A stretch of 64,000 nucleotides of DNA from Panacibacter ginsenosidivorans. GTDB taxonomy: Bacteria; Bacteroidota; Bacteroidia; Chitinophagales; Chitinophagaceae. The notes beneath the pieces were generated by a model, which was not told the origin of the DNA, did no database searches, and worked only from the letters and a program-made list of their open reading frames with translations. Numbering within the stretch: position 1 is the first letter of the stretch; each line of letters opens with the position of its first letter. The translations under genes were made by a program, and so were the position numbers. Positions 1 through 64,000 of this stretch are shown piece by piece. Location: positions 3,475,501-3,539,500 of the forward strand of contig NZ_CP042435.1 in the NCBI RefSeq assembly GCF_007971225.1, read 5' to 3'.

Positions 1-731
1 AAACAAAAAGAGAATTTCCTGCATACGGGAGAGACGATCTTATCAAGCAGATGATTGCTATGCGTTCAAGGTTTCAAAGCTACCGCACTTATGCAAACGC
101 TACAATGGATTCTGTGCTTTTGGCAGATCAGCGTAAAGATGCCATCATCTATCATGCAAATAATTTAAAGTCATGTTATATACGCAACGATGGCAATGGT
201 AAATTCACTTTACAACCATTGCCAATGCAAGCGCAGTTATCTATGCTCTGTGGCATGGCAGTTGAAGATTTTGATGGCGATGGAAATTTGGACGTAGTGA
301 TCAATGGAAATGATTATGGCACCGATGTTTCAACTGGCCGCTATGATGCATTGAATGGCTTATTTATGAAGGGAGATGGCAAAGGCAATTTTGTACCACA
401 AACAATTTTGCAAAGCGGCATTTATATTCCTGGTAATGGCAAAGCACTTGTAAAACTCAGAAGTAAAACAGGCAGCTGTTTGCTTGCTGCATCTCAAAAC
501 CGCGGACCGTTAAAAATATTTAAACTTAAAAGAGATGTGCATTGTATAGCGCTGCAGCCAAACGATATAAGCGCTGTAATACAATACAGGAATGGCAAAA
601 CACAAAAGCAGGAATGTTATTACGGCAGTTCATTTCTCTCGCAGTCCGCAAGATTTATAAATGCAGATAATACCATGGCATCAGTAATCATAACAGATGC
701 AAATGGAAATCAACGAAAGATAGTTCTGTAA
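1..731 (+). CDS. FG-GAP/VCBS repeat protein, C-terminal part only
   Basis: The reading frame is open from base 3, before the first ATG at 51, so this is the 3' part of a gene that starts outside the window. The visible 240 or so residues include one clear calcium-binding FG-GAP motif (DFDGDGNLDVVI, codons near 267-302) and a C-terminal beta-rich segment ending in a TDANGN turn. Proteins of this family are long, exported beta-propellers, and the tail resembles large outer-surface VCBS proteins of Bacteroidota. Two lipoprotein genes, one of them also FG-GAP, follow on the same strand. The substrate or partner cannot be told from this fragment. Confidence 0.8.
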   Translation, partial: TKREFPAYGRDDLIKQMIAMRSRFQSYRTYANATMDSVLLADQRKDAIIYHANNLKSCYIRNDGNGKFTLQPLPMQAQLSMLCGMAVEDFDGDGNLDVVINGNDYGTDVSTGRYDALNGLFMKGDGKGNFVPQTILQSGIYIPGNGKALVKLRSKTGSCLLAASQNRGPLKIFKLKRDVHCIALQPNDISAVIQYRNGKTQKQECYYGSSFLSQSARFINADNTMASVIITDANGNQRKIVL

Positions 732-750
732 ATGATTTGCTATTGATTGT

Positions 751-804
751 ATGGGCCGGGCTGCAGAAAGCCTGTTTAGCTTTACTTGCGTCGCACTCTT
801 GTAC
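751..804 (-). repeat. IR60 repeat, type A
   Basis: Minus-orientation copy: a GCCGGGCT-like outer end at 755-763, then TTGCGTCGCA and CTCTTGTAC ending at 804. It lies between two plus-strand genes. Confidence 0.8.
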
Positions 805-861
805 CGGATATCATTGTGCAGCATTTAAACAAAAATAAAATAACGATCGATATTCCAGCGA

Positions 862-1326
862 ATGAAAAATATAGCGGCTTGTTTTATTATTTGTATAACA
901 ACTTTTATTTCCTGCAGCAGTAATAAAAACCCGTATGAAAATAATTTAGGTATTGAACCTTCATTAATAGCACAGATGGATACGGCTAATTATACAAAAA
1001 TATTTTGGCTGGATACACTGGTAAATATTGGCACTATCAAAACAACTGATACAGCAAAAATAAAATTCAGGTTTAAAAATATTGGTGATAAAGCTTTATT
1101 CATTATTACTGCTGCACCCTCCTGCGGATGCACGGTGGCTGATTATCCCAGGGAACCGATACAGCCCGGTAAAGAAGGAATCGTAACTTCTGCTTATAAA
1201 TGGAACGGGCAATTGGGAGCGATCAGGAAAACGATCAGTGTAAGAACAAATACAACAAATGAAGCTTACCATAAGATCGCTTTTATAGGAGAGGTCATTA
1301 AAGATTCTGTAAGCAGTAAAAAGTAA
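862..1326 (+). CDS. DUF1573 domain lipoprotein
   Basis: This is a 154-residue exported protein. The N-terminus is a short lipoprotein signal ending in FISC, so Cys18 is the likely lipidated residue. Residues 50-150 form a DUF1573 immunoglobulin-like domain (ASH/PapD-like fold) with the usual PSCGCT motif (Cys88 and Cys90) followed by P-x-P-I-x-P-G. DUF1573 proteins are very common in Bacteroidota, and their molecular role is mostly unknown. It sits between FG-GAP genes and upstream of a haloperoxidase-like gene, so a role at the cell envelope is likely. The ATG at 862 is the only start that gives a normal signal peptide. Confidence 0.85.
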   Translation: MKNIAACFIICITTFISCSSNKNPYENNLGIEPSLIAQMDTANYTKIFWLDTLVNIGTIKTTDTAKIKFRFKNIGDKALFIITAAPSCGCTVADYPREPIQPGKEGIVTSAYKWNGQLGAIRKTISVRTNTTNEAYHKIAFIGEVIKDSVSSKK

Positions 1327-1393
1327 GGAATGTTTTTGCTATATAAAATTTAATGATAGTGTGGCAGCATATATGTTCAGCAAAGTATTGGGC

Positions 1394-1448
1394 GTTCAAG
1401 TGTGCGACGCAACAGAAGCTGAATAGAGAGTAATTGCAGGGACAAAAA
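1394..1448 (+). repeat. IR60 repeat, type A
   Basis: Plus copy with a degenerate first box (GTTCAAG instead of GTACAAG), then TGTGCGACGCAACAG and GAAGCTGAATAG. It lies between the DUF1573 gene and the cytochrome/FG-GAP gene. Confidence 0.75.
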
Positions 1449-1492
1449 TGGTTTTTAAATAATTTATCAGAGCTTATAACCTTAAAATATTG

Positions 1493-3067
1493 ATGAGTGT
1501 TTTGTTGAAATATAAAAGATATGTAGTTGGAGTTGTTTGCATGAGTTTTTTTATTGCTTGTTTTGTTTCGTGTCAGCAATATCAAAAAAACAGCACACAT
1601 AAAAATGTAAGCGATGAAAGTATTGATATGGGCAAGAAGCTTGCTGCAACATATTGTCAATCCTGTCATCTCCTGCCCGATCCATCTTTGCTCGACGCAA
1701 AGAGTTGGGAAAAAGGTGTATTGCCCATGATGGGTCCAAGGCTTGGCATTTTTAATAATGGCTTTGAACAGTATCCGTCGTACAGAAGAGATAAGGATGT
1801 TGATAAAGACTTTTATCCGTCGCAACCAATATTGAATGTGGTGCAGTGGCAGGCTATTCTTGATTACTATACAGCGCTTGCGCCTGATACATTGGTTGCA
1901 AATAAAGATGATGTAAGTATTTCATCAGACCTTTCACAGTTTAAACCAATAGTGCCCGCATTTAATGATCCTGTACCCCGCATAAGTTATATTAATGTCG
2001 ATACAGTTATGGCGCCACATAATGTCATTATATGTGAGGTAAACAGAAAAGGCATTTTTCGATTCAACAACGATTTGCAGTTGCACGATTCACTTTATCC
2101 TGTAGGCAGTATTGTGGATATGAGTATGAAAAAAGCCAGTGCAGTGGCATGTAATATTGGGATAATGGTTCCTAATAACGGAAAGCATGGAACAATAAAT
2201 AATCTTGCTATAAGCAGAAATAATAAAATGTCTTATGACACAATTCCTATGTTTGACAGTCTTAGAAGGCCTGTGCAAATAATTGTATCTGATATAAATA
2301 AAGATGACAAGGAGGATTATCTTGTTTGTGAATATGGCAATCTTAAAGGTGCGCTTTCATGGAATGAAAATCTTGGTAATAATAAATTTGAAAGGCATGT
2401 AATAAGAGAAGTGCCTGGTGCAATAAAAGCATATGTACAGGATTATAATAATGATGGTCTTCCTGACATTTATGTTTTATTTGCCCAGGGCGATGAAAGT
2501 ATTTTTTTATATACTAATAAGGGCAACGGAAAGTTTGAAGAGAAACAATTGCTGCGCTTTCCACCTGTTTATGGCTCTACTTATTTTGAACTGGCAGATT
2601 TTAATAAAGATGGTTTTCCTGATATTGTTTACACCTGTGGAGATAATGCAGATTTTTCTGCCATATTAAAACCTTATCATGGAATTTATATTTACCTCAA
2701 TGATGGTAAGAATAATTTTACACAGAAATATTTCTTTCACATAAATGGTTGCTTTAAAGCTATGGCAAGGGATTTTGATAATGATGGTGACCTTGATATT
2801 GCCGCCATTTCTTTTTTTGCAGATTATCAGCATCGCCCCGAAGAAGGTTTTGTATACTTGGAAAATAATGGAAACTTTAATTTCAAAGCATACAATCTTC
2901 CGGAAACACAAAAGGGTAGATGGCTTACCATGGATGCAGGCGATCTCGACGGAGATGGAAAGACAGATATAGTACTGGGCAATTTTTCTGCACCTGCAAT
3001 GATAAAATCGTTAGTGCCATTTGAAAAAGGGCCGCCCTTCCTTTTTTTGAAAAATATTGGCAGGTAA
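1493..3067 (+). CDS. cytochrome c plus FG-GAP repeat lipoprotein
   Basis: This 524-residue protein fuses a small haem domain to a beta-propeller. Cys27 (FVSC) is the likely lipidated residue. A single c-type haem site, CQSCH, lies at residues 55-59. Five FG-GAP-type calcium loops follow near residues 267 (degenerate, DINKDDKED), 316, 368, 426 and 484, each close to DxxxDGxxD. A TTG three bases upstream is in frame, but the ATG at 1493 is the better start. The haem site suggests periplasmic electron transfer, possibly to or from the enzyme encoded downstream; that link is inferred from context only. Confidence 0.82.
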   Translation: MSVLLKYKRYVVGVVCMSFFIACFVSCQQYQKNSTHKNVSDESIDMGKKLAATYCQSCHLLPDPSLLDAKSWEKGVLPMMGPRLGIFNNGFEQYPSYRRDKDVDKDFYPSQPILNVVQWQAILDYYTALAPDTLVANKDDVSISSDLSQFKPIVPAFNDPVPRISYINVDTVMAPHNVIICEVNRKGIFRFNNDLQLHDSLYPVGSIVDMSMKKASAVACNIGIMVPNNGKHGTINNLAISRNNKMSYDTIPMFDSLRRPVQIIVSDINKDDKEDYLVCEYGNLKGALSWNENLGNNKFERHVIREVPGAIKAYVQDYNNDGLPDIYVLFAQGDESIFLYTNKGNGKFEEKQLLRFPPVYGSTYFELADFNKDGFPDIVYTCGDNADFSAILKPYHGIYIYLNDGKNNFTQKYFFHINGCFKAMARDFDNDGDLDIAAISFFADYQHRPEEGFVYLENNGNFNFKAYNLPETQKGRWLTMDAGDLDGDGKTDIVLGNFSAPAMIKSLVPFEKGPPFLFLKNIGR

Positions 3068-3131
3068 TTGCGGTAATATGTTTATGTTAGTTATTTAGTT
3101 TATTTTTCAAAATTAAATTTATAAGCGCCAC

Positions 3132-4451
3132 ATGAAATATGTTATTTATTCGATACAGGTCTTCCTATGCTGTGTATTATTATTCGGATGCACCGAAAAA
3201 AATAAACCTGTAATAAATGATACCGAAGTACTTCACCAAAATGAAGATCAGTTAACACAGATCATTATTTATGATGTTTTTTCTCCACCTGTTGCCTCAC
3301 GTATTTATGCATATACGTCACTGGCATCTTATGAAGCCATACGTTTTGCAAAACCTGGTTATGCATCCATTGCTGAAAAGCTGAATGGCTTTGGTAAAAT
3401 GCCGCAACCTGAAAATGGTAAGCAATATAATTACACACTGGCTGCATCCAAAGCATTTTGTACGGTTGCCTATAACATTAGAATATTCTCAGATACAGTA
3501 TTACATCGTTATGAAGACTCACTGGAAAACGTATTTAAAGCCGCTATTCCTGAAGATATATATAACCGCTCCATTGCATTTGGAGATACGATCGGCAAAA
3601 CAATATTGATGCGTGCCCAAAAAGACATGTATAAAGAAACACGCGGTATGGCCAAATACCTGGGAAGCGACGCAGATGGTAAATGGCAGCCAACACCACC
3701 GGATTATTTTGATGGTACAGAACCCTACTGGAAAATGATAAAATCATTTTCATTGGATACATGTTCGCAGTTTAGGCCAGCGCCACCTTTTACATTCAGC
3801 AAAGACACAAACAGCGCTTTTTATAAAATGGTAAAAGAAGTATATACCGTAAATAAAAATCTTTCTGACTCGCAAAAAACAATTGCCGATTACTGGGATG
3901 ACAATCCCTTTGTAGTGCAGCATTCGGGTCATCTGATGTTTGCTAATAAGAAAATTACACCTGGCGGACATTGGATGGGCATTACAACAATTGCATGCAG
4001 ACAATCAAATGCAGACGAAGTAAAAACGGCCCAGGCTTATTGCCTCACAGCTATTTCTTTGTTGGATGCTTTCATCTCCTGCTGGGATTCGAAATTTACG
4101 TATGAATACGTGCGTCCTATCACATTAATTAATGCCTGGATCGACAGAGATTGGAATGCATATTTGCAAACACCGCCATTCCCTGAATATACTGCGGGCC
4201 ACGCCAGTATTTCCGGCTCGGCTTCAACAGTGCTGTCTGATTTGTTCGGCCAGAATTTTGCTTTTCATGATAACAGCGATTCAGCTTATATTGGCATGAC
4301 GAGAGATTTCACCTCATTCAAACAGGCAGCGGCAGAAGCTTCTATAAGCAGGCTGTATGGTGGCATACATTATCGTCCAAGTCTTGATACTGGTCTTGTA
4401 CACGGCGCAATGGTAGGTAATAATTTGTTGAAGAAAATAGGTATGCAGTAA
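3132..4451 (+). CDS. vanadium-dependent haloperoxidase/PAP2-type lipoprotein
   Basis: This is a 439-residue lipoprotein (LFGC, Cys20) of the vanadium haloperoxidase/PAP2 acid phosphatase superfamily. All three active-site motifs can be read: K321-x6-R328-P, the GH pair with His357 (EYTAGHAS), and S406-R407-x5-H413-x5-D419. These residues bind vanadate in haloperoxidases or phosphate in phosphatases, and the sequence alone does not decide between the two. It lies 64 bases after the cytochrome/FG-GAP gene on the same strand and is probably co-transcribed. An IR60 pair follows. Haloperoxidase is the usual annotation for the Bacteroidota branch, but activity is unproven. Confidence 0.85.
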   Translation: MKYVIYSIQVFLCCVLLFGCTEKNKPVINDTEVLHQNEDQLTQIIIYDVFSPPVASRIYAYTSLASYEAIRFAKPGYASIAEKLNGFGKMPQPENGKQYNYTLAASKAFCTVAYNIRIFSDTVLHRYEDSLENVFKAAIPEDIYNRSIAFGDTIGKTILMRAQKDMYKETRGMAKYLGSDADGKWQPTPPDYFDGTEPYWKMIKSFSLDTCSQFRPAPPFTFSKDTNSAFYKMVKEVYTVNKNLSDSQKTIADYWDDNPFVVQHSGHLMFANKKITPGGHWMGITTIACRQSNADEVKTAQAYCLTAISLLDAFISCWDSKFTYEYVRPITLINAWIDRDWNAYLQTPPFPEYTAGHASISGSASTVLSDLFGQNFAFHDNSDSAYIGMTRDFTSFKQAAAEASISRLYGGIHYRPSLDTGLVHGAMVGNNLLKKIGMQ

Positions 4452-4484
4452 TAAAAGAATTTGTAAGAAAGACGAAGATAATTA

Positions 4485-4688
4485 TACCGGCCAATGTTTT
4501 TCATGGCATCGCCGGTTGTGTCACTCACTTGTACTTTCAGAACAATATTAGCAACGCAAGATGGTAGTTGTAGATCGGTTGTTAAGAACAATTACACCTG
4601 CGATTTATGATTGACGATTCAGGTTCTTCTGCACAAGAGTGCGACGCAACAGGCGATGCCACAACCAATACGGTTTGGCACACCTTAT
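4485..4688. repeat. IR60 inverted pair, type B then type A
   Basis: A minus type B copy (4485-4534, GGCATCGCC then GTTGTGTCACTCACTTGTAC) faces a plus type A copy (4631-4688, CACAAGAGTGCGACGCAAC then AGGCGATGCC). The two are separated by about 96 bases of unrelated sequence. The pair fills most of the 303-base gap 4452-4754; nothing else is recognisable there. Confidence 0.85.
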
Positions 4689-4754
4689 AGAATGAGGTAA
4701 GAAAGAACGGTTTTAAAAATGAATTGATATAATCCGTACCAGAAAACAATTACT

Positions 4755-6698
4755 ATGAAATATTCCATTCTGTTTGCAGGCTTGTTGTTTTGTTTTGCCA
4801 TAAAGGCAACGGCGCAACTATGCAATGGAAATTTAGGGGACCCTATTTTGAACATGACCTTTGGTGCAAAAGGTTTTGTAATGCCAAAGAACACCACAAC
4901 TTTTGAGCAGGCAGGTGGTTGCCCCAATAAAGGTCAATTCGTCATCAGTAGTTTTTTATTTGGCTGCGGCAGCAACAATGATCATTCCTGGATAAAAATG
5001 ATAGGAGATCATACAAGAGATCTGGATGGTAATTACATGCTTATAAATGCCGAGAGCACACCGGGCACTATTTATACAGATACTGCAAAAGATCTTTGTG
5101 ATAATACTAATTATGTTTTCACGGCTTGGGTCTCAAATGCCATGCAGAATTTTACCTGTGGTGGTAACCCTGTACTTGCCAATCTTACGTTCACGGTAAA
5201 AAAATTAGATGGCACTGTATTGTCCACTTCAAGCACAGGAGATATACCTGTTGCTGATGACAGAATATGGAAACAATATGGACTGGCATTTACAACTCCA
5301 GCCAATACGCCAGAAGTAATTGTAAGCATAACTACCAATCCTACCTATGGTTGCGGCAGTGGTTTTGTAATTGATGATATTACTTTCAGAAGCTGCGGCC
5401 CGTTGGTTACTGTCACACTTGATGGGGCTACAGATGGTGGTAATGTATGCGCAGATTATACCAACCCTTTTATTTTGCAAGGTACATATAGCGCTTACTA
5501 TAATGATCCTGCAGTGCAATGGCAAAGCAGTGTGGATACCGGCAAAACCTGGCAGGATATACCAGGTGAGACCACCACCACTTATGCCATACCCAGAAGA
5601 ATGACGGGTGTTATTAATTACAGGATGGTGGTTGCAGAACGAGCCAATATTAATTCTTTGAATTGCCGCACTGCATCCAATGATATCTATACAGAAATTC
5701 ATCCGGTGCCATTGCATAATCCACCACAAAATATACTTGGTTGCCTTGATAAAAATTTGATTCTTCCCGCAACTGACCCCAGCGCTTTGCAGATCTTATG
5801 GAAAGGCCCAAATAATTACTCGTATAGCCTGGCAGACCCTCTGGCAGTTGTGCCTTCAATAAAATATGCAGACACCGGATTGTACACACTTAAACAAAAT
5901 TTTTATTTTGGCTGCACCACATTTGATTCTTTCTTTTTGAAAATTTATCCCAGCACTACAATATCTGCCATACCGCCGCATCCGGTTTGCGAAGGAGCAA
6001 GTCAGCAGCTTTCTGTTTCTTCATCAGGTGGCGGTACGTATCAATGGTATCCTTCAACAGGGTTATCAAATGATGCAATTCCAAACCCCATAGCAAGGCC
6101 AACCGATTCAACGGAATACAAAGTAGTTGTTACCAATTCATTTGGCTGTAAAGATTCTGCTTACTTAACGATTAATGTATATAGAAATCTTGAACTCAAT
6201 GCAGGCATTGATAAAGTAATACTTGCAGGAGATACTGCAACACTTGATGCAACGATAAAAGGTACTGCAATTGATTTTACATGGTCTCCGCCCACAGCAA
6301 TAAGTGATGTGCATGCTATAAGGCCAAAAGTATTTCCCATAGAAGGTACAGAATATACCGTATCGGCAACATCAACTGTTGGTTGTGGTTCAGGCATGGA
6401 TAAAGTATTGGTAACAGTATATAAAGGAATAAAAATACCCAATGCGTTTACGCCAAATGGAGATGGTAATAATGATAAGTTTCGTGTATTGCCGCTTGAT
6501 AATTATAAATTGGTTCAGCTTATTATTTATAACCGTTGGGGAAAATTATTATTCAGAACAAATGATAAATACAATGGCTGGGATGGAACATTTAATGGTA
6601 TGGTACAACCACCCGGTACCTATGTTTATCATCTGGAATTGGTGAGTGATCAAAACAAAAGACTGGTGAAACAGGGAACAGTTTTATTGCTACGTTAA
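4755..6698 (+). CDS. T9SS type B sorting-domain protein (gliding motility-associated C-terminal domain)
   Basis: This is a 647-residue secreted protein. Residues 1-21 are a Sec signal peptide ending in ATAQ. The middle part is Cys-containing and beta-rich, with Ig/PKD-like segments (for example the WQSSVDTG region near 255 and the TYQWYPSTGLS region near 430). Residues from about 559 to the end are the gliding-motility C-terminal domain, with the characteristic PNAFTPNGDGNND and the YNRWG and WDG motifs. This domain directs export across the outer membrane by the type IX system and surface attachment. The ligand is unknown. IR60 copies lie on both sides, so it is probably a single-gene unit. 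Confidence 0.9.
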   Translation: MKYSILFAGLLFCFAIKATAQLCNGNLGDPILNMTFGAKGFVMPKNTTTFEQAGGCPNKGQFVISSFLFGCGSNNDHSWIKMIGDHTRDLDGNYMLINAESTPGTIYTDTAKDLCDNTNYVFTAWVSNAMQNFTCGGNPVLANLTFTVKKLDGTVLSTSSTGDIPVADDRIWKQYGLAFTTPANTPEVIVSITTNPTYGCGSGFVIDDITFRSCGPLVTVTLDGATDGGNVCADYTNPFILQGTYSAYYNDPAVQWQSSVDTGKTWQDIPGETTTTYAIPRRMTGVINYRMVVAERANINSLNCRTASNDIYTEIHPVPLHNPPQNILGCLDKNLILPATDPSALQILWKGPNNYSYSLADPLAVVPSIKYADTGLYTLKQNFYFGCTTFDSFFLKIYPSTTISAIPPHPVCEGASQQLSVSSSGGGTYQWYPSTGLSNDAIPNPIARPTDSTEYKVVVTNSFGCKDSAYLTINVYRNLELNAGIDKVILAGDTATLDATIKGTAIDFTWSPPTAISDVHAIRPKVFPIEGTEYTVSATSTVGCGSGMDKVLVTVYKGIKIPNAFTPNGDGNNDKFRVLPLDNYKLVQLIIYNRWGKLLFRTNDKYNGWDGTFNGMVQPPGTYVYHLELVSDQNKRLVKQGTVLLLR

Positions 6699-6720
6699 TA
6701 TGCCCGGCTGATAACAAACT

Positions 6721-6779
6721 GTACAAGGGTGCGACGCAAGAGGCGATGCCATTGGTACAACAGTTGGGTTCAAAAAAAA
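6721..6779 (+). repeat. IR60 repeat, type A
   Basis: Full plus copy: GTACAAGGGTGCGACGCAAG, AGGCGATGCC, then GTTGGGTTC and an A-run. The A-run ends four bases from the stop codon of the minus-strand Dabb gene. A GCCCGGCT remnant at 6702-6709 may be left from a second copy. Confidence 0.85.
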
Positions 6780-6782
6780 TAA

Positions 6783-7190
6783 TTATACTTCCATAGCATC
6801 ATACACGATCACCTTAGCCCATAAGTGTCCATAATTCTTTACAAAATCAAGATGAACAGGATGCGTTTGATAAGCAGCCTGCCCGGCAAGATCGTCGAAG
6901 AACATAATTTCAGATACCTGCCAGCTTGTATCAACCACATCACGCTTTTCTGTGCTGGCTAAAACACCCACATGTAATTCCCGGACTGTTTCGACCTTCG
7001 ATAAAGTTTTTATACCCTCTACCAGCTTATCAAGATCTTCAATTGAATCGGGATTCTTCAACCAGAACAATGCATGGTGTGCCAGTTGCTTGGTTTTTAC
7101 TTTATGGTTTAATGGCATTGCAGAAACTGCTGCAGCAGCACCAAGTGAAGCTGCGGTGGCAATAAATTTTCTCCTGTTTGAATTTTTCAT
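6783..7190 (-). CDS. Dabb (stress-responsive alpha/beta barrel) family protein with Tat-like signal
   Basis: This is a 135-residue protein. The N-terminus NRRKFIATAASLG resembles a twin-arginine signal, so export to the periplasm is likely. Residues 35-135 match the Dabb family, a ferredoxin-like dimeric alpha/beta barrel, starting with HHALFWLKNP and ending in the F-x(3)-YGH segment. Plant and bacterial Dabb proteins have varied roles and the function here is unknown. The gene is convergent with the preceding plus-strand gene, and an IR60 copy sits between the two stop codons. Confidence 0.82.
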   Translation of the reverse strand: MKNSNRRKFIATAASLGAAAAVSAMPLNHKVKTKQLAHHALFWLKNPDSIEDLDKLVEGIKTLSKVETVRELHVGVLASTEKRDVVDTSWQVSEIMFFDDLAGQAAYQTHPVHLDFVKNYGHLWAKVIVYDAMEV

Positions 7191-7289
7191 GAAACATTAA
7201 TTAGTACAATGAAAATACAAAACAACATTCATATTAAACAAGTACTATAAATGGGTAATTCAAATCAAATGAGTGAATATTTTTGACAT

Positions 7290-7297
7290 TAAATTTG
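7290..7297 (+). promoter_or_regulatory. candidate -7 promoter box TAAATTTG
   Basis: This matches the Bacteroidota -7 consensus TAnnTTTG and ends four bases before the ATG at 7302. The transcript would have almost no leader. No clear -33 TTG is visible at the usual distance. Confidence 0.4.
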
Positions 7298-7301
7298 TAG
7301 C

Positions 7302-8456
7302 ATGTTAGCAAGCAGCATGCCTTTACATCGCCCCGCACGTATTGGGGTTAGTAATTTCTTTTTTATTTCAGGTTTATGTTTTGCTACATGGGCATCACGC
7401 ATCCCGGATATTCAACATCATATTGGTCTGGGTAAAGCCGAACTGGGTACGGTGCTATTTGCTTCGCCTGTTGGCTCTATGCTTTGTCTTCCGCTTGCAG
7501 GCTGGCTGGTTACAAAATTTGGCAGTCGTAATTGTTTATTAGTTGGTTCTTTTATTTATGCAGGTATACTTTGCTCCATCGGTCTCGTGGATACAGTGTG
7601 GGAGCTAGTTGCCGCGTTGTTCTTTTTTGGTATGTCGGGCAACCTCATGAATATATCTGTAAACACACAGGCAGTTGGTGTAGAAGCTTTATATAAGCGC
7701 TCCATTATGGCTTCTTTCCATGGTTTATGGAGTCTTGCAGGATTTACAGGTGCCGCTATAGGTACATTAATGGTTTCACTCGGCGTTTCTACGCTTACAC
7801 ACTTTCTCATCGTTGCAGCACTTATGAGTATTGCTGTGATTATTTTTTTTCGTTACACACTTAAAGAAGATGATCATGGCCGTGAAAAAACGAAATTCAA
7901 ATTCAGCTGGAGTAATGTACAATCAATAATTACGCTTGGCATTATAGCTTTTTGTTGTATGGGTTGCGAAGGTTGCATGTTTGACTGGAGTGGTATTTAT
8001 TTCCGCGATATTGTGAAAGCGCCTGCTCATCTTATTACTGTGGGTTATACAGTGTTTATGGCCACCATGGCTACGGGCCGTTTTATAGCAGATGCCATGG
8101 TTACAAGATTTGGTACCACACGTGTGTTGCAGGCAAGCGGAACGCTTATTACATCCGGCTTGCTCATAGCCGTTGCATTTCCAAATTTTTATGCTGCCGC
8201 TTTTGGTTTTTTTCTCACGGGTTTTGGTGTTTCTTCTGTGGTACCCTTGAGTTATGGGCTTGCAGGTAAGTCTGCAAAAATATCTGCCGGTATAGCTATT
8301 TCACTTGTATCAAGTGTTGGTTTTTTAGGATTTTTATTTGGCCCTCCACTTATTGGTTATATAGCTGAGGCACTAAGCCTGCAATGGTCATTTGGTTTAA
8401 TGGCAGTAATAGGTTTTGGTACTGCATTACTGGCAACGAAAGCAAGGGTTTCCTGA
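7302..8456 (+). CDS. MFS transporter, YbjJ/fucose permease-like
   Basis: This 384-residue protein has about twelve membrane segments. The N-terminus resembles the YbjJ-type major facilitator branch (CFATWASRIPDIQ, and the loop TKFGSRN in the position of motif A). The second half repeats the pattern with MVTRFGTTRV. YbjJ-like carriers are predicted sugar or small-molecule exporters or permeases; the substrate is unknown. A second in-frame ATG lies at 7317. The gene stands alone, with an IR60 copy starting two bases after its stop. Confidence 0.85.
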   Translation: MLASSMPLHRPARIGVSNFFFISGLCFATWASRIPDIQHHIGLGKAELGTVLFASPVGSMLCLPLAGWLVTKFGSRNCLLVGSFIYAGILCSIGLVDTVWELVAALFFFGMSGNLMNISVNTQAVGVEALYKRSIMASFHGLWSLAGFTGAAIGTLMVSLGVSTLTHFLIVAALMSIAVIIFFRYTLKEDDHGREKTKFKFSWSNVQSIITLGIIAFCCMGCEGCMFDWSGIYFRDIVKAPAHLITVGYTVFMATMATGRFIADAMVTRFGTTRVLQASGTLITSGLLIAVAFPNFYAAAFGFFLTGFGVSSVVPLSYGLAGKSAKISAGIAISLVSSVGFLGFLFGPPLIGYIAEALSLQWSFGLMAVIGFGTALLATKARVS

Positions 8457-8457
8457 G

Positions 8458-8516
8458 TTTTTATGAACCCGGCTTTATATTTTTATAGCATCGCCTCTTG
8501 CGTCGCACACGTGTAC
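8458..8516 (-). repeat. IR60 repeat, type A
   Basis: Full minus copy: TTTTTATGAACCCGGCT, GCATCGCC, then TTGCGTCGCAC and GTGTAC. The T-run begins directly after the MFS stop codon. Confidence 0.85.
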
Positions 8517-8673
8517 TTCCTGTTCACAGTTTAACAATTATACCAGTTATATCAAATTCAAACAACAGCTTAATCTTTTATGCGGCTGTTTTATTATAGT
8601 TTTTGATTGCCTGGAATATTTTTCTATTAGTGAAACAAAGGATTGTGCTTACTTTCAATCGTAATTAACCTTT

Positions 8674-9663
8674 ATGGATATTCCAGCATTTGAAAAATTG
8701 CGGGATCAGCAAATTATTACTGATGCTGATCTTGAAAAAGTAAAAACGTTTGAAGCATCGCAACCAGTCTCCGTGCATTGGGATCTGCGTACACTGCTTT
8801 ACCTGGGAATCTTTCTGCTTACAACCGGCATTGGTATTATTGTTTACAAGAACATCGACACCATTGGGCACGATATCATTATAACTGCTATTACGGTAAG
8901 CTGTGCTGCCTGCTTTTTTTATTGTACCCGGAAAGCAAAAGGATATGCCAATAAAAAGGTCGAATCATCCAATGTATGGTTCGATTATATTCTGCTTCTT
9001 GGTTGTTTGTTGCTCCTTACACTAATTGGTTATGTGCAATTCCAGTACAGTGCATTTGGCAGCCGCTGGGGTTTGGCCACGTTTATGCCAATGGTAATAT
9101 TGTTTATTACCGCTTACTATTTTGATCACCTTGGCGTTTTAAGTTTGGCCATCACCAATCTTGCTGCATGGATTGGTATAACCGTAACACCAATGCAGAT
9201 ATTAGATGACAATGATTTCAGCAATGAGCGTATAATTTTGTCAGGTATTGTTTTAGGGGCAGGCCTTATCGCGTTTTCAATTGTAACAGTAAAGCGAAAT
9301 ATAAAAAGTCATTTTGCTTTTACGTATAAAAATTTTGGTGCGCATATTTTATTCATATCCTTACTGGCTGCATTGTTTGAATTTGAAGATATTTACCTTT
9401 TAGGTATTGCAGTATTTGGTGCTATTGCTTTTTTCTTTTACAGGCATGCAGTAAAAGAAAACTCATTCTATTTTTTGGTTGTTACATTTCTATACAGTTA
9501 TATAGCCGCAGGTTATTTTATTATCAGGTTATTAGATGCCACAGGTGGCGGCATGGGCGCTGTTTATCTTGGCTTATTTTATTTCATAGGTTCAGGCATT
9601 GTATTAATAAGATTGCTGATGTACTACAATAAAATCATTAAAGCAAATGACAGCATACGGTAA
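8674..9663 (+). CDS. DUF2157-like multi-spanning membrane protein
   Basis: This is a 329-residue membrane protein. A cytosolic N-terminus of about 45 residues (FEKLRDQQIITDADLEK) is followed by eight or nine hydrophobic segments. The arrangement resembles the DUF2157 family, which has no assigned function. It overlaps the next gene by 17 bases and the two products look like distant relatives, so they are very likely co-translated partners. I see no catalytic motif. Confidence 0.7.
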   Translation: MDIPAFEKLRDQQIITDADLEKVKTFEASQPVSVHWDLRTLLYLGIFLLTTGIGIIVYKNIDTIGHDIIITAITVSCAACFFYCTRKAKGYANKKVESSNVWFDYILLLGCLLLLTLIGYVQFQYSAFGSRWGLATFMPMVILFITAYYFDHLGVLSLAITNLAAWIGITVTPMQILDDNDFSNERIILSGIVLGAGLIAFSIVTVKRNIKSHFAFTYKNFGAHILFISLLAALFEFEDIYLLGIAVFGAIAFFFYRHAVKENSFYFLVVTFLYSYIAAGYFIIRLLDATGGGMGAVYLGLFYFIGSGIVLIRLLMYYNKIIKANDSIR

Positions 9664-10792
9664 TACAAACCTGTATAACAAATATGTACAGGAGCAGGCG
9701 TCAGCTGCGTTTCGCAATAAATGTATTGATGAAAATGCTTATCGAAACATTCTTGAAAAACATGCGCATACTTTGTACACGCCAAATTATTTTATAAGAA
9801 TAGGGCTGGCATTACTAACGATAATGGCACTGACATTTTCTTTGGTATTATTATGGTTGATCACCAGAGCCTCTTCTGATGATGCAATTATAGGATTACT
9901 GATATTCTTTGCAGTGCTTTGCTATGGCTTGCTGGAATTAATGGTAAAGCAAAAAAAATATTATAACGCTGGTATCGATAATATATTAATGACAGCAATT
10001 GTATTATTGATCATTTCTGCATTTCTCGTCAATGATTTTGACAATAATTATGAAGTGATCAGTTGCACCACAATGCTTGTATGTCTATGGCTTGCTATCA
10101 GGTTTAATGATGCATTTATGGCCATTCTTGCTTATGCGGCAACGATCACCTTCTTTTTTCTTTTATATATCAAACTTGGTTCTGTAAGTAAATTAACTGC
10201 ACCATTTGTTTTGATGGTATTTGCCGTATTGATATACCTGTATATACAGCAATTGTTAAGCATACATAAACTGGTTATATATAAGTATTGTATGCAATGG
10301 GTAACCTTGCTTACACTCATAACTTTTTATGCAGCTGGAAATTATTTTGCAGTAGATCGGTTAAGCATGGAAATGTTTGGTACATCTATAGTGATGGGAT
10401 GGCTGTTTTGGATCTTTACTTTAGGTGCCCCTCCGGCATATATTTTTTATGGGCTGAAGCAAAAAGAAAACATGTTTTACAGAACGGGTTTTGTGTTAAT
10501 GGTGGCAGGTATATTAACGGTTCGCTACTATCATACTGTACTTTCCGCAGAAGTAGCCATGATCATTTTTGGAATACTGCTTATAGCTATAAGCTATACA
10601 TTGATCAAATACCTTTCTACACCCAAAAAAGGATTTACGTTTGAAGATGATGGCTATAGAAACAAAAACCTGCTTAATGCTGAAGCATTGATCATTGCAC
10701 AGGTAGTCGGCAAAAAAGCTACGGTGGAGCAGGATGGTGTGCAATTTGGCGGCGGTAGTTCCGGTGGTGCAGGTGCATCTGGAGAATATTAA
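9647..10792 (+). CDS. multi-spanning membrane protein, partner of the DUF2157-like protein
   Basis: This is a 381-residue protein with an N-terminal soluble part of about 50 residues, then about ten hydrophobic segments, and a cytosolic tail. The tail ends in a glycine/serine-rich stretch (GGGSSGGAGASGEY), as also seen in TPM-type membrane proteins. It overlaps the preceding membrane gene by 17 bases, so the two are translationally coupled. I do not recognise a named family with confidence. The last codons and stop lie inside a possible terminator hairpin. Confidence 0.7.
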   Translation: MTAYGNTNLYNKYVQEQASAAFRNKCIDENAYRNILEKHAHTLYTPNYFIRIGLALLTIMALTFSLVLLWLITRASSDDAIIGLLIFFAVLCYGLLELMVKQKKYYNAGIDNILMTAIVLLIISAFLVNDFDNNYEVISCTTMLVCLWLAIRFNDAFMAILAYAATITFFFLLYIKLGSVSKLTAPFVLMVFAVLIYLYIQQLLSIHKLVIYKYCMQWVTLLTLITFYAAGNYFAVDRLSMEMFGTSIVMGWLFWIFTLGAPPAYIFYGLKQKENMFYRTGFVLMVAGILTVRYYHTVLSAEVAMIIFGILLIAISYTLIKYLSTPKKGFTFEDDGYRNKNLLNAEALIIAQVVGKKATVEQDGVQFGGGSSGGAGASGEY

Positions 10793-10806
10793 AAATATTC
10801 TCTTTC
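10782..10806 (+). terminator. possible terminator overlapping the stop codon
   Basis: GAGAATATT (10782-10790) pairs with AATATTCTC (10794-10802) across a three-base loop and is followed by a short T-rich stretch. The left arm contains the last codons and the stop of the membrane protein gene. The U-run is weak. Confidence 0.45.
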
Positions 10807-10900
10807 TACACTCTAATGCGAAACATCTTTTATTTAGTGCCCGCATAGAATTTTTATTGCATTGTAAATTTTATTAGCTTGTTGCGCAAAAATACATAGC

Positions 10901-11839
10901 ATGGCATTTTCTGTATCAATAGAGGAGAAAGGTAACAGTAAGGTTATAACATTAAGTGATGATGTCACAGGTTGTAAAGCGGAACTATATTCTTTCGGTG
11001 CCCTACTTAATAAATTTTCAACTACAGGCAGCGTTAATGTTATTGATGGCTTTACTTCTGTTGCGGATGCACAACAAAACATTGCAAAGGGTTTTAAAAG
11101 CACCAAGCTTAGCCCATTTGTTTGCAGGCTTACAAAAGGAGAATATAAATTCAATAATTCTTCTTATAAGATCGATAAATTTTATATGGGCGATTCAGCC
11201 ATACATGGTTTATTATTTGACCAGGAATTTGCAGTTAGAAATACAGGCGCAGATAATGAAAAAGCGTTTAGTGTTTTTCATTATCAATACAACAAAAAAA
11301 ATGAAGGTTACCCATTCTCTTTTGCGGTGGAAATAATATATACTTTAACAGCAAACAATAATCTTTCGCTTACAACAAAAATTACCAACACAGGCAACAC
11401 AGATATGCCACTAAGTGATGGATGGCATCCTTACTTTACACTGGGATCAGCAGTAGATGAACTCGATGTGCAATTCAACAGCAAGCGTATGGTTGAGTTT
11501 GATGACAAGTTGGTTCCCACGGGTAATTACCTGCCTTATGATCATTTCAACGAAATGAAAAAATTTGGCGACACTTTTCTTGATAATTGTTTTGAGCTAA
11601 ATGAAACAGGCACTGTTGCCTGCACTTTAAAAAACAGCAGCAACGGTTTGCAATTAAATATCATTCCTTCTGCTGCCTATCCTTACCTGCAGATTTATAC
11701 ACCACCACATCGCAATAGCATTGCAATAGAAAACCTGAGCAGTGTACCAGATGCTTTTAACAATGGAATCGGGTTGATCATTGCTAAGCCCGGGAAAACA
11801 TATTCTTTTGAGACAACTTATCAATTAGTGGTAAATTAA
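10901..11839 (+). CDS. aldose 1-epimerase family protein
   Basis: This 312-residue cytosolic protein belongs to the galactose mutarotase-like (GalM/YeaD) superfamily, which interconverts the alpha and beta anomers of sugars. Recognisable parts are the IHGLLFDQEF segment near residue 105, the SDGWHPYF segment near 175 that carries the proton-donating His, and a late conserved stretch (LQIYTPPHRNSIAIENLSS). There is no signal peptide. It may instead act on sugar phosphates, as some YeaD-like members do. It is a single gene, with the Gfo/Idh/MocA oxidoreductase downstream beyond an IR60 copy. Confidence 0.85.
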   Translation: MAFSVSIEEKGNSKVITLSDDVTGCKAELYSFGALLNKFSTTGSVNVIDGFTSVADAQQNIAKGFKSTKLSPFVCRLTKGEYKFNNSSYKIDKFYMGDSAIHGLLFDQEFAVRNTGADNEKAFSVFHYQYNKKNEGYPFSFAVEIIYTLTANNNLSLTTKITNTGNTDMPLSDGWHPYFTLGSAVDELDVQFNSKRMVEFDDKLVPTGNYLPYDHFNEMKKFGDTFLDNCFELNETGTVACTLKNSSNGLQLNIIPSAAYPYLQIYTPPHRNSIAIENLSSVPDAFNNGIGLIIAKPGKTYSFETTYQLVVN

Positions 11840-11884
11840 TATAACTCCGTAAGCTTGTTCATCATGCTGCCTAAAGACAAAAAT

Positions 11885-11943
11885 GTACAAGGGTGCGACG
11901 CAACAAAAGCTTAATAGCAATGATATTGCCGGGCATATAAAAA
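11885..11943 (+). repeat. IR60 repeat, type A
   Basis: Plus copy: GTACAAGGGTGCGACGCAAC, then AAAAGCTTAATAG and GCCGGGCATATAAAAA. Confidence 0.85.
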
Positions 11944-12077
11944 TTTCTACACACATAAACAATCCTTGTTATTACAGAGTCTATAACTTTATAATATCAT
12001 TATAAGCTATATGGCTTTAAAGTTGCTGTAACCAATTGCTTTTGTAGCTCGAATTTATTAATTGGAAAAACACAGGC

Positions 12078-13460
12078 ATGACACTAAAAGAATTATTATC
12101 ACCAGTAAAAGCATTGAAGACGCTCAGTTTTGCAACTGAATCGTTGATACTTACGTGGAAAGAAATTGCATCATTGTTTGGTCTTAACCAGGATATTTAT
12201 ACCAATCCACTACACAAGCCGCTTGCAAAACCTGTTACAGCCATACTTATTGGTGCGGGGCATCGTGGCAATATTTATGCAGATTATGCTTTCATCCGTC
12301 CTGATGAAGTGAAGATGGTGGGTATTGCAGATCCTAACGCTGTGCGTAATGGCCGCTTTGCACGCAAACATGATCTGCCTGCTGAAAATCGCTTTTACAA
12401 TTGGGAAGATGTTTTTAAAAGAGAAAAATTTGCAGATGCAGTTATTATCGCAACGCCTGATAATTTGCATTTTGAACCTTGCATAAAAGCACTTGAAATG
12501 GGTTATGATGTTTTGCTTGAAAAGCCTGCTGCGCCTACCGAAGAGCAATGCCGGATTATTCTTGAAACAGCCAAACGAACAGGCCGCATTGTAAGTGTTT
12601 GCCATGTGTTGCGTTATTCTCCATACTTCCGGCAGCTAAAGCAGATCTTAGAAGCAAAAACAATTGGCGAAATTATCAGTGTACAACATCTTGAACCTAT
12701 CGAGTATGTGCACATGACGCACTCCTATGTACGCGGCAACTGGCGCAACAGCAAAACAACATCGCCTATTATACTTGCAAAATCCTGTCATGATACAGAC
12801 ATCCTGCGCTGGCTTATCAATGAACCTGCACAGCATGTACAATGTTTTGGTGGTCTCTCCTGGTTCAAAGCTGCTAATGCGCCTGAAGGAAGCACCGAAC
12901 GGTGCATAGATGGTTGTGCGGTGGAAGGTGAATGTCCCTTCTCTGCATTGCAGATCTATTACCGCGATAAAAAAAGATTGTATGTTTTTGATTTGCCCGA
13001 TGATACACGCAAATGGAACAAGATCATCCTGCGTAATCTTAAGAAAACCAATTATGGCAAATGCGTGTACCGCATGGATAATGACCAACCCGACCATCTT
13101 ACCGTAAACATGCAGTTCGATAAAAATATCACTGCTTCTTTTTCTATGGAAGCATTTACTTCTTACGAGGGCCGCTGCACACGCATCATGGGCACCAAGG
13201 GAGATATCGTTGGCAATATGGAAACCTATACCGTAACCGATTTTAAAACGGGCCGCGAAACAAGCTGGTCGCTAAAGACAGATTATCACGGGGGCGGAGA
13301 TCATCGCCTGATGCAGGATTGGGTGCAGGCAGTTGGCCATCAAAATGCGCAGATACTTTCTTCTACTATTGATGTTTCTGTAGAGAGCCACCTTATGGCA
13401 TTTGCCGCAGAAAAAAGCAGGCTGAATAAAACGATCGAGCCGGTTATTTTGGGTGTGTAA
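12078..13460 (+). CDS. Gfo/Idh/MocA family NAD(P)-dependent oxidoreductase
   Basis: This is a 460-residue protein. After an N-terminal extension of about 50 residues comes a Rossmann fold with the dinucleotide motif IGAGHRG (near 57-63), ADPNAVR, and the catalytic EKPAAP segment near 147. The second domain carries a Cys-rich stretch (RCIDGCAVEGECPFS, near 275-290), seen in one subgroup of the family. The enzymes oxidise or epimerise sugars and sugar-like substrates using NAD(P); the substrate here is unknown. There is no Tat or Sec signal, so it acts in the cytosol. An IR60 copy begins right after its stop codon. Confidence 0.87.
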   Translation: MTLKELLSPVKALKTLSFATESLILTWKEIASLFGLNQDIYTNPLHKPLAKPVTAILIGAGHRGNIYADYAFIRPDEVKMVGIADPNAVRNGRFARKHDLPAENRFYNWEDVFKREKFADAVIIATPDNLHFEPCIKALEMGYDVLLEKPAAPTEEQCRIILETAKRTGRIVSVCHVLRYSPYFRQLKQILEAKTIGEIISVQHLEPIEYVHMTHSYVRGNWRNSKTTSPIILAKSCHDTDILRWLINEPAQHVQCFGGLSWFKAANAPEGSTERCIDGCAVEGECPFSALQIYYRDKKRLYVFDLPDDTRKWNKIILRNLKKTNYGKCVYRMDNDQPDHLTVNMQFDKNITASFSMEAFTSYEGRCTRIMGTKGDIVGNMETYTVTDFKTGRETSWSLKTDYHGGGDHRLMQDWVQAVGHQNAQILSSTIDVSVESHLMAFAAEKSRLNKTIEPVILGV

Positions 13461-13519
13461 TTTTTTGGTTACCGGCTTTTGTATTTCATGGCATCGGTTG
13501 TTGTGTCACTCACTTGTAC
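13461..13519 (-). repeat. IR60 repeat, type B
   Basis: Full minus copy starting immediately after a stop codon: a T-run, ACCGGCT, GGCATCGG, then GTTGTGTCACTCACTTGTAC. Confidence 0.85.
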
Positions 13520-13593
13520 GGTCGGAAGAATAATGAACAGAATCAATAATTGTTTTATAGATTTATTGGGCAAATACAAGCCTTGACGACGAT

Positions 13594-14133
13594 ATGATGC
13601 GACCCTTCCAAGTAATATCAATAATATGTTTTGTGACATTTGTTATTTATAACTCCTGCTCAACAAAATCTGACGCTCCTGAAATCACACAAGATTTTAT
13701 CAAAGACACAATTGTTGGTGCTTTGAATGGAGTTTATATAGGATTGGAAGAAATGTGTTTGGTAGACAGCTTTGGAAAAAAAGAATGTTATGAGGATCCT
13801 TCAAAACCAAATCGGAAATGGTATCATTTAAGTTATTTAACAATTGAAAGCGACAGTATATTTCTTGAACAAAATCCAATTTCAATTTATAAAAAAGACA
13901 CCTCCTTTTCTACTTCTGATGGGGCATTTTATTATTATAATGGAATTTATAAAACTGAAGACAGTATAATAACTATTGATTTTAAAATGGATCATTGCGA
14001 TTATTGTCCCCACGAAGTAAAAAAGTTGGATAACGGACAATTTGAAGAAATTGAGCAGCGCAAAAAAATGACTGCAGTTATAAGAAGTAACGGACTATTA
14101 ATAAATGGCTATCTTTTTAAGAAGAAAAATTAG
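13594..14133 (+). CDS. hypothetical lipoprotein
   Basis: This 179-residue protein has a lipoprotein signal ending near YNSC (Cys22). The mature part is Lys/Asp-rich and beta-rich, with paired cysteines (MC..KKEC near 55-65, and HCDYC near 133) that could form disulfides. I do not recognise a family. The base composition is more AT-rich than the neighbours. IR60 copies bound it on both sides, so it forms its own unit. Confidence 0.7.
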   Translation: MMRPFQVISIICFVTFVIYNSCSTKSDAPEITQDFIKDTIVGALNGVYIGLEEMCLVDSFGKKECYEDPSKPNRKWYHLSYLTIESDSIFLEQNPISIYKKDTSFSTSDGAFYYYNGIYKTEDSIITIDFKMDHCDYCPHEVKKLDNGQFEEIEQRKKMTAVIRSNGLLINGYLFKKKN

Positions 14134-14197
14134 TATATGACGTTAACAAGAGGTCCTTTGTAATAATTTACGCTCAACAGCCCTATACCTTCCCAAC

Positions 14198-14260
14198 AAC
14201 ACAAGAGTGCGGCGTAACGACGTTTTTCATGGTATCGGTTGTTGTGTCACTCACTTGTAA
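14198..14260. repeat. two short IR60 copies, type A (+) and type B (-), tail to tail
   Basis: A degenerate plus type A copy (14198-14220, ACAAGAGTGCGGCGTAACG) runs directly into a minus type B copy (14222-14260, GGTATCGGTTGTTGTGTCACTCACTTGTA). Here the GTAC ends point outwards, unlike the other pairs, and the outer A/T arms are missing. Confidence 0.75.
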
Positions 14261-14350
14261 TACATCAGTTAATTCAACTCATCTATTTGTATTAAAGAAA
14301 TTGATTTGAATAATTATATTTAGCAAATCTTTCAATAATCAATCAATTTC

Positions 14351-15208
14351 ATGATGAAGTTTCTAGTAACAACAATATTTGCTGTTTTATTTTTCAATTG
14401 CAGTTTTGCTCAAACGCAGAACGACACACTTGTTCTTAAAGATATTGAATGGGATCAAACTTCCAGTGCATCGCAGATAGAACTGAATATACCATCAGAC
14501 AAAAGTTTATTGCAGGGTTTTATGTACAAAGCGAATGGTGCGCAAAAACATCCATTGCTATTATTGCTGCATGGTTACCCGGGCAATGAACGAAACCTTG
14601 ATCTGGCACAGGTTGCAAGAGCCCGTAGATGGAATGTTATTTATTTTAATTATCGTGGTTCATGGGGCAGCCAGGGAAATTTCAGTTTCGAAAATTGCGT
14701 GCAGGATGTAGTGAATGTAGTAAGCTTTTGCAAAAAATACAGCGACTCTCTACAGATCGATACTTCCAATATTGTATTGTTTGGGCATAGCATGGGTGGT
14801 TGGGTTTGTTTAAAAGCATTACAAAGATTGCCTGGTATTAAAAAAGGCTTTGCGTTATCTGCATGGAATATTTACGACGACACCAAAGATGTAAAATCAG
14901 AATCAGAATTTGTTGCCAAAGAAAAAGCAAATGGTGGTGATTATTTTGTATTAAATACTCCAATTGCTGAAATATTTAAACCTGTGTGGAACAACAAGCA
15001 ATTCTACAATCTTGCAAATGATGGTAAAGCATTGGCAGGTAAGCAAATCATCATGCTTGATGAACACAATGGCAATAAAGAAACTGCGGAAGCTTTAAAA
15101 GCAGAAAATAAAAATTACTTCGATTACGAAGTTTGGGATACAGATCATCCTTTTACCAATAAAAGAGTTGCACTTATAAAACTTGTGCTTTCATTTCTTA
15201 ATAAATAA
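14351..15208 (+). CDS. alpha/beta hydrolase, exported
   Basis: This is a 285-residue protein with a Sec signal peptide (residues 1-21, ending SFAQ). It has the alpha/beta hydrolase hallmarks: LLHGYPGNE oxyanion loop near 73-80, the nucleophile elbow GHSMGG with Ser147, and a late DTDHPF that supplies the catalytic His near 269. It resembles periplasmic peptidase/esterase types of Bacteroidota. The natural substrate is unknown. The ATG at 14354 is an equally possible start. It is flanked by IR60 copies. Confidence 0.83.
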   Translation: MMKFLVTTIFAVLFFNCSFAQTQNDTLVLKDIEWDQTSSASQIELNIPSDKSLLQGFMYKANGAQKHPLLLLLHGYPGNERNLDLAQVARARRWNVIYFNYRGSWGSQGNFSFENCVQDVVNVVSFCKKYSDSLQIDTSNIVLFGHSMGGWVCLKALQRLPGIKKGFALSAWNIYDDTKDVKSESEFVAKEKANGGDYFVLNTPIAEIFKPVWNNKQFYNLANDGKALAGKQIIMLDEHNGNKETAEALKAENKNYFDYEVWDTDHPFTNKRVALIKLVLSFLNK

Positions 15209-15227
15209 GGTGAATAATGTAAGTATC

Positions 15228-15286
15228 GTACAAGTGTGCGACGCAACAAAAGCTTAATAGTATTCCTGCAGCTTAGTTCAAAAAAA
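15228..15286 (+). repeat. IR60 repeat, type A
   Basis: Plus copy: GTACAAGTGTGCGACGCAAC, AAAAGCTTAATAG, then GTTCAAAAAAA. Confidence 0.85.
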
Positions 15287-15364
15287 TTACCCCGCTTACA
15301 GAGAAAATTAGCAATTGACTTGCGGATAAACTAAATGCCGTAATTTCAAAAAAATTCTAACACA

Positions 15365-16399
15365 TTGCAACGCCGTAATTTCATTAAACAGTCAACATTT
15401 GCTGCTTCTGCTATGGCCATTGGTGCATCGGCACGTGCAGCAAAAGGTGGAGATATTATTCTTGGTCACAACAACAAACGTTATAAGCTTGATACCAACT
15501 GGGGTAAGCTCGACTTTGCGCAATACCCTGTAAAAGATTGCCACGAAATGGTGCAGGACAGCCAGGGACGCATTATTTTACTTACCAATGAAACGCATAA
15601 CAATGTTATCATTTATAGTAAGTCTGGTAAGCTTTTAACAACATGGGGCAAAGAATACCCGGGTGCACATGGACTAACATTGTTCAATGAGAATGGAACA
15701 GAAGTTTTGTTTATCTGCGATAACAATCGTCACCAGGTTATTAAAACAACACTTGATGGAAGAGTGTTGATGACATTGGATTATCCTGTAGAAACTGGCC
15801 AGTACACAAAAGCAGATGAATATATTCCAACAGAAACTGCTATTGCAGCAAACGGCGATATTTATGTTGCCGATGGTTACGGGAAAGATTTTGTAATTCA
15901 GTACGACAGCAAGGGAAAATACATTCGTCACTTTGGTGGGCGCGGAAATACTGATGCACATTTATTGAATGCGCATGGTGTGTGCATAGATTCCCGTGAT
16001 AAAAATAATCCAACGCTTATTGTAACATCGCGTCAGCAGAATGCTTTCAAGCGTTATACCATGGAAGGAAAATATCTTAACACAATTGCAATGCCCGGAG
16101 CATGGGTCTGCAGACCTGTTATAAACGGAGATCATTTATACGCCGCCGTTTTGCAGAGCAATGCAAAGTTGTGGAAGCAATCAGGCTTTATAACCGTGCT
16201 GGATAAGGATTTCAAGGTAGTGTCGAATCTTGCCGGTACAGAACCTGTTTATAATAATGGCACACTTGCAGAGATGCAGCAAACTGATGCAGTGTTTCAA
16301 TACCCGCACGATGTATGCATAGATGATGATCAAAATATGTATGTGGCGCAATGGAACAGCGGCAATGTTTATCCGTATAAACTTATGCCGGTTGTATAA
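15365..16399 (+). CDS. Tat-exported NHL-repeat six-bladed beta-propeller protein
   Basis: This is a 344-residue protein starting at a TTG codon; no ATG in the frame would include the signal. The N-terminus QRRNFIKQSTFAASAMAIG is a Tat signal. The rest is an NHL-type propeller with repeating motifs such as DSQGRIILL, ANGDIYVADG and HDVCIDDDQNMYVAQWN. Related proteins are exported and sometimes bind or process carbohydrate or aromatic compounds; I see no catalytic residues that settle the role. The membrane/cytochrome fusion gene lies downstream past an IR60 copy, and both may work in the same envelope process. Confidence 0.82.
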   Translation: MQRRNFIKQSTFAASAMAIGASARAAKGGDIILGHNNKRYKLDTNWGKLDFAQYPVKDCHEMVQDSQGRIILLTNETHNNVIIYSKSGKLLTTWGKEYPGAHGLTLFNENGTEVLFICDNNRHQVIKTTLDGRVLMTLDYPVETGQYTKADEYIPTETAIAANGDIYVADGYGKDFVIQYDSKGKYIRHFGGRGNTDAHLLNAHGVCIDSRDKNNPTLIVTSRQQNAFKRYTMEGKYLNTIAMPGAWVCRPVINGDHLYAAVLQSNAKLWKQSGFITVLDKDFKVVSNLAGTEPVYNNGTLAEMQQTDAVFQYPHDVCIDDDQNMYVAQWNSGNVYPYKLMPVV

Positions 16400-16459
16400 T
16401 TTTTTATGAACCCAACTGTTGCAATGCTATAATGCTTTACTTGCGTCGCACTCTTGTAC
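16400..16459 (-). repeat. IR60 repeat, type A
   Basis: Full minus copy whose T-run follows the stop codon directly: TTTTTATGAACCCAACT, AATGCTT, TTGCGTCGCAC, TCTTGTAC. Confidence 0.85.
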
Positions 16460-16526
16460 TGTAGATAATATATTCAACATAAAATAACAAGCTTACTATA
16501 TAAAGCAATAAATTTTTTCAGCCATA

Positions 16527-18662
16527 ATGCAAAGGACCAGGAATATACTTTTCAACGCCACATTATTTTTCAATTGTCTTTTATTGTTTTTGCTTTTGTT
16601 TTATAGCCACATTGCAGTGTCTGCATGGGTGCAGGTATTTGGTCGCATGCACCCTTTGATATTACACTTCCCGGTAGTGTTATTGGTACTTTATATTCTT
16701 TGGCAATTGTGGTTTATAAGAAAATTTCAAACGGAACAATCGAAGAGTATTGCAGAAATATTATTGTTTGCCGCAGCCTTATCTGCTGCTGTTACTGCAT
16801 TGTTTGGGTTGCTTTTATCAAAAGAAGAAGGCTATGACCCCGATGCGCTGGCATTTCATAAATACACAGGTGTATCGCTTTCTTTTGTTTCATTTATATG
16901 GTGTGTAGCTGTAAAAAAGTTTGATAAAATAAAACTTGCCAATGCAATTATGAGTTTAGTTGTATTTGCATTGCTGTTAATTACCGGTGATCTTGGTGCA
17001 GGTATTACACACGGAGAGAATTATTTGATTGCACCTGTACTGCCAAAACAGGAGCCAAGACAAGTAGCGCTGGAAGATGCAGTTGTATTTACAGATATGG
17101 TGCAACCAATATTACAATCTAAATGTATTAGTTGCCACAACAGCAAGAAAGCAAAAGGTGAATTGATAATGGAGTCGCCTGCACTAATATTGAAAGGTGG
17201 TAAAGATGGTAAGTTGTGGGATTCAACAAATGTTGATGCGGGCCTTTTACTAAAAAGAATTCATTTACCCGAAGAAGATGAAAAACACATGCCGCCGCAA
17301 GGCAAGCCACAGCTAAGCCAGGAAGAAATGAACATCTTGTATTACTGGTTGAAAGACGGCTCAAATTTCACCACGAAAGTTACAGACCTGCCTGCTGCGG
17401 ATACTTTGCGCATGATGGCGTTGGCAATCTTTAAAACCAATGTGGAAGAGCAATATGATTTTGCCGCAGCAGATGAAAAAATGATTCAGCAACTTTCGAA
17501 TAACAATCGCGTTATTGTTCCACTTGCATTGAATTCACCTGCGCTTTCGGTTGATTTTTATAACAGTCAAAATTATACAGCACAATCTTTAAAAGAACTG
17601 TTGAAACTGAAAGAACAAATTGTTTCCATCAATCTTGCGCATATGCCTGCAACAGATGAAGATGTTGCAACACTTGCACAATTCATCAACCTTAGAAAAT
17701 TGAATTTGAATTTTTCAAAAATCACAGGCAAATCCATTGGACAGTTAAATAAGCTCGCTAATCTAAAAGAACTTTCTTTATCGGGAACAGACGTTAAGCT
17801 CAATGATCTTGATGTGCTGCACTCATTTCCAAAACTCAAAGATGTTTACGTTTGGAACACTTCAATTACAGAGGAAGCGGCAAAAAAAATAAAAGCCAAT
17901 TATATAGTACAGACAGGGTTTTACAGCGACACCGTTGTAATGAAACTAACGCCACCCATTTTGCAAAACGAAACGCAGGTGTTAACAAGCCCGCTTGCAT
18001 TGCAACTGAAACACTACATTAACGGAACAACAATAAGATATACGCTTGACGGCAAAGACCCTGACAGCATCAATTCTCCTGTTTATGCAAATAACACCAT
18101 TATTGATACTACTGCATTGCTAAAAGCGAAAGCGTTTAAGAAAGGATGGATCAGCAGCGACATATTGCAGGCATGGTTTTACAGATCAACTTACACACCG
18201 GATTCTATTTACTTATCATCGGAAGGTGATTATCTCTATAAAGCAGATGGCGCAAAATCATTGACCGATCATGAAAAGGGAGATCTTAGTTCACGAACAT
18301 TTAAGTGGATCGGGTTCCAGGGAAAACAAATGGTTGCAACCATGCGCTTCAATCAACCTGTAAAAGCAAAGACAGTAACCATCAGCACGCTGATCGATAT
18401 CGATGCCTATATAATGCCTGCACAATCAATAGAAGTGTGGGGTGGAACAGACACCAATCATTTAAAATTACTAAGCCGCATTACGCCGCAGCAACCAAAT
18501 AAAACAGAAGCTGGGTACCTGCGCGGCTACGATTGCAGTTTCCCGGCAACAGAAGTAAAATATATCCGCGTAAAAGCTGATGCAGTAAGGGTTTTGCCGG
18601 CATGGCACCGGGGTAAAGGAGATAAAGGCTGGTTCTTTATTGATGAGATTTTTGTGAATTAA
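16527..18662 (+). CDS. membrane-bound cytochrome c/LRR/chitobiase-like fusion protein
   Basis: This 711-residue protein has several domains. Residues 1-160 hold four or five membrane segments with the DUF2231-like motif RMHPLILHFPVVL. Residues about 185-290 are a planctomycete-type cytochrome c domain with haem site C200-I-S-C203-H204 and a later HMPPQGKP methionine region. Residues 370-470 are leucine-rich repeats, about 500-560 resemble the chitobiase C-terminal domain (TIRYTLDGKDP), and the end is discoidin-like. Such fusions occur in Planctomycetes and Bacteroidota near sugar-degradation genes. It may anchor electron transfer to an extracytoplasmic oxidation, but the partner is unknown. 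Confidence 0.83.
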   Translation: MQRTRNILFNATLFFNCLLLFLLLFYSHIAVSAWVQVFGRMHPLILHFPVVLLVLYILWQLWFIRKFQTEQSKSIAEILLFAAALSAAVTALFGLLLSKEEGYDPDALAFHKYTGVSLSFVSFIWCVAVKKFDKIKLANAIMSLVVFALLLITGDLGAGITHGENYLIAPVLPKQEPRQVALEDAVVFTDMVQPILQSKCISCHNSKKAKGELIMESPALILKGGKDGKLWDSTNVDAGLLLKRIHLPEEDEKHMPPQGKPQLSQEEMNILYYWLKDGSNFTTKVTDLPAADTLRMMALAIFKTNVEEQYDFAAADEKMIQQLSNNNRVIVPLALNSPALSVDFYNSQNYTAQSLKELLKLKEQIVSINLAHMPATDEDVATLAQFINLRKLNLNFSKITGKSIGQLNKLANLKELSLSGTDVKLNDLDVLHSFPKLKDVYVWNTSITEEAAKKIKANYIVQTGFYSDTVVMKLTPPILQNETQVLTSPLALQLKHYINGTTIRYTLDGKDPDSINSPVYANNTIIDTTALLKAKAFKKGWISSDILQAWFYRSTYTPDSIYLSSEGDYLYKADGAKSLTDHEKGDLSSRTFKWIGFQGKQMVATMRFNQPVKAKTVTISTLIDIDAYIMPAQSIEVWGGTDTNHLKLLSRITPQQPNKTEAGYLRGYDCSFPATEVKYIRVKADAVRVLPAWHRGKGDKGWFFIDEIFVN

Positions 18663-18723
18663 TTTTATGGAACAAGCTTCAACTATAATGGCATCGGCTG
18701 TTGTGTCACTCACTTCAGGGTTC
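18663..18723 (-). repeat. IR60 repeat, type B, variant end
   Basis: Minus copy beginning right after a stop codon. The core GTTGTGTCACTCACTT is intact, but GTAC is replaced by CAGG (CACTTCAGGGTTC). The copy at 24000 carries the same replacement. Confidence 0.8.
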
Positions 18724-18744
18724 TTCTTTCAATTAAACAATTAA

Positions 18745-19095
18745 CTACAACGCTTTCTTTAACTCTGCAACAACCGCTTTTGTATTGCCAATAAATATTT
18801 TGTTGTTAACAATAGCGACAGGTCTTTTAAGAAATGTGTATTCTTCCAGTATCAGGTTGCGGTAGTCTTTTTCCGTAAGTTTCTTTTCATTTAAACCCAT
18901 GCTTCTGTATTTTAAAGCACGGCGACTAAACAATGCTTCATAACTACCTGCTAGTTTTTTCATTTCATCCAATTGAGCAGGAGTTATTTTTTCTGTTTTT
19001 ATGTCCTGCAGGTCTGCACTTTTTTTTACTGCTTCTACTTCTTTTAAAATATTTTGTGTGGTATCACACGTACTGAGATGATAAATCTTCTTCAT
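18745..19095 (-). CDS. ArsC/Spx-family thioredoxin-fold protein
   Basis: This is a 116-residue protein. It has an N-terminal beta strand and the Cys motif HLSTCDTTQ (Cys10), an R-x-L-K-Y segment near 62, and LKRPVAIVNNKIFIG near the C-terminus, where the conserved Arg-Pro of ArsC proteins lies. The family includes arsenate reductases and Spx-like regulators; there is no arsenic-resistance context here, so the activity is open. The ATG at 19095 is preferred over one 24 bases upstream because it starts at the first beta strand. It is divergent from the NifU gene. Confidence 0.8.
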   Translation of the reverse strand: MKKIYHLSTCDTTQNILKEVEAVKKSADLQDIKTEKITPAQLDEMKKLAGSYEALFSRRALKYRSMGLNEKKLTEKDYRNLILEEYTFLKRPVAIVNNKIFIGNTKAVVAELKKAL

Positions 19096-19240
19096 GTACA
19101 AGTTTTTGCAAAAGAACAAAGAATGAGCTTAAAATGTTGACCGGTATGGCTGAGTTTTTGGTTCTTTTCTTCATTCGTAAACAGAAAACAGCACTGTTGC
19201 ATTATTTTTGCCCTTCTCTTAGCCGCACTATGTACAAATT

Positions 19241-19300
19241 GTACAAGTGTGCGACGCAAGGGACGATGCCCGTTTTTACAAAAGCCGGGCTCATTAAATT
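19241..19300 (+). repeat. IR60 repeat, type A
   Basis: Full plus copy: GTACAAGTGTGCGACGCAAG, GGACGATGCC, AAAGCCGGGCTCATTAAA. It lies in the divergent region upstream of the NifU gene. Confidence 0.85.
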
Positions 19301-19329
19301 TCTTAAAAGGAACAACAAAAAAGTGTGAT

Positions 19330-19929
19330 ATGATCAAAACAGGCAACCCGGTAATTAGCATTTATACAGAAATGACGCCTAACCCGGAAACCATGAAGTT
19401 TGTGGCCAACAAGTTGCTCTATCCGGGAAAGAGTATTGATTTTCCTGATGAGACAACCGCTGCACCATCGCCCCTGGCAAAAGAATTATTTAGTTTTCCT
19501 TTTATAAAAAGTGTGTTCATCGCCAGCAATTTTGTAACACTTACAAGAACTGCTGAAACAGAAGACTGGCAGGATGTGATACCATCTGTGAAACAATTTT
19601 TGAAAGATTATCTTGAAAACGGCGGCCCCGTGGTAAATGAAGAAGAAGTGGCCAAGATAAAACAGGAAGCTACCAATACCGTTGATGCGGATGATGATGA
19701 TGTGGTAAAACGTATAAAAGAATTGCTGGATAATTACGTACGACCCGCGGTGGAAATGGATGGCGGTGCCATACAATTCAAAAGTTATGATGCAGGTGTG
19801 GTAAACCTTATGCTGCAGGGAAGTTGCAGTGGTTGCCCGTCTTCTATGATAACACTGAAAGCAGGTATAGAAGGCATGATGAAACGAATGATACCCGAAG
19901 TAAAAGAAGTAGTAGCAGAAGCGGAATAA
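19330..19929 (+). CDS. NifU/Nfu-type iron-sulfur scaffold protein
   Basis: This is a 199-residue protein. Residues 1-90 are the Nfu N-terminal domain (TEMTPNPETMKFV, PFIKSVFIASNFVTLT). Residues about 120-199 are the NifU C-terminal domain with VEMDGGAIQF and the cluster-binding CSGCPSS (CxxC). The protein assembles or carries Fe-S clusters to target enzymes in the cytosol. An upstream in-frame start would translate an IR60 repeat, so the ATG at 19330 is taken. A terminator follows 27 bases after the stop. Confidence 0.9.
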   Translation: MIKTGNPVISIYTEMTPNPETMKFVANKLLYPGKSIDFPDETTAAPSPLAKELFSFPFIKSVFIASNFVTLTRTAETEDWQDVIPSVKQFLKDYLENGGPVVNEEEVAKIKQEATNTVDADDDDVVKRIKELLDNYVRPAVEMDGGAIQFKSYDAGVVNLMLQGSCSGCPSSMITLKAGIEGMMKRMIPEVKEVVAEAE

Positions 19930-19955
19930 AATATTATTTCTATGAATATACTATT

Positions 19956-19983
19956 AGCCCTGCAGTAATGCGGGGCTTTTTTG
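19956..19983 (+). terminator. rho-independent terminator after the NifU gene
   Basis: AGCCCTGCA pairs with TGCGGGGCT across a GTAA loop (one mismatch) and is followed by a T-run of six. Confidence 0.8.
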
Positions 19984-19989
19984 TCTAAC

Positions 19990-20047
19990 TTTTTTAGCCC
20001 GGCACTATTTAATTCATGGCATCTTCTCTTGCGTCGCACACTTGTAC
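19990..20047 (-). repeat. IR60 repeat, type A
   Basis: Full minus copy: TTTTTAGCCCGGC, GGCATCTTC, TTGCGTCGCAC, ACTTGTAC. It sits between the NifU terminator and pnuC. Confidence 0.85.
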
Positions 20048-20100
20048 AATTGTATTTCATGTCGGCAGAAATAAATCATTCTGCAACGTATCTTCACGCC

Positions 20101-20715
20101 ATGAGTTTGGAACAAATTACTCAGGAGTTTATAGACGGAATGAAAACTACTACATGGCTTGAATACGTGGCGGTTTTCTTTGGTATTGCCAGTGTACTTT
20201 TTTCAAGAATGGAGAATATTCTTGTTTATCCAACTGGCATAATTAATACTGTTTTATATACCTGGTTTTGTTTTTCCTGGTGGAATTTATATGCAGAAGG
20301 CAGCCTGAATTTTTATTATACGGTAATGAGTATTTATGGCTGGTATGTGTGGACGAGAAAGAAAGAAGGCAAGGTTATTCCCATAACATGGAATAATAAA
20401 AAAGACTGGCTGATCAGTGTTTCTTTTTTTATAATAAGCTGGATAGCCTTGTATTATATTTTAAAAAATCATACCAACAGCACTGTGCCATGGGGAGATT
20501 CTTTTGCCTCTGCAGCGGCTTATACAGGTATGTGGCAAATGGCAAGAAAAAAAGTAGAGAACTGGATTTGGTGGATCATTACCAACCTTGTATCTATACC
20601 GCTTTATTTTTATAAAGGAGCTGTTTTCACCAGTGTACAATACGTTGTATTTTTAGTGCTGGCAGTAATGGGCTTGATAACCTGGATCAAAAAAATAAAG
20701 CCTGCACATGCTTAA
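20101..20715 (+). CDS. pnuC: nicotinamide riboside transporter PnuC
   Basis: This is a 204-residue inner-membrane protein with about seven membrane segments and the Trp-rich features of PnuC (YPTGIINTVLYTWFCFSWWNL, SIYGWYVW, WWIITNLVSIPLY). PnuC takes up nicotinamide riboside for NAD synthesis. An ATG at 20059 is also in frame, but 20101 fits the family length better. The next gene overlaps by eight bases and encodes an NR-kinase-like protein, forming the usual uptake-and-trapping pair. Confidence 0.9.
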   Translation: MSLEQITQEFIDGMKTTTWLEYVAVFFGIASVLFSRMENILVYPTGIINTVLYTWFCFSWWNLYAEGSLNFYYTVMSIYGWYVWTRKKEGKVIPITWNNKKDWLISVSFFIISWIALYYILKNHTNSTVPWGDSFASAAAYTGMWQMARKKVENWIWWIITNLVSIPLYFYKGAVFTSVQYVVFLVLAVMGLITWIKKIKPAHA

Positions 20716-21256
20716 AAAAATTGTCATTATAGGTCCGGAAAGCACTGGTAAGAGTACCTTATGTGAGCAACTTGCAGCACATTATAAAACTGTTTGGTGC
20801 GCTGAATATGCACGTGAATATTTACTGAAGCATGGCACTGCTTACAACTTTGATGATTTGCTTACCATTGCAAAAGGGCAACTTTCTTTAGAAGAGCAAA
20901 CAATACAATCTGCAATCCGCAATCGGCAATCTGAAATCTTCATTGACACAGACATGTATGTAATGAAGGTTTGGTGCGAGTACGTTTTTGGAAAATGTCA
21001 CCAGTTTATATTGGATGAGATTGTAGCAAGAAAATATGATCTCTATTTGTTTTGCAATATTGATCTTCTCTGGGTAGCAGATGAATTGCGGGAATATCCC
21101 AATGAAGAGCCACGTAAGGAATTATACCAGATATATAAAGACATCATGATCAACCAGCAAACACCATGGATCGATATTAGCGGAGATTATGAACAAAGGC
21201 TTGAAAAAGCAATAGTTGCTGTTGATGCTATGCTAACCGGACGTACAAGTGAGTGA
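20708..21256 (+). CDS. NadR-type nicotinamide riboside kinase (AAA family)
   Basis: This 182-residue P-loop protein starts with the Walker A motif GPESTGKST (residues 9-17) and has EYAREYL near 34 and the FIDTDMYVMKVW segment near 79-90, as in the kinase half of NadR. It would phosphorylate nicotinamide riboside brought in by PnuC to give NMN. It overlaps pnuC by eight bases. Two oddities: residues SAIRNRQSEI are encoded by a tandem heptanucleotide repeat, and the last residues RTSE with the TGA stop come from an IR60 copy, so the original C-terminus may have been changed. Confidence 0.87.
   Translation: MLKKIVIIGPESTGKSTLCEQLAAHYKTVWCAEYAREYLLKHGTAYNFDDLLTIAKGQLSLEEQTIQSAIRNRQSEIFIDTDMYVMKVWCEYVFGKCHQFILDEIVARKYDLYLFCNIDLLWVADELREYPNEEPRKELYQIYKDIMINQQTPWIDISGDYEQRLEKAIVAVDAMLTGRTSE
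20907..20940 (+). repeat. degenerate heptanucleotide tandem repeat inside a gene
   Basis: About five units of AATCNGC (AATCTGC, AATCCGC, AATCGGC, AATCTGA, AATCTT) lie within the NR kinase gene, between helix EEQT and strand FIDTD. The array keeps the frame open. Confidence 0.7.
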
Positions 21257-21302
21257 CACAACGCAGCTGCCATAGAATATCAAAAGCCCGTCTCCCAAAA
21301 AA
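21243..21302 (+). repeat. IR60 repeat, type B, overlapping a stop codon
   Basis: Plus copy starting GTACAAGTGAGTGACACAAC. The stop codon of the NR kinase gene (TGA, 21254-21256) lies inside the repeat. The far end reads AAAGCCCGTCTCCCAAAAAA. Confidence 0.85.
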
Positions 21303-21329
21303 TATCACTTTCATAACAGCCTGCTATAT

Positions 21330-21337
21330 TACTTTTG
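21330..21337 (+). promoter_or_regulatory. candidate -7 promoter box TACTTTTG for gatB
   Basis: This matches TAnnTTTG and ends ten bases before the gatB ATG, predicting a very short leader. No clear -33 element is visible. Confidence 0.4.
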
Positions 21338-21347
21338 CAGCAATTTT

Positions 21348-22793
21348 ATGAGCATCCCATCAGATAAATATGAGGCGGTAATTGGTCTTGAAGTGCATGC
21401 GCAACTGGCTACGAAAAGCAAATTGTTTTGTGGAGACAGTGTGGCTTTTGGCGCCGAACCTAATACACATGTAAGCCCGATCACTTTAGGGCATCCGGGC
21501 ACTTTGCCGAAAACCAATAAGAAAGCAGTTGAATATGCAATTAAAATGGGGTTGGCCTGCAACTGCGAAATTGAGCGGTATAATTATTTTGCCCGCAAAA
21601 ATTATTTCTATCCTGATTTACCAAAAGGTTACCAGGTATCACAACATACAACGCCTATTTGTAAAGGTGGTTATGTGATGATTAAAACAGAACATGGTCA
21701 GCGTAATGTGCAGCTAAACAGGATCCACATGGAAGAAGATGCAGGCAAAAGCATTCATGATATGGATGAAGATTATACCTGTGTGGATTTCAATCGTGCA
21801 GGAACGCCATTGATAGAAATTGTTACTGAACCTGACCTGCATAATGCGGAAGAAGCTTATCAATATGTTACCGAAGTAAGAAGGCTGGTGCGCTGGATAA
21901 ATATCTGTGATGGCAACATGGAAGAAGGAAGTTTACGTTGTGATGCCAATGTTTCCATCCGTTTGAAAGGAGAAACAAAGCTGGGAACAAAAGTAGAAGT
22001 AAAGAATCTTAATTCTATCCGCAATGTAAAACGTGCTATAGAAATTGAGGTCGAACGCATGATCGAAGTGGTAGAAGCAGGTGGCTCCATTACTCAACAA
22101 ACAAGAAGTTTTGATGCAAATAACGATACTACATTTGCTATTCGTGATAAAGAAGAAGCTAATGATTACCGCTATTTTGCGGAACCAGATCTTGCTCCCT
22201 TTTTGTTAGAAGAATCTTTTATAAAATCTATTCGTGATAGCTTGCCTGCTTTGCCGCATGCATTAATGGAAAAATACAAGGGCTTAGGTTTAAGTGAATA
22301 TGACGCTGCACAATTATGTCATGATAAAGAAAATGCAGATTATTTTGATGCGGTAATAGAGCATACCGCTAATTACAAAGCAGTTGCGAACTGGATGAAT
22401 GGCCCTGTGCGACATTACCTCAATGAAAGCAAACTTACTATTGCTGAATTTGCATTGCAACCGGTACAACTATCTGAGCTTATCAAATTGGTGGAGGATG
22501 GTAAGGTTGGCTTTTCTGCTGCGTCAACAAAACTGCTCCATGCGCTTATAAAAGATCAGCATAAATCTGCATTTGAACTTGCCACAGAATTAAATCTTTT
22601 ACAAGTAAGTGATAGTAATGAATTGGAAACATGGGTAAACACTGCTATTGAAAGAATGCCGGATAAAGTGAAAGAATACAAAAAAGGTAAGAAGGGTTTG
22701 ATTGGGCTTTTTGTTGGAGAAGTTAAGAAGATGAGTAAAGGAAAAGCTGACCCTAAAAAAGTAACAGAATTACTGGAAGAAAAACTAAAATAA
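21348..22793 (+). CDS. gatB: Asp-tRNA(Asn)/Glu-tRNA(Gln) amidotransferase subunit B
   Basis: This is a 481-residue protein, the normal length for GatB. It begins with the family hallmark YEAVIGLEVHAQL and contains GDSVAFGAEPNTHVSP, YFYPDLPKGYQ and EEDAGKSIHD, all typical of the catalytic cradle domain. The C-terminal YqeY-like tail domain (from about 330) ends in a Lys-rich helix. With GatA and GatC it amidates misacylated Glu-tRNA(Gln) and/or Asp-tRNA(Asn); gatA and gatC are not in the window. A TlpA-like gene follows 22 bases later, probably in the same transcript. Confidence 0.96.
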   Translation: MSIPSDKYEAVIGLEVHAQLATKSKLFCGDSVAFGAEPNTHVSPITLGHPGTLPKTNKKAVEYAIKMGLACNCEIERYNYFARKNYFYPDLPKGYQVSQHTTPICKGGYVMIKTEHGQRNVQLNRIHMEEDAGKSIHDMDEDYTCVDFNRAGTPLIEIVTEPDLHNAEEAYQYVTEVRRLVRWINICDGNMEEGSLRCDANVSIRLKGETKLGTKVEVKNLNSIRNVKRAIEIEVERMIEVVEAGGSITQQTRSFDANNDTTFAIRDKEEANDYRYFAEPDLAPFLLEESFIKSIRDSLPALPHALMEKYKGLGLSEYDAAQLCHDKENADYFDAVIEHTANYKAVANWMNGPVRHYLNESKLTIAEFALQPVQLSELIKLVEDGKVGFSAASTKLLHALIKDQHKSAFELATELNLLQVSDSNELETWVNTAIERMPDKVKEYKKGKKGLIGLFVGEVKKMSKGKADPKKVTELLEEKLK

Positions 22794-22815
22794 CTAATCT
22801 GAATAAACTGATATA

Positions 22816-23973
22816 ATGAAAAAGCAATTCGCATTTGTGCTCATGATCGCTGCAGTAATTACATCCTGCAGCAGTGGAAGCGGTGACGGAACAAATTTTA
22901 CTGTCAGCGGTAAAATTGAAAACAGCAAGTCTAAAAATATTTTTTTAGAGCAGGTTCCTTATGATAATACCGAACCGAAAGTTATAGATTCCGGCAAACT
23001 AGCTACCGACGGCAGTTATAGCCTTAAAGCCATTGCCAAAGAGCAGTCATTATATATAATTACACTGGATCATCAACCCGTTTCTTTTTTCATTAATGAT
23101 AATAATGATATAAAGATCAGCGCCAATCTTGGTACTGGTTTCCGCGAACCGTATATTTCCAATAGTGACGCCACTAAAAGTGTTTACAATTTTTTGAACG
23201 ATTTCCGTGCAAAAGATTCTGCATTAGGAGTAGTATTCACAGAAATGAATAAGATATACCAAATCAATCCCAACGATAGTACGTTGGCAGTAATGCAGGT
23301 GCAGGGAACAAAAATGGCTACTGATATAAAAGAGTACATCAAAAAATATATCATGAGCACCAAAAGCCCTGCCGCTGCTTACTATGCATTAACAGTTGCT
23401 GGTTCAAGAAATGTACTTGATATTTCGGAACTGGATTCACTTACACGCACTACCTCTGAACGGTTTAAAGAGCATGCAGGTCTTGCTATCTTTAAAAGTT
23501 TGCTGGCCCAGGAATTAGCGCAACGTGCAGAGCCTCCAACCGGAGCTAATTACCCACTACTTAATAAACAGGCTCCGGAGTTAACCATGAACGATGCAAA
23601 TGGCAAGCCTGTAAGTCTTAGCAGTTTTAAAGGGAAGTATGTATTAGTAGATTTCTGGGCAAGCTGGTGCCAGCCATGCAGAAAAGAAAACCCTAATGTG
23701 GTTGCAGCTTATAATAAATTCAAAGATAAAAATTTTACAATATTGGGCATTTCACTTGATGATGATAAAAAAGCATGGCTCGAAGCTATTAAAACTGATG
23801 GCCTGGTTTGGTCACAGATAAGCAGCCTGGATGGCGGTCAGAATGAATCGGTTGCTTCATATCAGTTCAATGGTATTCCATTTAATGTATTGCTTGATCC
23901 AAGTGGTAAGATCATCGCTTCTTCTTTGCGTGGCCCGGAATTGGAACAAAAACTTGCCGAAGTATTACAATAG
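22816..23973 (+). CDS. TlpA-like thiol-disulfide oxidoreductase lipoprotein with DUF4369 domain
   Basis: This is a 385-residue lipoprotein (ITSC, Cys18). Residues 25-130 are a DUF4369-type beta domain (FTVSGKIENSKSKNIFLEQ). A helical linker follows, and from about 245 there is an AhpC/TSA-thioredoxin domain with the redox motif WCQPC (near 288-292) and a cis-Pro loop GIPFNVLLD. Such proteins reduce or isomerise disulfides, or mature cytochromes, in the periplasm of Bacteroidota. It lies close behind gatB. An IR60 copy starts directly after the stop. Confidence 0.88.
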   Translation: MKKQFAFVLMIAAVITSCSSGSGDGTNFTVSGKIENSKSKNIFLEQVPYDNTEPKVIDSGKLATDGSYSLKAIAKEQSLYIITLDHQPVSFFINDNNDIKISANLGTGFREPYISNSDATKSVYNFLNDFRAKDSALGVVFTEMNKIYQINPNDSTLAVMQVQGTKMATDIKEYIKKYIMSTKSPAAAYYALTVAGSRNVLDISELDSLTRTTSERFKEHAGLAIFKSLLAQELAQRAEPPTGANYPLLNKQAPELTMNDANGKPVSLSSFKGKYVLVDFWASWCQPCRKENPNVVAAYNKFKDKNFTILGISLDDDKKAWLEAIKTDGLVWSQISSLDGGQNESVASYQFNGIPFNVLLDPSGKIIASSLRGPELEQKLAEVLQ

Positions 23974-24152
23974 ATTTTTGGCTAGTAAGCTGCGGCTTTT
24001 CATAGCATCTGCTGTTGTGTCACTCACTTCAGGGTTCAGAACCATGTTAAACAAAGCTTTTGAACGTGCATTCCTGTTGCTTTTTCTTCAAAAGATACAA
24101 GAGTGCGACGCAACAGGGATGCTACTTGTACAACTGCCGGGTTCCAAAAAAT
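23974..24152. repeat. IR60 inverted pair, type B (variant end) then type A
   Basis: A minus type B copy (23974-24038) ends CACTTCAGGGTTC rather than CACTTGTAC. It faces a plus type A copy (24094-24152, ATACAAGAGTGCGACGCAAC, GGGATGCT, GCCGGGTTCCAAAAAA). Confidence 0.82.
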
Positions 24153-24188
24153 ATCGTTTTTCATTTCAAAATATCAGAAATCTTTCTT

Positions 24189-24196
24189 TACCTTTG
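24189..24196 (+). promoter_or_regulatory. candidate -7 promoter box TACCTTTG for rpsO
   Basis: This matches TAnnTTTG, 52 bases before the rpsO start and directly after an IR60 pair. It would give a leader of about 45-50 bases. Confidence 0.4.
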
Positions 24197-24248
24197 CCGC
24201 CACTAAAAAAAGATGTAACTAATTGGATGCCTTTTAAAAATTATTGAG

Positions 24249-24521
24249 ATGCCTTACTTAACAACAGAAAAACGTGCAGGAATCTTCGCTAACTATGGCG
24301 GAACAGCAGAGAAAACCGGTTCAATCGAAGGACAGATTGCTCTTTTGACTGAGCGCATTTCGGGTATTTCCCAGCACCTGCAAGCAAACAAAAAAGATTT
24401 TTCAACACACCGCGGCCTCATGAAAATGGTTGGCCAGCGCAAGCGCCTCCTTGCTTATATGCAAAAACATAACCTGCAGGGCTACCGTTCATTGATCGAA
24501 AAATTAGGTCTAAGGAAATAA
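24249..24521 (+). CDS. rpsO: 30S ribosomal protein S15
   Basis: This is a 90-residue protein with the S15 helical layout. The family features TGSIEGQIALLTERI, DFSTHRGLMKMVGQRKRLL and YRSLIEKLGLRK are present. S15 binds 16S rRNA early in assembly of the small subunit platform. A strong terminator follows, and pnp comes next, the classical rpsO-pnp order. In this strain the terminator suggests the two genes are at least partly transcribed apart. Confidence 0.97.
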   Translation: MPYLTTEKRAGIFANYGGTAEKTGSIEGQIALLTERISGISQHLQANKKDFSTHRGLMKMVGQRKRLLAYMQKHNLQGYRSLIEKLGLRK

Positions 24522-24539
24522 TTATAATATATGTAAAAG

Positions 24540-24581
24540 CAATTCCCAACTGATTATAACAACGGTTGGGAATCGTTTTTT
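24540..24581 (+). terminator. rho-independent terminator after rpsO
   Basis: AATTCCCAAC pairs with GTTGGGAAT across a loop of about 14 bases and is followed by a T-run. Confidence 0.88.
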
Positions 24582-24698
24582 CTATTCATGCCTTTTTTTT
24601 CGCTACTTATCACATTATTTACGGTTACGTGAAGCGCTTTAATTGCCATTCCTGCCTTGCGCAAACGTGATCATTATCCTCAAACTTCAAATTGATTT

Positions 24699-26867
24699 AT
24701 GTTATCCCAACCTATTCAGGCCGGTTTCAAACTGCCAAATGGTGCAGAAGTAATTATTGAAACAGGCAAACTTGCCCGCCAGGCCGATGGTGCCGTTACT
24801 GTTCGTCAGGGCAATTGTGTAATATTAGCTACCGTTGTTGCCAATAAAGATCCGAAAGAAGGTCAGGATTTTTTTCCTTTGAGTGTGGACTATCAGGAAA
24901 AATTTGCTGCTGCCGGGCGTATTCCAGGCTCATTCTTTAAACGTGAGGCTCGTTTAAACGATTATGAAATCTTGACCAGTCGTCTTATCGACCGTGCATT
25001 ACGTCCGCTATTCCCCGAAGATTATTTTTGCGATGTGCAGGTATTGATCAGCCTTGTTTCCAGCGATATGGAAGTAATGCCTGATGCGCTGGCTTGTTTA
25101 GCCGCATCTGCTGCCCTTGCTGTAAGCGATATTCCTATTAAAGAAGTTATTTCAGAAGTACGTATAGCCCGTATTGGTGGAGAGTTTATTGTAAATCCAA
25201 CCCGCACCGAACTGGGTAAAGCAGATATGGAATTCATCATTGCTGCTACCGAAAAGAACCTGATGATGGTGGAAGGGGAGGCTAAAGAGTGCAGCGAAGA
25301 AGACCTGGTAAAAGCGTTGGAACTGGCACATGATGCTATTCGTGTACAGATCAAAGCGCAACATGAACTGAGAGAAAAGAAAGGTGTTACCGGTAAACGT
25401 GATTATAAAAAACCGGAAGAAAACGAAGAACTCAAAGCTCAGGTAATAGCTTTTGCAAAAGATAAGATTTATGCAATAGCCAAAGGTGCTACTGCAAAGC
25501 ACGACCGTAGTGATGCTTTCAGTGTATTGAAAGATGAACTGATTGCTAGTCTTGGTGAAGATATTACCGATACGGATAAAAAATTAGCGAAGAAATATTA
25601 CGCAGACCTTCAATGGGAAGTAGTTCGCCATATGATACTTGATGACCGTACCCGTTTGGACGGCCGTCAATTAGATCAGGTTCGCCCGTTGGCTATGGAA
25701 GTTGATCCGCTACCAACACCACACGGTTCTGCATTGTTTACCCGTGGTGAAACACAATCCTTGACTACCGTAACTTTCGGTACGCCATTAGATGAGTTGT
25801 TAATCGAAAGCGCTGCAAAATCTGTTGATTCCAAATTTTTCCTACATTATAATTTTCCTCCGTTCAGCACTGGTGAAGTAAAAATGATGCGTGGCCAGAG
25901 CCGCCGCGAGGTTGGTCATGGTAATCTTGCACAGCGTTCATTAAAACAAATGATGCCGGGTAATGATTATGCTTACACAGTGCGTGTAGTAAGCGATATA
26001 CTTGAGTCAAACGGTTCGTCTTCTATGGCAACTGTTTGCGCAGGCTCACTGGCATTGATGGATGCAGGTGTACCTATCCCAAAACACGTAAGTGGCGTGG
26101 CAATGGGTTTGATAACCAGGGCAGAAGATGGTAAATACGCAATCCTTACAGATATACTTGGTGATGAAGATCATCTTGGGGATATGGACTTTAAAGTTAC
26201 CGGTACACGTGATGGTATCTGTGGTGTGCAGATGGATATTAAAGTAGATGGCTTAAGTATGGATGTGATGCGTGCTGCATTGGAACAGGCCCGCAAAGGT
26301 CGTTTGCATATTCTTGATGCGATGTATGAATGTATTCCTGCTGCCCGTGCAGAGGTAAAACCTCATGCACCACGTATGGAAAAACTGTTCATCGATAAAG
26401 AATTTATCGGAGCGGTTATCGGACCACAAGGAAAGGTGATACAGGAGATCCAGAAAGAAACTGGCGCTACTATCAATATTGAAGAAGTGGGTAATTATGG
26501 TGAAGTAAGCATTTTCTCACCTGCTAAAGAAGGTCTTGATAAAGCAGTAAACTGGATCAAAGGTATTACTGCTGTGCCTTCTGTAGGCGAAACTTACGAA
26601 GCTAAAGTAAAGACCATTCAGCCTTATGGTGCGTTTGTTGAGTTTCTTCCAAAGAAAGAAGGGTTGTTGCACATTAGTGAAGTTTCGTGGAAACGTCTTG
26701 ACAGCCTTGAAGGTGTTTTGAAAGAAGGCGATACTGTGAAAGTGAAATTGATTGGAATCGATCACAAGACAGGCAAGTTCAAACTAAGTCGCAAAGTGTT
26801 GATGCCAAACCCTGGAGGTCAGCAGCAACGTGCACCGCAGACTGAAGGTGGACAGGACAATAATTAA
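24699..26867 (+). CDS. pnp: polyribonucleotide nucleotidyltransferase (PNPase)
   Basis: This is a 722-residue protein of normal length. Two RNase PH domains flank an alpha-helical region: the first begins near AVTVRQGNCVILATVV, and the second contains the phosphate-binding and catalytic segment FPPFSTGEVKMMRGQSRREVGHG and the DILGDEDHLGDMDFK motif. A KH domain (IGAVIGPQGKVIQEIQ) and an S1 domain (GETYEAKVKTIQPYGAFVEF) follow. The enzyme degrades RNA 3'-5' with phosphate. The C-terminus is Gln/Gly-rich. A terminator lies 20 bases beyond the stop. Confidence 0.97.
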   Translation: MLSQPIQAGFKLPNGAEVIIETGKLARQADGAVTVRQGNCVILATVVANKDPKEGQDFFPLSVDYQEKFAAAGRIPGSFFKREARLNDYEILTSRLIDRALRPLFPEDYFCDVQVLISLVSSDMEVMPDALACLAASAALAVSDIPIKEVISEVRIARIGGEFIVNPTRTELGKADMEFIIAATEKNLMMVEGEAKECSEEDLVKALELAHDAIRVQIKAQHELREKKGVTGKRDYKKPEENEELKAQVIAFAKDKIYAIAKGATAKHDRSDAFSVLKDELIASLGEDITDTDKKLAKKYYADLQWEVVRHMILDDRTRLDGRQLDQVRPLAMEVDPLPTPHGSALFTRGETQSLTTVTFGTPLDELLIESAAKSVDSKFFLHYNFPPFSTGEVKMMRGQSRREVGHGNLAQRSLKQMMPGNDYAYTVRVVSDILESNGSSSMATVCAGSLALMDAGVPIPKHVSGVAMGLITRAEDGKYAILTDILGDEDHLGDMDFKVTGTRDGICGVQMDIKVDGLSMDVMRAALEQARKGRLHILDAMYECIPAARAEVKPHAPRMEKLFIDKEFIGAVIGPQGKVIQEIQKETGATINIEEVGNYGEVSIFSPAKEGLDKAVNWIKGITAVPSVGETYEAKVKTIQPYGAFVEFLPKKEGLLHISEVSWKRLDSLEGVLKEGDTVKVKLIGIDHKTGKFKLSRKVLMPNPGGQQQRAPQTEGGQDNN

Positions 26868-26885
26868 TTACTAATAATTATACTT

Positions 26886-26925
26886 GAAAGTCTGCGGAAT
26901 CCAGTTCTGCAGACTTTTTATTTTT
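26886..26925 (+). terminator. rho-independent terminator after pnp
   Basis: AAAGTCTGC (26887-26895) pairs with GCAGACTTT across a 13-base loop and is followed by TTTATTTTT. Confidence 0.85.
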
Positions 26926-26927
26926 AT

Positions 26928-27070
26928 GTACTTGGCTGTAACAATACTATTTGACTTTAGTTGTGTCACTCACTTGTACGTTTTGTTCATCGCTGGACAT
27001 TGAAAGGAACCTACAAGAGTGCGACGCAACAGGCGATGCCATAATAACCACAGCCCGGTTCAAAAAGAAA
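26928..27070. repeat. IR60 inverted pair, type B then type A
   Basis: A minus type B copy with a worn outer arm (to 26979, TTGTGTCACTCACTTGTAC) faces a full plus type A copy (27011-27070, CTACAAGAGTGCGACGCAAC, AGGCGATGCC, AGCCCGGTTCAAAAAG). The spacer is only about 31 bases. Confidence 0.83.
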
Positions 27071-27080
27071 AAAAAATAAA

Positions 27081-27899
27081 ATGCCTACAAATTATATCCA
27101 GGTAACGATTCAAAATGTTTCTGCAGAACAATCAGACTTGTTGGTTGCAAAGCTTGCTGAATTAGGGTTTGATGGGTTTGAAGAAACGGAAAATGCATTG
27201 AAAGCTTTTGCAACAGTAGATAAATTTTCTAATGAAGAAGTTGTAACAATGCTGGTGCCGATGAAGTTGGAATATTCAATAGAAGCAATCGTTTCAAAGA
27301 ACTGGAATGAAGAATGGGAAAAGAATTTTGAGCCTGTAGTTGTGGATGATTTTGTTGCTGTACGGGCTGATTTTCATGCACCTGTAAAAGAAGTCCAGTA
27401 TGAGATCATCATTACGCCAAAGATGAGCTTTGGAACGGGGCATCATGCCACAACCTTTTTGATGATGCAACAAATGAGAGAAATTGATTTTAAAAATAAA
27501 AATGTTTTTGATTTTGGAACAGGCACAGGGATTCTTGCTATTCTTGCAGAAAAACTTGGTGCGGCATATATTTTTGCTATTGACAATGATGAATGGAGCA
27601 TTGAAAACGCAAGGGAAAATGCTGAAAAAAATAATTGCAGCTTAATAGATATTTCGTTGGAAAAGGAACCAGGCGAAAAAAGCAATTTTGATATCATTCT
27701 CGCCAACATCAATAAAAATGTGATCCTTACATACATTTCTTTGCTTGTTGGCCGTTTAAATAAAAACGGACAATTATTATTGAGCGGGTTATTAAAAGAA
27801 GACGAATCAGATATTTTACAAGCAATCAAAGCGTTGGCCGTCAATCACATATCTACGACGCATAAAAATAATTGGATATGCGTACAGATTTTTAATTAA
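27081..27899 (+). CDS. prmA: ribosomal protein L11 methyltransferase
   Basis: This is a 272-residue protein. The N-terminal L11-recognition domain (residues 1-90) contains WNEEWEKNFEPV. The SAM-dependent methyltransferase part has the PrmA signature TPKMSFGTGHHATT (near 112-125), motif I DFGTGTGILAI, and motif IV ILANINKNV. It methylates L11 in the cytosol. It is preceded by an IR60 pair ten bases from its start and followed by plsY. Confidence 0.93.
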   Translation: MPTNYIQVTIQNVSAEQSDLLVAKLAELGFDGFEETENALKAFATVDKFSNEEVVTMLVPMKLEYSIEAIVSKNWNEEWEKNFEPVVVDDFVAVRADFHAPVKEVQYEIIITPKMSFGTGHHATTFLMMQQMREIDFKNKNVFDFGTGTGILAILAEKLGAAYIFAIDNDEWSIENARENAEKNNCSLIDISLEKEPGEKSNFDIILANINKNVILTYISLLVGRLNKNGQLLLSGLLKEDESDILQAIKALAVNHISTTHKNNWICVQIFN

Positions 27900-27949
27900 T
27901 TTCTAAATAATGCACATGTTAATAGATTATTATTTAAATAATAGTCCCT

Positions 27950-27957
27950 TATATTTG
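27950..27957 (+). promoter_or_regulatory. candidate -7 promoter box TATATTTG for plsY
   Basis: This matches TAnnTTTG, 18 bases before the plsY ATG. An AT-rich palindrome (TTATTTAAATAA) lies just upstream. Confidence 0.42.
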
Positions 27958-27975
27958 CCATTCCAACTTTAACCA

Positions 27976-28635
27976 ATGAATGAATTTTTACTCATAATAT
28001 TGGCTTATTTGATTGGTTCAATCCCCACAGCGGTTTGGGTCAGCAAAAGATTTTTCGGAATAGACATTCGCGATTATGGCAGTGGTAATGCCGGGGCTAC
28101 CAATACTTTTCGTGTACTTGGCTCTAAATGGGGTACCATTGTGATGATCGTTGATATGGCAAAAGGAATCGCTGCCGCATTACTTTGTTTTTTACTTCCT
28201 TATTACGCAAACATCAATAATGAATGGGACAGAACAAACCTGATGATCGGCCTTGGTCTTGCTGCAGTTATTGGCCATATCTTTCCTATATGGGCGGGCT
28301 TCAGAGGTGGTAAAGGTGTTGCTACGCTGTTTGGTATGATCGTAGCAATTCAACCACTTGTTGCAGTTTGTTGTGTGGGTGTTTTTTTATTGGTACTTTA
28401 TCTTACCCGTTTCGTTTCGCTGAGTTCGATATTAGCCGGTATTTCATTCGCAATTTTTATACTCTTCATATTTAATGATGATGTTACGCTCTATCGCATA
28501 TTCTCCGTAGCCGTAGCATTGCTGGTAATTCTTACACACCAGAAAAACATTAATCGCATTCTTAATGGTACAGAAAGTAAAGTGCCTATTCTCAAACATC
28601 GGGACAGAAGAAGACAGCGTAGAAGGAACAGATAA
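27976..28635 (+). CDS. plsY: glycerol-3-phosphate acyltransferase PlsY
   Basis: This is a 219-residue inner-membrane enzyme with five or more membrane segments. PlsY motifs are present: YLIGSIPTAV near the start, YGSGNAGATNTFRVLG (motif 1), and GHIFPIWAGFRGGKGVAT (motif 2). It transfers acyl groups from acyl phosphate to glycerol 3-phosphate, the first step of phospholipid synthesis. The C-terminus is unusually Arg-rich. It ends two bases from the convergent gldA gene, leaving no room for a terminator between them. Confidence 0.94.
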   Translation: MNEFLLIILAYLIGSIPTAVWVSKRFFGIDIRDYGSGNAGATNTFRVLGSKWGTIVMIVDMAKGIAAALLCFLLPYYANINNEWDRTNLMIGLGLAAVIGHIFPIWAGFRGGKGVATLFGMIVAIQPLVAVCCVGVFLLVLYLTRFVSLSSILAGISFAIFILFIFNDDVTLYRIFSVAVALLVILTHQKNINRILNGTESKVPILKHRDRRRQRRRNR

Positions 28636-28637
28636 AA

Positions 28638-29549
28638 TTAATTTTGTTCTGATGCTGTAGTAAGTGTTCTGAATATTTCCTCAAGATTATTGTTAACAGC
28701 GCTATTAAGCGAAACGATACTTAAATTTTTCTGTAAAGAAATTTCCATTAATCTTCTTTTGAGACTTTCAGGATCATCCGTTGTAAAATGCCAGGTATTT
28801 TCATTTTTTTGTTGTACGTTCTGAATATTTTCAAAAATATTTTGCGCTACATTTTCTTTTATAACAAGAACAACTTCATTTTTATATTTTCTGCCAAGCA
28901 GGTTATTTACAGAATCATCTGCTACCAGTTCTCCTTTATTGATAATAATTACCCGGTCACAAATGGCTTGTACTTCCTGCATAATATGCGAAGAGAATAA
29001 TACGGTCTTATGCTTGCCTTGCTCTTTAATTACATTTCTTATTTCAATGATCTGGTTGGGATCGAGACCTGTTGTGGGTTCATCCAGTATCAATACTTCG
29101 GGATCATGAAGCAATGCAGCAGCAAGACCGACACGTTGTTTGTAGCCCTTTGAAAGTTGCCCTATTTTTTTATGTTTCTCAGGTGTTAATCCAACAAGCT
29201 CAATTGTTTTATCAACTGCAGATTTTCTGTTTGGAATAGCATAAACTCCTGCTACGAAAGACAAATATTCTTTTACGTACATGTCGTAATACAATGGATT
29301 AGATTCGGGCAGGTAGCCGATTTTTTTCTTTGCTTCAATCGGCCTCTTTATAACATTAATATCACAAACACTTGCATCACCCGCATCCTGCAAAAGATAA
29401 CCGGTAATGATCTTCATAGTGGTACTTTTTCCTGCACCATTCGGCCCAAGAAAACCAACAATCTCACCTTTTTCAATAGAGAACGAAATATTGTTTACTG
29501 CTTTCTGTGCGCCGTATGTTTTAAGTAAACTGTTTACAACGATTGACAT
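28638..29549 (-). CDS. gldA: ABC transporter ATP-binding protein, GldA type
   Basis: This is a 303-residue ABC ATPase with Walker A GPNGAGKS (35-42), the signature LSKGYKQRVG near 140, Walker B VLILDEPTTGLDP and the switch His in LFSSHIM. Sequence and length match GldA, the ATPase that with GldF and GldG supports gliding motility and T9SS function in Bacteroidota. gldF and gldG are not adjacent here, so a general ABC-2 drug/lipid exporter ATPase remains possible. The T9SS-dependent proteins in this window fit with a gliding/T9SS organism. The transcript is probably near-leaderless. Confidence 0.8.
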   Translation of the reverse strand: MSIVVNSLLKTYGAQKAVNNISFSIEKGEIVGFLGPNGAGKSTTMKIITGYLLQDAGDASVCDINVIKRPIEAKKKIGYLPESNPLYYDMYVKEYLSFVAGVYAIPNRKSAVDKTIELVGLTPEKHKKIGQLSKGYKQRVGLAAALLHDPEVLILDEPTTGLDPNQIIEIRNVIKEQGKHKTVLFSSHIMQEVQAICDRVIIINKGELVADDSVNNLLGRKYKNEVVLVIKENVAQNIFENIQNVQQKNENTWHFTTDDPESLKRRLMEISLQKNLSIVSLNSAVNNNLEEIFRTLTTASEQN

Positions 29550-29553
29550 GATT

Positions 29554-29561
29554 CAAATATA
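29554..29561 (-). promoter_or_regulatory. candidate -7 promoter box TATATTTG for gldA
   Basis: On the minus strand TATATTTG ends four bases before the gldA ATG, predicting a near-leaderless transcript. Confidence 0.42.
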
Positions 29562-29583
29562 AGAAGTATAAAGACAGGAAGAT

Positions 29584-29787
29584 TTTTTGAAGCCATACAC
29601 ATGAATATAAATTAAGCTTTTCTTGCGTCGCACTCTTATACAGAAGAATAGGTTTCAGCAATCAGGTTTAAGCTAAATATCCGTGACTCATTGAATGCTG
29701 ATACCTGATAGCTGAGATCTGTGCAAAACGTACAAGTGAGTGACACAACAGGCGATGCCCAAAGAACAAATGTTTGTAACCAAAAAA
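29584..29787. repeat. IR60 inverted pair, type A then type B, with nested inverted repeat
   Basis: A minus type A copy (29584-29641, ends CTTATAC) faces a plus type B copy (29730-29787). Inside the spacer, TCAGCAATCAGGT (29655-29667) is the near-complement of ACCTGATAGCTGA (29703-29715). The pair occupies most of the 315-base gap before acs. Confidence 0.82.
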
Positions 29788-29864
29788 ATCACAAACGTTT
29801 TAGCAAGTATGCGCATCCATTAAACTTTGGTTGTAAATTTAGCCCCTTAAATAACACGATTGAC

Positions 29865-31787
29865 ATGTCATATCCTTACCAGATAAAATCTTTGGAACAA
29901 TACAAAGAGGCTTACAAACAAAGTGTAGATAACCCCGATCTTTTCTGGGGAAATATTGGCGGCTATTTTCAGTGGAAACGCAGGTGGGAAAAAGTGCTTG
30001 AGTGGAATTTCACAGAGCCAAAAATAGAATGGTATAAAGGTGCAAAACTGAATATTACGGAGAATTGTCTCGACAGGCATTTGAAAACATTAGCCAACAC
30101 ACCCGCTATTATCTGGGAACCAAATGATCCGGAAGAACATCACCGCGTAATTACCTACAAAGATCTTTATACAAAGGTTTGCCAGTTTGCGAATGTGCTT
30201 AAAAGCAATGGCGTAAAAAAAGGTGATCGTGTTTGTATTTATATGGGTATGATACCGGAGCTTGCTATTGCTGTGTTAGCGTGTGCAAGAATTGGTGCTA
30301 TTCATTCTGTAATATTTGGCGGCTTTAGTGCACAAAGTATTGCAGATCGGTTGTACGATGCGCAGGCGGAATATATTGTAACCTGTGATGGTGCTTATCG
30401 TGGTGCAAAAGATATTCCGCTGAAAAGTGTTATTGATGATGCATTGATTGGCAACAGAACAGTAAAGCGTGTTATTGTTTGCACCAGAACAAGAACAGCG
30501 GTTTCTATGATCAAAGGCCGTGATGTATGGTGGGAAGATGAAGTAAAGAAAGTTGAAACACTTGGCCTGGTTGATTGTCCTGCAGAAGAAATGGATGCAG
30601 AAGACCCGTTATTCATTTTATATACTTCAGGTTCTACAGGAAAACCAAAAGGTGTTGTGCATGCATGTGCTGGTTATATGGTTTATACCAATTATACTTT
30701 TGTAAACGTATTTCAATACCAGCGTGGAGACATTCATTTCTGCACTGCAGATATTGGTTGGATCACCGGACACAGTTACATTGTTTATGGTCCATTAAGC
30801 GCTGGCGGCACTTCGCTGATGTTTGAAGGCATTCCTACATGGCCCGATGCAGGAAGATTCTGGGATATTATTGATAAATTCAAAGTAAACATTCTTTACA
30901 CCGCGCCAACAGCTATAAGAAGCTTAATGGGTTTTGGTCTAGGCCCATTGCAGGGGAAAAATCTTTCTTCATTAAAAATACTGGGCACAGTTGGTGAGCC
31001 CATTAATGAAGAAGCATGGCACTGGTATGATGAACATATTGGCAAGAAAAAGTGTCCCATTGTAGATACGTGGTGGCAAACCGAAACAGGAGGTATACTT
31101 ATTTCTAACCTGGCGGGTGTAACACTGGCAAAACCAAGCTGGGCAACGCTTCCAATGCCCGGCGTACAGCCAATACTTGTAGATGAGAATGGTAAAGAAG
31201 TAACAGAAAAAGAAGATGGGCTGTATAAAGGAAATCTCTGTATTAAAGCACCATGGCCTTCAACCATACGTACAACATATGGAGATCATGAACGCTGTAA
31301 AAAAAATTATTTCAGCACGTATGAAAATTTATATTTTACCGGAGATGGCGCATTGAAAGATGAGGAAGGTAATTATCGCATCACCGGTCGTGTTGATGAT
31401 GTGTTGAATGTAAGCGGTCACCGTATTGGTACGGCAGAAGTTGAGAATGCTATCAATATGCATGCAGGTGTTGTTGAAAGTGCGGTGGTTGGTTACCCGC
31501 ATGATATAAAAGGCCAGGGCATTTATGCGTACGTAATTTTCCAGGGATCACATGGCGACGAAGCAATGAGAAGAAAAGATATTTTGCAAACTGTTACACG
31601 CATTATTGGTGCTATTGCGAAGCCAGATAAAATTCAGTTTGTAAGTGGTTTACCCAAGACAAGAAGCGGTAAAATTATGCGCCGGATTCTAAGAAAAATT
31701 GCAGAAGGTGAAACGCAAAACCTTGGTGATACGACTACCTTACTCGATCCTGGTGTTGTGGAAGAAATAAAGAATGGAAAAATATAG
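29865..31787 (+). CDS. acs: acetyl-CoA synthetase
   Basis: This is a 640-residue adenylate-forming enzyme of standard length. It has the P-loop motif LYTSGSTGKPKGV (near 250), the WWQTETGG motif (near 403), a hinge region FTGDGALKDEEGNYRITGR, and the C-terminal PKTRSGKIMRR with the catalytic/acetylated Lys. It makes acetyl-CoA from acetate, ATP and CoA. The frame is open upstream through an IR60 repeat, but family similarity starts at SYPYQIKSLEQY, so the ATG at 29865 is the start. A terminator follows. Confidence 0.95.
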   Translation: MSYPYQIKSLEQYKEAYKQSVDNPDLFWGNIGGYFQWKRRWEKVLEWNFTEPKIEWYKGAKLNITENCLDRHLKTLANTPAIIWEPNDPEEHHRVITYKDLYTKVCQFANVLKSNGVKKGDRVCIYMGMIPELAIAVLACARIGAIHSVIFGGFSAQSIADRLYDAQAEYIVTCDGAYRGAKDIPLKSVIDDALIGNRTVKRVIVCTRTRTAVSMIKGRDVWWEDEVKKVETLGLVDCPAEEMDAEDPLFILYTSGSTGKPKGVVHACAGYMVYTNYTFVNVFQYQRGDIHFCTADIGWITGHSYIVYGPLSAGGTSLMFEGIPTWPDAGRFWDIIDKFKVNILYTAPTAIRSLMGFGLGPLQGKNLSSLKILGTVGEPINEEAWHWYDEHIGKKKCPIVDTWWQTETGGILISNLAGVTLAKPSWATLPMPGVQPILVDENGKEVTEKEDGLYKGNLCIKAPWPSTIRTTYGDHERCKKNYFSTYENLYFTGDGALKDEEGNYRITGRVDDVLNVSGHRIGTAEVENAINMHAGVVESAVVGYPHDIKGQGIYAYVIFQGSHGDEAMRRKDILQTVTRIIGAIAKPDKIQFVSGLPKTRSGKIMRRILRKIAEGETQNLGDTTTLLDPGVVEEIKNGKI

Positions 31788-31808
31788 TAGCATCATTCTA
31801 TAAAATAG

Positions 31809-31838
31809 AAGTCCTGCATAAACTCCGGGATTTTTTTA
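31809..31838 (+). terminator. terminator after acs
   Basis: AGTCCTG pairs with CGGGATT (with two G-U pairs) and is followed by a T-run of seven. Confidence 0.6.
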
Positions 31839-31894
31839 TTTGTGTATCAACTCCATTGCTCCTATTGTACTTTTGTTGTGTCACTCACTTGTAC
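31839..31894 (-). repeat. IR60 repeat, type B
   Basis: Minus copy with a worn outer arm; the core TTGTTGTGTCACTCACTTGTAC-type sequence ends at 31894. It lies between the convergent acs and recO genes. Confidence 0.78.
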
Positions 31895-31915
31895 ATTCAG
31901 GTCTTTATTCAACTA

Positions 31916-32656
31916 TCAACTCAACACTTCCTGCAACACTTTTAAACTTCTTAACTCGCCAAAGCCTTCAATGTGCAGTGCAAGATATTGCGCATAAGCT
32001 TCCAGCAGTTGTCTGCGTGTATTACGGTTAAGTTGAAAATTTTCGAGATCGCTATAGAAGTTGATATTATTAATTGCAGCAGTGGTTTTGGCAAGATCAT
32101 TTGTAACATAAAAATTATGATCTGGTATAGCTGCAACAAAATTGCCATCCTGCAGATCGAGCACAGGTGTTTGCATGTTGTATTCACCCTGCACCTGAAA
32201 ACCTAATTCAGCTAGCAGATGCAGCGTAAAATATAAAGGCATGTTTGCGGTTAATGTTTCATTGCCCTTATCCAATTGTTTTAAACTGTCTTCAATCAAA
32301 TAAAATAATTCAGGATTGGCTTCGGGTTGTTTTAGTGCATGCTGTAATAATTCTATTAAATACATGGCTGCCGCATTTTTAATTACGTCAAAGAAAAGTG
32401 CGGTATATAAATAACTCCATTGATAATCTTTAATGAACTGCAGATTCTTTAATTCGTTATGATACACTTCCATTTCCAGCATTGCAGCCGGTTGAAAATA
32501 AGATGCTTTTGATGAGCCTTTTTTTGATGTTTGCCGTACGCCTTTTACAATGTAACTCTGTATGCCAAATAGCTCTGTGTACACTGTAGCAATAACACTG
32601 GTCTCGCCATACTTTACTGTACGCAATACAATGCCTTTGGTTTTATGCGTTATCAT
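31916..32656 (-). CDS. recO: DNA repair protein RecO
   Basis: This is a 246-residue protein. The N-terminal OB-fold starts with the conserved TKGIVLRTVKYGETSVIATVYT pattern (residues 4-25), and helical regions follow, as in Bacteroidota RecO, including YHNELKNLQFIKDY. RecO loads RecA onto SSB-coated single-stranded DNA during gap repair. An ATG 18 bases upstream is in frame, but 32656 places the start directly before the conserved strand and just after a promoter-like box. The usual zinc-finger cysteines are not seen. Confidence 0.9.
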   Translation of the reverse strand: MITHKTKGIVLRTVKYGETSVIATVYTELFGIQSYIVKGVRQTSKKGSSKASYFQPAAMLEMEVYHNELKNLQFIKDYQWSYLYTALFFDVIKNAAAMYLIELLQHALKQPEANPELFYLIEDSLKQLDKGNETLTANMPLYFTLHLLAELGFQVQGEYNMQTPVLDLQDGNFVAAIPDHNFYVTNDLAKTTAAINNINFYSDLENFQLNRNTRRQLLEAYAQYLALHIEGFGELRSLKVLQEVLS

Positions 32657-32663
32657 GCTGTTG

Positions 32664-32671
32664 CAAAAATA
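32664..32671 (-). promoter_or_regulatory. candidate -7 promoter box TATTTTTG for recO
   Basis: On the minus strand the box ends seven bases before the recO ATG at 32656. Confidence 0.4.
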
Positions 32672-32768
32672 CAATCATAAAAAGAGAAAGGGCATCATTG
32701 AGATCGTTGCTGATTAAAAAGCAAAAGCAGATTTGATTAATATGCGATGAGATATGAACTAAAGATTG

Positions 32769-32805
32769 ACCTCTCTCTCCTTAAGAATAGGGAACGGGGA
32801 CAGGT
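32769..32805. repeat. degenerate copy of the CCCTCTCCTTAAGGAGAGGG palindrome element
   Basis: CTCTCTCCTTAAGAATAGGG followed by AACGGGGACAGGT matches the element at 40560-40595 in order and spacing but has lost the perfect palindrome. Confidence 0.65.
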
Positions 32806-32825
32806 TGCCGCATACAGAACAGAAT

Positions 32826-32885
32826 GTACAAGTGAGTGACACAACAAAGGCTCAACAGAGTTGAAAAGCTGATTTACTAAAACTT
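32826..32885 (+). repeat. IR60 repeat, type B
   Basis: Plus copy GTACAAGTGAGTGACACAAC, then AAAGGCTCAACAG; the outer arm is worn. It lies in the divergent region between recO and the YncE/phosphoesterase gene. Confidence 0.8.
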
Positions 32886-32955
32886 CTATTAATTCATTAT
32901 TACTTCATGCACTTTAATGCGGATGCATTTACCTTTATTGCTTAAAATATCCGGG

Positions 32956-35367
32956 ATGAGAAATTTGTTGACCATTGTATTTGTTTTTTCCTGCGCAGTA
33001 ATTAGCGCTCAAACAAAAAATGAATTAGCAGAAAAAAGAATTGGCTTACCGAACGGGTGGAGCCTTACACCAGTTGGCAAATGTTTGCAACTGGGTGATC
33101 TGCCTTTAAATATTGCTGTTTCCTCAACAAAGAAATTTATTGCGGTTACCAATAACGGTCAAAGCACGCAAAGTATTCAATTGATAGACGCACGCACAGA
33201 CAAAAGGCTTGACAGTATTGACATCCCAAAAAGCTGGCTGGGCCTGAAGTTCAGCGCTGATGAAAAATTCCTTTATGCAAGCGGCGGCAATGACAATTGG
33301 ATATTGAAATACGCAATCATAAACAACAGGCTTATTCTAAAAGACAGCATAAAACTGGGTGATAAATGGCCGGAGAAAATCTCTCCTGCAGGGATTGATA
33401 TTGATGATGCGCAACAGAAAATGTATGTGGTAACAAAAGAAAATAATAGTTTATATACCCTTGATCTTAAGACGAAAAAAATTACAGGTAAATTGAATCT
33501 TGACGCTGAAGCTTATACCTGCCTGCTTTCTCCTGATAAAAGAGAATTGTATATTTCTCTTTGGGGTGGCGATAAACTGCTTGTATATAGTACTGTACAG
33601 AAAAAATTGATCGCCTCGGTTCCTGTTGGCGATAATCCTAATGAAATTTGTTTATCAAAGAACGGAATATACTTATATGTATGCAATGCAAATGATAATA
33701 GTGTTTCTGTTATCAATATCAAACAGCGTATAGTGGTGGAAACACTCAATACTGCATTATATCCACATGCGCCTGTTGGTTCTACACCAAACAGTGTTGC
33801 ATTAAGTGCAGATGAAAAAACTTTGTATATAGCAAACGCAGATAACAATTGTCTTGCAGTGTTTGATGTAACAATTAAAGGTAAGAGTGTATCAAAAGGC
33901 TTTATTCCTGTGGGCTGGTACCCTACTTGTGTACGTGTGATCGGGAATAAAATTTATGTTGCGAATGGAAAAGGGTTTACTTCGATGGCAAACACTCACT
34001 TTGATCCCTTCCATACCAACTCAACAATGGGTTATCAAAAAGGCGACAATGATAAATGGTATATCGGTGGCTTGTTTAAAGGAACATTAAGCATTATCAA
34101 TACTCCAACTGATTCTCAATTGAGTGAATATTCTCAATTGGTTTATACAAACACGCCTTACAAAAAGGAACAGGAAAAAAATGCAATGGGAGAAGCCGGA
34201 AACCCTATACCCATGCATATTGGAGATACCTCTCCTATTAAATATGTCTTTTATATCATAAAAGAAAACAGGACTTATGACCAGGTGCTCGGTGATGTAT
34301 CAGCAGGCAATGGCGACAGCAGTATTGTTCTCTTCGGTGAAAAAATAACACCCAACCAGCATGCTATTGTAAAAGACTTTGTACTGCTGGATAATTTTTA
34401 TGTAAATGCAGAAGTAAGTGAAGATGGGCATAGCTGGAGCATGGGTGCTTATGCAACTGATTTTATTGAGAAGAACTGGCCTACAAATTACGGCGGCCGC
34501 GGTGGTCAATATGATGGTGAAGGCTCCAGGCCTGTAGCAAATAATAAAATGTATATCTGGGACGATTGTAAACAATCCAATGTAAGCTATCGCACCTATG
34601 GAGAATTTGCTGATGGCTACAAAGCAGTTATCCCTGTTTTGAACAATCATTTCTGTCCATACTATGCACCTTGGGATCTTACAGTTCGGGACACAACAAG
34701 ATATGCGCAGTGGACAAAAGAATTTGATTCACTCGTGGCTATCAATGAAGTGCCGCATTTTAATTCTTTGCGATTCTCAAACGATCATACAAGCGGACTT
34801 TCAAAAGGTGCACCTACACCTTTTGCACAGGTTGCAGACAATGATCTTGCAGTAGGCATGTTCCTGCAACATTTAAGTGAAAGCCCTTTATGGAAAGAGA
34901 GCGTTGTATTTATTTTAGAAGATGATGCACAGGATGGTCCGGATCATGTAGATGCGCACAGAAGCACAGCATATGTTGCAGGTGGTTTTGTAAAACGTCA
35001 TTATGTTGATCATACAATGTATTCAACTGCTTCTATGTTACGTACGATTGAACTTATTCTTGGTATGCCGCCCATGAGTCAGTACGATGCCGCTGCAACG
35101 CCTATGTGGCGCTGCTTTTCCAACACAGCAGATCTTACTGCATTTCATGCAAAACCCGCTCTTGTTGATCTAAATGAAAGAAACAAAGTATCGAATGCAT
35201 GGCAACGCAGGAGTGAAACATTTGATTTTACAAAAGAAGATCGTATCCCTGATGATCAGTTCAGCGAAGTAATATGGAAAGCAGTAAAAGGAGAAAATTC
35301 TGTAATGCCTGCGCCACGCAGAGCAGCGTTTGTAAAACTTAGTGCAAAGAAAGATGATGATGATTAG
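32956..35367 (+). CDS. YncE-like beta-propeller fused to phosphoesterase (alkaline phosphatase superfamily)
   Basis: This is an 803-residue exported protein. A Sec signal peptide ends at VISAQ. Residues about 35-380 are a seven-bladed YncE/YVTN-type propeller (LSPDKRELYISLWG, LSADEKTLYIANADNN). From about 425 comes a phosphoesterase domain of the phospholipase C/acid phosphatase type, beginning IIKENRTYDQVLGD, with EDGHSWS and, later, FILEDDAQDGPDHVDAHRS as probable metal-binding segments. The C-terminus is Lys/Asp-rich. This bifunctional architecture is common in Bacteroidota; the substrate is unknown. The start at 32956 is chosen because it gives a proper signal peptide. Confidence 0.87.
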   Translation: MRNLLTIVFVFSCAVISAQTKNELAEKRIGLPNGWSLTPVGKCLQLGDLPLNIAVSSTKKFIAVTNNGQSTQSIQLIDARTDKRLDSIDIPKSWLGLKFSADEKFLYASGGNDNWILKYAIINNRLILKDSIKLGDKWPEKISPAGIDIDDAQQKMYVVTKENNSLYTLDLKTKKITGKLNLDAEAYTCLLSPDKRELYISLWGGDKLLVYSTVQKKLIASVPVGDNPNEICLSKNGIYLYVCNANDNSVSVINIKQRIVVETLNTALYPHAPVGSTPNSVALSADEKTLYIANADNNCLAVFDVTIKGKSVSKGFIPVGWYPTCVRVIGNKIYVANGKGFTSMANTHFDPFHTNSTMGYQKGDNDKWYIGGLFKGTLSIINTPTDSQLSEYSQLVYTNTPYKKEQEKNAMGEAGNPIPMHIGDTSPIKYVFYIIKENRTYDQVLGDVSAGNGDSSIVLFGEKITPNQHAIVKDFVLLDNFYVNAEVSEDGHSWSMGAYATDFIEKNWPTNYGGRGGQYDGEGSRPVANNKMYIWDDCKQSNVSYRTYGEFADGYKAVIPVLNNHFCPYYAPWDLTVRDTTRYAQWTKEFDSLVAINEVPHFNSLRFSNDHTSGLSKGAPTPFAQVADNDLAVGMFLQHLSESPLWKESVVFILEDDAQDGPDHVDAHRSTAYVAGGFVKRHYVDHTMYSTASMLRTIELILGMPPMSQYDAAATPMWRCFSNTADLTAFHAKPALVDLNERNKVSNAWQRRSETFDFTKEDRIPDDQFSEVIWKAVKGENSVMPAPRRAAFVKLSAKKDDDD

Positions 35368-35370
35368 TTA

Positions 35371-35525
35371 AATATTTTTGTACTTAGCTTTAGTGCTGCT
35401 ATTAAGCCTCGTTGCGTCGCACACTTGTACGCCTTATTCTTATTACTGCATTTATTTGTTGCATGTTGTACAGGAAGTACAAGTGAGTGACACAACAGGT
35501 GATGCTATAAGTACTTAAGTTAAGT
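35371..35525. repeat. IR60 inverted pair, type A then type B
   Basis: A minus type A copy (35371-35430, GTTGCGTCGCACACTTGTAC) faces a plus type B copy (35477-35525, GTACAAGTGAGTGACACAAC, AGGTGATGCT). It fills the gap between convergent genes. Confidence 0.85.
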
Positions 35526-35532
35526 GCGTGAA

Positions 35533-35778
35533 TTAATCTGTTATTTCATCAGAACTTGTGGGCAAATGATCATATTCGCCTTTCATGGCGTAATAACCGA
35601 AGATCATCATGCCAATTGCAATTGGAGCGAATACGATGATGAAAACACTCCATTGAATTTTTGTATCAATGACCGGCGTTTTTTCGATCTCGTGTAATGC
35701 AGTGATGATAAGAAAATACATTCCAACCGGTGCAAGCAGGAACCATATAATGCCTGCAAATTTTTTTATACTGTTCAT
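35533..35778 (-). CDS. small two-TM membrane protein, partner of MFS gene
   Basis: This is an 81-residue protein with two hydrophobic segments (about 8-27 and 44-64) separated by a short polar loop, and an acidic C-terminus. It starts nine bases after the stop of the upstream MFS gene on the same strand, so the two are translated from one message. I do not recognise a named family; a role as an accessory subunit or assembly factor of the transporter is inferred only from the pairing. Confidence 0.7.
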   Translation of the reverse strand: MNSIKKFAGIIWFLLAPVGMYFLIITALHEIEKTPVIDTKIQWSVFIIVFAPIAIGMMIFGYYAMKGEYDHLPTSSDEITD

Positions 35779-35787
35779 AAAATATGT

Positions 35788-37323
35788 TTAGTCGTTTACA
35801 TTTTTATCTATCCTGTTCGAAATATACAATGTGCCGATAACCAGACATATCGCTGCAACAATGATGGGATAATTAAGGCCAACTAATTTGTTGTCAGTAT
35901 AAATTGTTGTAAGCAATGTTGCGATGAATGGTGTTAGGCCACCAAACACACCATTTCCGATGTGATACGGCAAAGACATAGACGTATAGCGGATCTTTGT
36001 GGGAAACAGTTCTACAAGAAACGCTGCGATTGGCCCATAAACCATTGTTACGTACAGTACCATTACAAAAACAAGGAGTACCATGTACCAGTAATCTGCG
36101 TCTGAAATAAGTTTGGAAATTTTTATATCAGGTTTTGCTTCTTTCTTTCCTGCCTGGGCAAATAATGTGTCTGTTCTTGTTTCAGTCATTTGCATGCCGT
36201 CTGTATAAAATGTTTTTATAACAGTCTTCTTTAACGCATCATTTGTTTTTGCAATAGTTGTTATTGATGAATCAATTTGTTTTTTCTCAGTTATCTCCGT
36301 TTTTGTTTTTATATCTGTTGTTGAAAGTAAGTTTCCAAATAATGGTATGTAAGTAAAAATAGCCAGCAACATACCCACAAGCATGATCCATTTTCTGCCT
36401 ATCTTATCACTCAAACCACCAAACACAACAAAGAATGGCGTTGCAAATAAAATTGACCAAATAAGAATTGTCCGCGACTGATCAAAATCAACCTTGCAAA
36501 CGTTTTCAATAAATGATTGCGCGTAAAATTGTCCTGTGTACCAAACAACGCCCTGGCCCATTGTTGCTCCAAACAATGCAAGCAAAACCATTTTCAGGTT
36601 TGTTTTATGTGCAAAACTTTCTTTCAATGGATTCACAGAAGTTTTGCCTTCAGTTTTCAACTTTGCAAACAGCGGCGATTCTTTCATCTTCATGCGTATG
36701 TAAATGGAGACGATAACAAGAATGATCGAAACAAGAAAAGGAATGCGCCAGCCCCAGTCGTTGAATTTTGCAATGGACTTTGCTGCGTCCGTATCAAGAC
36801 TATGACGGGTAATCAATATCACACCAAGCGACACAAACAAACCAAGCGTAGCGGTGGTTTGTATCCATGAAGTATAAAAGCCCCTTTTATTTTCAGGCGA
36901 ATGTTCTGCTACATAAGTAGCAGCGCCGCCATATTCACCACCAAGGGCAAGCCCCTGCAATAAACGCAATAATAAAACAATGATAGGCGCAGCAAAACCA
37001 ATCGTTTCATATCCCGGCACAAGACCAATAGCAAATGTTGATCCGCCCATAATGATCAGCGTGAGTAAGAATGTATATTTTCTTCCAATGATGTCGCCCA
37101 ATCTTCCAAACACCAATGCGCCAAACGGTCTTACGATAAATCCTGCAGCAAATGTTGCAAGCGTTGAAAGCAGTGCAGCCGTTGGGTTTGTTTTCGGAAA
37201 GAACTGGCTCGCAATAACCGTGGCAAGACTGCCGAAAATATAAAAGTCGTACCACTCAATTAAAGTACCTGCAGAAGAAGCACCAATAACTTTCCAGATT
37301 CCTTTAGAGTCGTTAGTATTCAT
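35788..37323 (-). CDS. MHS-family MFS transporter (metabolite:H+ symporter)
   Basis: This is a 511-residue, twelve-segment transporter with family motifs: SSAGTLIEWYDFYIFG at the start, GRLGDIIGRKYTF (motif A), LQGLALGGEYGGA, and GGLSDKIGRKW in the second half. MHS carriers include ProP and ShiA and move organic acids or osmolytes with protons. Residues about 333-406 form an extra hydrophilic loop of some 70 residues, probably between segments 8 and 9, which ordinary members lack. The start at 37323 fits the family N-terminus; an upstream ATG would add 12 unlike residues. Confidence 0.87.
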   Translation of the reverse strand: MNTNDSKGIWKVIGASSAGTLIEWYDFYIFGSLATVIASQFFPKTNPTAALLSTLATFAAGFIVRPFGALVFGRLGDIIGRKYTFLLTLIIMGGSTFAIGLVPGYETIGFAAPIIVLLLRLLQGLALGGEYGGAATYVAEHSPENKRGFYTSWIQTTATLGLFVSLGVILITRHSLDTDAAKSIAKFNDWGWRIPFLVSIILVIVSIYIRMKMKESPLFAKLKTEGKTSVNPLKESFAHKTNLKMVLLALFGATMGQGVVWYTGQFYAQSFIENVCKVDFDQSRTILIWSILFATPFFVVFGGLSDKIGRKWIMLVGMLLAIFTYIPLFGNLLSTTDIKTKTEITEKKQIDSSITTIAKTNDALKKTVIKTFYTDGMQMTETRTDTLFAQAGKKEAKPDIKISKLISDADYWYMVLLVFVMVLYVTMVYGPIAAFLVELFPTKIRYTSMSLPYHIGNGVFGGLTPFIATLLTTIYTDNKLVGLNYPIIVAAICLVIGTLYISNRIDKNVND

Positions 37324-37454
37324 GTTGATCGTTTGCTTGCAGAAAAATTCATATAACACGTGCCACTAACACAGGAATGAAAGATACGTGTTTAAAGAGA
37401 AATTTACTTTACTGCTGTTTGCAGATGATCAAAATAATATTTGCTTTCGTAATA

Positions 37455-37511
37455 ATTTTTTAGTGGGCAACAGTAATTCTATTCAGCTGCTGTTGTGTCA
37501 CTCACTTGTAC
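37455..37511 (-). repeat. IR60 repeat, type B
   Basis: Minus copy: TTTTTTAGTGGGCAACAG outer arm, then GCTGTTGTGTCACTCACTTGTAC-type core ending at 37511. Confidence 0.8.
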
Positions 37512-37563
37512 GGGTTGATTATATATCGGCAGGTATGTTACACCGAGTAAGTATGTTTATTCT

Positions 37564-37878
37564 TTATTTTGCAACTCTTATCCTGTATGCTTCTTTCAAA
37601 GCATCCATAACTAATTTTTTTGATGCTTTATCAAGATTGATTGTTGTCCAGCCCTGTCTGCCCCAGCCATTTGGAATGGCAAAAATTATATCACTGCCAG
37701 GGGGGCAAAAGATAAACTGGGCTTCAGGAGTAAATTTTAAATTGAGTGTTTTATCTTCAAAGGAAAGCGTGGCAAATATTTTTTTCTTTACTGTAAAAGC
37801 AGTGCGGTTAAAATGCCGTTGCTCGCCGGTTTCCGGTAATGATAATGCTATTGCTTTTGCATTTTCTGCTGTTACCAT
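37564..37878 (-). CDS. MmcQ/YjbR family protein
   Basis: This is a 104-residue protein. It shows the MmcQ/YjbR pattern: ALSLPETGEQRHFNRTAF at the N-terminus, KKIFATLSFEDKTLNLKF, and the C-terminal NGWGRQGWTTINLDKAS segment. The fold is a CyaY-like alpha/beta domain, possibly DNA-binding by its double-wing shape, but the function is unknown. It lies upstream of umuC on the same strand, separated by an IR60 copy. Confidence 0.85.
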   Translation of the reverse strand: MVTAENAKAIALSLPETGEQRHFNRTAFTVKKKIFATLSFEDKTLNLKFTPEAQFIFCPPGSDIIFAIPNGWGRQGWTTINLDKASKKLVMDALKEAYRIRVAK

Positions 37879-37929
37879 GGGGTAGGAATTTAGTGCATTT
37901 CTTAAAGTTCAATTTATGTAGTGCAGATA

Positions 37930-37986
37930 AAAGTATTGCGACGCAACGAAGATGCTACAAAATTCTAAAGCCCGGCTCAAAAATTT
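37930..37986 (+). repeat. IR60 repeat, type A, 5'-truncated
   Basis: Plus copy: TATTGCGACGCAACGAAGATGCT, then AAAGCCCGGCTCAAAAA-type end, which touches the stop codon of the minus-strand umuC. The GTACAAG box is missing. Confidence 0.8.
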
Positions 37987-39358
37987 ATTTTACTTCTCTC
38001 AATTCATCCCACCTGCTTGTATATCTTGGGCTGCGCATTTCCTGTCGCATCTTCCAGTTGCGTACTGTGCCGCTTGCTGCAAATTTCAGCATATCATCCC
38101 GCATGCTGAAGTTGATGTTGTCCATCATATCCATCAAAAGACGACTATTATTCTTTGCTGCAGGCACAAATAAGTTTCCCTGTAATGTATTGTCTGGTAC
38201 AATACCGCTGAGCATTACACCGGCTTTTTGGAAAAGGTTTACTTTGTAATCATTTACTGCTCTGTCGTAAGCCTGTTCAGCTAATTGCAATGCAGGTTTT
38301 ATTAGCTCGCTGGTTACACATGTTGCATGTGGCAACGTCATTGCACGGTTAACAGTAGAGCCATGACGAAAGTGTTCTCCGGGATTTCTTTTTTCTTTCA
38401 GCACTACAAATACGCTGATCATCGAAGCCGCGCCATACTGGCGACGCAGCTTCTCTGCAGCTCTTGATGTATAGGTTGCAACGGCTTCTTTTATATCGCT
38501 CAGCTTTGATACCGGCGTACCAAACATGCGTGTTGTAGCGATCATTTTTTTTGTATCTAATTCTTCATGCAGGCCAATGATCGGTTCGCATTTCAGATCT
38601 TTTAGTAAGCGCACACCGACAACACCGCCAAGATTTTTTCTTGCCCATTCTTCGGGCATCTGGCTCAGTTGATATGCATCGTAAATGCCGAACCCTTTTA
38701 GCTTTTCTGCATATTGTGTACCAACGCCCCAGATTTCTTTTACGGGCGTATTACACAATGCTTCATTTACACTTTCTATGCTGTCTAAAACGGTTACACA
38801 ATTTGTTGCAGATTTATCTTTCTTGGCAATATGATTGGCAATTTTGCTCAAGGTTTTTGTTGGCGCCACGCCAACGGAAACTTCAACTCCTGTCCAGCGT
38901 TCAACGGTTTCTTTTAGTTGCAATGCGGCATTGTGCAATCGTTCAAACGGCACATCATCCATATTAATGAAAGCTTCGTCAACAGAATATACTTCTACTT
39001 TATTTTCTCCCATAATAATGCGCAATGTTTCCATTACACGCCAGCTCATATCGCCGTATAGATTATAATTGGATGAAAACACTTCTATATTATATCGTTC
39101 AATTATTTCTTTTGATTTGAAATATGGATCAGCCATACCAACACCAACTGCTTTCGACTCATCACTACGGCTGACTATGCAACCATCATTATTGCTTAAT
39201 ACAACAACAGGTTTCTTATGCAGATCGGGACGAAACACTCTTTCTGCAGAACAATAAAAACTATTGCAGTCAACAACGGCGGTGAAAGAAAGTTCTCTCC
39301 CTTCTTTAACTGCATTATAAGCTGCATATTTTTTCGAAATGTTTTCTGCTGTTTGCAT
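37985..39358 (-). CDS. umuC: Y-family DNA polymerase, UmuC type
   Basis: This is a 457-residue translesion polymerase. Catalytic carboxylates are present: VVDCNSFYCSAERVF near residue 28-42 (first Asp) and VYSVDEAF near 122-129 (Asp-Glu pair). The thumb helix-hairpin-helix, the little finger, and a C-terminal DUF4113-like stretch from about 375 follow. It would bypass lesions as part of an SOS-type response. A UmuD homologue lies 2 kb away on the opposite strand, with two 2H phosphoesterase genes between them, which is unlike the usual umuDC operon. No SOS box is obvious directly upstream. Confidence 0.88.
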   Translation of the reverse strand: MQTAENISKKYAAYNAVKEGRELSFTAVVDCNSFYCSAERVFRPDLHKKPVVVLSNNDGCIVSRSDESKAVGVGMADPYFKSKEIIERYNIEVFSSNYNLYGDMSWRVMETLRIIMGENKVEVYSVDEAFINMDDVPFERLHNAALQLKETVERWTGVEVSVGVAPTKTLSKIANHIAKKDKSATNCVTVLDSIESVNEALCNTPVKEIWGVGTQYAEKLKGFGIYDAYQLSQMPEEWARKNLGGVVGVRLLKDLKCEPIIGLHEELDTKKMIATTRMFGTPVSKLSDIKEAVATYTSRAAEKLRRQYGAASMISVFVVLKEKRNPGEHFRHGSTVNRAMTLPHATCVTSELIKPALQLAEQAYDRAVNDYKVNLFQKAGVMLSGIVPDNTLQGNLFVPAAKNNSRLLMDMMDNINFSMRDDMLKFAASGTVRNWKMRQEMRSPRYTSRWDELREVK

Positions 39359-39364
39359 AAAAAT

Positions 39365-39424
39365 AATTTTATATACCCAACTGTTGTATCGCTATATAAC
39401 TTTTCTTGCGTCGCACTCTTGTAC
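39365..39424 (-). repeat. IR60 repeat, type A
   Basis: Full minus copy: TTTTATATACCCAACTGTTG, then TTGCGTCGCACTCTTGTAC. It lies between umuC and the preceding 2H gene. Confidence 0.83.
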
Positions 39425-39442
39425 TGTTACAGCAATACGCAG

Positions 39443-40120
39443 CTATTTCTTTTTATAATTGGCTGGTGCAGCAAACAATGCGCCTTGCTTTACATCGGTT
39501 TTTATATGCTCAAAATCAAACCTGTTTGCTGTTTTCCACATCTTGGTGTTTTCTCTCCGCTTCAATAACAATACATGATCTGCAATAAATCTTCCATGAA
39601 AATGTTTATGCTCATATTCCAGCCAACTTTTCTCATATTGCCAGGGCAATAGTTTTCTTGCAATACTAATATTTGGCTCTGTAAGAAAATGGGGCTTGTT
39701 CTCATCATCCAGTTTCATAAGCTTTTGAGATGCTTTTAATTCTTTTACTATATCCATGATCTGCACTTTGCTTACCACATTGATATAAATCGTGTGTGAC
39801 GGAAAACTGCCAAAATTTTTCAACTCTACTTTAAAATCTAAAAGCGTTGCTGTAATATTTTTTACCAATCTTACAATATGCGTTTCCATCAGTTCATGCT
39901 GTTTAAAATGCACCAGTGTTATGCGTGGTTTTACATAGAGTGCTTCCGGACATTGGTATGTTTCTGCATACATTTTTTTCTCTTCCATAATTGCATTACT
40001 TAGTTCTTCATGTGGTTGCAATACAATTGCGTATTCATTTACCAAATAACCCGAAGATGTAAGTAAGCCTTGCTCTACGTACTTTTTCTTTTGCTGGTAT
40101 TTCTTCGTATAGATTGCCAT
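39443..40120 (-). CDS. 2H phosphoesterase-like protein lacking both catalytic His
   Basis: This is a 225-residue paralogue of the 2'-5' RNA ligase-like protein encoded at 40548-41192. The two HxT/S motifs are recognisable but changed: KPRIT has Arg66 and EPNIS has Asn150, where the paralogue has KPHIT and HPHVS. Each change is one base away from His (CGC, AAT). The frame is intact and the rest of the fold is conserved, for example NFGSFPSHTIYI. The protein is probably not a phosphodiesterase; it may bind RNA or act as a regulatory partner. It precedes umuC on the same strand. Confidence 0.8.
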   Translation of the reverse strand: MAIYTKKYQQKKKYVEQGLLTSSGYLVNEYAIVLQPHEELSNAIMEEKKMYAETYQCPEALYVKPRITLVHFKQHELMETHIVRLVKNITATLLDFKVELKNFGSFPSHTIYINVVSKVQIMDIVKELKASQKLMKLDDENKPHFLTEPNISIARKLLPWQYEKSWLEYEHKHFHGRFIADHVLLLKRRENTKMWKTANRFDFEHIKTDVKQGALFAAPANYKKK

Positions 40121-40206
40121 GGAGCAACTTCATATTTAAAAAGTTTCTCCAAGCCTCTTTCAGCGATGATAATTTTATTAAGTATCATTTTTATTTAATT
40201 TTCTTC

Positions 40207-40250
40207 CTTGTACTTTTTCTCTTGAAAGAAAAAGTACCAAAAAGTTCAAG
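40207..40250. repeat. perfect 11-bp inverted repeat (hairpin element)
   Basis: GTACTTTTTCT (40210-40220) pairs with AGAAAAAGTAC (40227-40237) across a six-base loop; outer CTTG and CAAG also match. A related hairpin lies at 42214-42251. Similar stem sequences recur in Bacteroidota genomes. Confidence 0.75.
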
Positions 40251-40437
40251 CACAGATGAGGATACAACACATCCGTGCACACGCCTTGATTAAGCTGTAG
40301 TATTATTGTGACTTCAGCAGAATAACTTTAGCTATCATGCGAAGAATTGTATTATTTCACTTCTACTTATAAATCCGCAAATCCTTTTAATCTCCCCAAA
40401 TCATGGTTCAGACAAATTGCGGCTCAATGTTCCGAAC

Positions 40438-40496
40438 GTACAAGTGAGTGACACAACAGGTGATGCTATAAGCACTAGAGTTTGTATCATAAAAAT
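40438..40496 (+). repeat. IR60 repeat, type B
   Basis: Plus copy GTACAAGTGAGTGACACAAC, AGGTGATGCT, then TTTGTATCATAAAAA. Confidence 0.83.
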
Positions 40497-40547
40497 TCGT
40501 CGTCGCAATACAATCAAATAAACCCTGTTACAAAGAACTAATCACTG

Positions 40548-41192
40548 CTACGCAAAGGTATCCCTCTCCTTAAGGAGAGGGAACGAGGGTGAGGTTAACA
40601 ACAGCTTAAACACATTCACCTGCCTGCATTTATCAAACTGGTGTTGCCTCTTCAACAACACCATTTCTTCTACATTGAACGAAGCAAAAAATGTGCGTTG
40701 CGAGAATTCAAACATGGCTTTATCATACACGTCGGGTTTAAGCCTCCGTGCAATTGACACATGCGGATGCGTGATGAATTTTGCCGGCGGACAACCGTTG
40801 CCTTTTACATAATGATCAACCGGTGCTAACATCGCAGCGAGGTGCTTGAACGGCTGATGATCTAGCACACGTGCGTACACCGTATGTGGCGGAAATCCGC
40901 TGAAATTATTAAGCGTGACCGTAAAATTTTTTTGCATACTAAGGATGCGGTGCATGTAGCGGATGATGGTATCTTCCATCGCTTCCTTTGCCATGAAATT
41001 TGCTACCGTAATGTGTGGCTTTGTTTTGATGGCAACCTTTTCTTTGTATGTCTCAAAGAAATATTGTTTCTCCTGCATCAGCTGCGCATACACATCGGCT
41101 GCAGGATGCACCACGAGCAAATACTCGTAATATTCCTGCATAGCAAAGCTCAATGCAGGAGCTGTTCTTGCAAATCCCTTTTCCATATACAT
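40548..41192 (-). CDS. 2'-5' RNA ligase-like 2H phosphoesterase
   Basis: This is a 214-residue protein of the LigT/2H superfamily with both catalytic motifs intact: KPHIT (His60) and HPHVS (His144). Members hydrolyse cyclic or 2'-5' phosphodiesters in RNA or nucleotides. The N-terminal ATG is followed two codons later by another possible start. The last 15 or so residues (TSPSFPLLKERDTFA) are encoded by an interspersed palindromic repeat, so the tail is probably a late addition. It is divergently transcribed from the UmuD-like gene across a shared promoter region. Confidence 0.83.
   Translation of the reverse strand: MYMEKGFARTAPALSFAMQEYYEYLLVVHPAADVYAQLMQEKQYFFETYKEKVAIKTKPHITVANFMAKEAMEDTIIRYMHRILSMQKNFTVTLNNFSGFPPHTVYARVLDHQPFKHLAAMLAPVDHYVKGNGCPPAKFITHPHVSIARRLKPDVYDKAMFEFSQRTFFASFNVEEMVLLKRQHQFDKCRQVNVFKLLLTSPSFPLLKERDTFA
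40560..40595. repeat. perfect 20-bp palindrome element inside the 3' end of a gene
   Basis: CCCTCTCCTTAAGGAGAGGG (a perfect palindrome) followed by AACGAGGGTGAGG. It lies within the last codons of the 2H gene. A worn copy is at 32769-32805. This type of CCTCTCC palindrome is found dispersed in many bacterial genomes. Confidence 0.8.
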
Positions 41193-41255
41193 TTATTTTG
41201 AGTTACTTACTGACCAAAAAAATTTTCTTTCCCTATTTGATGATAAAGATAAATA

Positions 41256-41286
41256 TTTTAGTTTAATTTTACTAAATAATTTAGTC
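41256..41286. promoter_or_regulatory. candidate operator with three TTTAGT half-sites
   Basis: TTTAGT (41257-41262) is inverted as ACTAAA (41271-41276) and repeated as TTTAGT (41280-41285), in the divergent region between a 2H gene and the UmuD-like gene. The arrangement is like a dimeric repressor site, possibly LexA or another regulator of damage genes; this is a prediction. Confidence 0.45.
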
Positions 41287-41303
41287 ATTAAATTTTTAAG
41301 TAT

Positions 41304-41813
41304 ATGGAAAGGGAATTTATGTACAATGCCGCTTACAGCGGCTCAAAGGGTTATACCCAGCACCAGGCGAGAACCGCCAATGCCAATGGTTTTGCTGCAG
41401 CTGCAGATGATTATGCAGAACGCGGCATAGACCTCAACGAGCAACTCATTTTAAACAAACCTGCTACGTTTTTTTTTCGAATGAATGGAGAGGCAATGAC
41501 GGGCGCCGGCATCAATAGCGGCGATGTGTTGATCGTTGACCGCAGCATAAAAGCAACGAATGGAAAGATCGCTGTGATAGCGGTAAATGGCGACCTGATG
41601 GTGCGGCGCATACAATCGCATTTTAATGGTGTAAGCCTGCAGGCAGATAATCCGCGGTACAGCAATATAGAGTTAACAGAGTTTGCAGACATGAGCGTGT
41701 GGGGCGTTGTAACATGCGTCATTCACATTCTTGAGAGCAGGTTGTTGACACATAATAATGACCACAATAAAAACCCCAAACATAAAAGTGAAGACTTCCG
41801 CATTTTGTATTAG
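41304..41813 (+). CDS. UmuD/LexA-like S24 family protein lacking the Ser-Lys dyad
   Basis: This is a 169-residue protein that aligns without gaps to E. coli UmuD through residues 28-101 at an offset of four. The cleavage-site context is NGFAAAADDY (UmuD CGFPSPAADY). The nucleophile Ser60 is Ala64 here (GEAMTG) and the general base Lys97 is Arg101 (VRRI). Both codons can be read clearly. It should not self-cleave. Fold residues such as GDVLIVDR and GVVTCVIHI are kept. It lies beside a DNA-damage gene cluster with umuC on the other strand and may act as a fixed UmuD or UmuD'-like cofactor. Confidence 0.85.
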   Translation: MEREFMYNAAYSGSKGYTQHQARTANANGFAAAADDYAERGIDLNEQLILNKPATFFFRMNGEAMTGAGINSGDVLIVDRSIKATNGKIAVIAVNGDLMVRRIQSHFNGVSLQADNPRYSNIELTEFADMSVWGVVTCVIHILESRLLTHNNDHNKNPKHKSEDFRILY

Positions 41814-41820
41814 TAAGAAA

Positions 41821-41880
41821 TTTTTTATGAGCCAGGCTGTTGCAAACCTATGATGCTTCCGTTGCGTCGCACTCTTGTAC
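41821..41880 (-). repeat. IR60 repeat, type A
   Basis: Full minus copy: TTTTTTATGAGCCAGGCTG, TGATGCTTCC, GTTGCGTCGCACTCTTGTAC. Confidence 0.86.
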
Positions 41881-42283
41881 TGAAGGAAGAAGAGGCAACA
41901 AGGCAAGAGGCAAGGAGGCAAAGAGAAGTAAGTCAAAAATCGAAAAACACCATCTCATAAATAATTACCTATGATCAACACCAACCAATGGCATTAGAAA
42001 AATGGCGTTAAGAAACCGACGAAGGAGGTTCAGCGAGGCAAATAAAAACATAAAAATGCCGGAGCTAAATTTATGTAATGCAGCGTTAAACAGCGAAGAT
42101 GTACAGTTATAAACAAAAGATGATTTAAGTCTATGCACAATAATATTCAATAGATGATAGTAAGCTTCTTCGCTGTAGCTGCATGCAATAAATTTTGGCC
42201 ATTTTTCTGGAGCCTTGATCTTTTGGTTCTTTTGCATCAAGGCAAAAGAACAATAATAAAATAATCAGCAAAACATTTAACCA
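41881..42283. other. intergenic region before the radical SAM gene
   Basis: After the IR60 copy come about four AGGCAA-type short repeats (41891-41925), a purine-rich tract, and the hairpin at 42214-42251 that precedes the radical SAM gene. No gene is recognisable. Confidence 0.6.
42214..42251. repeat. inverted repeat GTTCTTTTG/CAAAAGAAC
   Basis: GTTCTTTTG (42226-42234) pairs with CAAAAGAAC (42243-42251) across an eight-base loop, about 30 bases before the radical SAM start. It resembles the element at 40207-40250 and may affect expression of the downstream gene. Confidence 0.65.
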
Positions 42284-43396
42284 ATGAAAGACATCACACA
42301 CAATCCCAATGCAAAACCACAACCAAAAAACAAAGATGATGAAGTGCAATATCATACGGGTCGTGGAGCGCAGTTCAATACAAAGAACAAATTCCTGGTA
42401 AATGAAATAACGAAGGAGCATATTGAAGGCATAGACGATTGGGAAGACATAACATTACCCACGCAATACATAGAAGAAGAAGTGAAAACAATCGTCAACA
42501 AAGTTGACAGCCCGGATGTAGGGATGAGCTATAGCATGAACCCTTATGCAGGCTGTGAGCACGGCTGCATATACTGCTATGCACGAAACGTCCATGAATA
42601 CTGGGGTTACAGCGCAGGAATGGATTTTGAACAAAAGATCATTGTAAAGAAAAATGCGCCACAATTGCTGCGCAAGTTTCTCATGCATCCAAAATGGGAT
42701 GCCACGCCGATCATGCTAAGCGGTAATACAGATTGTTACCAGCCCGCAGAACAAAAGTATCGTTTAACACGCGGCATGCTTGAAGTATGTAATGAGTTTA
42801 ATCAGCCGGTTGGGATTCTTACAAAGAATTCATGGATCCTGAAAGACAAAGATGTGTTACAGGAAATGGGTAAGAAGCAAATTGTATCAGCCATGGTTTC
42901 TATTACTTCTTTCAATGAAGATCTGAGAAGAGTAATGGAACCAAGAACAACAACAGCAAAACAAAAATTAAAAGTCATCAATGAATTAAGCAGTGCAGGT
43001 GTACGCATGGGTATTATGATGGGACCAATGATCCCCGGATTGAATGAACATGAGATGCAACGCATCATGAAAGCGGCAAGAGATAATGGCGCTACGTTTA
43101 CAGCATATACATTTATTCGTTTGAATGGCGCCATTAAATTTTTATTTCACGACTGGTTGTATAAAAACTTTCCTGACCGTGCGGATAAGGTATGGCATTT
43201 GATAGAAAACAGTCATGACGGAAAAGTAAATGATACACGCTTTGGTGTGCGTATGCGTGGCGAAGGACCTATTGCACAACTGGTAGCACAACAGTATCGC
43301 AAGTATGGTAAGTTATATGGCATGAATGCAGAAGAATGGAGTTTGGATAGAAGCTTGTTTAAGAGACCGGGAGATGTTCAGGGGAAGTTGTTTTAA
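42284..43396 (+). CDS. PA0069-family radical SAM protein (SplB-related)
   Basis: This is a 370-residue protein. The radical SAM cluster motif is C91-x3-C95-x2-C98 (GCEHGCIYCYAR), followed by LSGNTDCYQPAEQKYRLTRG, as in the PA0069/SplB-related branch, whose members are linked to nucleic acid repair. It would bind a 4Fe-4S cluster and SAM; the substrate is not known. The N-terminal 30 residues are Lys/Asp-rich and disordered-looking. The 3' end is partly duplicated at 43752-43800, downstream of a small gene. It belongs to the repair-like island of this window. Confidence 0.87.
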   Translation: MKDITHNPNAKPQPKNKDDEVQYHTGRGAQFNTKNKFLVNEITKEHIEGIDDWEDITLPTQYIEEEVKTIVNKVDSPDVGMSYSMNPYAGCEHGCIYCYARNVHEYWGYSAGMDFEQKIIVKKNAPQLLRKFLMHPKWDATPIMLSGNTDCYQPAEQKYRLTRGMLEVCNEFNQPVGILTKNSWILKDKDVLQEMGKKQIVSAMVSITSFNEDLRRVMEPRTTTAKQKLKVINELSSAGVRMGIMMGPMIPGLNEHEMQRIMKAARDNGATFTAYTFIRLNGAIKFLFHDWLYKNFPDRADKVWHLIENSHDGKVNDTRFGVRMRGEGPIAQLVAQQYRKYGKLYGMNAEEWSLDRSLFKRPGDVQGKLF

Positions 43397-43408
43397 ATTC
43401 TAATTATT

Positions 43409-43744
43409 ATGAATGTTGTGACAAGATCGGCGTTAAGGATCACAATTTATAATATCATCATCGAAATGATTACTATGTCGCTTGGAGTAAAACAAAATGA
43501 ATTTTATAATGAATATGATATTGTTGTTACAAAAACAGATATAATAAGCTTCATTGAATCAAATCCTTATTTCGATGAAATGCTGAAAACATTTTTAAAA
43601 GACAAATTCATTGAAGATGTCGATGCAATAATAGTTTCTGAAGAATGGAAAATGGAATTTATAAAAAAGGTTTACATGTGGGCAGAAAGTTTTGAATGGA
43701 TTTGTGGTAATATTTCTTGTAAGGATGTAAAAAAGGAATATTGA
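43409..43744 (+). CDS. hypothetical 111-residue protein
   Basis: This is a 111-residue, Lys/Glu-rich, mainly helical protein without membrane segments or signal. I do not recognise a family. It is more AT-rich than its neighbours. It lies 12 bases behind the radical SAM gene, and its far side is bounded by a partial copy of that gene's 3' end, as if it had been inserted or exchanged there. The ATG at 43409 is the first start after the upstream stop. Confidence 0.6.
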   Translation: MNVVTRSALRITIYNIIIEMITMSLGVKQNEFYNEYDIVVTKTDIISFIESNPYFDEMLKTFLKDKFIEDVDAIIVSEEWKMEFIKKVYMWAESFEWICGNISCKDVKKEY

Positions 43745-43751
43745 ACATCAA

Positions 43752-43800
43752 AAAGAGAAGATTGTTTGAAAGACTGGGAGAGCAAGGGAGGTTGTTTTAG
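43752..43800 (+). repeat. partial copy of the radical SAM gene 3' end
   Basis: It would translate as RRLFERLGEQGRLF then stop, matching the real C-terminus SLFKRPGDVQGKLF and stop (43346-43396). The DNA is diverged but collinear. Together the two copies form direct repeats around the 111-residue gene. Confidence 0.68.
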
Positions 43801-43841
43801 AGAAAATAGCTTAGCTTCAAATACAAAAAGCAACCCTAATT

Positions 43842-44968
43842 ATGGCACAAAAAGATTTACATGAAGATCCGTTTGATGACGGTACAATCGCTAAGTTAGA
43901 AATATTTGAAGATTATGCTCAGGCTTGGATTCCAACTTTTGTAATGCAAGGAACTCCTATAATATGCATTTTTGATTTCTTTGCTGGAACTGGGTATGAT
44001 AACAATGGCGTTGCAGGAAGTCCAATTCGTATTCTTGAAAAAATAAGAGAGCAAATTGGCTATATCTTTCAAAAAAAAGTCAAAATAAAAGTTTACTTAA
44101 ATGAATTTGAGCCAGCTAAAAAGAAGCAAAAGAAATTTGAACTTCTTCAAAAGGCATGTCTAGAATATCTTGAAGAATATAAAGACGTTAAACGTGCAAT
44201 TGAAATTGAATACTTCAATAAAGATTTTGAAATATTATTTCCAGAATTAATTTCAGAAATAAAAAAATTTCCTTCATTAGTTTATCTTGACCAAAATGGG
44301 ATCAAATTTTTATCTGAAAAATATTTAATGGAACTTGAAAAGACAAGCCAAACTGATTTTCTATATTTTGTTTCATCTTCTTATTTCAAATGGCTTGGCA
44401 ATACTGAAGAGTTTAGAAAACATGTAAATCTAGATATTGAGGAATTGAAAATAATCCGTATAAGTTTATTCATAGAAATGTGATTGGACAATTAAGGAAA
44501 AAGTTACCAATAACTTCAAATTTAAAACTGTATCCATATTCTTTAAAAAAGGGAGCAAATATTTTTGGAATTGTATTTGGAGCTAAACATCCATTAGCAG
44601 TTGATAAATTTTTAAATATTGCTTGGAGTCGTAATCCTATAAATGGCGATGCAAACTTTGACATTGACGATGACTCGAAGAAAAATCAACTAGATTTGTT
44701 TGGTGACAAAAAATTAACCAAAATTGAAAAATTTAAAGAAAACCTGCGCGCAAAGGTTTTAGCAAAAGAAATTCAAAACAATATTGAAGCTTTAGGTTTT
44801 GTTCATGACGAAGGGCACATTGGTAAGCATGCTTCAGACTGTTTAAAGGAAATGAAGAAGAATGGCGAGATTGATTATGAAGGCTTGTCGCCTTTGGTCA
44901 CCTACGAAAATGTTTATAAAAACAAAAGAAAATTAGATTATAAAATAAAAAAAGATGGCTCAATCTAG
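43842..44968 (+). pseudogene. three-Cys-motif partner protein TcmP, frameshifted
   Basis: Two overlapping frames (43842-44483 and 44480-44968) together make about 375 residues of TcmP: an N-terminal half with FDFFAGTGYD, and a C-terminal half with IGQLRKKLP and VDKFLNIAW. Around 44447-44453 the first frame reads LKIIR then SLFIEM and stops, while the other frame continues NNPYKFIHRNVIGQLR, the expected family sequence. One missing A in a short A-run explains the break. It may be a mutation, a sequencing error or, less likely, programmed slippage. Its partner follows with a 14-base overlap. Confidence 0.75.
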
Positions 44969-45686
44969 CATCGAATGGACCGAAATGACTTGGAACCCAA
45001 CCACAGGTTGTGATAAATTATCTGCTGGTTGTAAATTTTGTTATGCAGAAGTGATGTCGAAAAGATTGCAGGCAATGGGAATCGACAAATATAAAGATGG
45101 CTTTGAATTAAGATTGCATGAGGATGCCTTGTTGATTCCTTATTCATGGAAATCTCCGAAAGTCGTTTTTGTTAATTCCATGAGCGATATGTTTCACAAA
45201 GATGTTCCGCTTTCTTTTATTCAAAAAGTTTTTAAAACAATGAATGAAAATCCGCAGCATACTTTCCAGGTACTTACCAAACGTGCAGATATTCTATTGA
45301 AACATGACAAACATCTTAACTGGTCGCATAATATTTGGATGGGCGTTTCTGTAGAAAATGATAAAGTAGTTAACCGGATTGATTACTTAAGACAAACACA
45401 TGCAAGAGTAAAATTCCTTTCATGCGAGCCATTGATTGGTCCATTGCCAAATATGAATCTTCAGCATATTGATTGGGTTATTGTTGGTGGCGAAAGTGGA
45501 AGAAAACCTAGACCAATGAATGTTGATTGGGTTTTGGATATTCAACACCAATGTGAAAAAAGTGAAGTCGCATTCTTCTTTAAACAATGGGGCGGGACAA
45601 ACAAAAAGAAAACTGGTAGAATACTTAACGGAAAAACTTATGACGAGATGCCGGCTCTTGAAAATTTAGAAGAAGTCGAATTTTGA
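44955..45686 (+). CDS. phage Gp37/Gp68-type three-Cys-motif protein (DUF5131)
   Basis: This is a 243-residue protein. Cys19-x6-Cys26-x2-Cys29 (TGCDKLSAGCKFCYAE) is the three-Cys motif that names its partner TcmP and resembles a radical SAM cluster site. Further family parts are VFVNSMSDMFHKDVP, FQVLTKRAD, WMGVSVEN and FLSCEPLIGPL. The reaction is unknown; nucleic-acid modification is often suggested. It overlaps the frameshifted tcmP by 14 bases and is followed 18 bases later by a 2H phosphoesterase gene, so the three form an operon. The phage name reflects where the family was first found; there are no other phage genes here. Confidence 0.86.
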   Translation: MAQSSIEWTEMTWNPTTGCDKLSAGCKFCYAEVMSKRLQAMGIDKYKDGFELRLHEDALLIPYSWKSPKVVFVNSMSDMFHKDVPLSFIQKVFKTMNENPQHTFQVLTKRADILLKHDKHLNWSHNIWMGVSVENDKVVNRIDYLRQTHARVKFLSCEPLIGPLPNMNLQHIDWVIVGGESGRKPRPMNVDWVLDIQHQCEKSEVAFFFKQWGGTNKKKTGRILNGKTYDEMPALENLEEVEF

Positions 45687-45704
45687 TATCTGAATTTTAG
45701 AGTC

Positions 45705-46298
45705 ATGCCTAAAGAAAATCTTTATTTCATTGCTCTTATACCTAAAAGAGAACTACTTGAAAAGATCAATGCATTTAAACAGGACTTTGCAAACAGGTTT
45801 AACAGTAGCAAAGCTTTAAAAGTATACCCGCATATAACATTGAAAGCTCCTTTCAAATGTGTTGAAAACGCACATAAAGAATTATTGAAATGGTTTAGCG
45901 AGTTGCATATAAAACAAAAGGCCTTTGCTATTCAGTTAAAAAACTTCGGTGCATTTCTTAATAGTAAGAATCCGGTTGTCTATATAAATCCAATGCAGTC
46001 AAAAGAATTGCAGTTTATGCAAAAAGAAATTATTGCAAGCTTCAGCAGTTTATTTCCGGGAGATATTCATCCTGTTGATGTAGACTTCAAACCGCATGTT
46101 ACTATTGCATACAGAGATCTTGAGCCTGCAATGTTTGAAAAAGCATGGGAAGAATACAAGCACAAATCTTTCAACGAGGACTTTGAAGTAGATGCTTTTT
46201 ATTTACTGCAACATGATACTGATAAATGGAACATTATTGCAACTTATAGTTTGTCCAGCAATAATACAGAAACACTTAAGCATACAAATCAGGCTTGA
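45705..46298 (+). CDS. 2'-5' RNA ligase family 2H phosphoesterase
   Basis: This is a 197-residue protein with both 2H motifs intact: YPHITLKAPF (His43) and KPHVTIAYRDL (His131). It is more like typical LigT proteins than the other two 2H genes of the window. It is last in the tcmP/DUF5131 operon, so it may act on a product or intermediate of that pair. Its 3' end overlaps the convergent nitrilase-family gene by 23 bases. Confidence 0.87.
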   Translation: MPKENLYFIALIPKRELLEKINAFKQDFANRFNSSKALKVYPHITLKAPFKCVENAHKELLKWFSELHIKQKAFAIQLKNFGAFLNSKNPVVYINPMQSKELQFMQKEIIASFSSLFPGDIHPVDVDFKPHVTIAYRDLEPAMFEKAWEEYKHKSFNEDFEVDAFYLLQHDTDKWNIIATYSLSSNNTETLKHTNQA

Positions 46299-47064
46299 AT
46301 CTTTTTGCCAACAGACCTGTTGCAAAAGATGGATCAATATCTACGACTATAATGCCCGACTTTCCATATTCCTGGTGTGCAATACATTTTCCATCCGGCG
46401 CTATTAATGATGTTGCAGATTCCTGGAATGTGGTTGCATAGTTTACGCTGGCGAAGTAAATTGTATTTTCCATGGCACGGATCATCATAGCTTTTTCGTA
46501 GTAAGGATTATTCATATTACCCCATTCTGTCAGTTGTGGTCCGCTTATATTACTTCCGGTAAAATGGGGATGAAATACTATCGCTGCTCCATGTCTTGCT
46601 GCCCATCTTACCGATTCAGGATAACGAAAACCTTCATGGCAAATAGTGATTCCAAACTTTATTCCGTTTACTTCGAAGAGTTGGCGTTTTGTTCCCGCAT
46701 CCCAAATACCATCTTCTGTAGGATCGAGTTGATTCTTTGATTGATAACCTAATACTCCTCCTTTCGCTGAGATAACAAATGCTACATTCAAAAATTTATC
46801 TGCTTCGTACCAATCCATTGGCAATATAATAGTGATTGAATTCTTTGCTGCAACTGCACATGCTTTTTGTAAAGCATTTTGCAGATCATCAGCCGTTGCT
46901 TTTTCTACTTTATTTTCTGTTGTTGGATAACCGGGAATAAATGATTCAGGAAAACAAACTATTACTGCTTCTTGTTCTGCTGCTTCTTTTACGAGTATTT
47001 CCAATTGTGTTAGACCTTCAGTGATTGTTTTGGTTAATGCAGGTGATGCCAATGCAATTTTCAT
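46276..47064 (-). CDS. carbon-nitrogen hydrolase (nitrilase superfamily)
   Basis: This is a 262-residue cytosolic enzyme with the full catalytic triad: Glu40 (CFPESF), Lys110 (YQSKNQL) and Cys142 (ITICHEGFRYPE). The family cleaves non-peptide C-N bonds in nitriles, amides or carbamoyl compounds. The sequence FRYPESVRWAARHGA is typical of the bacterial branch; the substrate is not known. The gene is convergent with, and overlaps, the 2H phosphoesterase gene. Confidence 0.88.
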   Translation of the reverse strand: MKIALASPALTKTITEGLTQLEILVKEAAEQEAVIVCFPESFIPGYPTTENKVEKATADDLQNALQKACAVAAKNSITIILPMDWYEADKFLNVAFVISAKGGVLGYQSKNQLDPTEDGIWDAGTKRQLFEVNGIKFGITICHEGFRYPESVRWAARHGAAIVFHPHFTGSNISGPQLTEWGNMNNPYYEKAMMIRAMENTIYFASVNYATTFQESATSLIAPDGKCIAHQEYGKSGIIVVDIDPSFATGLLAKRFKPDLYA

Positions 47065-47358
47065 AGTATCATTTTAATGTATCTAAGTTAACTGAATCTT
47101 TAATTTTTATTTTAATTTATTAAAGCTTTTACCCGTAACTATTTTAGAAAAGGCGTTTGCATTTTCATAACATATTTATTATAAAAGTTTCTCCTCACGC
47201 TGATTTTCCTTCTTTCGCAGCAGTGTTTTAAGTGTTTGTCTCATTAGCAAACATTATCACTGTGCAGTAATATACTTTTGTTCTGCAATTGAAAGTAAAC
47301 CAATAACAGCAAAGCTTTCAGCAAAACAAATAATCAATAAGAAATAAAAAAAATTAAA

Positions 47359-47745
47359 ATGGAAAAGCAAATTTTAGCAATTGCACTTATAATAATTGTT
47401 CTGTTATCTGCATCTGCCACTTATGCAAATGATAAAAATACAGCAGACAAAAGTTACACTGTGCATTCATTAATAGACGGCTATAAAGTAGTGTCTGCTT
47501 ATGACAAAAAAGGAAAAATTATTTATTCCATTCAATATTATCCGGTGGAAAGTCTTGCAAAAAATATTATGGATGTGGTAAGCCGTAGTTTTGCGAATTA
47601 TTATTTTTCAGGAATGGAAAAAATAAGCCAGCCTGGCCAGGACGAAGTGTTTGTAGTTCATATTGAAAATGCAAACTCAATGAAAACAGTACTTGTTCAT
47701 AATAACGAAGCAGAACTGATGAATGATTTTTCTAAAACTAATTAG
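47359..47745 (+). CDS. hypothetical exported protein
   Basis: This is a 128-residue protein with a Sec signal peptide of about 23 residues (ending ATYAN). The mature part is a small alpha/beta domain (VVSAYDKKGKIIYSIQYY, DEVFVVHIENANSMKTVLV) that may resemble BLIP- or PepSY-like folds; I do not assign a family. It stands alone after an AT-rich gap of 294 bases. Confidence 0.65.
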   Translation: MEKQILAIALIIIVLLSASATYANDKNTADKSYTVHSLIDGYKVVSAYDKKGKIIYSIQYYPVESLAKNIMDVVSRSFANYYFSGMEKISQPGQDEVFVVHIENANSMKTVLVHNNEAELMNDFSKTN

Positions 47746-47826
47746 TTCAATTTTTTTATGTGACCAGGTTTACCTGTAATACTACATTTTAAATAGTTTG
47801 AATAATTGCCGGGTAATTAATAAGAG

Positions 47827-47888
47827 GTACAAGTGTGCGACGCAACAAAGCTTCATAGCAGCACATTAGCTTTGTGCATAAAATAAAA
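47827..47888 (+). repeat. IR60 repeat, type A
   Basis: Plus copy GTACAAGTGTGCGACGCAAC, AAAGCTTCATAG, then TTTGTGCATAAAATAAAA. Confidence 0.83.
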
Positions 47889-47913
47889 GAGACAACTTTA
47901 TGTTGCCTCTTTT
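47885..47913 (-). terminator. terminator of the ELWxxDGT protein gene
   Basis: AAAAGAGACAAC pairs with GTTGCCTCTTTT (one mismatch) across a TTTAT loop, 21 bases beyond the minus-strand stop; T-rich sequence follows on the minus strand. Confidence 0.72.
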
Positions 47914-47933
47914 CCTTCACCCGCATTCACCTA

Positions 47934-49994
47934 TCAAAATTTTATGATCTTGTTTGTTTGTGCGCCATCATTAGTTTTTACCTGCAGGTAGTAAATGCCG
48001 CTTTTGTATGCCGCCATATTTATAGAAGCTTTGTAACCCTGCTGTATATTATTCAGTTGCTGCGTCAGGAGAACTTTTCCCTGCTGGTCTGTTATAATAA
48101 TACTAACATGTGTCAACGCATTGGGAAATGAAATGGTCAATATATTTTTTACGGGATTAGGATAAACACTATAGTCGACAGCATTGTTTTTGATCGTAAC
48201 AATTTCAATTTTTGAATAGGTGAATTTGTTATCCTTATCATTCATCTGCAATCGGTAGTAAATTTTAGTGTAGCCTGTGCCCAATGCTCCGGCATCGATG
48301 AATTTGTAATCTCTTTTTTGTGTGCTGTTGCCTGCTGCTGTTACTGAGCCGATGCTTTGGAAATTGTATCCATCAAAACTGCGCTGAATAGTAAAATCTT
48401 TTGTGTTAACCTCAGTTGAAGTGCTCCATTCCAGTTGCGCTGCTTTACCATTTAATACTGCTGTAAAATCAAGCAGTGTTAGCGGCAGGATTGTTTCATC
48501 AACCTGGTAAAGATCAATATCACCATTTGTATTATCGCCATCATTGGCAGTGAAGATAAGTTTGTTGTTCAGCGTCATAATGAAGTTTGGATTTGAACTT
48601 TCTGAACCTGTATTAATATCTTTTATCATGCTTGCGTCTGTACCATCTGATTTAAAAAGTTCTGTGCCGTTAGTACCGTCATCTGCTGCAAAGTATAATC
48701 CTTTTGATGTATAATAATAAGCAGGAAAATCAAATGCAGCGCCGGTTCCCGGGTTAACATCTTTTACCATCTTAGTGCCGCCATCGGTACCATCACTGAT
48801 CCAGAGCTCATTGCCATTGGTTCCGTTATCAGCCATCATAAATATTTTTCCGTTGTATAAATTGTTATGTACCTGGTGGTAGTCTGTAATGCCTGTTATG
48901 TTTGGAAAAACAAAAGCGTTGGAAGATTTTTTACCTGGCTGTATGTCTTTGAATAATGTGGTGCCTGTAGCCGTTCCATCTGAATTCCATAGCTCAGTGC
49001 CATTGGTGCTGTTAAGTGCGGTGAAATAAAATTTATCCTGCATGTAAATGGCAAATGCAACCTGTGCATAACCACCTGTAAAATCTTTTACAACCGTAGT
49101 GCCTGCATCTGTGCCGTCTGTTACATATAGTTTGTACTGAATAAAATTTTCAACAGTAGTAAAATATATTTTGTTTTTAAAGAGAATAAATTGTGTGGGA
49201 GAAGAAGGCCCGGCACCTGCCACAATATCTTTTACCATTTTAGTTCCATTGGCACTGCCATCGGTTACCCAAACTTCTTTACCGTTAATACCATTATCTG
49301 CAGCGAATATGGCTAATGTTCCAAAAGCGGTGAACTCCGTGCAATCCGAAGAGCCACTGCCATTATTAATATCTTTTACTAAAACTGTTCCTGCTGCTGT
49401 GCCGTTTGTTTTCCATAGCTCTGTACCATGCGCATCATCATTGGCAGTAAAGTATAAAATATTATTGTTTATAAAGAAGTTGGCATAATTATCAAGACTG
49501 CTGTTAATACCCGGGTTAATATCTTTTACAAGTATTGTTCCTGCAGCGGTACCATCAGATCTCCAAAGCTCCGTTCCTTCTGCGGCAGTAGATGCGAAGA
49601 AATAAATAGTGTTATTGAATACATATAACTCTGCGGGTGATGAACTATAAAAACCTGCCACAATATCTTTTACTATTGTTGTTCCTGCGGCAGTACCATC
49701 TGTTACCCATAATTCAACCCCATCAGCAGCATTGGTGCCAGAGAAGTATAATTTATTATTTAGAATAGCAAAGCCAGATTCTGTATTCACTCTTACATTA
49801 TGTGCATATAAACTTGTACCTGCAGCAGTACCATCCGTTTTCCATAAAGAATCATTGTTGTCGATGAGAATACCTGTACTACCTAATGCAAAACCTGTTT
49901 GTATGTTATTATTGTTGGCAAGTTTTGTAACCTGTGCATTAACAACAGTAGTAAATACCAGCACAAATAAAAAAAAGTGTAGCGTGTGTTTCAT
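47934..49994 (-). CDS. ELWxxDGT repeat protein with T9SS type A sorting domain
   Basis: This is a 686-residue secreted protein. A Sec signal peptide ends at VVNAQ. It then has nine ELWxxDGT-type repeats spaced about 45-65 residues apart (for example ELWVTDGTAAGTT, ELWRSDGTAAGTI, and degenerate ELFKSDGTDAS), a beta-rich region with DFTIQRSFDGYNF, and a C-terminal type A sorting domain (YPNPVKNILTI, ending QTNKIIKF). It should be exported by the type IX system. The repeat function is unknown. Confidence 0.9.
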   Translation of the reverse strand: MKHTLHFFLFVLVFTTVVNAQVTKLANNNNIQTGFALGSTGILIDNNDSLWKTDGTAAGTSLYAHNVRVNTESGFAILNNKLYFSGTNAADGVELWVTDGTAAGTTIVKDIVAGFYSSSPAELYVFNNTIYFFASTAAEGTELWRSDGTAAGTILVKDINPGINSSLDNYANFFINNNILYFTANDDAHGTELWKTNGTAAGTVLVKDINNGSGSSDCTEFTAFGTLAIFAADNGINGKEVWVTDGSANGTKMVKDIVAGAGPSSPTQFILFKNKIYFTTVENFIQYKLYVTDGTDAGTTVVKDFTGGYAQVAFAIYMQDKFYFTALNSTNGTELWNSDGTATGTTLFKDIQPGKKSSNAFVFPNITGITDYHQVHNNLYNGKIFMMADNGTNGNELWISDGTDGGTKMVKDVNPGTGAAFDFPAYYYTSKGLYFAADDGTNGTELFKSDGTDASMIKDINTGSESSNPNFIMTLNNKLIFTANDGDNTNGDIDLYQVDETILPLTLLDFTAVLNGKAAQLEWSTSTEVNTKDFTIQRSFDGYNFQSIGSVTAAGNSTQKRDYKFIDAGALGTGYTKIYYRLQMNDKDNKFTYSKIEIVTIKNNAVDYSVYPNPVKNILTISFPNALTHVSIIITDQQGKVLLTQQLNNIQQGYKASINMAAYKSGIYYLQVKTNDGAQTNKIIKF

Positions 49995-50143
49995 ATATTC
50001 AGATTAGCTATAAAAATGATAACGCAAATCAAAATCTATGTAACACTTTTATCAAGCAATACGTGTATGTATTGCGGCATTGAAAGCATGAATTGATATT
50101 TCAATAGGATATTAACGGTGTAAAATAATGTGCGTTCGAAAAT

Positions 50144-50205
50144 TTTTTATGATACCAACTGTGGAATTTTATAGCATCGTCCCTTGCGTCGCAATCACTT
50201 CATCA
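50144..50205 (-). repeat. IR60 repeat, type A, variant end
   Basis: Minus copy: TTTTTTATGATACCAACTG, AGCATCGTCC, TTGCGTCGCAATCACTTC; the terminal GTAC has been lost. Confidence 0.78.
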
Positions 50206-50532
50206 GTATATCTTTTGTTGGCTAAATAGCAGGTAATTATAAAACATTGCAGCAGATTGAGGCAAAAGCATTTTATCTTTTTTACCTGGTAATTCAATAC
50301 AAGTATATTTCAGATGGAAGTTATATGGCGAAGATCATGTAAAAAGATGATTTTGGTTAGTTTCTTTTGCGTGGAAGGCTGGTAACTTGCTTCCTGGAAA
50401 AATGATAATATTCCTGAATTATTTTAAATAGCTGGTAGTTGTTCCTTTAGCCGTATCGGGTTGGTAAAACAATCTACGTACGGCTTTTTTATTGGATGTT
50501 ATATTTCGCATTGCTGCAAATAGCTTTAGCAG
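50206..50532. other. middle of a 658-base gene-free region
   Basis: The gap 49995-50652 between two minus-strand genes holds the IR60 copies at 50144 and 50533, and the terminator at 50601. The stretch between the two copies has no convincing frame, hairpin or promoter. Confidence 0.6.
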
Positions 50533-50592
50533 TTGAAGAGTGCGACGCAACGAAAGCTTAATAGTAGTAGTGTTGTTTGGTAACAAAAAATG
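50533..50592 (+). repeat. IR60 repeat, type A
   Basis: Plus copy AAGAGTGCGACGCAACGAAAG, CTTAATAG, then GGTAACAAAAAA; the leading GTAC is lost. Confidence 0.78.
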
Positions 50593-50600
50593 TAGATGCA

Positions 50601-50638
50601 AATAAAAGCTGCTGCAATACCTGCAACAGCTTTTATTT
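50601..50638 (-). terminator. terminator of the M14 peptidase gene
   Basis: AATAAAAGCTG and CTGCA pair with TGCA and CAGCTTTTATT around ATACC; one base is unpaired. It ends 15 bases past the minus-strand stop. Confidence 0.78.
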
Positions 50639-50652
50639 CTTGATATTTGTAT

Positions 50653-53148
50653 TTATTGACCTACCAGAAAAACAGCATTGCTGAAAAGCATTTTTCCGTT
50701 TTCCCAAAAGAGCCGAAACAACACATCATCTGTAATAATTACAACGCTGCCCTTGCCAGATTCCACAGCACCAAAAAGAAGGCCATCCTGTATCTGTGGT
50801 TTTATTTTACTGCCTGCAAAACCAGAAGTGTAGCCTGCTTTTTTTAGAACGCCTACATTCCAGCCGTCTTTTAAAAATTCAAACAGGCGGTCGTCCTGTT
50901 TTAACGTGTAATAAAAATCAGGGTAGCCAAAAGCAAGTGGATGTGTATTATCTAACTCCACTTTATAGATGGCGCCGGAAATACTTTGTGGCAAAACGTC
51001 CCGTTCTCTGTCTGCGTACTTTTTCAGGTCAGCGTATTCATCTTTGTTCCTGGCACTATCATCATCATTGCTTTTTAATTTGAACCCGAGATCCATACCT
51101 GCAATAAAAGCAGCGCCTTTTTCTAAAGCGATTACCTTGCCTCCGTTTTTTATAAACGCTTTTATCTTATCCTGTGCTTCTTTGTTGTTCAAAGAATTAT
51201 AAGATCCATTCGGCATGATCAATATATCAAAGTCGCTCAAGGTATTGCCAATATTCTCTGCGTTTAATTGTGTTACCGGATAGTTCAAAGTGTTATCGAA
51301 AAAACTCCACACTTCCCCGGCTGCATCGCTGTACACATCACGGCCTGTAAGCAATGCCACTTTAGGCGCCGTAATAAAATGTATATAGGAAGAACCAAAG
51401 TCTGCACCTTTATCTACAAATCCGCTTTCAACTTCATCGGCCTGCACATTAAATTGTTTACAGGCATCATTGGTAAGCTGCTCCCAGTTTTGAATATTGT
51501 TGCCTTTTAAAACGATCAAAGTTCCCTGTGCATAATTTTTACCATTATAAGTAAAAGGTTTTTCTGAATAACGAACCTTTACACCCTGCTGTAATAAATT
51601 TGATAGTAGCTTAACTGCATTCATCGAAGTATAGGGAATGAGTAAGCCATAATCGGCTGCAACGTTCGTAATAGCCGCCGCTGTTTTGAAAGGGCCAACA
51701 TCTAATTTTTCTTTTAAAGCATAAGCTTTTATGCCATAACTGTAAGGTACTGCCCACGCTGTAATATCATAAGTGGCCGAATCGCTGATGAAACTTTTTG
51801 GTTCGAATAAAACCTTTACCATCCTGCTTTTGGGTTGGTAAGCTGATATCGCCAGCTGGTAGCCTTCTTCGCTGTAAGCTTCTTCTTTACCTGTAAAATA
51901 ATTGTATCCGCGAAATGCAGTGTTGCTTACATTTCCATATTCAATGCCGTTTGCATCAAGCAGTTTAGCTACAGCCTGTATTTTGTTAGGATCTTTTGCA
52001 GTAAGCACATAGGTTTTATAATCGCTGCCAATGGCATTCCTGTTATCATCAAAATATTTTTTGAATTCAGTTACAAGCCTTGCCGCATTTTTTGCGCTGA
52101 TCTCTATAGTAGACATACTTGTTGTGTAGTGATGCGTGGCACGGTCAACAAGTGTAAGCGTATCACCGTCATTTGTTCTTACACCAAGCCCTGCACCAAT
52201 ACCGCCTTGCTCATACGTCATACCAATACTGCCATTGTAAGTAGGATAAGTATCTCCGTAAGATGGATACAGCAGATCAAATACTTCTTTAGTAAAATAC
52301 AGCCAGCCATTGGTATCAAAATATTTTGCATTGTTCTTACCGATCTGTGTTTGAAAATCACGCTGCCATTTGGTAATTACTTCGTGGTATGGTTCTGCCG
52401 CAGGTGCAAAATAGTAAGGTGCGTTATAACCTTGTTCATGATAATCAACATGCACTTCCGGTAACCACTCATTATATTTTTTTAAGCGTTGCTGCGTTTC
52501 TATCTGTGTTTGCCAGGCCCAGTCGCGGTTGAGATCAAAGTTGTAATGATTGGTTCTGCCCTGTGGCCATGGTTCCTGATGCTCTCTTGCCGATGGATTG
52601 GGATTATAAGTTGCTCCTGCAGCATTATTATACCAGTTTACATAGCGGTCGCGGCCATCGGGGTTAATGCATGGATCAATAATGACCACTACATTTTTCA
52701 GCCACTCTTTTGTTTCTTTATTGTTTGGATCAACCAGGGCATACAATACTTTCATCGCTGCTTCGGAAGATGCAGGCTCATTACCATGCACATTATAACT
52801 AAGCCATACAATGGCAGGTGCACCATCCGTTACCGGCGCCATTTTATCTTTGTTTACACCGGCCATGCGTAAATTATTCAAACGTATTGCATCCAGTTTT
52901 TGAAGATTTTCCGGCAATGCTATATATGCAAGCATAAGATCGCGGCCCTCATATGTTTCGCCATATTTTTCAACTTTCACCATATCTGGTTTGGCAGCGG
53001 CAACGGCTTTAAAATAATCCACTATCTTAAAGTGCTTTGTAAACTCAGTGCCTACTTTATAGCCAAGAAACTGGTCGGGAGATTGCAGCGTTTGTGCATG
53101 AGCTATACAAACCTGCAGCAGCAATATTGCAAAGAAAATTTTTCTCAT
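50653..53148 (-). CDS. M14 family zinc carboxypeptidase, exported
   Basis: This is an 831-residue protein with a Sec signal peptide (ends HAQ). Residues about 35-380 are an M14 domain: the zinc ligands HGNEPASSE near 120, and the later His in VDYHEQGYNAPYYF; DPCINPDGRDRY is also typical, and STIEIS may carry the catalytic Glu. The remaining half is an extra domain found in this Bacteroidota branch, with a glutamine amidotransferase-like segment FDILIMPNGSYNSL. It probably cleaves peptides in the periplasm or outside the cell. A terminator follows it on the minus strand. Confidence 0.87.
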   Translation of the reverse strand: MRKIFFAILLLQVCIAHAQTLQSPDQFLGYKVGTEFTKHFKIVDYFKAVAAAKPDMVKVEKYGETYEGRDLMLAYIALPENLQKLDAIRLNNLRMAGVNKDKMAPVTDGAPAIVWLSYNVHGNEPASSEAAMKVLYALVDPNNKETKEWLKNVVVIIDPCINPDGRDRYVNWYNNAAGATYNPNPSAREHQEPWPQGRTNHYNFDLNRDWAWQTQIETQQRLKKYNEWLPEVHVDYHEQGYNAPYYFAPAAEPYHEVITKWQRDFQTQIGKNNAKYFDTNGWLYFTKEVFDLLYPSYGDTYPTYNGSIGMTYEQGGIGAGLGVRTNDGDTLTLVDRATHHYTTSMSTIEISAKNAARLVTEFKKYFDDNRNAIGSDYKTYVLTAKDPNKIQAVAKLLDANGIEYGNVSNTAFRGYNYFTGKEEAYSEEGYQLAISAYQPKSRMVKVLFEPKSFISDSATYDITAWAVPYSYGIKAYALKEKLDVGPFKTAAAITNVAADYGLLIPYTSMNAVKLLSNLLQQGVKVRYSEKPFTYNGKNYAQGTLIVLKGNNIQNWEQLTNDACKQFNVQADEVESGFVDKGADFGSSYIHFITAPKVALLTGRDVYSDAAGEVWSFFDNTLNYPVTQLNAENIGNTLSDFDILIMPNGSYNSLNNKEAQDKIKAFIKNGGKVIALEKGAAFIAGMDLGFKLKSNDDDSARNKDEYADLKKYADRERDVLPQSISGAIYKVELDNTHPLAFGYPDFYYTLKQDDRLFEFLKDGWNVGVLKKAGYTSGFAGSKIKPQIQDGLLFGAVESGKGSVVIITDDVLFRLFWENGKMLFSNAVFLVGQ

Positions 53149-53221
53149 AGTTGAATATAGTAAGTGGTGAAAATATTGAAAGAAATGTTCGCTGCCAAAT
53201 GAGGTTGAAGAGTGGAAATCA

Positions 53222-53432
53222 TTTTTATGGACTTAATGATACAGGCTATAGTGTTTCATGGCATCACCTGTTGTGTCACTCACTTGTACGTTCCGAAACT
53301 TTTAGCAACTAGCTTCGGGCCATGAGCTATTGGCTTTGAGCAATACATCATAGCTCATAGCTGTTCTTAAGTACAAGAGTGCGACGCAACCACAGCATCA
53401 TAAAAGAAATGCAGCCTGGCACAAAAAGAAAA
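53222..53432. repeat. IR60 inverted pair, type B then type A, with inner inverted repeat
   Basis: A minus type B copy (53222-53289) faces a plus type A copy (53371-53432). Inside, CATGAGCTAT (53321-53330) and ATAGCTCATAG (53350-53360) form a further inverted repeat. It is the main content of the 387-base gap 53149-53535; no gene or clear promoter is visible in the rest. Confidence 0.82.
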
Positions 53433-53535
53433 GCATTTACTATAAAGCCGCTTTAACACAATAGTCAAAAACAAAAGAAACTCCTTATATTGTTTGCGAA
53501 ATCGTCAACCATATCTTAAACACTTATTTTTCGTT

Positions 53536-54729
53536 ATGCGCATTGCCAGTAACTTCTTTATTTGTAGTTATACCGCTTTATTATTTACTGCCTGCAGCAA
53601 AGGCGGCGGCAGTTCTCCTGTTGATACTTTGCCTGTTGTAACAATCAATAGCCTTTCCCAGGATCGTACACTTACTACCAGTAATTTTCATTTTACTGTA
53701 TCGCTTGATAAAGCAGCTACTTCAGATGCCATTGTACATTATGCTACTCTGCCTGCAACTGCGGAAGAAAATAAAGATTATAAACCCGTTTCAGGTAGTC
53801 TAACAATAGCAGCCGGACAAAAGCAGGCAAGCTTTGATGTAGAAGTTACAGGCGACAGTATACGCAAAGAAAACCAATTTTTTTATGTGCAGCTTAGTGA
53901 CCCTAAGAATTGTAAACTCGGTGCAGCTGCTAAAGGCTCAGGAAATATTTTAAATGAGAACGGACTTTACTTTCCTGTGGATAATACCGGTTACAGCACA
54001 CCAGATAGTTATCCGGGTTATACACTTACATGGAGTGATGAATTTAATGGCAACAGTATAAACAGCGCCGATTGGACCTTTGAGCAAGGTAACAATAACG
54101 GATGGGGCAATGCCGAACTGGAGAATTATACAAACCGCACACAGAACGCGTTTGTATCTTCTGGCAATCTTGTAATTGAAGCAAGAAAGGAGACCTACCA
54201 AACCAGTGATTATACATCTGCACGCATGATCACTAAAAACAAAAAAATATTCACGTATGGCCGCGTAGATATTCGTGCAAAATTGCCCAAAGGAAAAGGT
54301 GTATGGCCCGCATTATGGATGCTGGGCAATAATATTGATGCAGTAAACTGGCCCGCTTGCGGAGAAATAGATATTATGGAATTGCTGGGCCAGGAGCCCA
54401 ACAAAATGTATGGCACTTTACATTGGGGTGCAGATTACACAGTGCATCAATCAAAAGGCAATAACTATGTGCTCAGCAGCGGTTCTTTTGATGAACAGTT
54501 TCATGTATACAGTATGGAATGGAAACAAGACACTATAAAGCTATACGTGGATGATGTGCAATATCTCACAGTAACCAAAACAGATCTTACAGGCAGTGAT
54601 TATCCATTTAATAAGGATTTCTTTTTCATCTTTAATATAGCTGTTGGTGGCAACTGGCCCGGCAGCCCTGACAGTAATACCAGTTTCCCGCAACGCATGG
54701 TAGTGGATTATGTAAGAGTGTTCCAGTAA
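53536..54729 (+). CDS. glycoside hydrolase family 16 lipoprotein with Calx-beta-like domain
   Basis: This is a 397-residue lipoprotein (FTAC, Cys20 from the ATG at 53536). Residues about 30-140 are a Calx-beta-type domain (NFHFTVSLDKAAT, ENKDYKPVSG). Residues about 160-397 are a GH16 laminarinase-like domain with the catalytic GEIDIMELLG (ExDxxE) and flanking WPALWMLG and YGTLHWGA. It would cleave beta-1,3- or mixed-linkage glucans outside the cell. A TTG 42 bases upstream is in frame but would spoil the signal peptide. Confidence 0.9.
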   Translation: MRIASNFFICSYTALLFTACSKGGGSSPVDTLPVVTINSLSQDRTLTTSNFHFTVSLDKAATSDAIVHYATLPATAEENKDYKPVSGSLTIAAGQKQASFDVEVTGDSIRKENQFFYVQLSDPKNCKLGAAAKGSGNILNENGLYFPVDNTGYSTPDSYPGYTLTWSDEFNGNSINSADWTFEQGNNNGWGNAELENYTNRTQNAFVSSGNLVIEARKETYQTSDYTSARMITKNKKIFTYGRVDIRAKLPKGKGVWPALWMLGNNIDAVNWPACGEIDIMELLGQEPNKMYGTLHWGADYTVHQSKGNNYVLSSGSFDEQFHVYSMEWKQDTIKLYVDDVQYLTVTKTDLTGSDYPFNKDFFFIFNIAVGGNWPGSPDSNTSFPQRMVVDYVRVFQ

Positions 54730-54760
54730 TTTTTTTGCACGAATTGCTTATTGCAATTTT

Positions 54761-54927
54761 ATTTTTATGAGCCCGGCATTTGATGCTTGTGTCATCGCCT
54801 GTTGCGTCGCACACTTGTACTTGCATAACTATATTCAGCAATAAAATGTTATTGCTGCAAAATAGCTGACTGCACAAGTGTGCGACGCAAGGGATGATGC
54901 ATAAAGAACTACAGCCCGCTACATAAT
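54761..54927. repeat. IR60 inverted pair, both type A
   Basis: A minus copy (54761-54820, TTTTTATGAGCCCGGC ... GTTGCGTCGCACACTTGTAC) faces a plus copy (54872-54927, CACAAGTGTGCGACGCAAG, GGATGATGC, AGCCCGCTACAT). Confidence 0.85.
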
Positions 54928-54945
54928 TAATCTTCTTTATTCTCC

Positions 54946-54953
54946 TACTTTTG
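54946..54953 (+). promoter_or_regulatory. candidate -7 promoter box TACTTTTG for ggt
   Basis: This matches TAnnTTTG and ends five bases before the ggt ATG; the transcript would be near-leaderless. Confidence 0.4.
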
Positions 54954-54958
54954 TGTAC

Positions 54959-56677
54959 ATGAAGAAGACAATTGTATTTATATTATTTCTTATAACTAGT
55001 ACGGCAAATGCTCAACAGTCTGCGTCTATTGTTGGCGCGGGAAAAACAGTTGATCCTTATCATTATGCATCTGTAAAATCTGTAACGTTCAATAAAGCTG
55101 TTGTAGCAAGTGCACATCCATTGGCAAGTGAAGTTGGTGCAGCCATCATGAAACAGGGCGGTAATGCTTTTGATGCAATGATTGCCACTCAACTCACATT
55201 AGCGGTTGTATATCCCGGGGCAGGTAATCTTGGTGGTGGTGGCTTTTTAATAGCAAGGAAAAGCGATGGTAAATCAGTGGCGCTGGATTACCGTGAAATG
55301 GCGCCGGCAAAGGCTTCAAGAGATATGTACCTGGATAAAGATGGCAATGCACAAAATGAATTATCAGAGAACGGTCATTTATCTTCTGGTGTTCCGGGTA
55401 CCGTAGCTGGCTTATTTGCAACCATGCCATTTGCGAAACTTTCTTTTAAAGCATTGATACAACCTGCTATTGACCTTGCAGAATATGGCTTTGTAATTAC
55501 TGCACATGAGGCTGCAGCATTGAACAGCACAAAAGAAGATTTTCTAAAATACAGCAGCCAGCCATCTGCCTTTATAAAAGACCAGCCATGGAAAGCGGGT
55601 GATACATTAATTCAGCCACAGCTTGCTGCAACATTAAAACGGATAAGAGATAATGGCAGCAAAGGTTTTTACGAAGGTGAGACAGCAAAGCTTATAGTGG
55701 AAGAAATGCAGCGGGGTAATGGTATGATATCTTACGATGACCTGAAAAATTATACCGTAAAACAACGTACTGCAATAGCATTTGATTATCGTGGTTATAA
55801 CATTATCAGTTTTCCTCCACCAAGCAGCGGCGGTATTTTGCTGGCACAAATGCTGAAGATGATAGAAAAATATCCTGTAGGTAGTTATGGATTTCAATCT
55901 GCAAAAAGTGTGCAGTTGATGATAGAAGCAGAGCGTCGTGCTTATGCAGACAGGGCGCAGCATATGGGCGATCCTGATTACTGGAAAGTGCCGCAAAAAA
56001 CATTGATGAGCGATGCATACCTGGCAGAAAGAATGAAAGATTATAATCCCAATAAAGCATCGGTAAGCGCAGATATAAAAGCCGGTACTATACACGAAAG
56101 CGAAGAGACAACACATATAAGCATTATTGATGAACAGGGTAATATGGTTGCAGTTACAACTACACTTAACAATAGCTATGGAAGTAAGACGGTAGTGGAT
56201 GGTGCAGGATTTATTTTGAATGATGAAATGGATGATTTTAGTATAAAGCCAGGCGTGCCCAATATGTATGGTGCAATAGGAGGTGAAGCTAATGCTATTG
56301 CTGCGGGTAAAAGAATGTTAAGCTCCATGACACCTACACTGGTATTAAAAGGAAACAAACCATTTATGGTGGTAGGAACGCCAGGGGGAACAACTATTCC
56401 AACATCAGTGTTTCAAAGCATCGTCAACGTGATTGATTTTAATATGAATGCAACTGATGCTGTTAACAAACCAAAGTTTCATCACCAGTGGCTGCCGGAT
56501 GAGGTAATGGTCGAAAGCAATTTTTCTGCAGAAACAAAAATGACTTTGGAAAAAATGGGATATAAAATGGTTGATCGTGGCGGAATCGGCAGGACTGAAT
56601 TAATAAAAATTCTTGCTGATGGTAAAAGAGAATCTGCTGCAGATGGAAGGGGTGATGATAGTGTAGCAGGATATTAG
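54959..56677 (+). CDS. ggt: gamma-glutamyltransferase
   Basis: This is a 572-residue exported precursor with a Sec signal peptide (ends ANAQQ). Family landmarks are present: HPLASEVGAAIMKQGGNAFDA, GGGGFLIARKSDGK, DYREMAPAKA, and the autoprocessing Thr in ETTHISIIDEQGNMVAVTTTLNNSYGS. Processing before that Thr would give large and small subunits. It transfers or hydrolyses gamma-glutamyl groups, mainly from glutathione, in the periplasm. The better start is the ATG at 54959, since an upstream GTG adds only two codons. Confidence 0.93.
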   Translation: MKKTIVFILFLITSTANAQQSASIVGAGKTVDPYHYASVKSVTFNKAVVASAHPLASEVGAAIMKQGGNAFDAMIATQLTLAVVYPGAGNLGGGGFLIARKSDGKSVALDYREMAPAKASRDMYLDKDGNAQNELSENGHLSSGVPGTVAGLFATMPFAKLSFKALIQPAIDLAEYGFVITAHEAAALNSTKEDFLKYSSQPSAFIKDQPWKAGDTLIQPQLAATLKRIRDNGSKGFYEGETAKLIVEEMQRGNGMISYDDLKNYTVKQRTAIAFDYRGYNIISFPPPSSGGILLAQMLKMIEKYPVGSYGFQSAKSVQLMIEAERRAYADRAQHMGDPDYWKVPQKTLMSDAYLAERMKDYNPNKASVSADIKAGTIHESEETTHISIIDEQGNMVAVTTTLNNSYGSKTVVDGAGFILNDEMDDFSIKPGVPNMYGAIGGEANAIAAGKRMLSSMTPTLVLKGNKPFMVVGTPGGTTIPTSVFQSIVNVIDFNMNATDAVNKPKFHHQWLPDEVMVESNFSAETKMTLEKMGYKMVDRGGIGRTELIKILADGKRESAADGRGDDSVAGY

Positions 56678-56758
56678 GCTCTAAAACCTAAAGTAAATAG
56701 TAATGGATATTTTAAATTTATTACTTATGTTATAAAACTTTTTATAAATAATGAACCT

Positions 56759-57295
56759 ATGAATTTAGAAGAAGGGTTTTTAAAAGATTCCATTAAGCGG
56801 TTAAAGTATTATAAAGAATTGGGTGATAAAACATTTGAACAACTGGAAGAGCAGGATTTCTTCTACAGGCCCAATGAAGAAAGCAATAGTATAGCCATTA
56901 TTGTTCAGCATTTATATGGCAACATGCTAAGCAGGTTCACTAATTTTTTAACGGAAGATGGTGAGAAAGAATGGCGGCAACGTGATGCTGAATTTGATGT
57001 ATTTGATATAACCAAAGAAGATGTGCTTTCTTTCTGGAATTCAGGCTGGAACTGCGTTTTTACAACGCTTGAAAGTTTAAAACCTGCAGACCTTCTTAAA
57101 ACAATTTATATACGTACCGAACCTTTGCTTGTTTACGATGCTATATTAAGACAACTGGCGCATTACCCGCATCATGTAGGTCAGATATTGTATATTGGTA
57201 AAATGCTAAAAGGTAAAGATTGGCAAACATTAAGTATACCAAAAGGTGGAAGCCAGGTTTTTAATGCAAAGATGGCGGATACCCAAAAAAAGTAA
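56759..57295 (+). CDS. DUF1572 (DinB-like) family protein
   Basis: This is a 178-residue, four-helix protein of the DinB/YfiT-like superfamily. The likely metal-binding His residues are in IVQHLYGN (near 48) and in HYPHHVGQI (near 136-140). Members of the superfamily act as thiol transferases or are uncharacterised. Its end overlaps the frame of the following PLP-enzyme gene region by sequence only; the next gene starts 20 bases on, so the two probably share a transcript. Confidence 0.85.
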   Translation: MNLEEGFLKDSIKRLKYYKELGDKTFEQLEEQDFFYRPNEESNSIAIIVQHLYGNMLSRFTNFLTEDGEKEWRQRDAEFDVFDITKEDVLSFWNSGWNCVFTTLESLKPADLLKTIYIRTEPLLVYDAILRQLAHYPHHVGQILYIGKMLKGKDWQTLSIPKGGSQVFNAKMADTQKK

Positions 57296-57314
57296 AACTA
57301 CAAATAATGTCTGC

Positions 57315-58292
57315 ATGAATTTTTTTGCTTTCGATGCAATACCGGGAAGAACTGCATTAATAAAAGGGGAGGAATATCTTTTCTTTTCCGGTTACAGTTA
57401 CCTTGGTATGCAACAGGTACCTGAATTTGCAGCGTTGGTAAAAGAGGGTATTGATAAATATGGGTGGCTTTTTCCATCATCACGCATATCAAATACAAGA
57501 CTGGAAATTTTTGAAGAAGCAGAGCTATTGCTTTCAGCAATTACAGGCATGGAAGCATCAGTTATAGTTGCTTCAGGTTATATAGCGGGCCGTATTGCAA
57601 CCGCAGCTTTTGCAGATACAATCGTTAATCTTCATCCTTCGCATCCGGCCATACAAAGAAACAACGATCATCAGCATACAAATATTTTTGCAGTTGATTC
57701 GGTGGAAACGCTTAATGCTTCTGTTACAGATTTCTCATTTGTTACCGGGAGCACAATTAGTAAAACAATTATTGTGGATGATTCACACGGTATTGGCTTA
57801 ATTGGTGACGAAGGTGAAGGTATTATAAGCAGGCTTCCTCAAAATAACTACACGCAATATATACTCACTTATTCTTTGTCAAAGGCCTTTCACATAAACG
57901 CAGGCGCTATCAGTTGCAGTAAAGAAATGGCAGCCAATTATAAAAAAGATCATGCATATACATCTGCTACTGCGCCATCACCAGCATTGCTGTATGCCTT
58001 TATAAAAGGTCAGTATATTTATGCAGCGCAGCGACAAAAATTGCAAAACAACAGGCAATATTTTCAGCAGCTTGTAAAAGATTTAACCTGTATCTCTTAT
58101 CATCCCGAGTTGCCCGTTTTTATTTTGCCTGAAAATATTAATGAGCAAAAACTGTTCGGAGCAGGCATCATTATTTCTTCCTTTGCTTACCCCGATGTAC
58201 AGGGTAAAAGAATAAACCGTATTGTTTTAAGTGCATTGCACACAAAAGAAGATCTTGAATTGCTGGCAAACCTGTTGCATAAAATTTTATAG
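57315..58292 (+). CDS. alpha-oxoamine synthase-like PLP enzyme (AONS/KBL family)
   Basis: This is a 325-residue fold-type I PLP enzyme, shorter than typical members of about 385-395 residues. Features: FSGYSYLGM near 25, SSRISNTRLEIFEEAE, VVDDSHGIGLIG-like sequence with the cofactor Asp and His, and SLSKAFHINAGAI with the PLP Lys. Related enzymes condense an amino acid with an acyl-CoA (biotin or sphingolipid synthesis); no biotin genes are nearby. The ATG at 57315 starts the conserved N-terminus; an upstream frame overlapping the DUF1572 gene looks non-coding. Confidence 0.82.
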   Translation: MNFFAFDAIPGRTALIKGEEYLFFSGYSYLGMQQVPEFAALVKEGIDKYGWLFPSSRISNTRLEIFEEAELLLSAITGMEASVIVASGYIAGRIATAAFADTIVNLHPSHPAIQRNNDHQHTNIFAVDSVETLNASVTDFSFVTGSTISKTIIVDDSHGIGLIGDEGEGIISRLPQNNYTQYILTYSLSKAFHINAGAISCSKEMAANYKKDHAYTSATAPSPALLYAFIKGQYIYAAQRQKLQNNRQYFQQLVKDLTCISYHPELPVFILPENINEQKLFGAGIIISSFAYPDVQGKRINRIVLSALHTKEDLELLANLLHKIL

Positions 58293-58299
58293 TAGTTGT

Positions 58300-58525
58300 A
58301 TGCCAGCTGCTTTTTTTCGTGGCATCGTTTGTTGTGTCACTCACTTGTACGTTCAGAATAAACATCGGCAAGCTTATACATTTACGAGCTTAAAATATTT
58401 ACACTTTTTTAAATACAGAGAATTTATGAACCCGTGGACTTACAACCTGATGAAACTTGTTTTACAGTACAAGGGTGCGACGCAACAGAAGCTTAATAGA
58501 TATCAGACAGATCACTTCCAAATAT
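58300..58525. repeat. IR60 inverted pair, type B then type A
   Basis: A minus type B copy (58300-58350, GGCATCGTTTGTTGTGTCACTCACTTGTAC-type) faces a plus type A copy (58467-58525, GTACAAGGGTGCGACGCAAC, AGAAGCTTAATAG). It fills the gap before the TamB gene. Confidence 0.83.
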
Positions 58526-58568
58526 TCACTCAAATTTATCTAAACTCTTTTGCCAGGAGCAGTGGGTT

Positions 58569-61500
58569 TTGCCCTTCAGGGTTTATCTTTATTTTTACCG
58601 AATAAATCCGGCATCATTGAACAATAAATTTCTCAGGATCTCTTCTATTATCCTTCTGGCTTTGCTGGGTTTATACCTGCTTGCATACATAGCAGGTTAT
58701 GCGGATAATTTGCTTCCCTTTTTTATACTTCCTGTGTTGGTATTATTATTAAGCAGAATTGGAAGAAAAGTATTGCTTGGCATACTTGGTTTGCTATTGC
58801 TGGTGCTATTGCTGTTGCAAACTGATTATGTGCAAAATATTATTATTGGTGCAGTTACAAAGCGGCTTTCAAAAGATCTTAATACAGAAGTAAGCATTAA
58901 GCATGTAAGCATTTCTTTTTTTGATAAGCTTGATCTTGACGGGACATTGATACGGGATAATAAAAAAGACACGCTTCTTTATGCAGGTACTATGAAAGTG
59001 CGTGTAACAGACTGGTTCTTTTTAAAAAATAATATTGACCTGAAATATATTGGCCTTGAAAATGCTTTGATAAAAATGAACCGAAAAGATTCTGTATGGA
59101 ATTACCAGTTCATTGCGGATCATTTTGCATCATCTGATACAACAACGAGTAAAGACGGTAAGAACATTACCTTAAACCTTCAAAAAATCGATCTTAAGAA
59201 AGTGCGCTTTGTGCAGCAGGATGATTGGATAGGTCAAACGATGACCGTTAAGATTGGTAGTATGCTAGCTGATATTAGTAAAACTGATCTTAAACATAAT
59301 ACTATTCTTGTAAATACAGTTGATCTTGATAGGCCCTATTTCTCTATTGAAGATTATGATGGTTACAGACCCGATAGTTTGCGAAAAAAAAATACAGATA
59401 CCGGCATGTATTTTAATACCGGCGATCTGTTGTTAAAAGTGGCCTCAATTAAAATGACAGATGGAGGTTTCGTAAGCATGAAACGTGGAGATGTACCGGA
59501 TAAAGGTGTATTTGATGGAACCAATATAAGAGTTAGTAAGATAAACGGCAATATAGAAAACGTCAGCTTTATAAAGGATACCATTAAGGCAAAGATTAGC
59601 CTTTCTGCATTTGAACGCAGCGGATTTGAATTGAGTAAACTGAAAGCAGACTTCAGGTTAACACCGCAGATAATGGAGTTTGCTAAACTGGATATAAGAA
59701 CACCACACAGCAGGCTTGGAGACTATTACGCTATGCGGTATAAAGATTTCAATGAAGATATGTCTGCGTATATCGAGCAGGTAATAATGGATGCACGTTT
59801 TCGCAATTCAACAGTAAGCAGTGATGATATCGCTTTTTTTGCGCCTGAATTATCCACCTGGAAACAGAAGGCTGCCATAAGTGGAAAATTTCTAGGAACT
59901 GTAGATGATTTTAAAGTAGACAATATTTTTGTGCGCACAGATGCTAACACTTATGCCACGGGGGATTTAACTATGAAAGGTCTTCCTGATGTTGGTAAAA
60001 CCATTATCACTTTTAACGATGCAACTGTTCAAACTAATAACAGGGAAATAGCATTCCTTTATCCCGGAATTACAAAGATCACCACGCCAGATATGGCAGC
60101 TCTGGGTAATGTTTTATTTAGGGGAAACTTTAAGGGTACGATAAATAATTTCAGCACTACAGGTACATTAAGTAGTATGCTTGGCGGCATGTATGCAGAC
60201 ATTAATATGAACCTTCCAGCAAAAGGTGAACCTTCTTACAAAGGAAACATACAAACCAAACAATTTGACCTGGGCAGATTTGTTAGAGTCAGTACGCTTG
60301 GTAAAATGAGTTTCAAAGGAAAAGTGGAAGGCAGGAGCTTTGAATTAGATAAAGTAAAAACAACCCTGGATGGCATTTTTGATTCTTTGCAGTTCAATGG
60401 TTACACATACAGGAACCTTACCTTTAGCGGGGCAATAGCAAAAGAAAAAATTGATGGCGACTTTAAGGCAGATGATCCCAATTTCGATTTTCTTAGCAGC
60501 ATCCAAATCGATCTTTCGGATAAACAACCGTCTTTCAATATTCTTGGTGACCTTGCAAAAGCCAATTTCAGGAGCCTCAATTTTACAAACAAAGATTTTC
60601 AGCTTACCGGGTTATTCGATTTAAATTTTACCGGTCATAACATTGATGATTTTCTGGGTTCTGCAAAAATCCTTAATGCTACGCTACTGCATGATAGCAC
60701 AAAACTTGATTTTGATTCATTATCTGTAAATGCTTATATCGACGATGCAAACAGGAAAGTGTTGAGCGCAGAGAGTAACCAGTTCGATGTAAAGGTCACC
60801 GGGCAATATAATATCCTTGATCTTCCCAATAGCTTTCAATCCTTTCTTAGCAGATATTATCCTGCATACATCAATGCGCCTGCGAAAGAGCCAAAAGATC
60901 AGCGGTTTTTTGTTCAGATAAACACAAAAGATTTTGACAAATATGCAAGGGTTATTGATCCACGTTTATCAGGATTGGATTATATGCAACTTTCAGGCGG
61001 AGTGAATACTATCAACAGGGATTCAGGTTTCTATCTGCGTGCAGAAGTTCCTTATGCAAAATTTGATAAATATAAACTTGAAAATGCCAATATAAAAGGT
61101 ATTGGCAGCGCTGATAGTCTTCGCCTTACCGGCGACGTAGAACGCATTTATATAGGCGACAGCCTTTTTTTCCCAAATACTTACCTGAATATTTTATCTG
61201 CAAACGATCACTCTGGTGTACATATTTCTACCAGCGCAAGTGAAACACTTAATAATGCAGATCTTAACGCAGATGTGGTTACATTGGAAGACGGTGTGCG
61301 CATCAATTTTCAGCCATCTTCCTTTGTAGTGAATACAAAAAAATGGGAACTGAATAAAGAAGGCGAGCTGATCATCAGGAAGAATTTTGCATCAGCAAAG
61401 AATGTAAAATTTTCGCAGGGTTTTCAGGAGATAACAGTTGAAACTGAAGAAGAAGAGGGTACCAATGCCAGCAACCTGGTGGTAAGATTGAAGAATGTAA

Positions 61501-63527
61501 ATATGGGAGACTTCACATCCCTTGTAACCACTAATCCAAGATTGGAGGGCCTTGCTAATGGAGTTGTTTACCTGCGTGATTTTTATACCAGATTCAATGC
61601 GCAAACAAGTTTGAAGGTAGAACAATTCAGACTTGATGATGATTCTGTTGGCGTAGTTAATTTAAATGGCGCATATAGTAGTGAATCAGGTAAAGTATCT
61701 TTTAAAGTAAAATCAGATAATGAAGATTATCATTTTGATATCGATGGTTTCTACAATGTAAAAGATTCTACAAACGAGCCTTTAAATACAACCATGCATA
61801 TGAAGGGTACAAGGATCACTTTTGTAAATACTTTCCTTGCTGGTATATTTTCAAATATTGAAGGTCTTGCCACAGGTGACCTTACAGTAAAAGGAGATCC
61901 CCGTTCCCCTGATCTTTTAGGACAGGCCACTTTAAGAAATGCGGGCCTTACCGTTGATTATACCCAGGTACGTTATACTGTTGATTCTGCAATATTAACC
62001 TTCAATAAAGGCTCTATCGATTTCGGTCGGTTTTCTATCAAAGACAAATACAATAATAAAGGTTCTGTCCGTGGTATTCTATATGAAAATGGCTTTAAGA
62101 ATATGCGTTATGATTTTGATATGGCTACTGACAAATTACTGGTGCTTGATACAAAATTTAAAGACAACCAGCAGTTCTATGGTAAGGCAATCGCTAAAGC
62201 CACCCTAAGTATAAAGGGGCCGCAGGAAAACATGAAAATGAATATTAGCGGCGAACCTGTTGATACCACCCATATCTCTATCGTTACTTCGGGTAGCAAA
62301 GAAAGCACGGATGCAGATTTTATTGTCTTTAAAAAATATGGTACGGAAATAATTGCACCAGAAAAGCAATCTGATACAAAGCTAAATATTGCACTCGATC
62401 TTGTTGCAAATAATAAAGCGCAGATCGATGTAATTCTCGACCAGTTAACCGGCGATGTTATCAGCGCTACCGGTGAGGGTAGGATGCGTATTAATGTACC
62501 GGCAACCGGCAGCATGACCATGAACGGCCGGTATAATATAGAAAGTGGTCGTTATAATTTCAACTTCCAGTCTTTTTTACGCAAACCTTTTGATCTCCGA
62601 AGAAACGCAGGTAATTACATTGAATGGAACGGCGACCCTTATAAAGCGCAAATGAAGATTGATGCACAGTATACTGCAAAGAATGTCTCATTTAATGAAC
62701 TGCTGAGCAACACAGGTATTAATCTTGGCGGCGCCGTAAGCGGTTATCGTGGCGAAGTTTACGTTATTGCGCACTTAACCGGCAATCTTAGCAATCCCGA
62801 TATCAGATTTTCGTTTGATTTCCCGGGTGGTTCACCTATAGAGAATGATAATAACCTCCAGCTCTTCCTTGCAAAAGTAGAGAACGATGATAATGAGATG
62901 ATCAAGCAGGTGACTTTTCTCATTGTATTTGGTTCCTTTGCTCCTTATGGGCAATTGGGCAATGGAGGGAACATTGCGCAGAGTACTGGCATCAATACTA
63001 TTTCCCAGCAGATAACCAATGAGCTGAATAAACTTGTTTCCAATCTTCTTACCAAAATAACCGGCGATAAAAGTCTTCAGTTTGATATTAATACTTCCAC
63101 CTACAGCAGCTCTACTCTTTACGGAACTTCTAATACACAGAACCGTTTAGACAGGCAGGTAGTAAATCTTAAAGTAAACCAAAGCATATTGAATGATAAG
63201 GTCATTATAACACTCGGCACTGGTCTCGACTTTAACCTTGGCAGTTCTGCAGTACAAACAGGTAACTTCCAGTTTTTGCCAGACATCTCTATAGAGTTTA
63301 TTCTCTCCACTGATCGTAAACTTCGTGCTATTGTATTCAATAAAAGCAGCCTTGATGTTACCACCGGCATCATTGGACGTCGCATACGCCAGGGCGTAAG
63401 CATTTCTTATTCCTTCGATTTTCCCCAGGACAAGATTCCGATACCCGTAACCGCAGTTCCATCCACTGATAGCAGCGTTATTAAACCTGAAACCAATCCG
63501 GAAATCATTATAAAAGGTAGCAAGTAA
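58569..63527 (+). CDS. tamB: translocation/assembly module TamB
   Basis: This is a very large protein (1652 residues as read). A hydrophobic N-terminus (GKRVLLGILGLLLL-like anchor near 65-90) precedes a long beta-rich AsmA/TamB-type groove (LNTEVSIKHVSISFFDKLDLDG), and the last 350 residues are the DUF490/TamB C-terminal domain (YNFNFQSFLRKPFDLR, FSFDFPGGSPIENDN). It bridges the inner and outer membranes for lipid or protein transport. No ATG lies before the anchor; TTG at 58569 or 58617, or a later GTG/TTG, must be used, and an extra hydrophobic stretch upstream of the anchor is unusual. Confidence 0.88.
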   Translation: MPFRVYLYFYRINPASLNNKFLRISSIILLALLGLYLLAYIAGYADNLLPFFILPVLVLLLSRIGRKVLLGILGLLLLVLLLLQTDYVQNIIIGAVTKRLSKDLNTEVSIKHVSISFFDKLDLDGTLIRDNKKDTLLYAGTMKVRVTDWFFLKNNIDLKYIGLENALIKMNRKDSVWNYQFIADHFASSDTTTSKDGKNITLNLQKIDLKKVRFVQQDDWIGQTMTVKIGSMLADISKTDLKHNTILVNTVDLDRPYFSIEDYDGYRPDSLRKKNTDTGMYFNTGDLLLKVASIKMTDGGFVSMKRGDVPDKGVFDGTNIRVSKINGNIENVSFIKDTIKAKISLSAFERSGFELSKLKADFRLTPQIMEFAKLDIRTPHSRLGDYYAMRYKDFNEDMSAYIEQVIMDARFRNSTVSSDDIAFFAPELSTWKQKAAISGKFLGTVDDFKVDNIFVRTDANTYATGDLTMKGLPDVGKTIITFNDATVQTNNREIAFLYPGITKITTPDMAALGNVLFRGNFKGTINNFSTTGTLSSMLGGMYADINMNLPAKGEPSYKGNIQTKQFDLGRFVRVSTLGKMSFKGKVEGRSFELDKVKTTLDGIFDSLQFNGYTYRNLTFSGAIAKEKIDGDFKADDPNFDFLSSIQIDLSDKQPSFNILGDLAKANFRSLNFTNKDFQLTGLFDLNFTGHNIDDFLGSAKILNATLLHDSTKLDFDSLSVNAYIDDANRKVLSAESNQFDVKVTGQYNILDLPNSFQSFLSRYYPAYINAPAKEPKDQRFFVQINTKDFDKYARVIDPRLSGLDYMQLSGGVNTINRDSGFYLRAEVPYAKFDKYKLENANIKGIGSADSLRLTGDVERIYIGDSLFFPNTYLNILSANDHSGVHISTSASETLNNADLNADVVTLEDGVRINFQPSSFVVNTKKWELNKEGELIIRKNFASAKNVKFSQGFQEITVETEEEEGTNASNLVVRLKNVNMGDFTSLVTTNPRLEGLANGVVYLRDFYTRFNAQTSLKVEQFRLDDDSVGVVNLNGAYSSESGKVSFKVKSDNEDYHFDIDGFYNVKDSTNEPLNTTMHMKGTRITFVNTFLAGIFSNIEGLATGDLTVKGDPRSPDLLGQATLRNAGLTVDYTQVRYTVDSAILTFNKGSIDFGRFSIKDKYNNKGSVRGILYENGFKNMRYDFDMATDKLLVLDTKFKDNQQFYGKAIAKATLSIKGPQENMKMNISGEPVDTTHISIVTSGSKESTDADFIVFKKYGTEIIAPEKQSDTKLNIALDLVANNKAQIDVILDQLTGDVISATGEGRMRINVPATGSMTMNGRYNIESGRYNFNFQSFLRKPFDLRRNAGNYIEWNGDPYKAQMKIDAQYTAKNVSFNELLSNTGINLGGAVSGYRGEVYVIAHLTGNLSNPDIRFSFDFPGGSPIENDNNLQLFLAKVENDDNEMIKQVTFLIVFGSFAPYGQLGNGGNIAQSTGINTISQQITNELNKLVSNLLTKITGDKSLQFDINTSTYSSSTLYGTSNTQNRLDRQVVNLKVNQSILNDKVIITLGTGLDFNLGSSAVQTGNFQFLPDISIEFILSTDRKLRAIVFNKSSLDVTTGIIGRRIRQGVSISYSFDFPQDKIPIPVTAVPSTDSSVIKPETNPEIIIKGSK

Positions 63528-63593
63528 TTTTTGTGTACTTGGTTTTGCTTTTATGCCGGCACTTATTATTTTTCTGTTTTTAATAAGAGCAGT

Positions 63594-63780
63594 AATTTTT
63601 TTGTTTCAAACTGCAGCATTTCATGGCATCCTGGTTGCGTCGCACTCTTTTACTCCGGCATAAATTTGCAGCAACTCATAATTATTAGGCATATAAGCCT
63701 GCACATAATTGTTCTGAAACTTTAAGTGTGCGACGCAACGATGCTCAATTGAAAGTATAGTGTTCGGTACAAAAAAGAAA
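63594..63780. repeat. IR60 inverted pair, both type A
   Basis: A minus copy (63594-63653, GGCATCCTG, GTTGCGTCGCACTCTTTTAC) faces a plus copy (63720-63780, TTTAAGTGTGCGACGCAAC, GATGCTC, ending in AAAAAAGAAA). It lies between convergent genes. Confidence 0.82.
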
Positions 63781-63800
63781 ACCCATGCAAGAGCATGGGT
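63778..63800 (-). terminator. terminator of the minus-strand oxidoreductase gene
   Basis: ACCCATGC pairs perfectly with GCATGGGT across an AAGA loop; on the minus strand it is followed by TTTCTTTTTT. Confidence 0.85.
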
Positions 63801-63823
63801 TTAAAAATATTGTAAGAATGTAT

Positions 63824-64000
63824 TTACAAATATTTCCTGATCACATCAAGTAATTCAGTTTTTGTAATAGGCACACCCATTATTTTATTATAAGGTTGGG
63901 CGTCTATAAAGAATTGATCGCGTATAATTTTTACAAGCTGGCCATTATTTATTTCAGGCACAATGACATGATCGAAATTTTTGAGTATTTCTCCCAGGTT
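63824..64000 (-). CDS. 2-oxoacid:ferredoxin oxidoreductase subunit alpha, C-terminal fragment
   Basis: The last 58 residues of a gene that continues past the right edge. The reading LGEILKNFDHVIVPEINNGQ followed by IIRDQFFIDAQPYNKIMGVP matches the C-terminus of KorA-type alpha subunits (2-oxoglutarate:ferredoxin oxidoreductase of Bacteroidota). The complex oxidatively decarboxylates 2-oxo acids to acyl-CoA with ferredoxin. The beta subunit is expected just downstream in related genomes, but here a terminator follows instead. Confidence 0.78.
   Translation of the reverse strand, partial: NLGEILKNFDHVIVPEINNGQLVKIIRDQFFIDAQPYNKIMGVPITKTELLDVIRKYL

Follow-up and report, generated by a model that had tools for sequence, protein, structure and literature searches.

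The uptake sequences of Neisseria and Haemophilus comprise thousands of fixed-core sites, with inverted pairs and dialects, in genes as well as between them, and the BOX elements of Streptococcus pneumoniae are modular intergenic repeats whose modules recombine. REPINs are said to persist for a long time within a lineage, a trait shared with the repeat described here. Under the REPIN model, singlets should decay more rapidly than doublets. REPINs and BIMEs are built from GTAG-tagged REPs with RAYT (Y1) transposases and, as portrayed in PMC3116915, they are intergenic and numerous, form inverted doublets with spacers and are commonly found as singlets. The CGTC-tagged REPs, reported also in Bacteroidetes, are mostly head-to-head dimers, often heterodimers, with structured spacers of 20-100 bp, and PMC3733652 describes them as having no dedicated transposase. 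In this study I examine a repeat family of Panacibacter ginsenosidivorans, starting from a window, the whole 64-kb stretch of DNA that was analysed. The family shares the listed traits of REPINs and BIMEs but differs from them in its non-palindromic single unit of about 80 bp, in starting mostly with GTAC instead of GTAG and in having no Y1 match in its genome. With the CGTC-tagged REPs (PMC3733652) it has the extragenic, head-to-head and often heterodimeric arrangement in common, whereas the CGTC tag and the palindrome of 20-40 bp are lacking.

A profile search of the window yields 41 copies, 26 of type A and 15 of type B (Table 1), and a decayed type A core at 14199, which is not among the profile matches of at least 10 bits, is a 42nd. 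A first-pass annotation of this DNA had described a dispersed intergenic repeat of two types with about 42 copies, and its count of 27 plus 15 is explained by the 26 A and 15 B profile copies plus this decayed A core. The type A pattern, with up to three mismatches, occurs at 23 sites in the window (chance mean 0.01), and the type B pattern at 17 (chance mean 0.00), four of which are type A with T8. When matches below 10 bits are excluded, 668 copies are found in 1.264 Mb of the genome, and none in a reversed-sequence control. Extrapolation gives roughly 2,900 copies for the whole genome; the density is about one site per 1.9 kb, which would place the family among the denser bacterial repeat families, and about half of the genome's intergenic gaps carry the repeat.

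Table 1. Repeat copies in the window, with strand and profile score (T8 and G8: base at core position 8).
Feature	Position	Strand	Match
type A, core GTACAAGAGTGCGACGCAAG	748..826	-	38 bits
type A, core GTTCAAGTGTGCGACGCAAC	1372..1450	+	38 bits
type B, head-to-head partner of 4609	4478..4556	-	59 bits
type A, head-to-head partner of 4478	4609..4687	+	34 bits
type A (G8)	6699..6777	+	37 bits
type A	8460..8538	-	40 bits
type A (G8)	11863..11941	+	47 bits
type B	13463..13541	-	62 bits
type B, tail overlapping decayed A copy 14199	14204..14282	-	33 bits
decayed type A core, 42nd copy	14199..14218	+	pattern match, 4 mismatches
type A (T8)	15206..15284	+	48 bits
type A	16403..16481	-	48 bits
type B, variant start CCTGAAG	18663..18741	-	29 bits
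type A (T8)	19219..19297	+	48 bits
type A (T8)	19991..20069	-	40 bits
type B; gene 20708-21256 ends within core	21221..21299	+	37 bits
type B, variant start CCTGAAG, head-to-head with 24073	23977..24055	-	32 bits
type A, partner of 23977	24073..24151	+	27 bits
type B, head-to-head with 26989, spacer 31	26923..27001	-	42 bits
type A, partner of 26923	26989..27067	+	37 bits
type A, head-to-head with 29708	29585..29663	-	41 bits
type B, partner of 29585	29708..29786	+	54 bits
type B	31838..31916	-	41 bits
type B	32804..32882	+	48 bits
type A (T8), head-to-head with 35455	35374..35452	-	34 bits
type B, partner of 35374	35455..35533	+	51 bits
type B	37455..37533	-	45 bits
type A, variant start	37906..37984	+	17 bits
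type A	39368..39446	-	44 bits
type B	40416..40494	+	56 bits
type A, consensus core	41824..41902	-	48 bits
type A (T8)	47805..47883	+	38 bits
type A, variant start TGAAGTGAT	50146..50224	-	21 bits
type A, variant start GTTG	50510..50588	+	41 bits
type B, head-to-head with 53349	53233..53311	-	53 bits
type A, consensus core, partner of 53233	53349..53427	+	41 bits
type A (T8), head-to-head with 54850	54764..54842	-	47 bits
type A (T8), partner of 54764	54850..54928	+	40 bits
type B, head-to-head with 58445	58294..58372	-	58 bits
type A (G8), partner of 58294	58445..58523	+	45 bits
type A, head-to-head with 63698	63597..63675	-	27 bits
type A, variant start CTTTAAG, partner of 63597	63698..63776	+	26 bits

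The copies avoid genes. Only 7 of 667 lie within called genes, and 3 of 667 more than 23 bp deep in one, though 82-84% of the sequence is coding (genes were called with my own hexamer-score caller, whose gene starts are rough); in the window, a single core midpoint out of 41 (copy 21243 +) falls in a called gene, whose end is at most 4 bases away. The claim that nearly all copies sit between genes therefore holds, and the random scatter inside genes that had been named as grounds for rejecting it did not occur. The same near-absence from genes sets the repeat apart from the uptake sequences of Neisseria and Haemophilus, as does its homologous unit of 80-187 bp. A core that labels DNA of the own species for transformation, and becomes frequent because labelled DNA is preferentially taken up, could account for the thousands of copies, the constancy of the core beside loose flanks, the two 'dialects', the inverted pairs, the old positions shared between genomes and the patchy distribution in the family. 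With so few copies inside genes, and with flanks homologous on either side and copies of 187 bp pointing to the spread of whole units, I nevertheless regard this origin as very improbable. A literature search on uptake sequences in this phylum returned nothing relevant by title.

The unit spans -22..+57 relative to the core start, so that its length is about 80 bp and not the 60 bp first estimated. The core mostly starts with GTAC, less often with GCAC, GTTG, GATG or CCTG. A run of at least five A is present in 28 of the 41 window copies (400 of 668 in 1.264 Mb). Two further dyads, supposed to be part of every full copy, are in fact rare: GGC-N3-GCC is found in 5 of 41 and 44 of 668 copies, AGCC-N-GGCT in 3 of 41 and 36 of 668, and no copy holds both. 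The window has no Rfam 15 match at gathering score, and literature searches gave no named family with this core, as the annotation had supposed. A search with 12-base strings gave two papers, both on plants judging by their titles. The repeat resembles BOX, compared by description only, in being modular and intergenic, and differs in sequence and host.

More than half of the copies (366 of 668) are single units, and these neither form the palindromic stem-loop of 20-40 bp typical of a REP monomer nor carry an unpaired GTAG or CGTC end. One unit is found in 460 gaps and two or more in 19, against 110-114 expected at random. Neighbours less than 400 bp apart are head-to-head in 164 cases, tail-to-tail in 12 and never in the same orientation. 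The head-to-head pairs are A-B in 119 cases, A-A in 44 and B-B in one (102, 44 and one without a tandem array), although the congener G058 shows no such excess of heterodimers (13, 7 and 5). Selection against perfect palindromes was considered as the cause of the A-B pairs and rejected, as the partners in 38 A-A pairs differ no more than shuffled partners do (3.08 vs 3.01, sd 0.16, P 0.39). The right halves within a pair show no extra likeness (0.578 identity vs 0.596 for random copies). Some spacers contain the repeat CGTCATTGCGAAGC, which I take to be CGTC-like by comparison, and the whole unit with copies 29585 and 29708 is itself repeated in the genome.

With respect to neighbouring genes, orientation in co-directional gaps is near random (79 sense, 104 antisense), and no chromosomal strand bias was seen in 100-kb bins. 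Convergent gaps are nearly full, with 35 of 38 occupied at 120-200 bp and 22 of 22 at 200-300 bp, vs 9 of 25 and 15 of 31 for divergent gaps of these lengths. Where the tail points toward a gene end, 94 of 357 copies have their core start at a distance of 50-60 bp from the stop codon. This spacing, the full convergent gaps and the RNA hairpins that head-to-head pairs would form are what a transcription terminator or another mRNA-level element at gene ends would show. However, an intrinsic terminator has a hairpin and then a T-run, both in the sense of the gene upstream, whereas single copies do not fold beyond shuffles, sense and antisense copies are about equal, divergent gaps are occupied as well, and in relatives copies lie inside operons, between rpoB and rpoC, between the genes of ribosomal protein S4 and rpoA, and between those of NADH dehydrogenase subunits; such a role is scarcely credible. 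(The assignment of atpB/atpE in G103 and of rpsD/rpoA in L208 is tentative, resting at most on protein-start similarity to L554.) Near-random orientation, a single unit per gap and, at equal gap length, the highest occupancy in convergent gaps would fit a DNA-level, BIME-like chromosome site used by the host, with a nucleoid, topology or gyrase-like protein bound to the duplex core and one site per gap kept for host benefit, even though divergent gaps must house two promoters, which alone possibly lowers their occupancy.

The core exists in two discrete states. Positions 10, 12 and 16 read TCG or ATA in 573 of 579 strict cores (T10-C12-G16 in 368, A10-T12-A16 in 205, others in 6). Position 8, which had been listed with these three as separating the types, does not do so: among 174 type B copies 171 have T, and type A is unconstrained there, with 175 A, 85 T, 12 C and 9 G. 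A candidate third state, G-G-C in 5 copies, is absent from the strict tally and results from a one-base register slip of type B, seen in one single copy. The paired change at positions 12 and 16 had been taken as a sign of selection on a dyad, and these positions almost never vary apart, so that the independent variation that would have spoken against it did not occur. However, in 634 copies the mutual information of 12 with 16 (0.94) is equalled by that of the unpaired position 10 with 12 and 16 (0.99 and 0.94). Because the unpaired position is linked as tightly, and because a core with just two states offers one contrast only, the 12/16 change is no evidence for a dyad. The type differs in 3 of 20 congener copy pairs, among the copies of one G103 subfamily and between genera upstream of rpoC.

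Single copies (80 drawn per stretch) fold no better than their shuffles, with a mean z of -0.17 for the core, -0.14 for the core plus right half and +0.17 for the whole unit, vs -0.06 for a control stretch, whereas head-to-head pairs (80 of 151) reach a z of -3.2. In one relative, the core centre is replaced by a double hairpin in 13 copies. In this long variant, 6 of 20 hairpin pairs are changed on both sides, and compensatory cells number 15 vs 3.9 in shuffles (0 of 500 shuffles; copies containing N were dropped). The double hairpin places an apex where the first-pass annotation had put its dyad, which partly rescues that proposal.

Within the family, exact type A cores are present in 65 of 147 genomes, with 0 to 1,377 per genome, and absent from 82, including congeners of rich ones; in one genus G103 has 235 and G003 none. 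Judging from the positions shared with a congener and upstream of rpoC, the copies are old. Both congeners carry copies in 17 of 54 shared gaps, and orientation agrees in all 11 shared gaps that hold one copy per congener, which alone test it, because the 20 copy pairs used for flank comparison (of the 29 own copies in those 54 gaps, 20 were used and nine, having no partner, were left out) were matched by orientation. Their flanks say little on age, since identity is barely above that of random copies (0.62 against 0.59 for the right half and 0.59 against 0.53 for the left). A core in the same orientation lies upstream of rpoC in 12 of 29 family genomes, at a distance of 75-89 bp from the rpoC match in 11 of them, and 10 of the 12 are also profile matches of at least 21 bits; the scan covered 600 bp with up to 3 mismatches, for which I estimate about one chance match per strand over the 29 genomes. 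One reversed match (G009) may be due to chance. The G025 loci were picked by the type A pattern, and nothing is drawn from their types. In 15 aligned pair regions, 14 of them from a tandem array of MacB/FtsX-like paralogues, the two cores have pairwise identities of 0.85 and 0.93 vs a column mean of 0.63.

That cores are conserved at orthologous and paralogous loci whose flanks have diverged, and that copies persist next to genes of RNA polymerase in genomes whose exact cores number 1, 2, 26 and 32, again favours the host site, and core conservation at single loci could equally mean host function. However, 82 of the genomes lack an exact type A core, and a plain site needs neither the genome-specific dialects of the flanks nor long near-identical copies. 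In G103, two of 66 compared copies match at 95.7% over 187 bp, and the right-hand end falls at +55..65 in 780 of 1,428 local matches, the left-hand end being variable. On balance I consider the host site unlikely, although deserving of serious attention.

A linked REP-associated (Y1) transposase, whose search had been proposed, was not found: the P. ginsenosidivorans genome has no match to PF01797. Of 25 relatives, 14 have copies and 11 lack an exact type A core; a Y1 match is present in 11 of the former and 9 of the latter, so Y1 presence does not track copy number, and a Y1/RAYT link was rejected for the own genome and these relatives. A repeat core is found at 7 of 30 Y1 loci, about the density expectation by estimate. 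Two cases could hint at a link: in G070 the only Y1 gene is flanked by two type A copies with heads facing it, about 880 and 290 bp off, and in G027, which has 45 exact cores, about 250 bp separate a copy from a Y1 match, but two copies within 3.3 kb in G070 are expected by density, as estimated. The short, intergenic unit with its sharp right end and the head-to-head pairs, which resemble long terminal inverted repeats, would also suit a classical MITE or a repeat that owes its mobility to an IS or Y1 enzyme persisting in some lineages. Yet single units have one core each and no terminal inverted repeats, and the right halves of pairs are not alike, which, with the Y1 distribution, makes this origin improbable. 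Neither a clean empty site nor a target duplication was observed; in the only comparison of a filled with an empty site, extra sequence is present on both sides, and no two genes enclosed by inward heads were alike among 59 (23% of the genome, genes unannotated). Candidate half-core pairs, which might have marked large elements inserted in a core of the own genome, proved to be ordinary variant cores.

The explanation I favour, at slightly less than even probability, is a resident population of small non-autonomous repeats of one bacterial family, organised and inherited like REPINs and yet a separate family. From left to right, a unit has a flank that varies, a constant 20-bp core of type A or B, a right half that can be exchanged and an A-run at its end, and units are placed once per intergenic gap, as a single or as a head-to-head pair. 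The core may be the recognition site of a putative trans-acting factor, probably read when the strand is folded or extruded, core positions 12-15 forming the apex. The repeats would have spread in bursts in some lineages, as the near-identical 187-bp copies of G103 suggest, followed by very long vertical inheritance in which selection keeps the core and flanks drift; the factor, selection on its binding and spread by DNA copying are inferred from these patterns. A further reading is distinctly doubtful, namely that A and B are two specificities in an address system, read as a folded strand by a dedicated factor at one unit per gap, switched as a block with almost no intermediates, with an apex that admits a double hairpin without loss of activity. 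Both the block switch and the covarying hairpin suggest that a specific enzyme or binding protein is at work, which could be sought by comparing congeners. This class of repeat is little described in the phylum Bacteroidota, and as the same loci can be compared across rich, poor and empty genomes of one family, it offers a test case of whether repeat populations persist as parasites or as host sites.

A longer-range repulsion is also indicated, with 24.7% of units less than 1.5 kb apart vs 32.2% (sd 1.6; tandem array left out), which false small genes from my caller could cause. One unit had no match in phages and plasmids, and the 82 stretches in IMG/VR matching a 15-base pattern are about the chance number by estimate, except for UViG 2920066549, which holds several.

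The first-pass annotation had counted about 42 copies of the repeat in the window; the profile recovers 41 (26 of type A and 15 of type B), and one decayed copy completes the count. Over the whole genome, I found the exact 16-base core at 1,255 sites for type A and at 662 sites for type B, against zero occurrences of the reversed 16-base patterns that served as a control. With a threshold of 10 bits, a profile search of 1.264 Mb of this genome gave 668 copies, against none in the reversed sequence; the density of 0.53 per kb extrapolates to some 2,900 copies per genome, provided that the remainder is alike. The same core is present in at least 80 named records, and among the matches listed most are Chitinophagaceae or unplaced Bacteroidota, with Limnovirga, Foetidibacter, Segetibacter, Cnuella, Terrimonas, Hydrotalea and Flavisolibacter among the genera; the few unrelated organisms listed look like chance matches. 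Of 147 genomes of the family, 65 have the type A core and 49 that of type B. At the level of the class, type A was found in seven of 395 genomes, five of which are members of the Chitinophagaceae and two of which are others with single matches. Copy number is uneven even inside genera (235 vs. 0, 122 vs. 0 and 327 vs. 1). Phage and plasmid records searched with one unit, and Rfam searched with the window, returned no match.

Each unit consists of some 22 bases of left flank (frequently TTGCTGAATAaaGTTC.GAAC), the core of 20 bases, a right half of roughly 37 bases that varies among several interchangeable forms (..GGCGATGCCAT.. and ..AAAGCTTAATAG.. being frequent), and a CCGG.TCA-AAAAA end. Both of these right-half forms are found with either core type. 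The first-pass annotation took the paired change at core positions 12 and 16 as evidence of a dyad. However, nearly all strict cores read either T10-C12-G16 or A10-T12-A16 (573/579 in this genome, 122/122 in the congener G058, 34/34 in the relative G103 and 334/341 at other loci), with a mutual information of 0.99 between positions 10 and 12, and of 0.94 for both 12-16 and 10-16. As position 10 is part of the same two linked states, the change at 12 and 16 alone proves no base pair, and types A and B are two alleles at the level of the unit. Both types occur within otherwise alike units in G103, and in three of 20 copy pairs compared with the congener, one genome has A and the other B at the same site.

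Nearly all units are placed between genes. Only seven of 667 core midpoints lie inside called genes, compared with a called coding fraction of 82-84% of the sequence, and four of these seven are at most 23 bp from the gene end. One called gene terminates at the TGA within a type B core, so that the repeat supplies its stop codon (see the table). One unit is present in 460 of the 941 gaps and two in 19, and 462 are empty, whereas random placement of the 498 units would give 110-114 gaps with two or more. Among gaps of 200-300 bp that are not part of the tandem array described below, occupancy is 90% for the co-directional (n = 97) and 48% for the divergent ones (n = 31), and all 22 convergent gaps are filled. 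Single copies in co-directional gaps are sense in 79 and antisense in 104 instances. Where the tail points toward a gene end, the unit often adjoins the stop codon, and the core starts 50-60 bp away in 94 of 357 cases.

Coordinates of the features discussed
Feature	Sequence	Position
Window	single-contig genome of 5.53 Mb	3,475,501-3,539,500
Called gene ending within a core	window	20708-21256
Type B copy holding its stop codon	window	21221-21299
Long spacer with palindrome family	window	29642-29729
Long spacer with palindrome family	window	53290-53370
MacB/FtsX-like tandem array	own genome, C1 (L073-L076)	~249-300 kb
Y1 match in the richest genome, G070	L488	~1501-1845
Single exact type A core in two congeneric species	L089, L090	~1455-1560

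Several comparisons indicate that the copies are old and vertically inherited. The congener G058 shows 67-81% identity over its ten strongest matches, and among 54 gaps between the same gene pairs, copies are present in both genomes in 17, in P. ginsenosidivorans only in seven, in G058 only in one, and in neither in 29; where each genome has one copy, the orientation is the same in 11 of 11 gaps. Upstream of rpoC, a core with at most three mismatches is found in 12 of 29 family genomes, always in a single orientation (type A in seven, type B in three, decayed in two), while in one further genome the match is reversed and the remaining 16 lack one. Counted from core position 5, the distance to the rpoC match is 75-89 bp for eleven of these cores and 138 bp for that of G123; ten of the 12 are profile hits of at least 21 bits. 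For G123, with 5.6 Mb of sequence, the rpoC copy is the sole exact type A core; G100 and G038, which have 26 and 32 exact cores, respectively, likewise have a core at this place. A copy located between rpoA and the gene for ribosomal protein S4 is common to G029 and G100, both of low copy number. I inspected 27 loci (7 + 20) in poor genomes, and the six identified by Pfam (rpoB-rpoC, S4-rpoA, an NADH dehydrogenase pair, lepA, COX1-UbiA and a trpB-like gene) show that several last copies adjoin housekeeping genes.

Judged by eye, the rpoC leader of several genera (L511, L510, L515, L521, L518, L514, L528, L527) also shows conservation of a promoter-like TACCTTTG and of the start region, and directly in front of the core it has a small hairpin (CCTTG..CAAGG, CCTGAT..ATCAGG, CTTAGTG..CACTAAG), the arms of which seem to change together. 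Two congeneric species with 1.9-Mb assemblies have their only exact type A core in the same place, flanked by what by eye are a short SET-like gene and a uvrA-like gene.

The array comprises about 19 MacB/FtsX-like paralogues, one of which was examined with Pfam; it carries a -B/+A pair in 17 of its gaps and offers a natural series for the evolution of the repeat after duplication. In 15 aligned pair regions, 14 from the array and one A-A pair from outside it, the two cores have pairwise identities of 0.85 and 0.93, against a column mean of 0.63.

Neighbouring copies less than 400 bp apart are head-to-head in 164 cases, tail-to-tail in 12 and never same-oriented, with core-to-core spacings of mostly 24-32 bp or about 50-120 bp. 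The 164 pairs comprise 119 AB, 44 AA and one BB (102, 44 and one without the array), where type frequencies predict about 73, 71 and 19, respectively; this excess of AB is absent in G058 (13 AB, 7 AA, 5 BB). Folding of 80 drawn pairs gave a mean z of -3.2 (AA -5.2, AB -2.6), whereas single copies do not fold well. Many long spacers carry other palindrome families of words of about seven bases (GAGCTAT, AAAAGTC, GTTTACA, CTGTCGA, TGATACC), and a few head-to-head spacers a CGTCATTGCGAAGC repeat; both seem to be located at the apex of the pair.

A variant in which a double hairpin, some 53 bases long, takes the place of core positions 12-15 was found in 12 copies of G103 and in one copy on a contig of Chitinophagaceae UBA4857, and in none of the copies in the 1.264 Mb. 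Each of the 11 exact CGATCCTATCGGATC sites in 395 kb of G103 precedes the right end of a core; to their left, the core start is present in the six readable cases, the other five being masked or cut off. Across the 13 hairpin copies one arm pair reads UA in nine, AU in two, CG in one and GC in one. Six of 20 pairs are altered on both sides, in 15 cells compared with 3.9 (sd 1.5) in shuffles, none of 500 of which reached 15; sliding the partners by 1-3 bases left at most one two-sided pair. This is true covariation, and at least in the hairpin variant the folded strand is therefore under selection. The position of the variant places the core centre at the apex. Other hairpins lie at or near some core centres (CCCCGAG..CTCGGGG, CAATTTGC..GCAAATTG; G103 C7 and C3, L218, L236), as if this centre attracts or tolerates them.

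I read the repeat as a REPIN-like resident population, the core of which would be recognised by a putative trans factor, most likely in folded form. This reading draws on the long inheritance, the single unit per gap, the core that is kept while the flanks drift, and the spread of whole units with homologous flanks in G103, where comparison of 66 copies puts the right end at +55 to +65 in 780 of 1,428 local matches, with a variable left end, and the closest pair is 95.7% identical over 187 bp (-130 to +57). The main rival is use of the sites by the host, although host use and a REPIN-like population can both be true. As far as the accessible parts of these papers go, inverted doublets and singlets are shared with REPINs (PMC3116915), and CGTC-tagged REPs (PMC3733652) likewise form head-to-head heterodimers, have structured spacers and lack a dedicated transposase; the accessible text of PMC12306157 does not contain the word 'chitinophaga'. 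The repeat lacks both the palindrome and the tag of REPs, and is thus not filed as a REP.

The linked Y1 transposase that the first-pass annotation proposed to look for, and which is the enzyme of REPINs, was not found in the genome of P. ginsenosidivorans. As Bacteroidetes Y1 subclasses with atypical flanking structures are described in the part of PMC6006769 consulted, Y1 was also tested in relatives, where its presence does not track copy number (11 of 14 genomes with copies have a match, as do 9 of 11 without). In G070, two type A copies flank the single Y1 gene with their heads toward it, roughly as expected from the copy density of this genome, and G027 has a copy at a distance of about 250 bp from a Y1 match; these two cases could still speak for a link.
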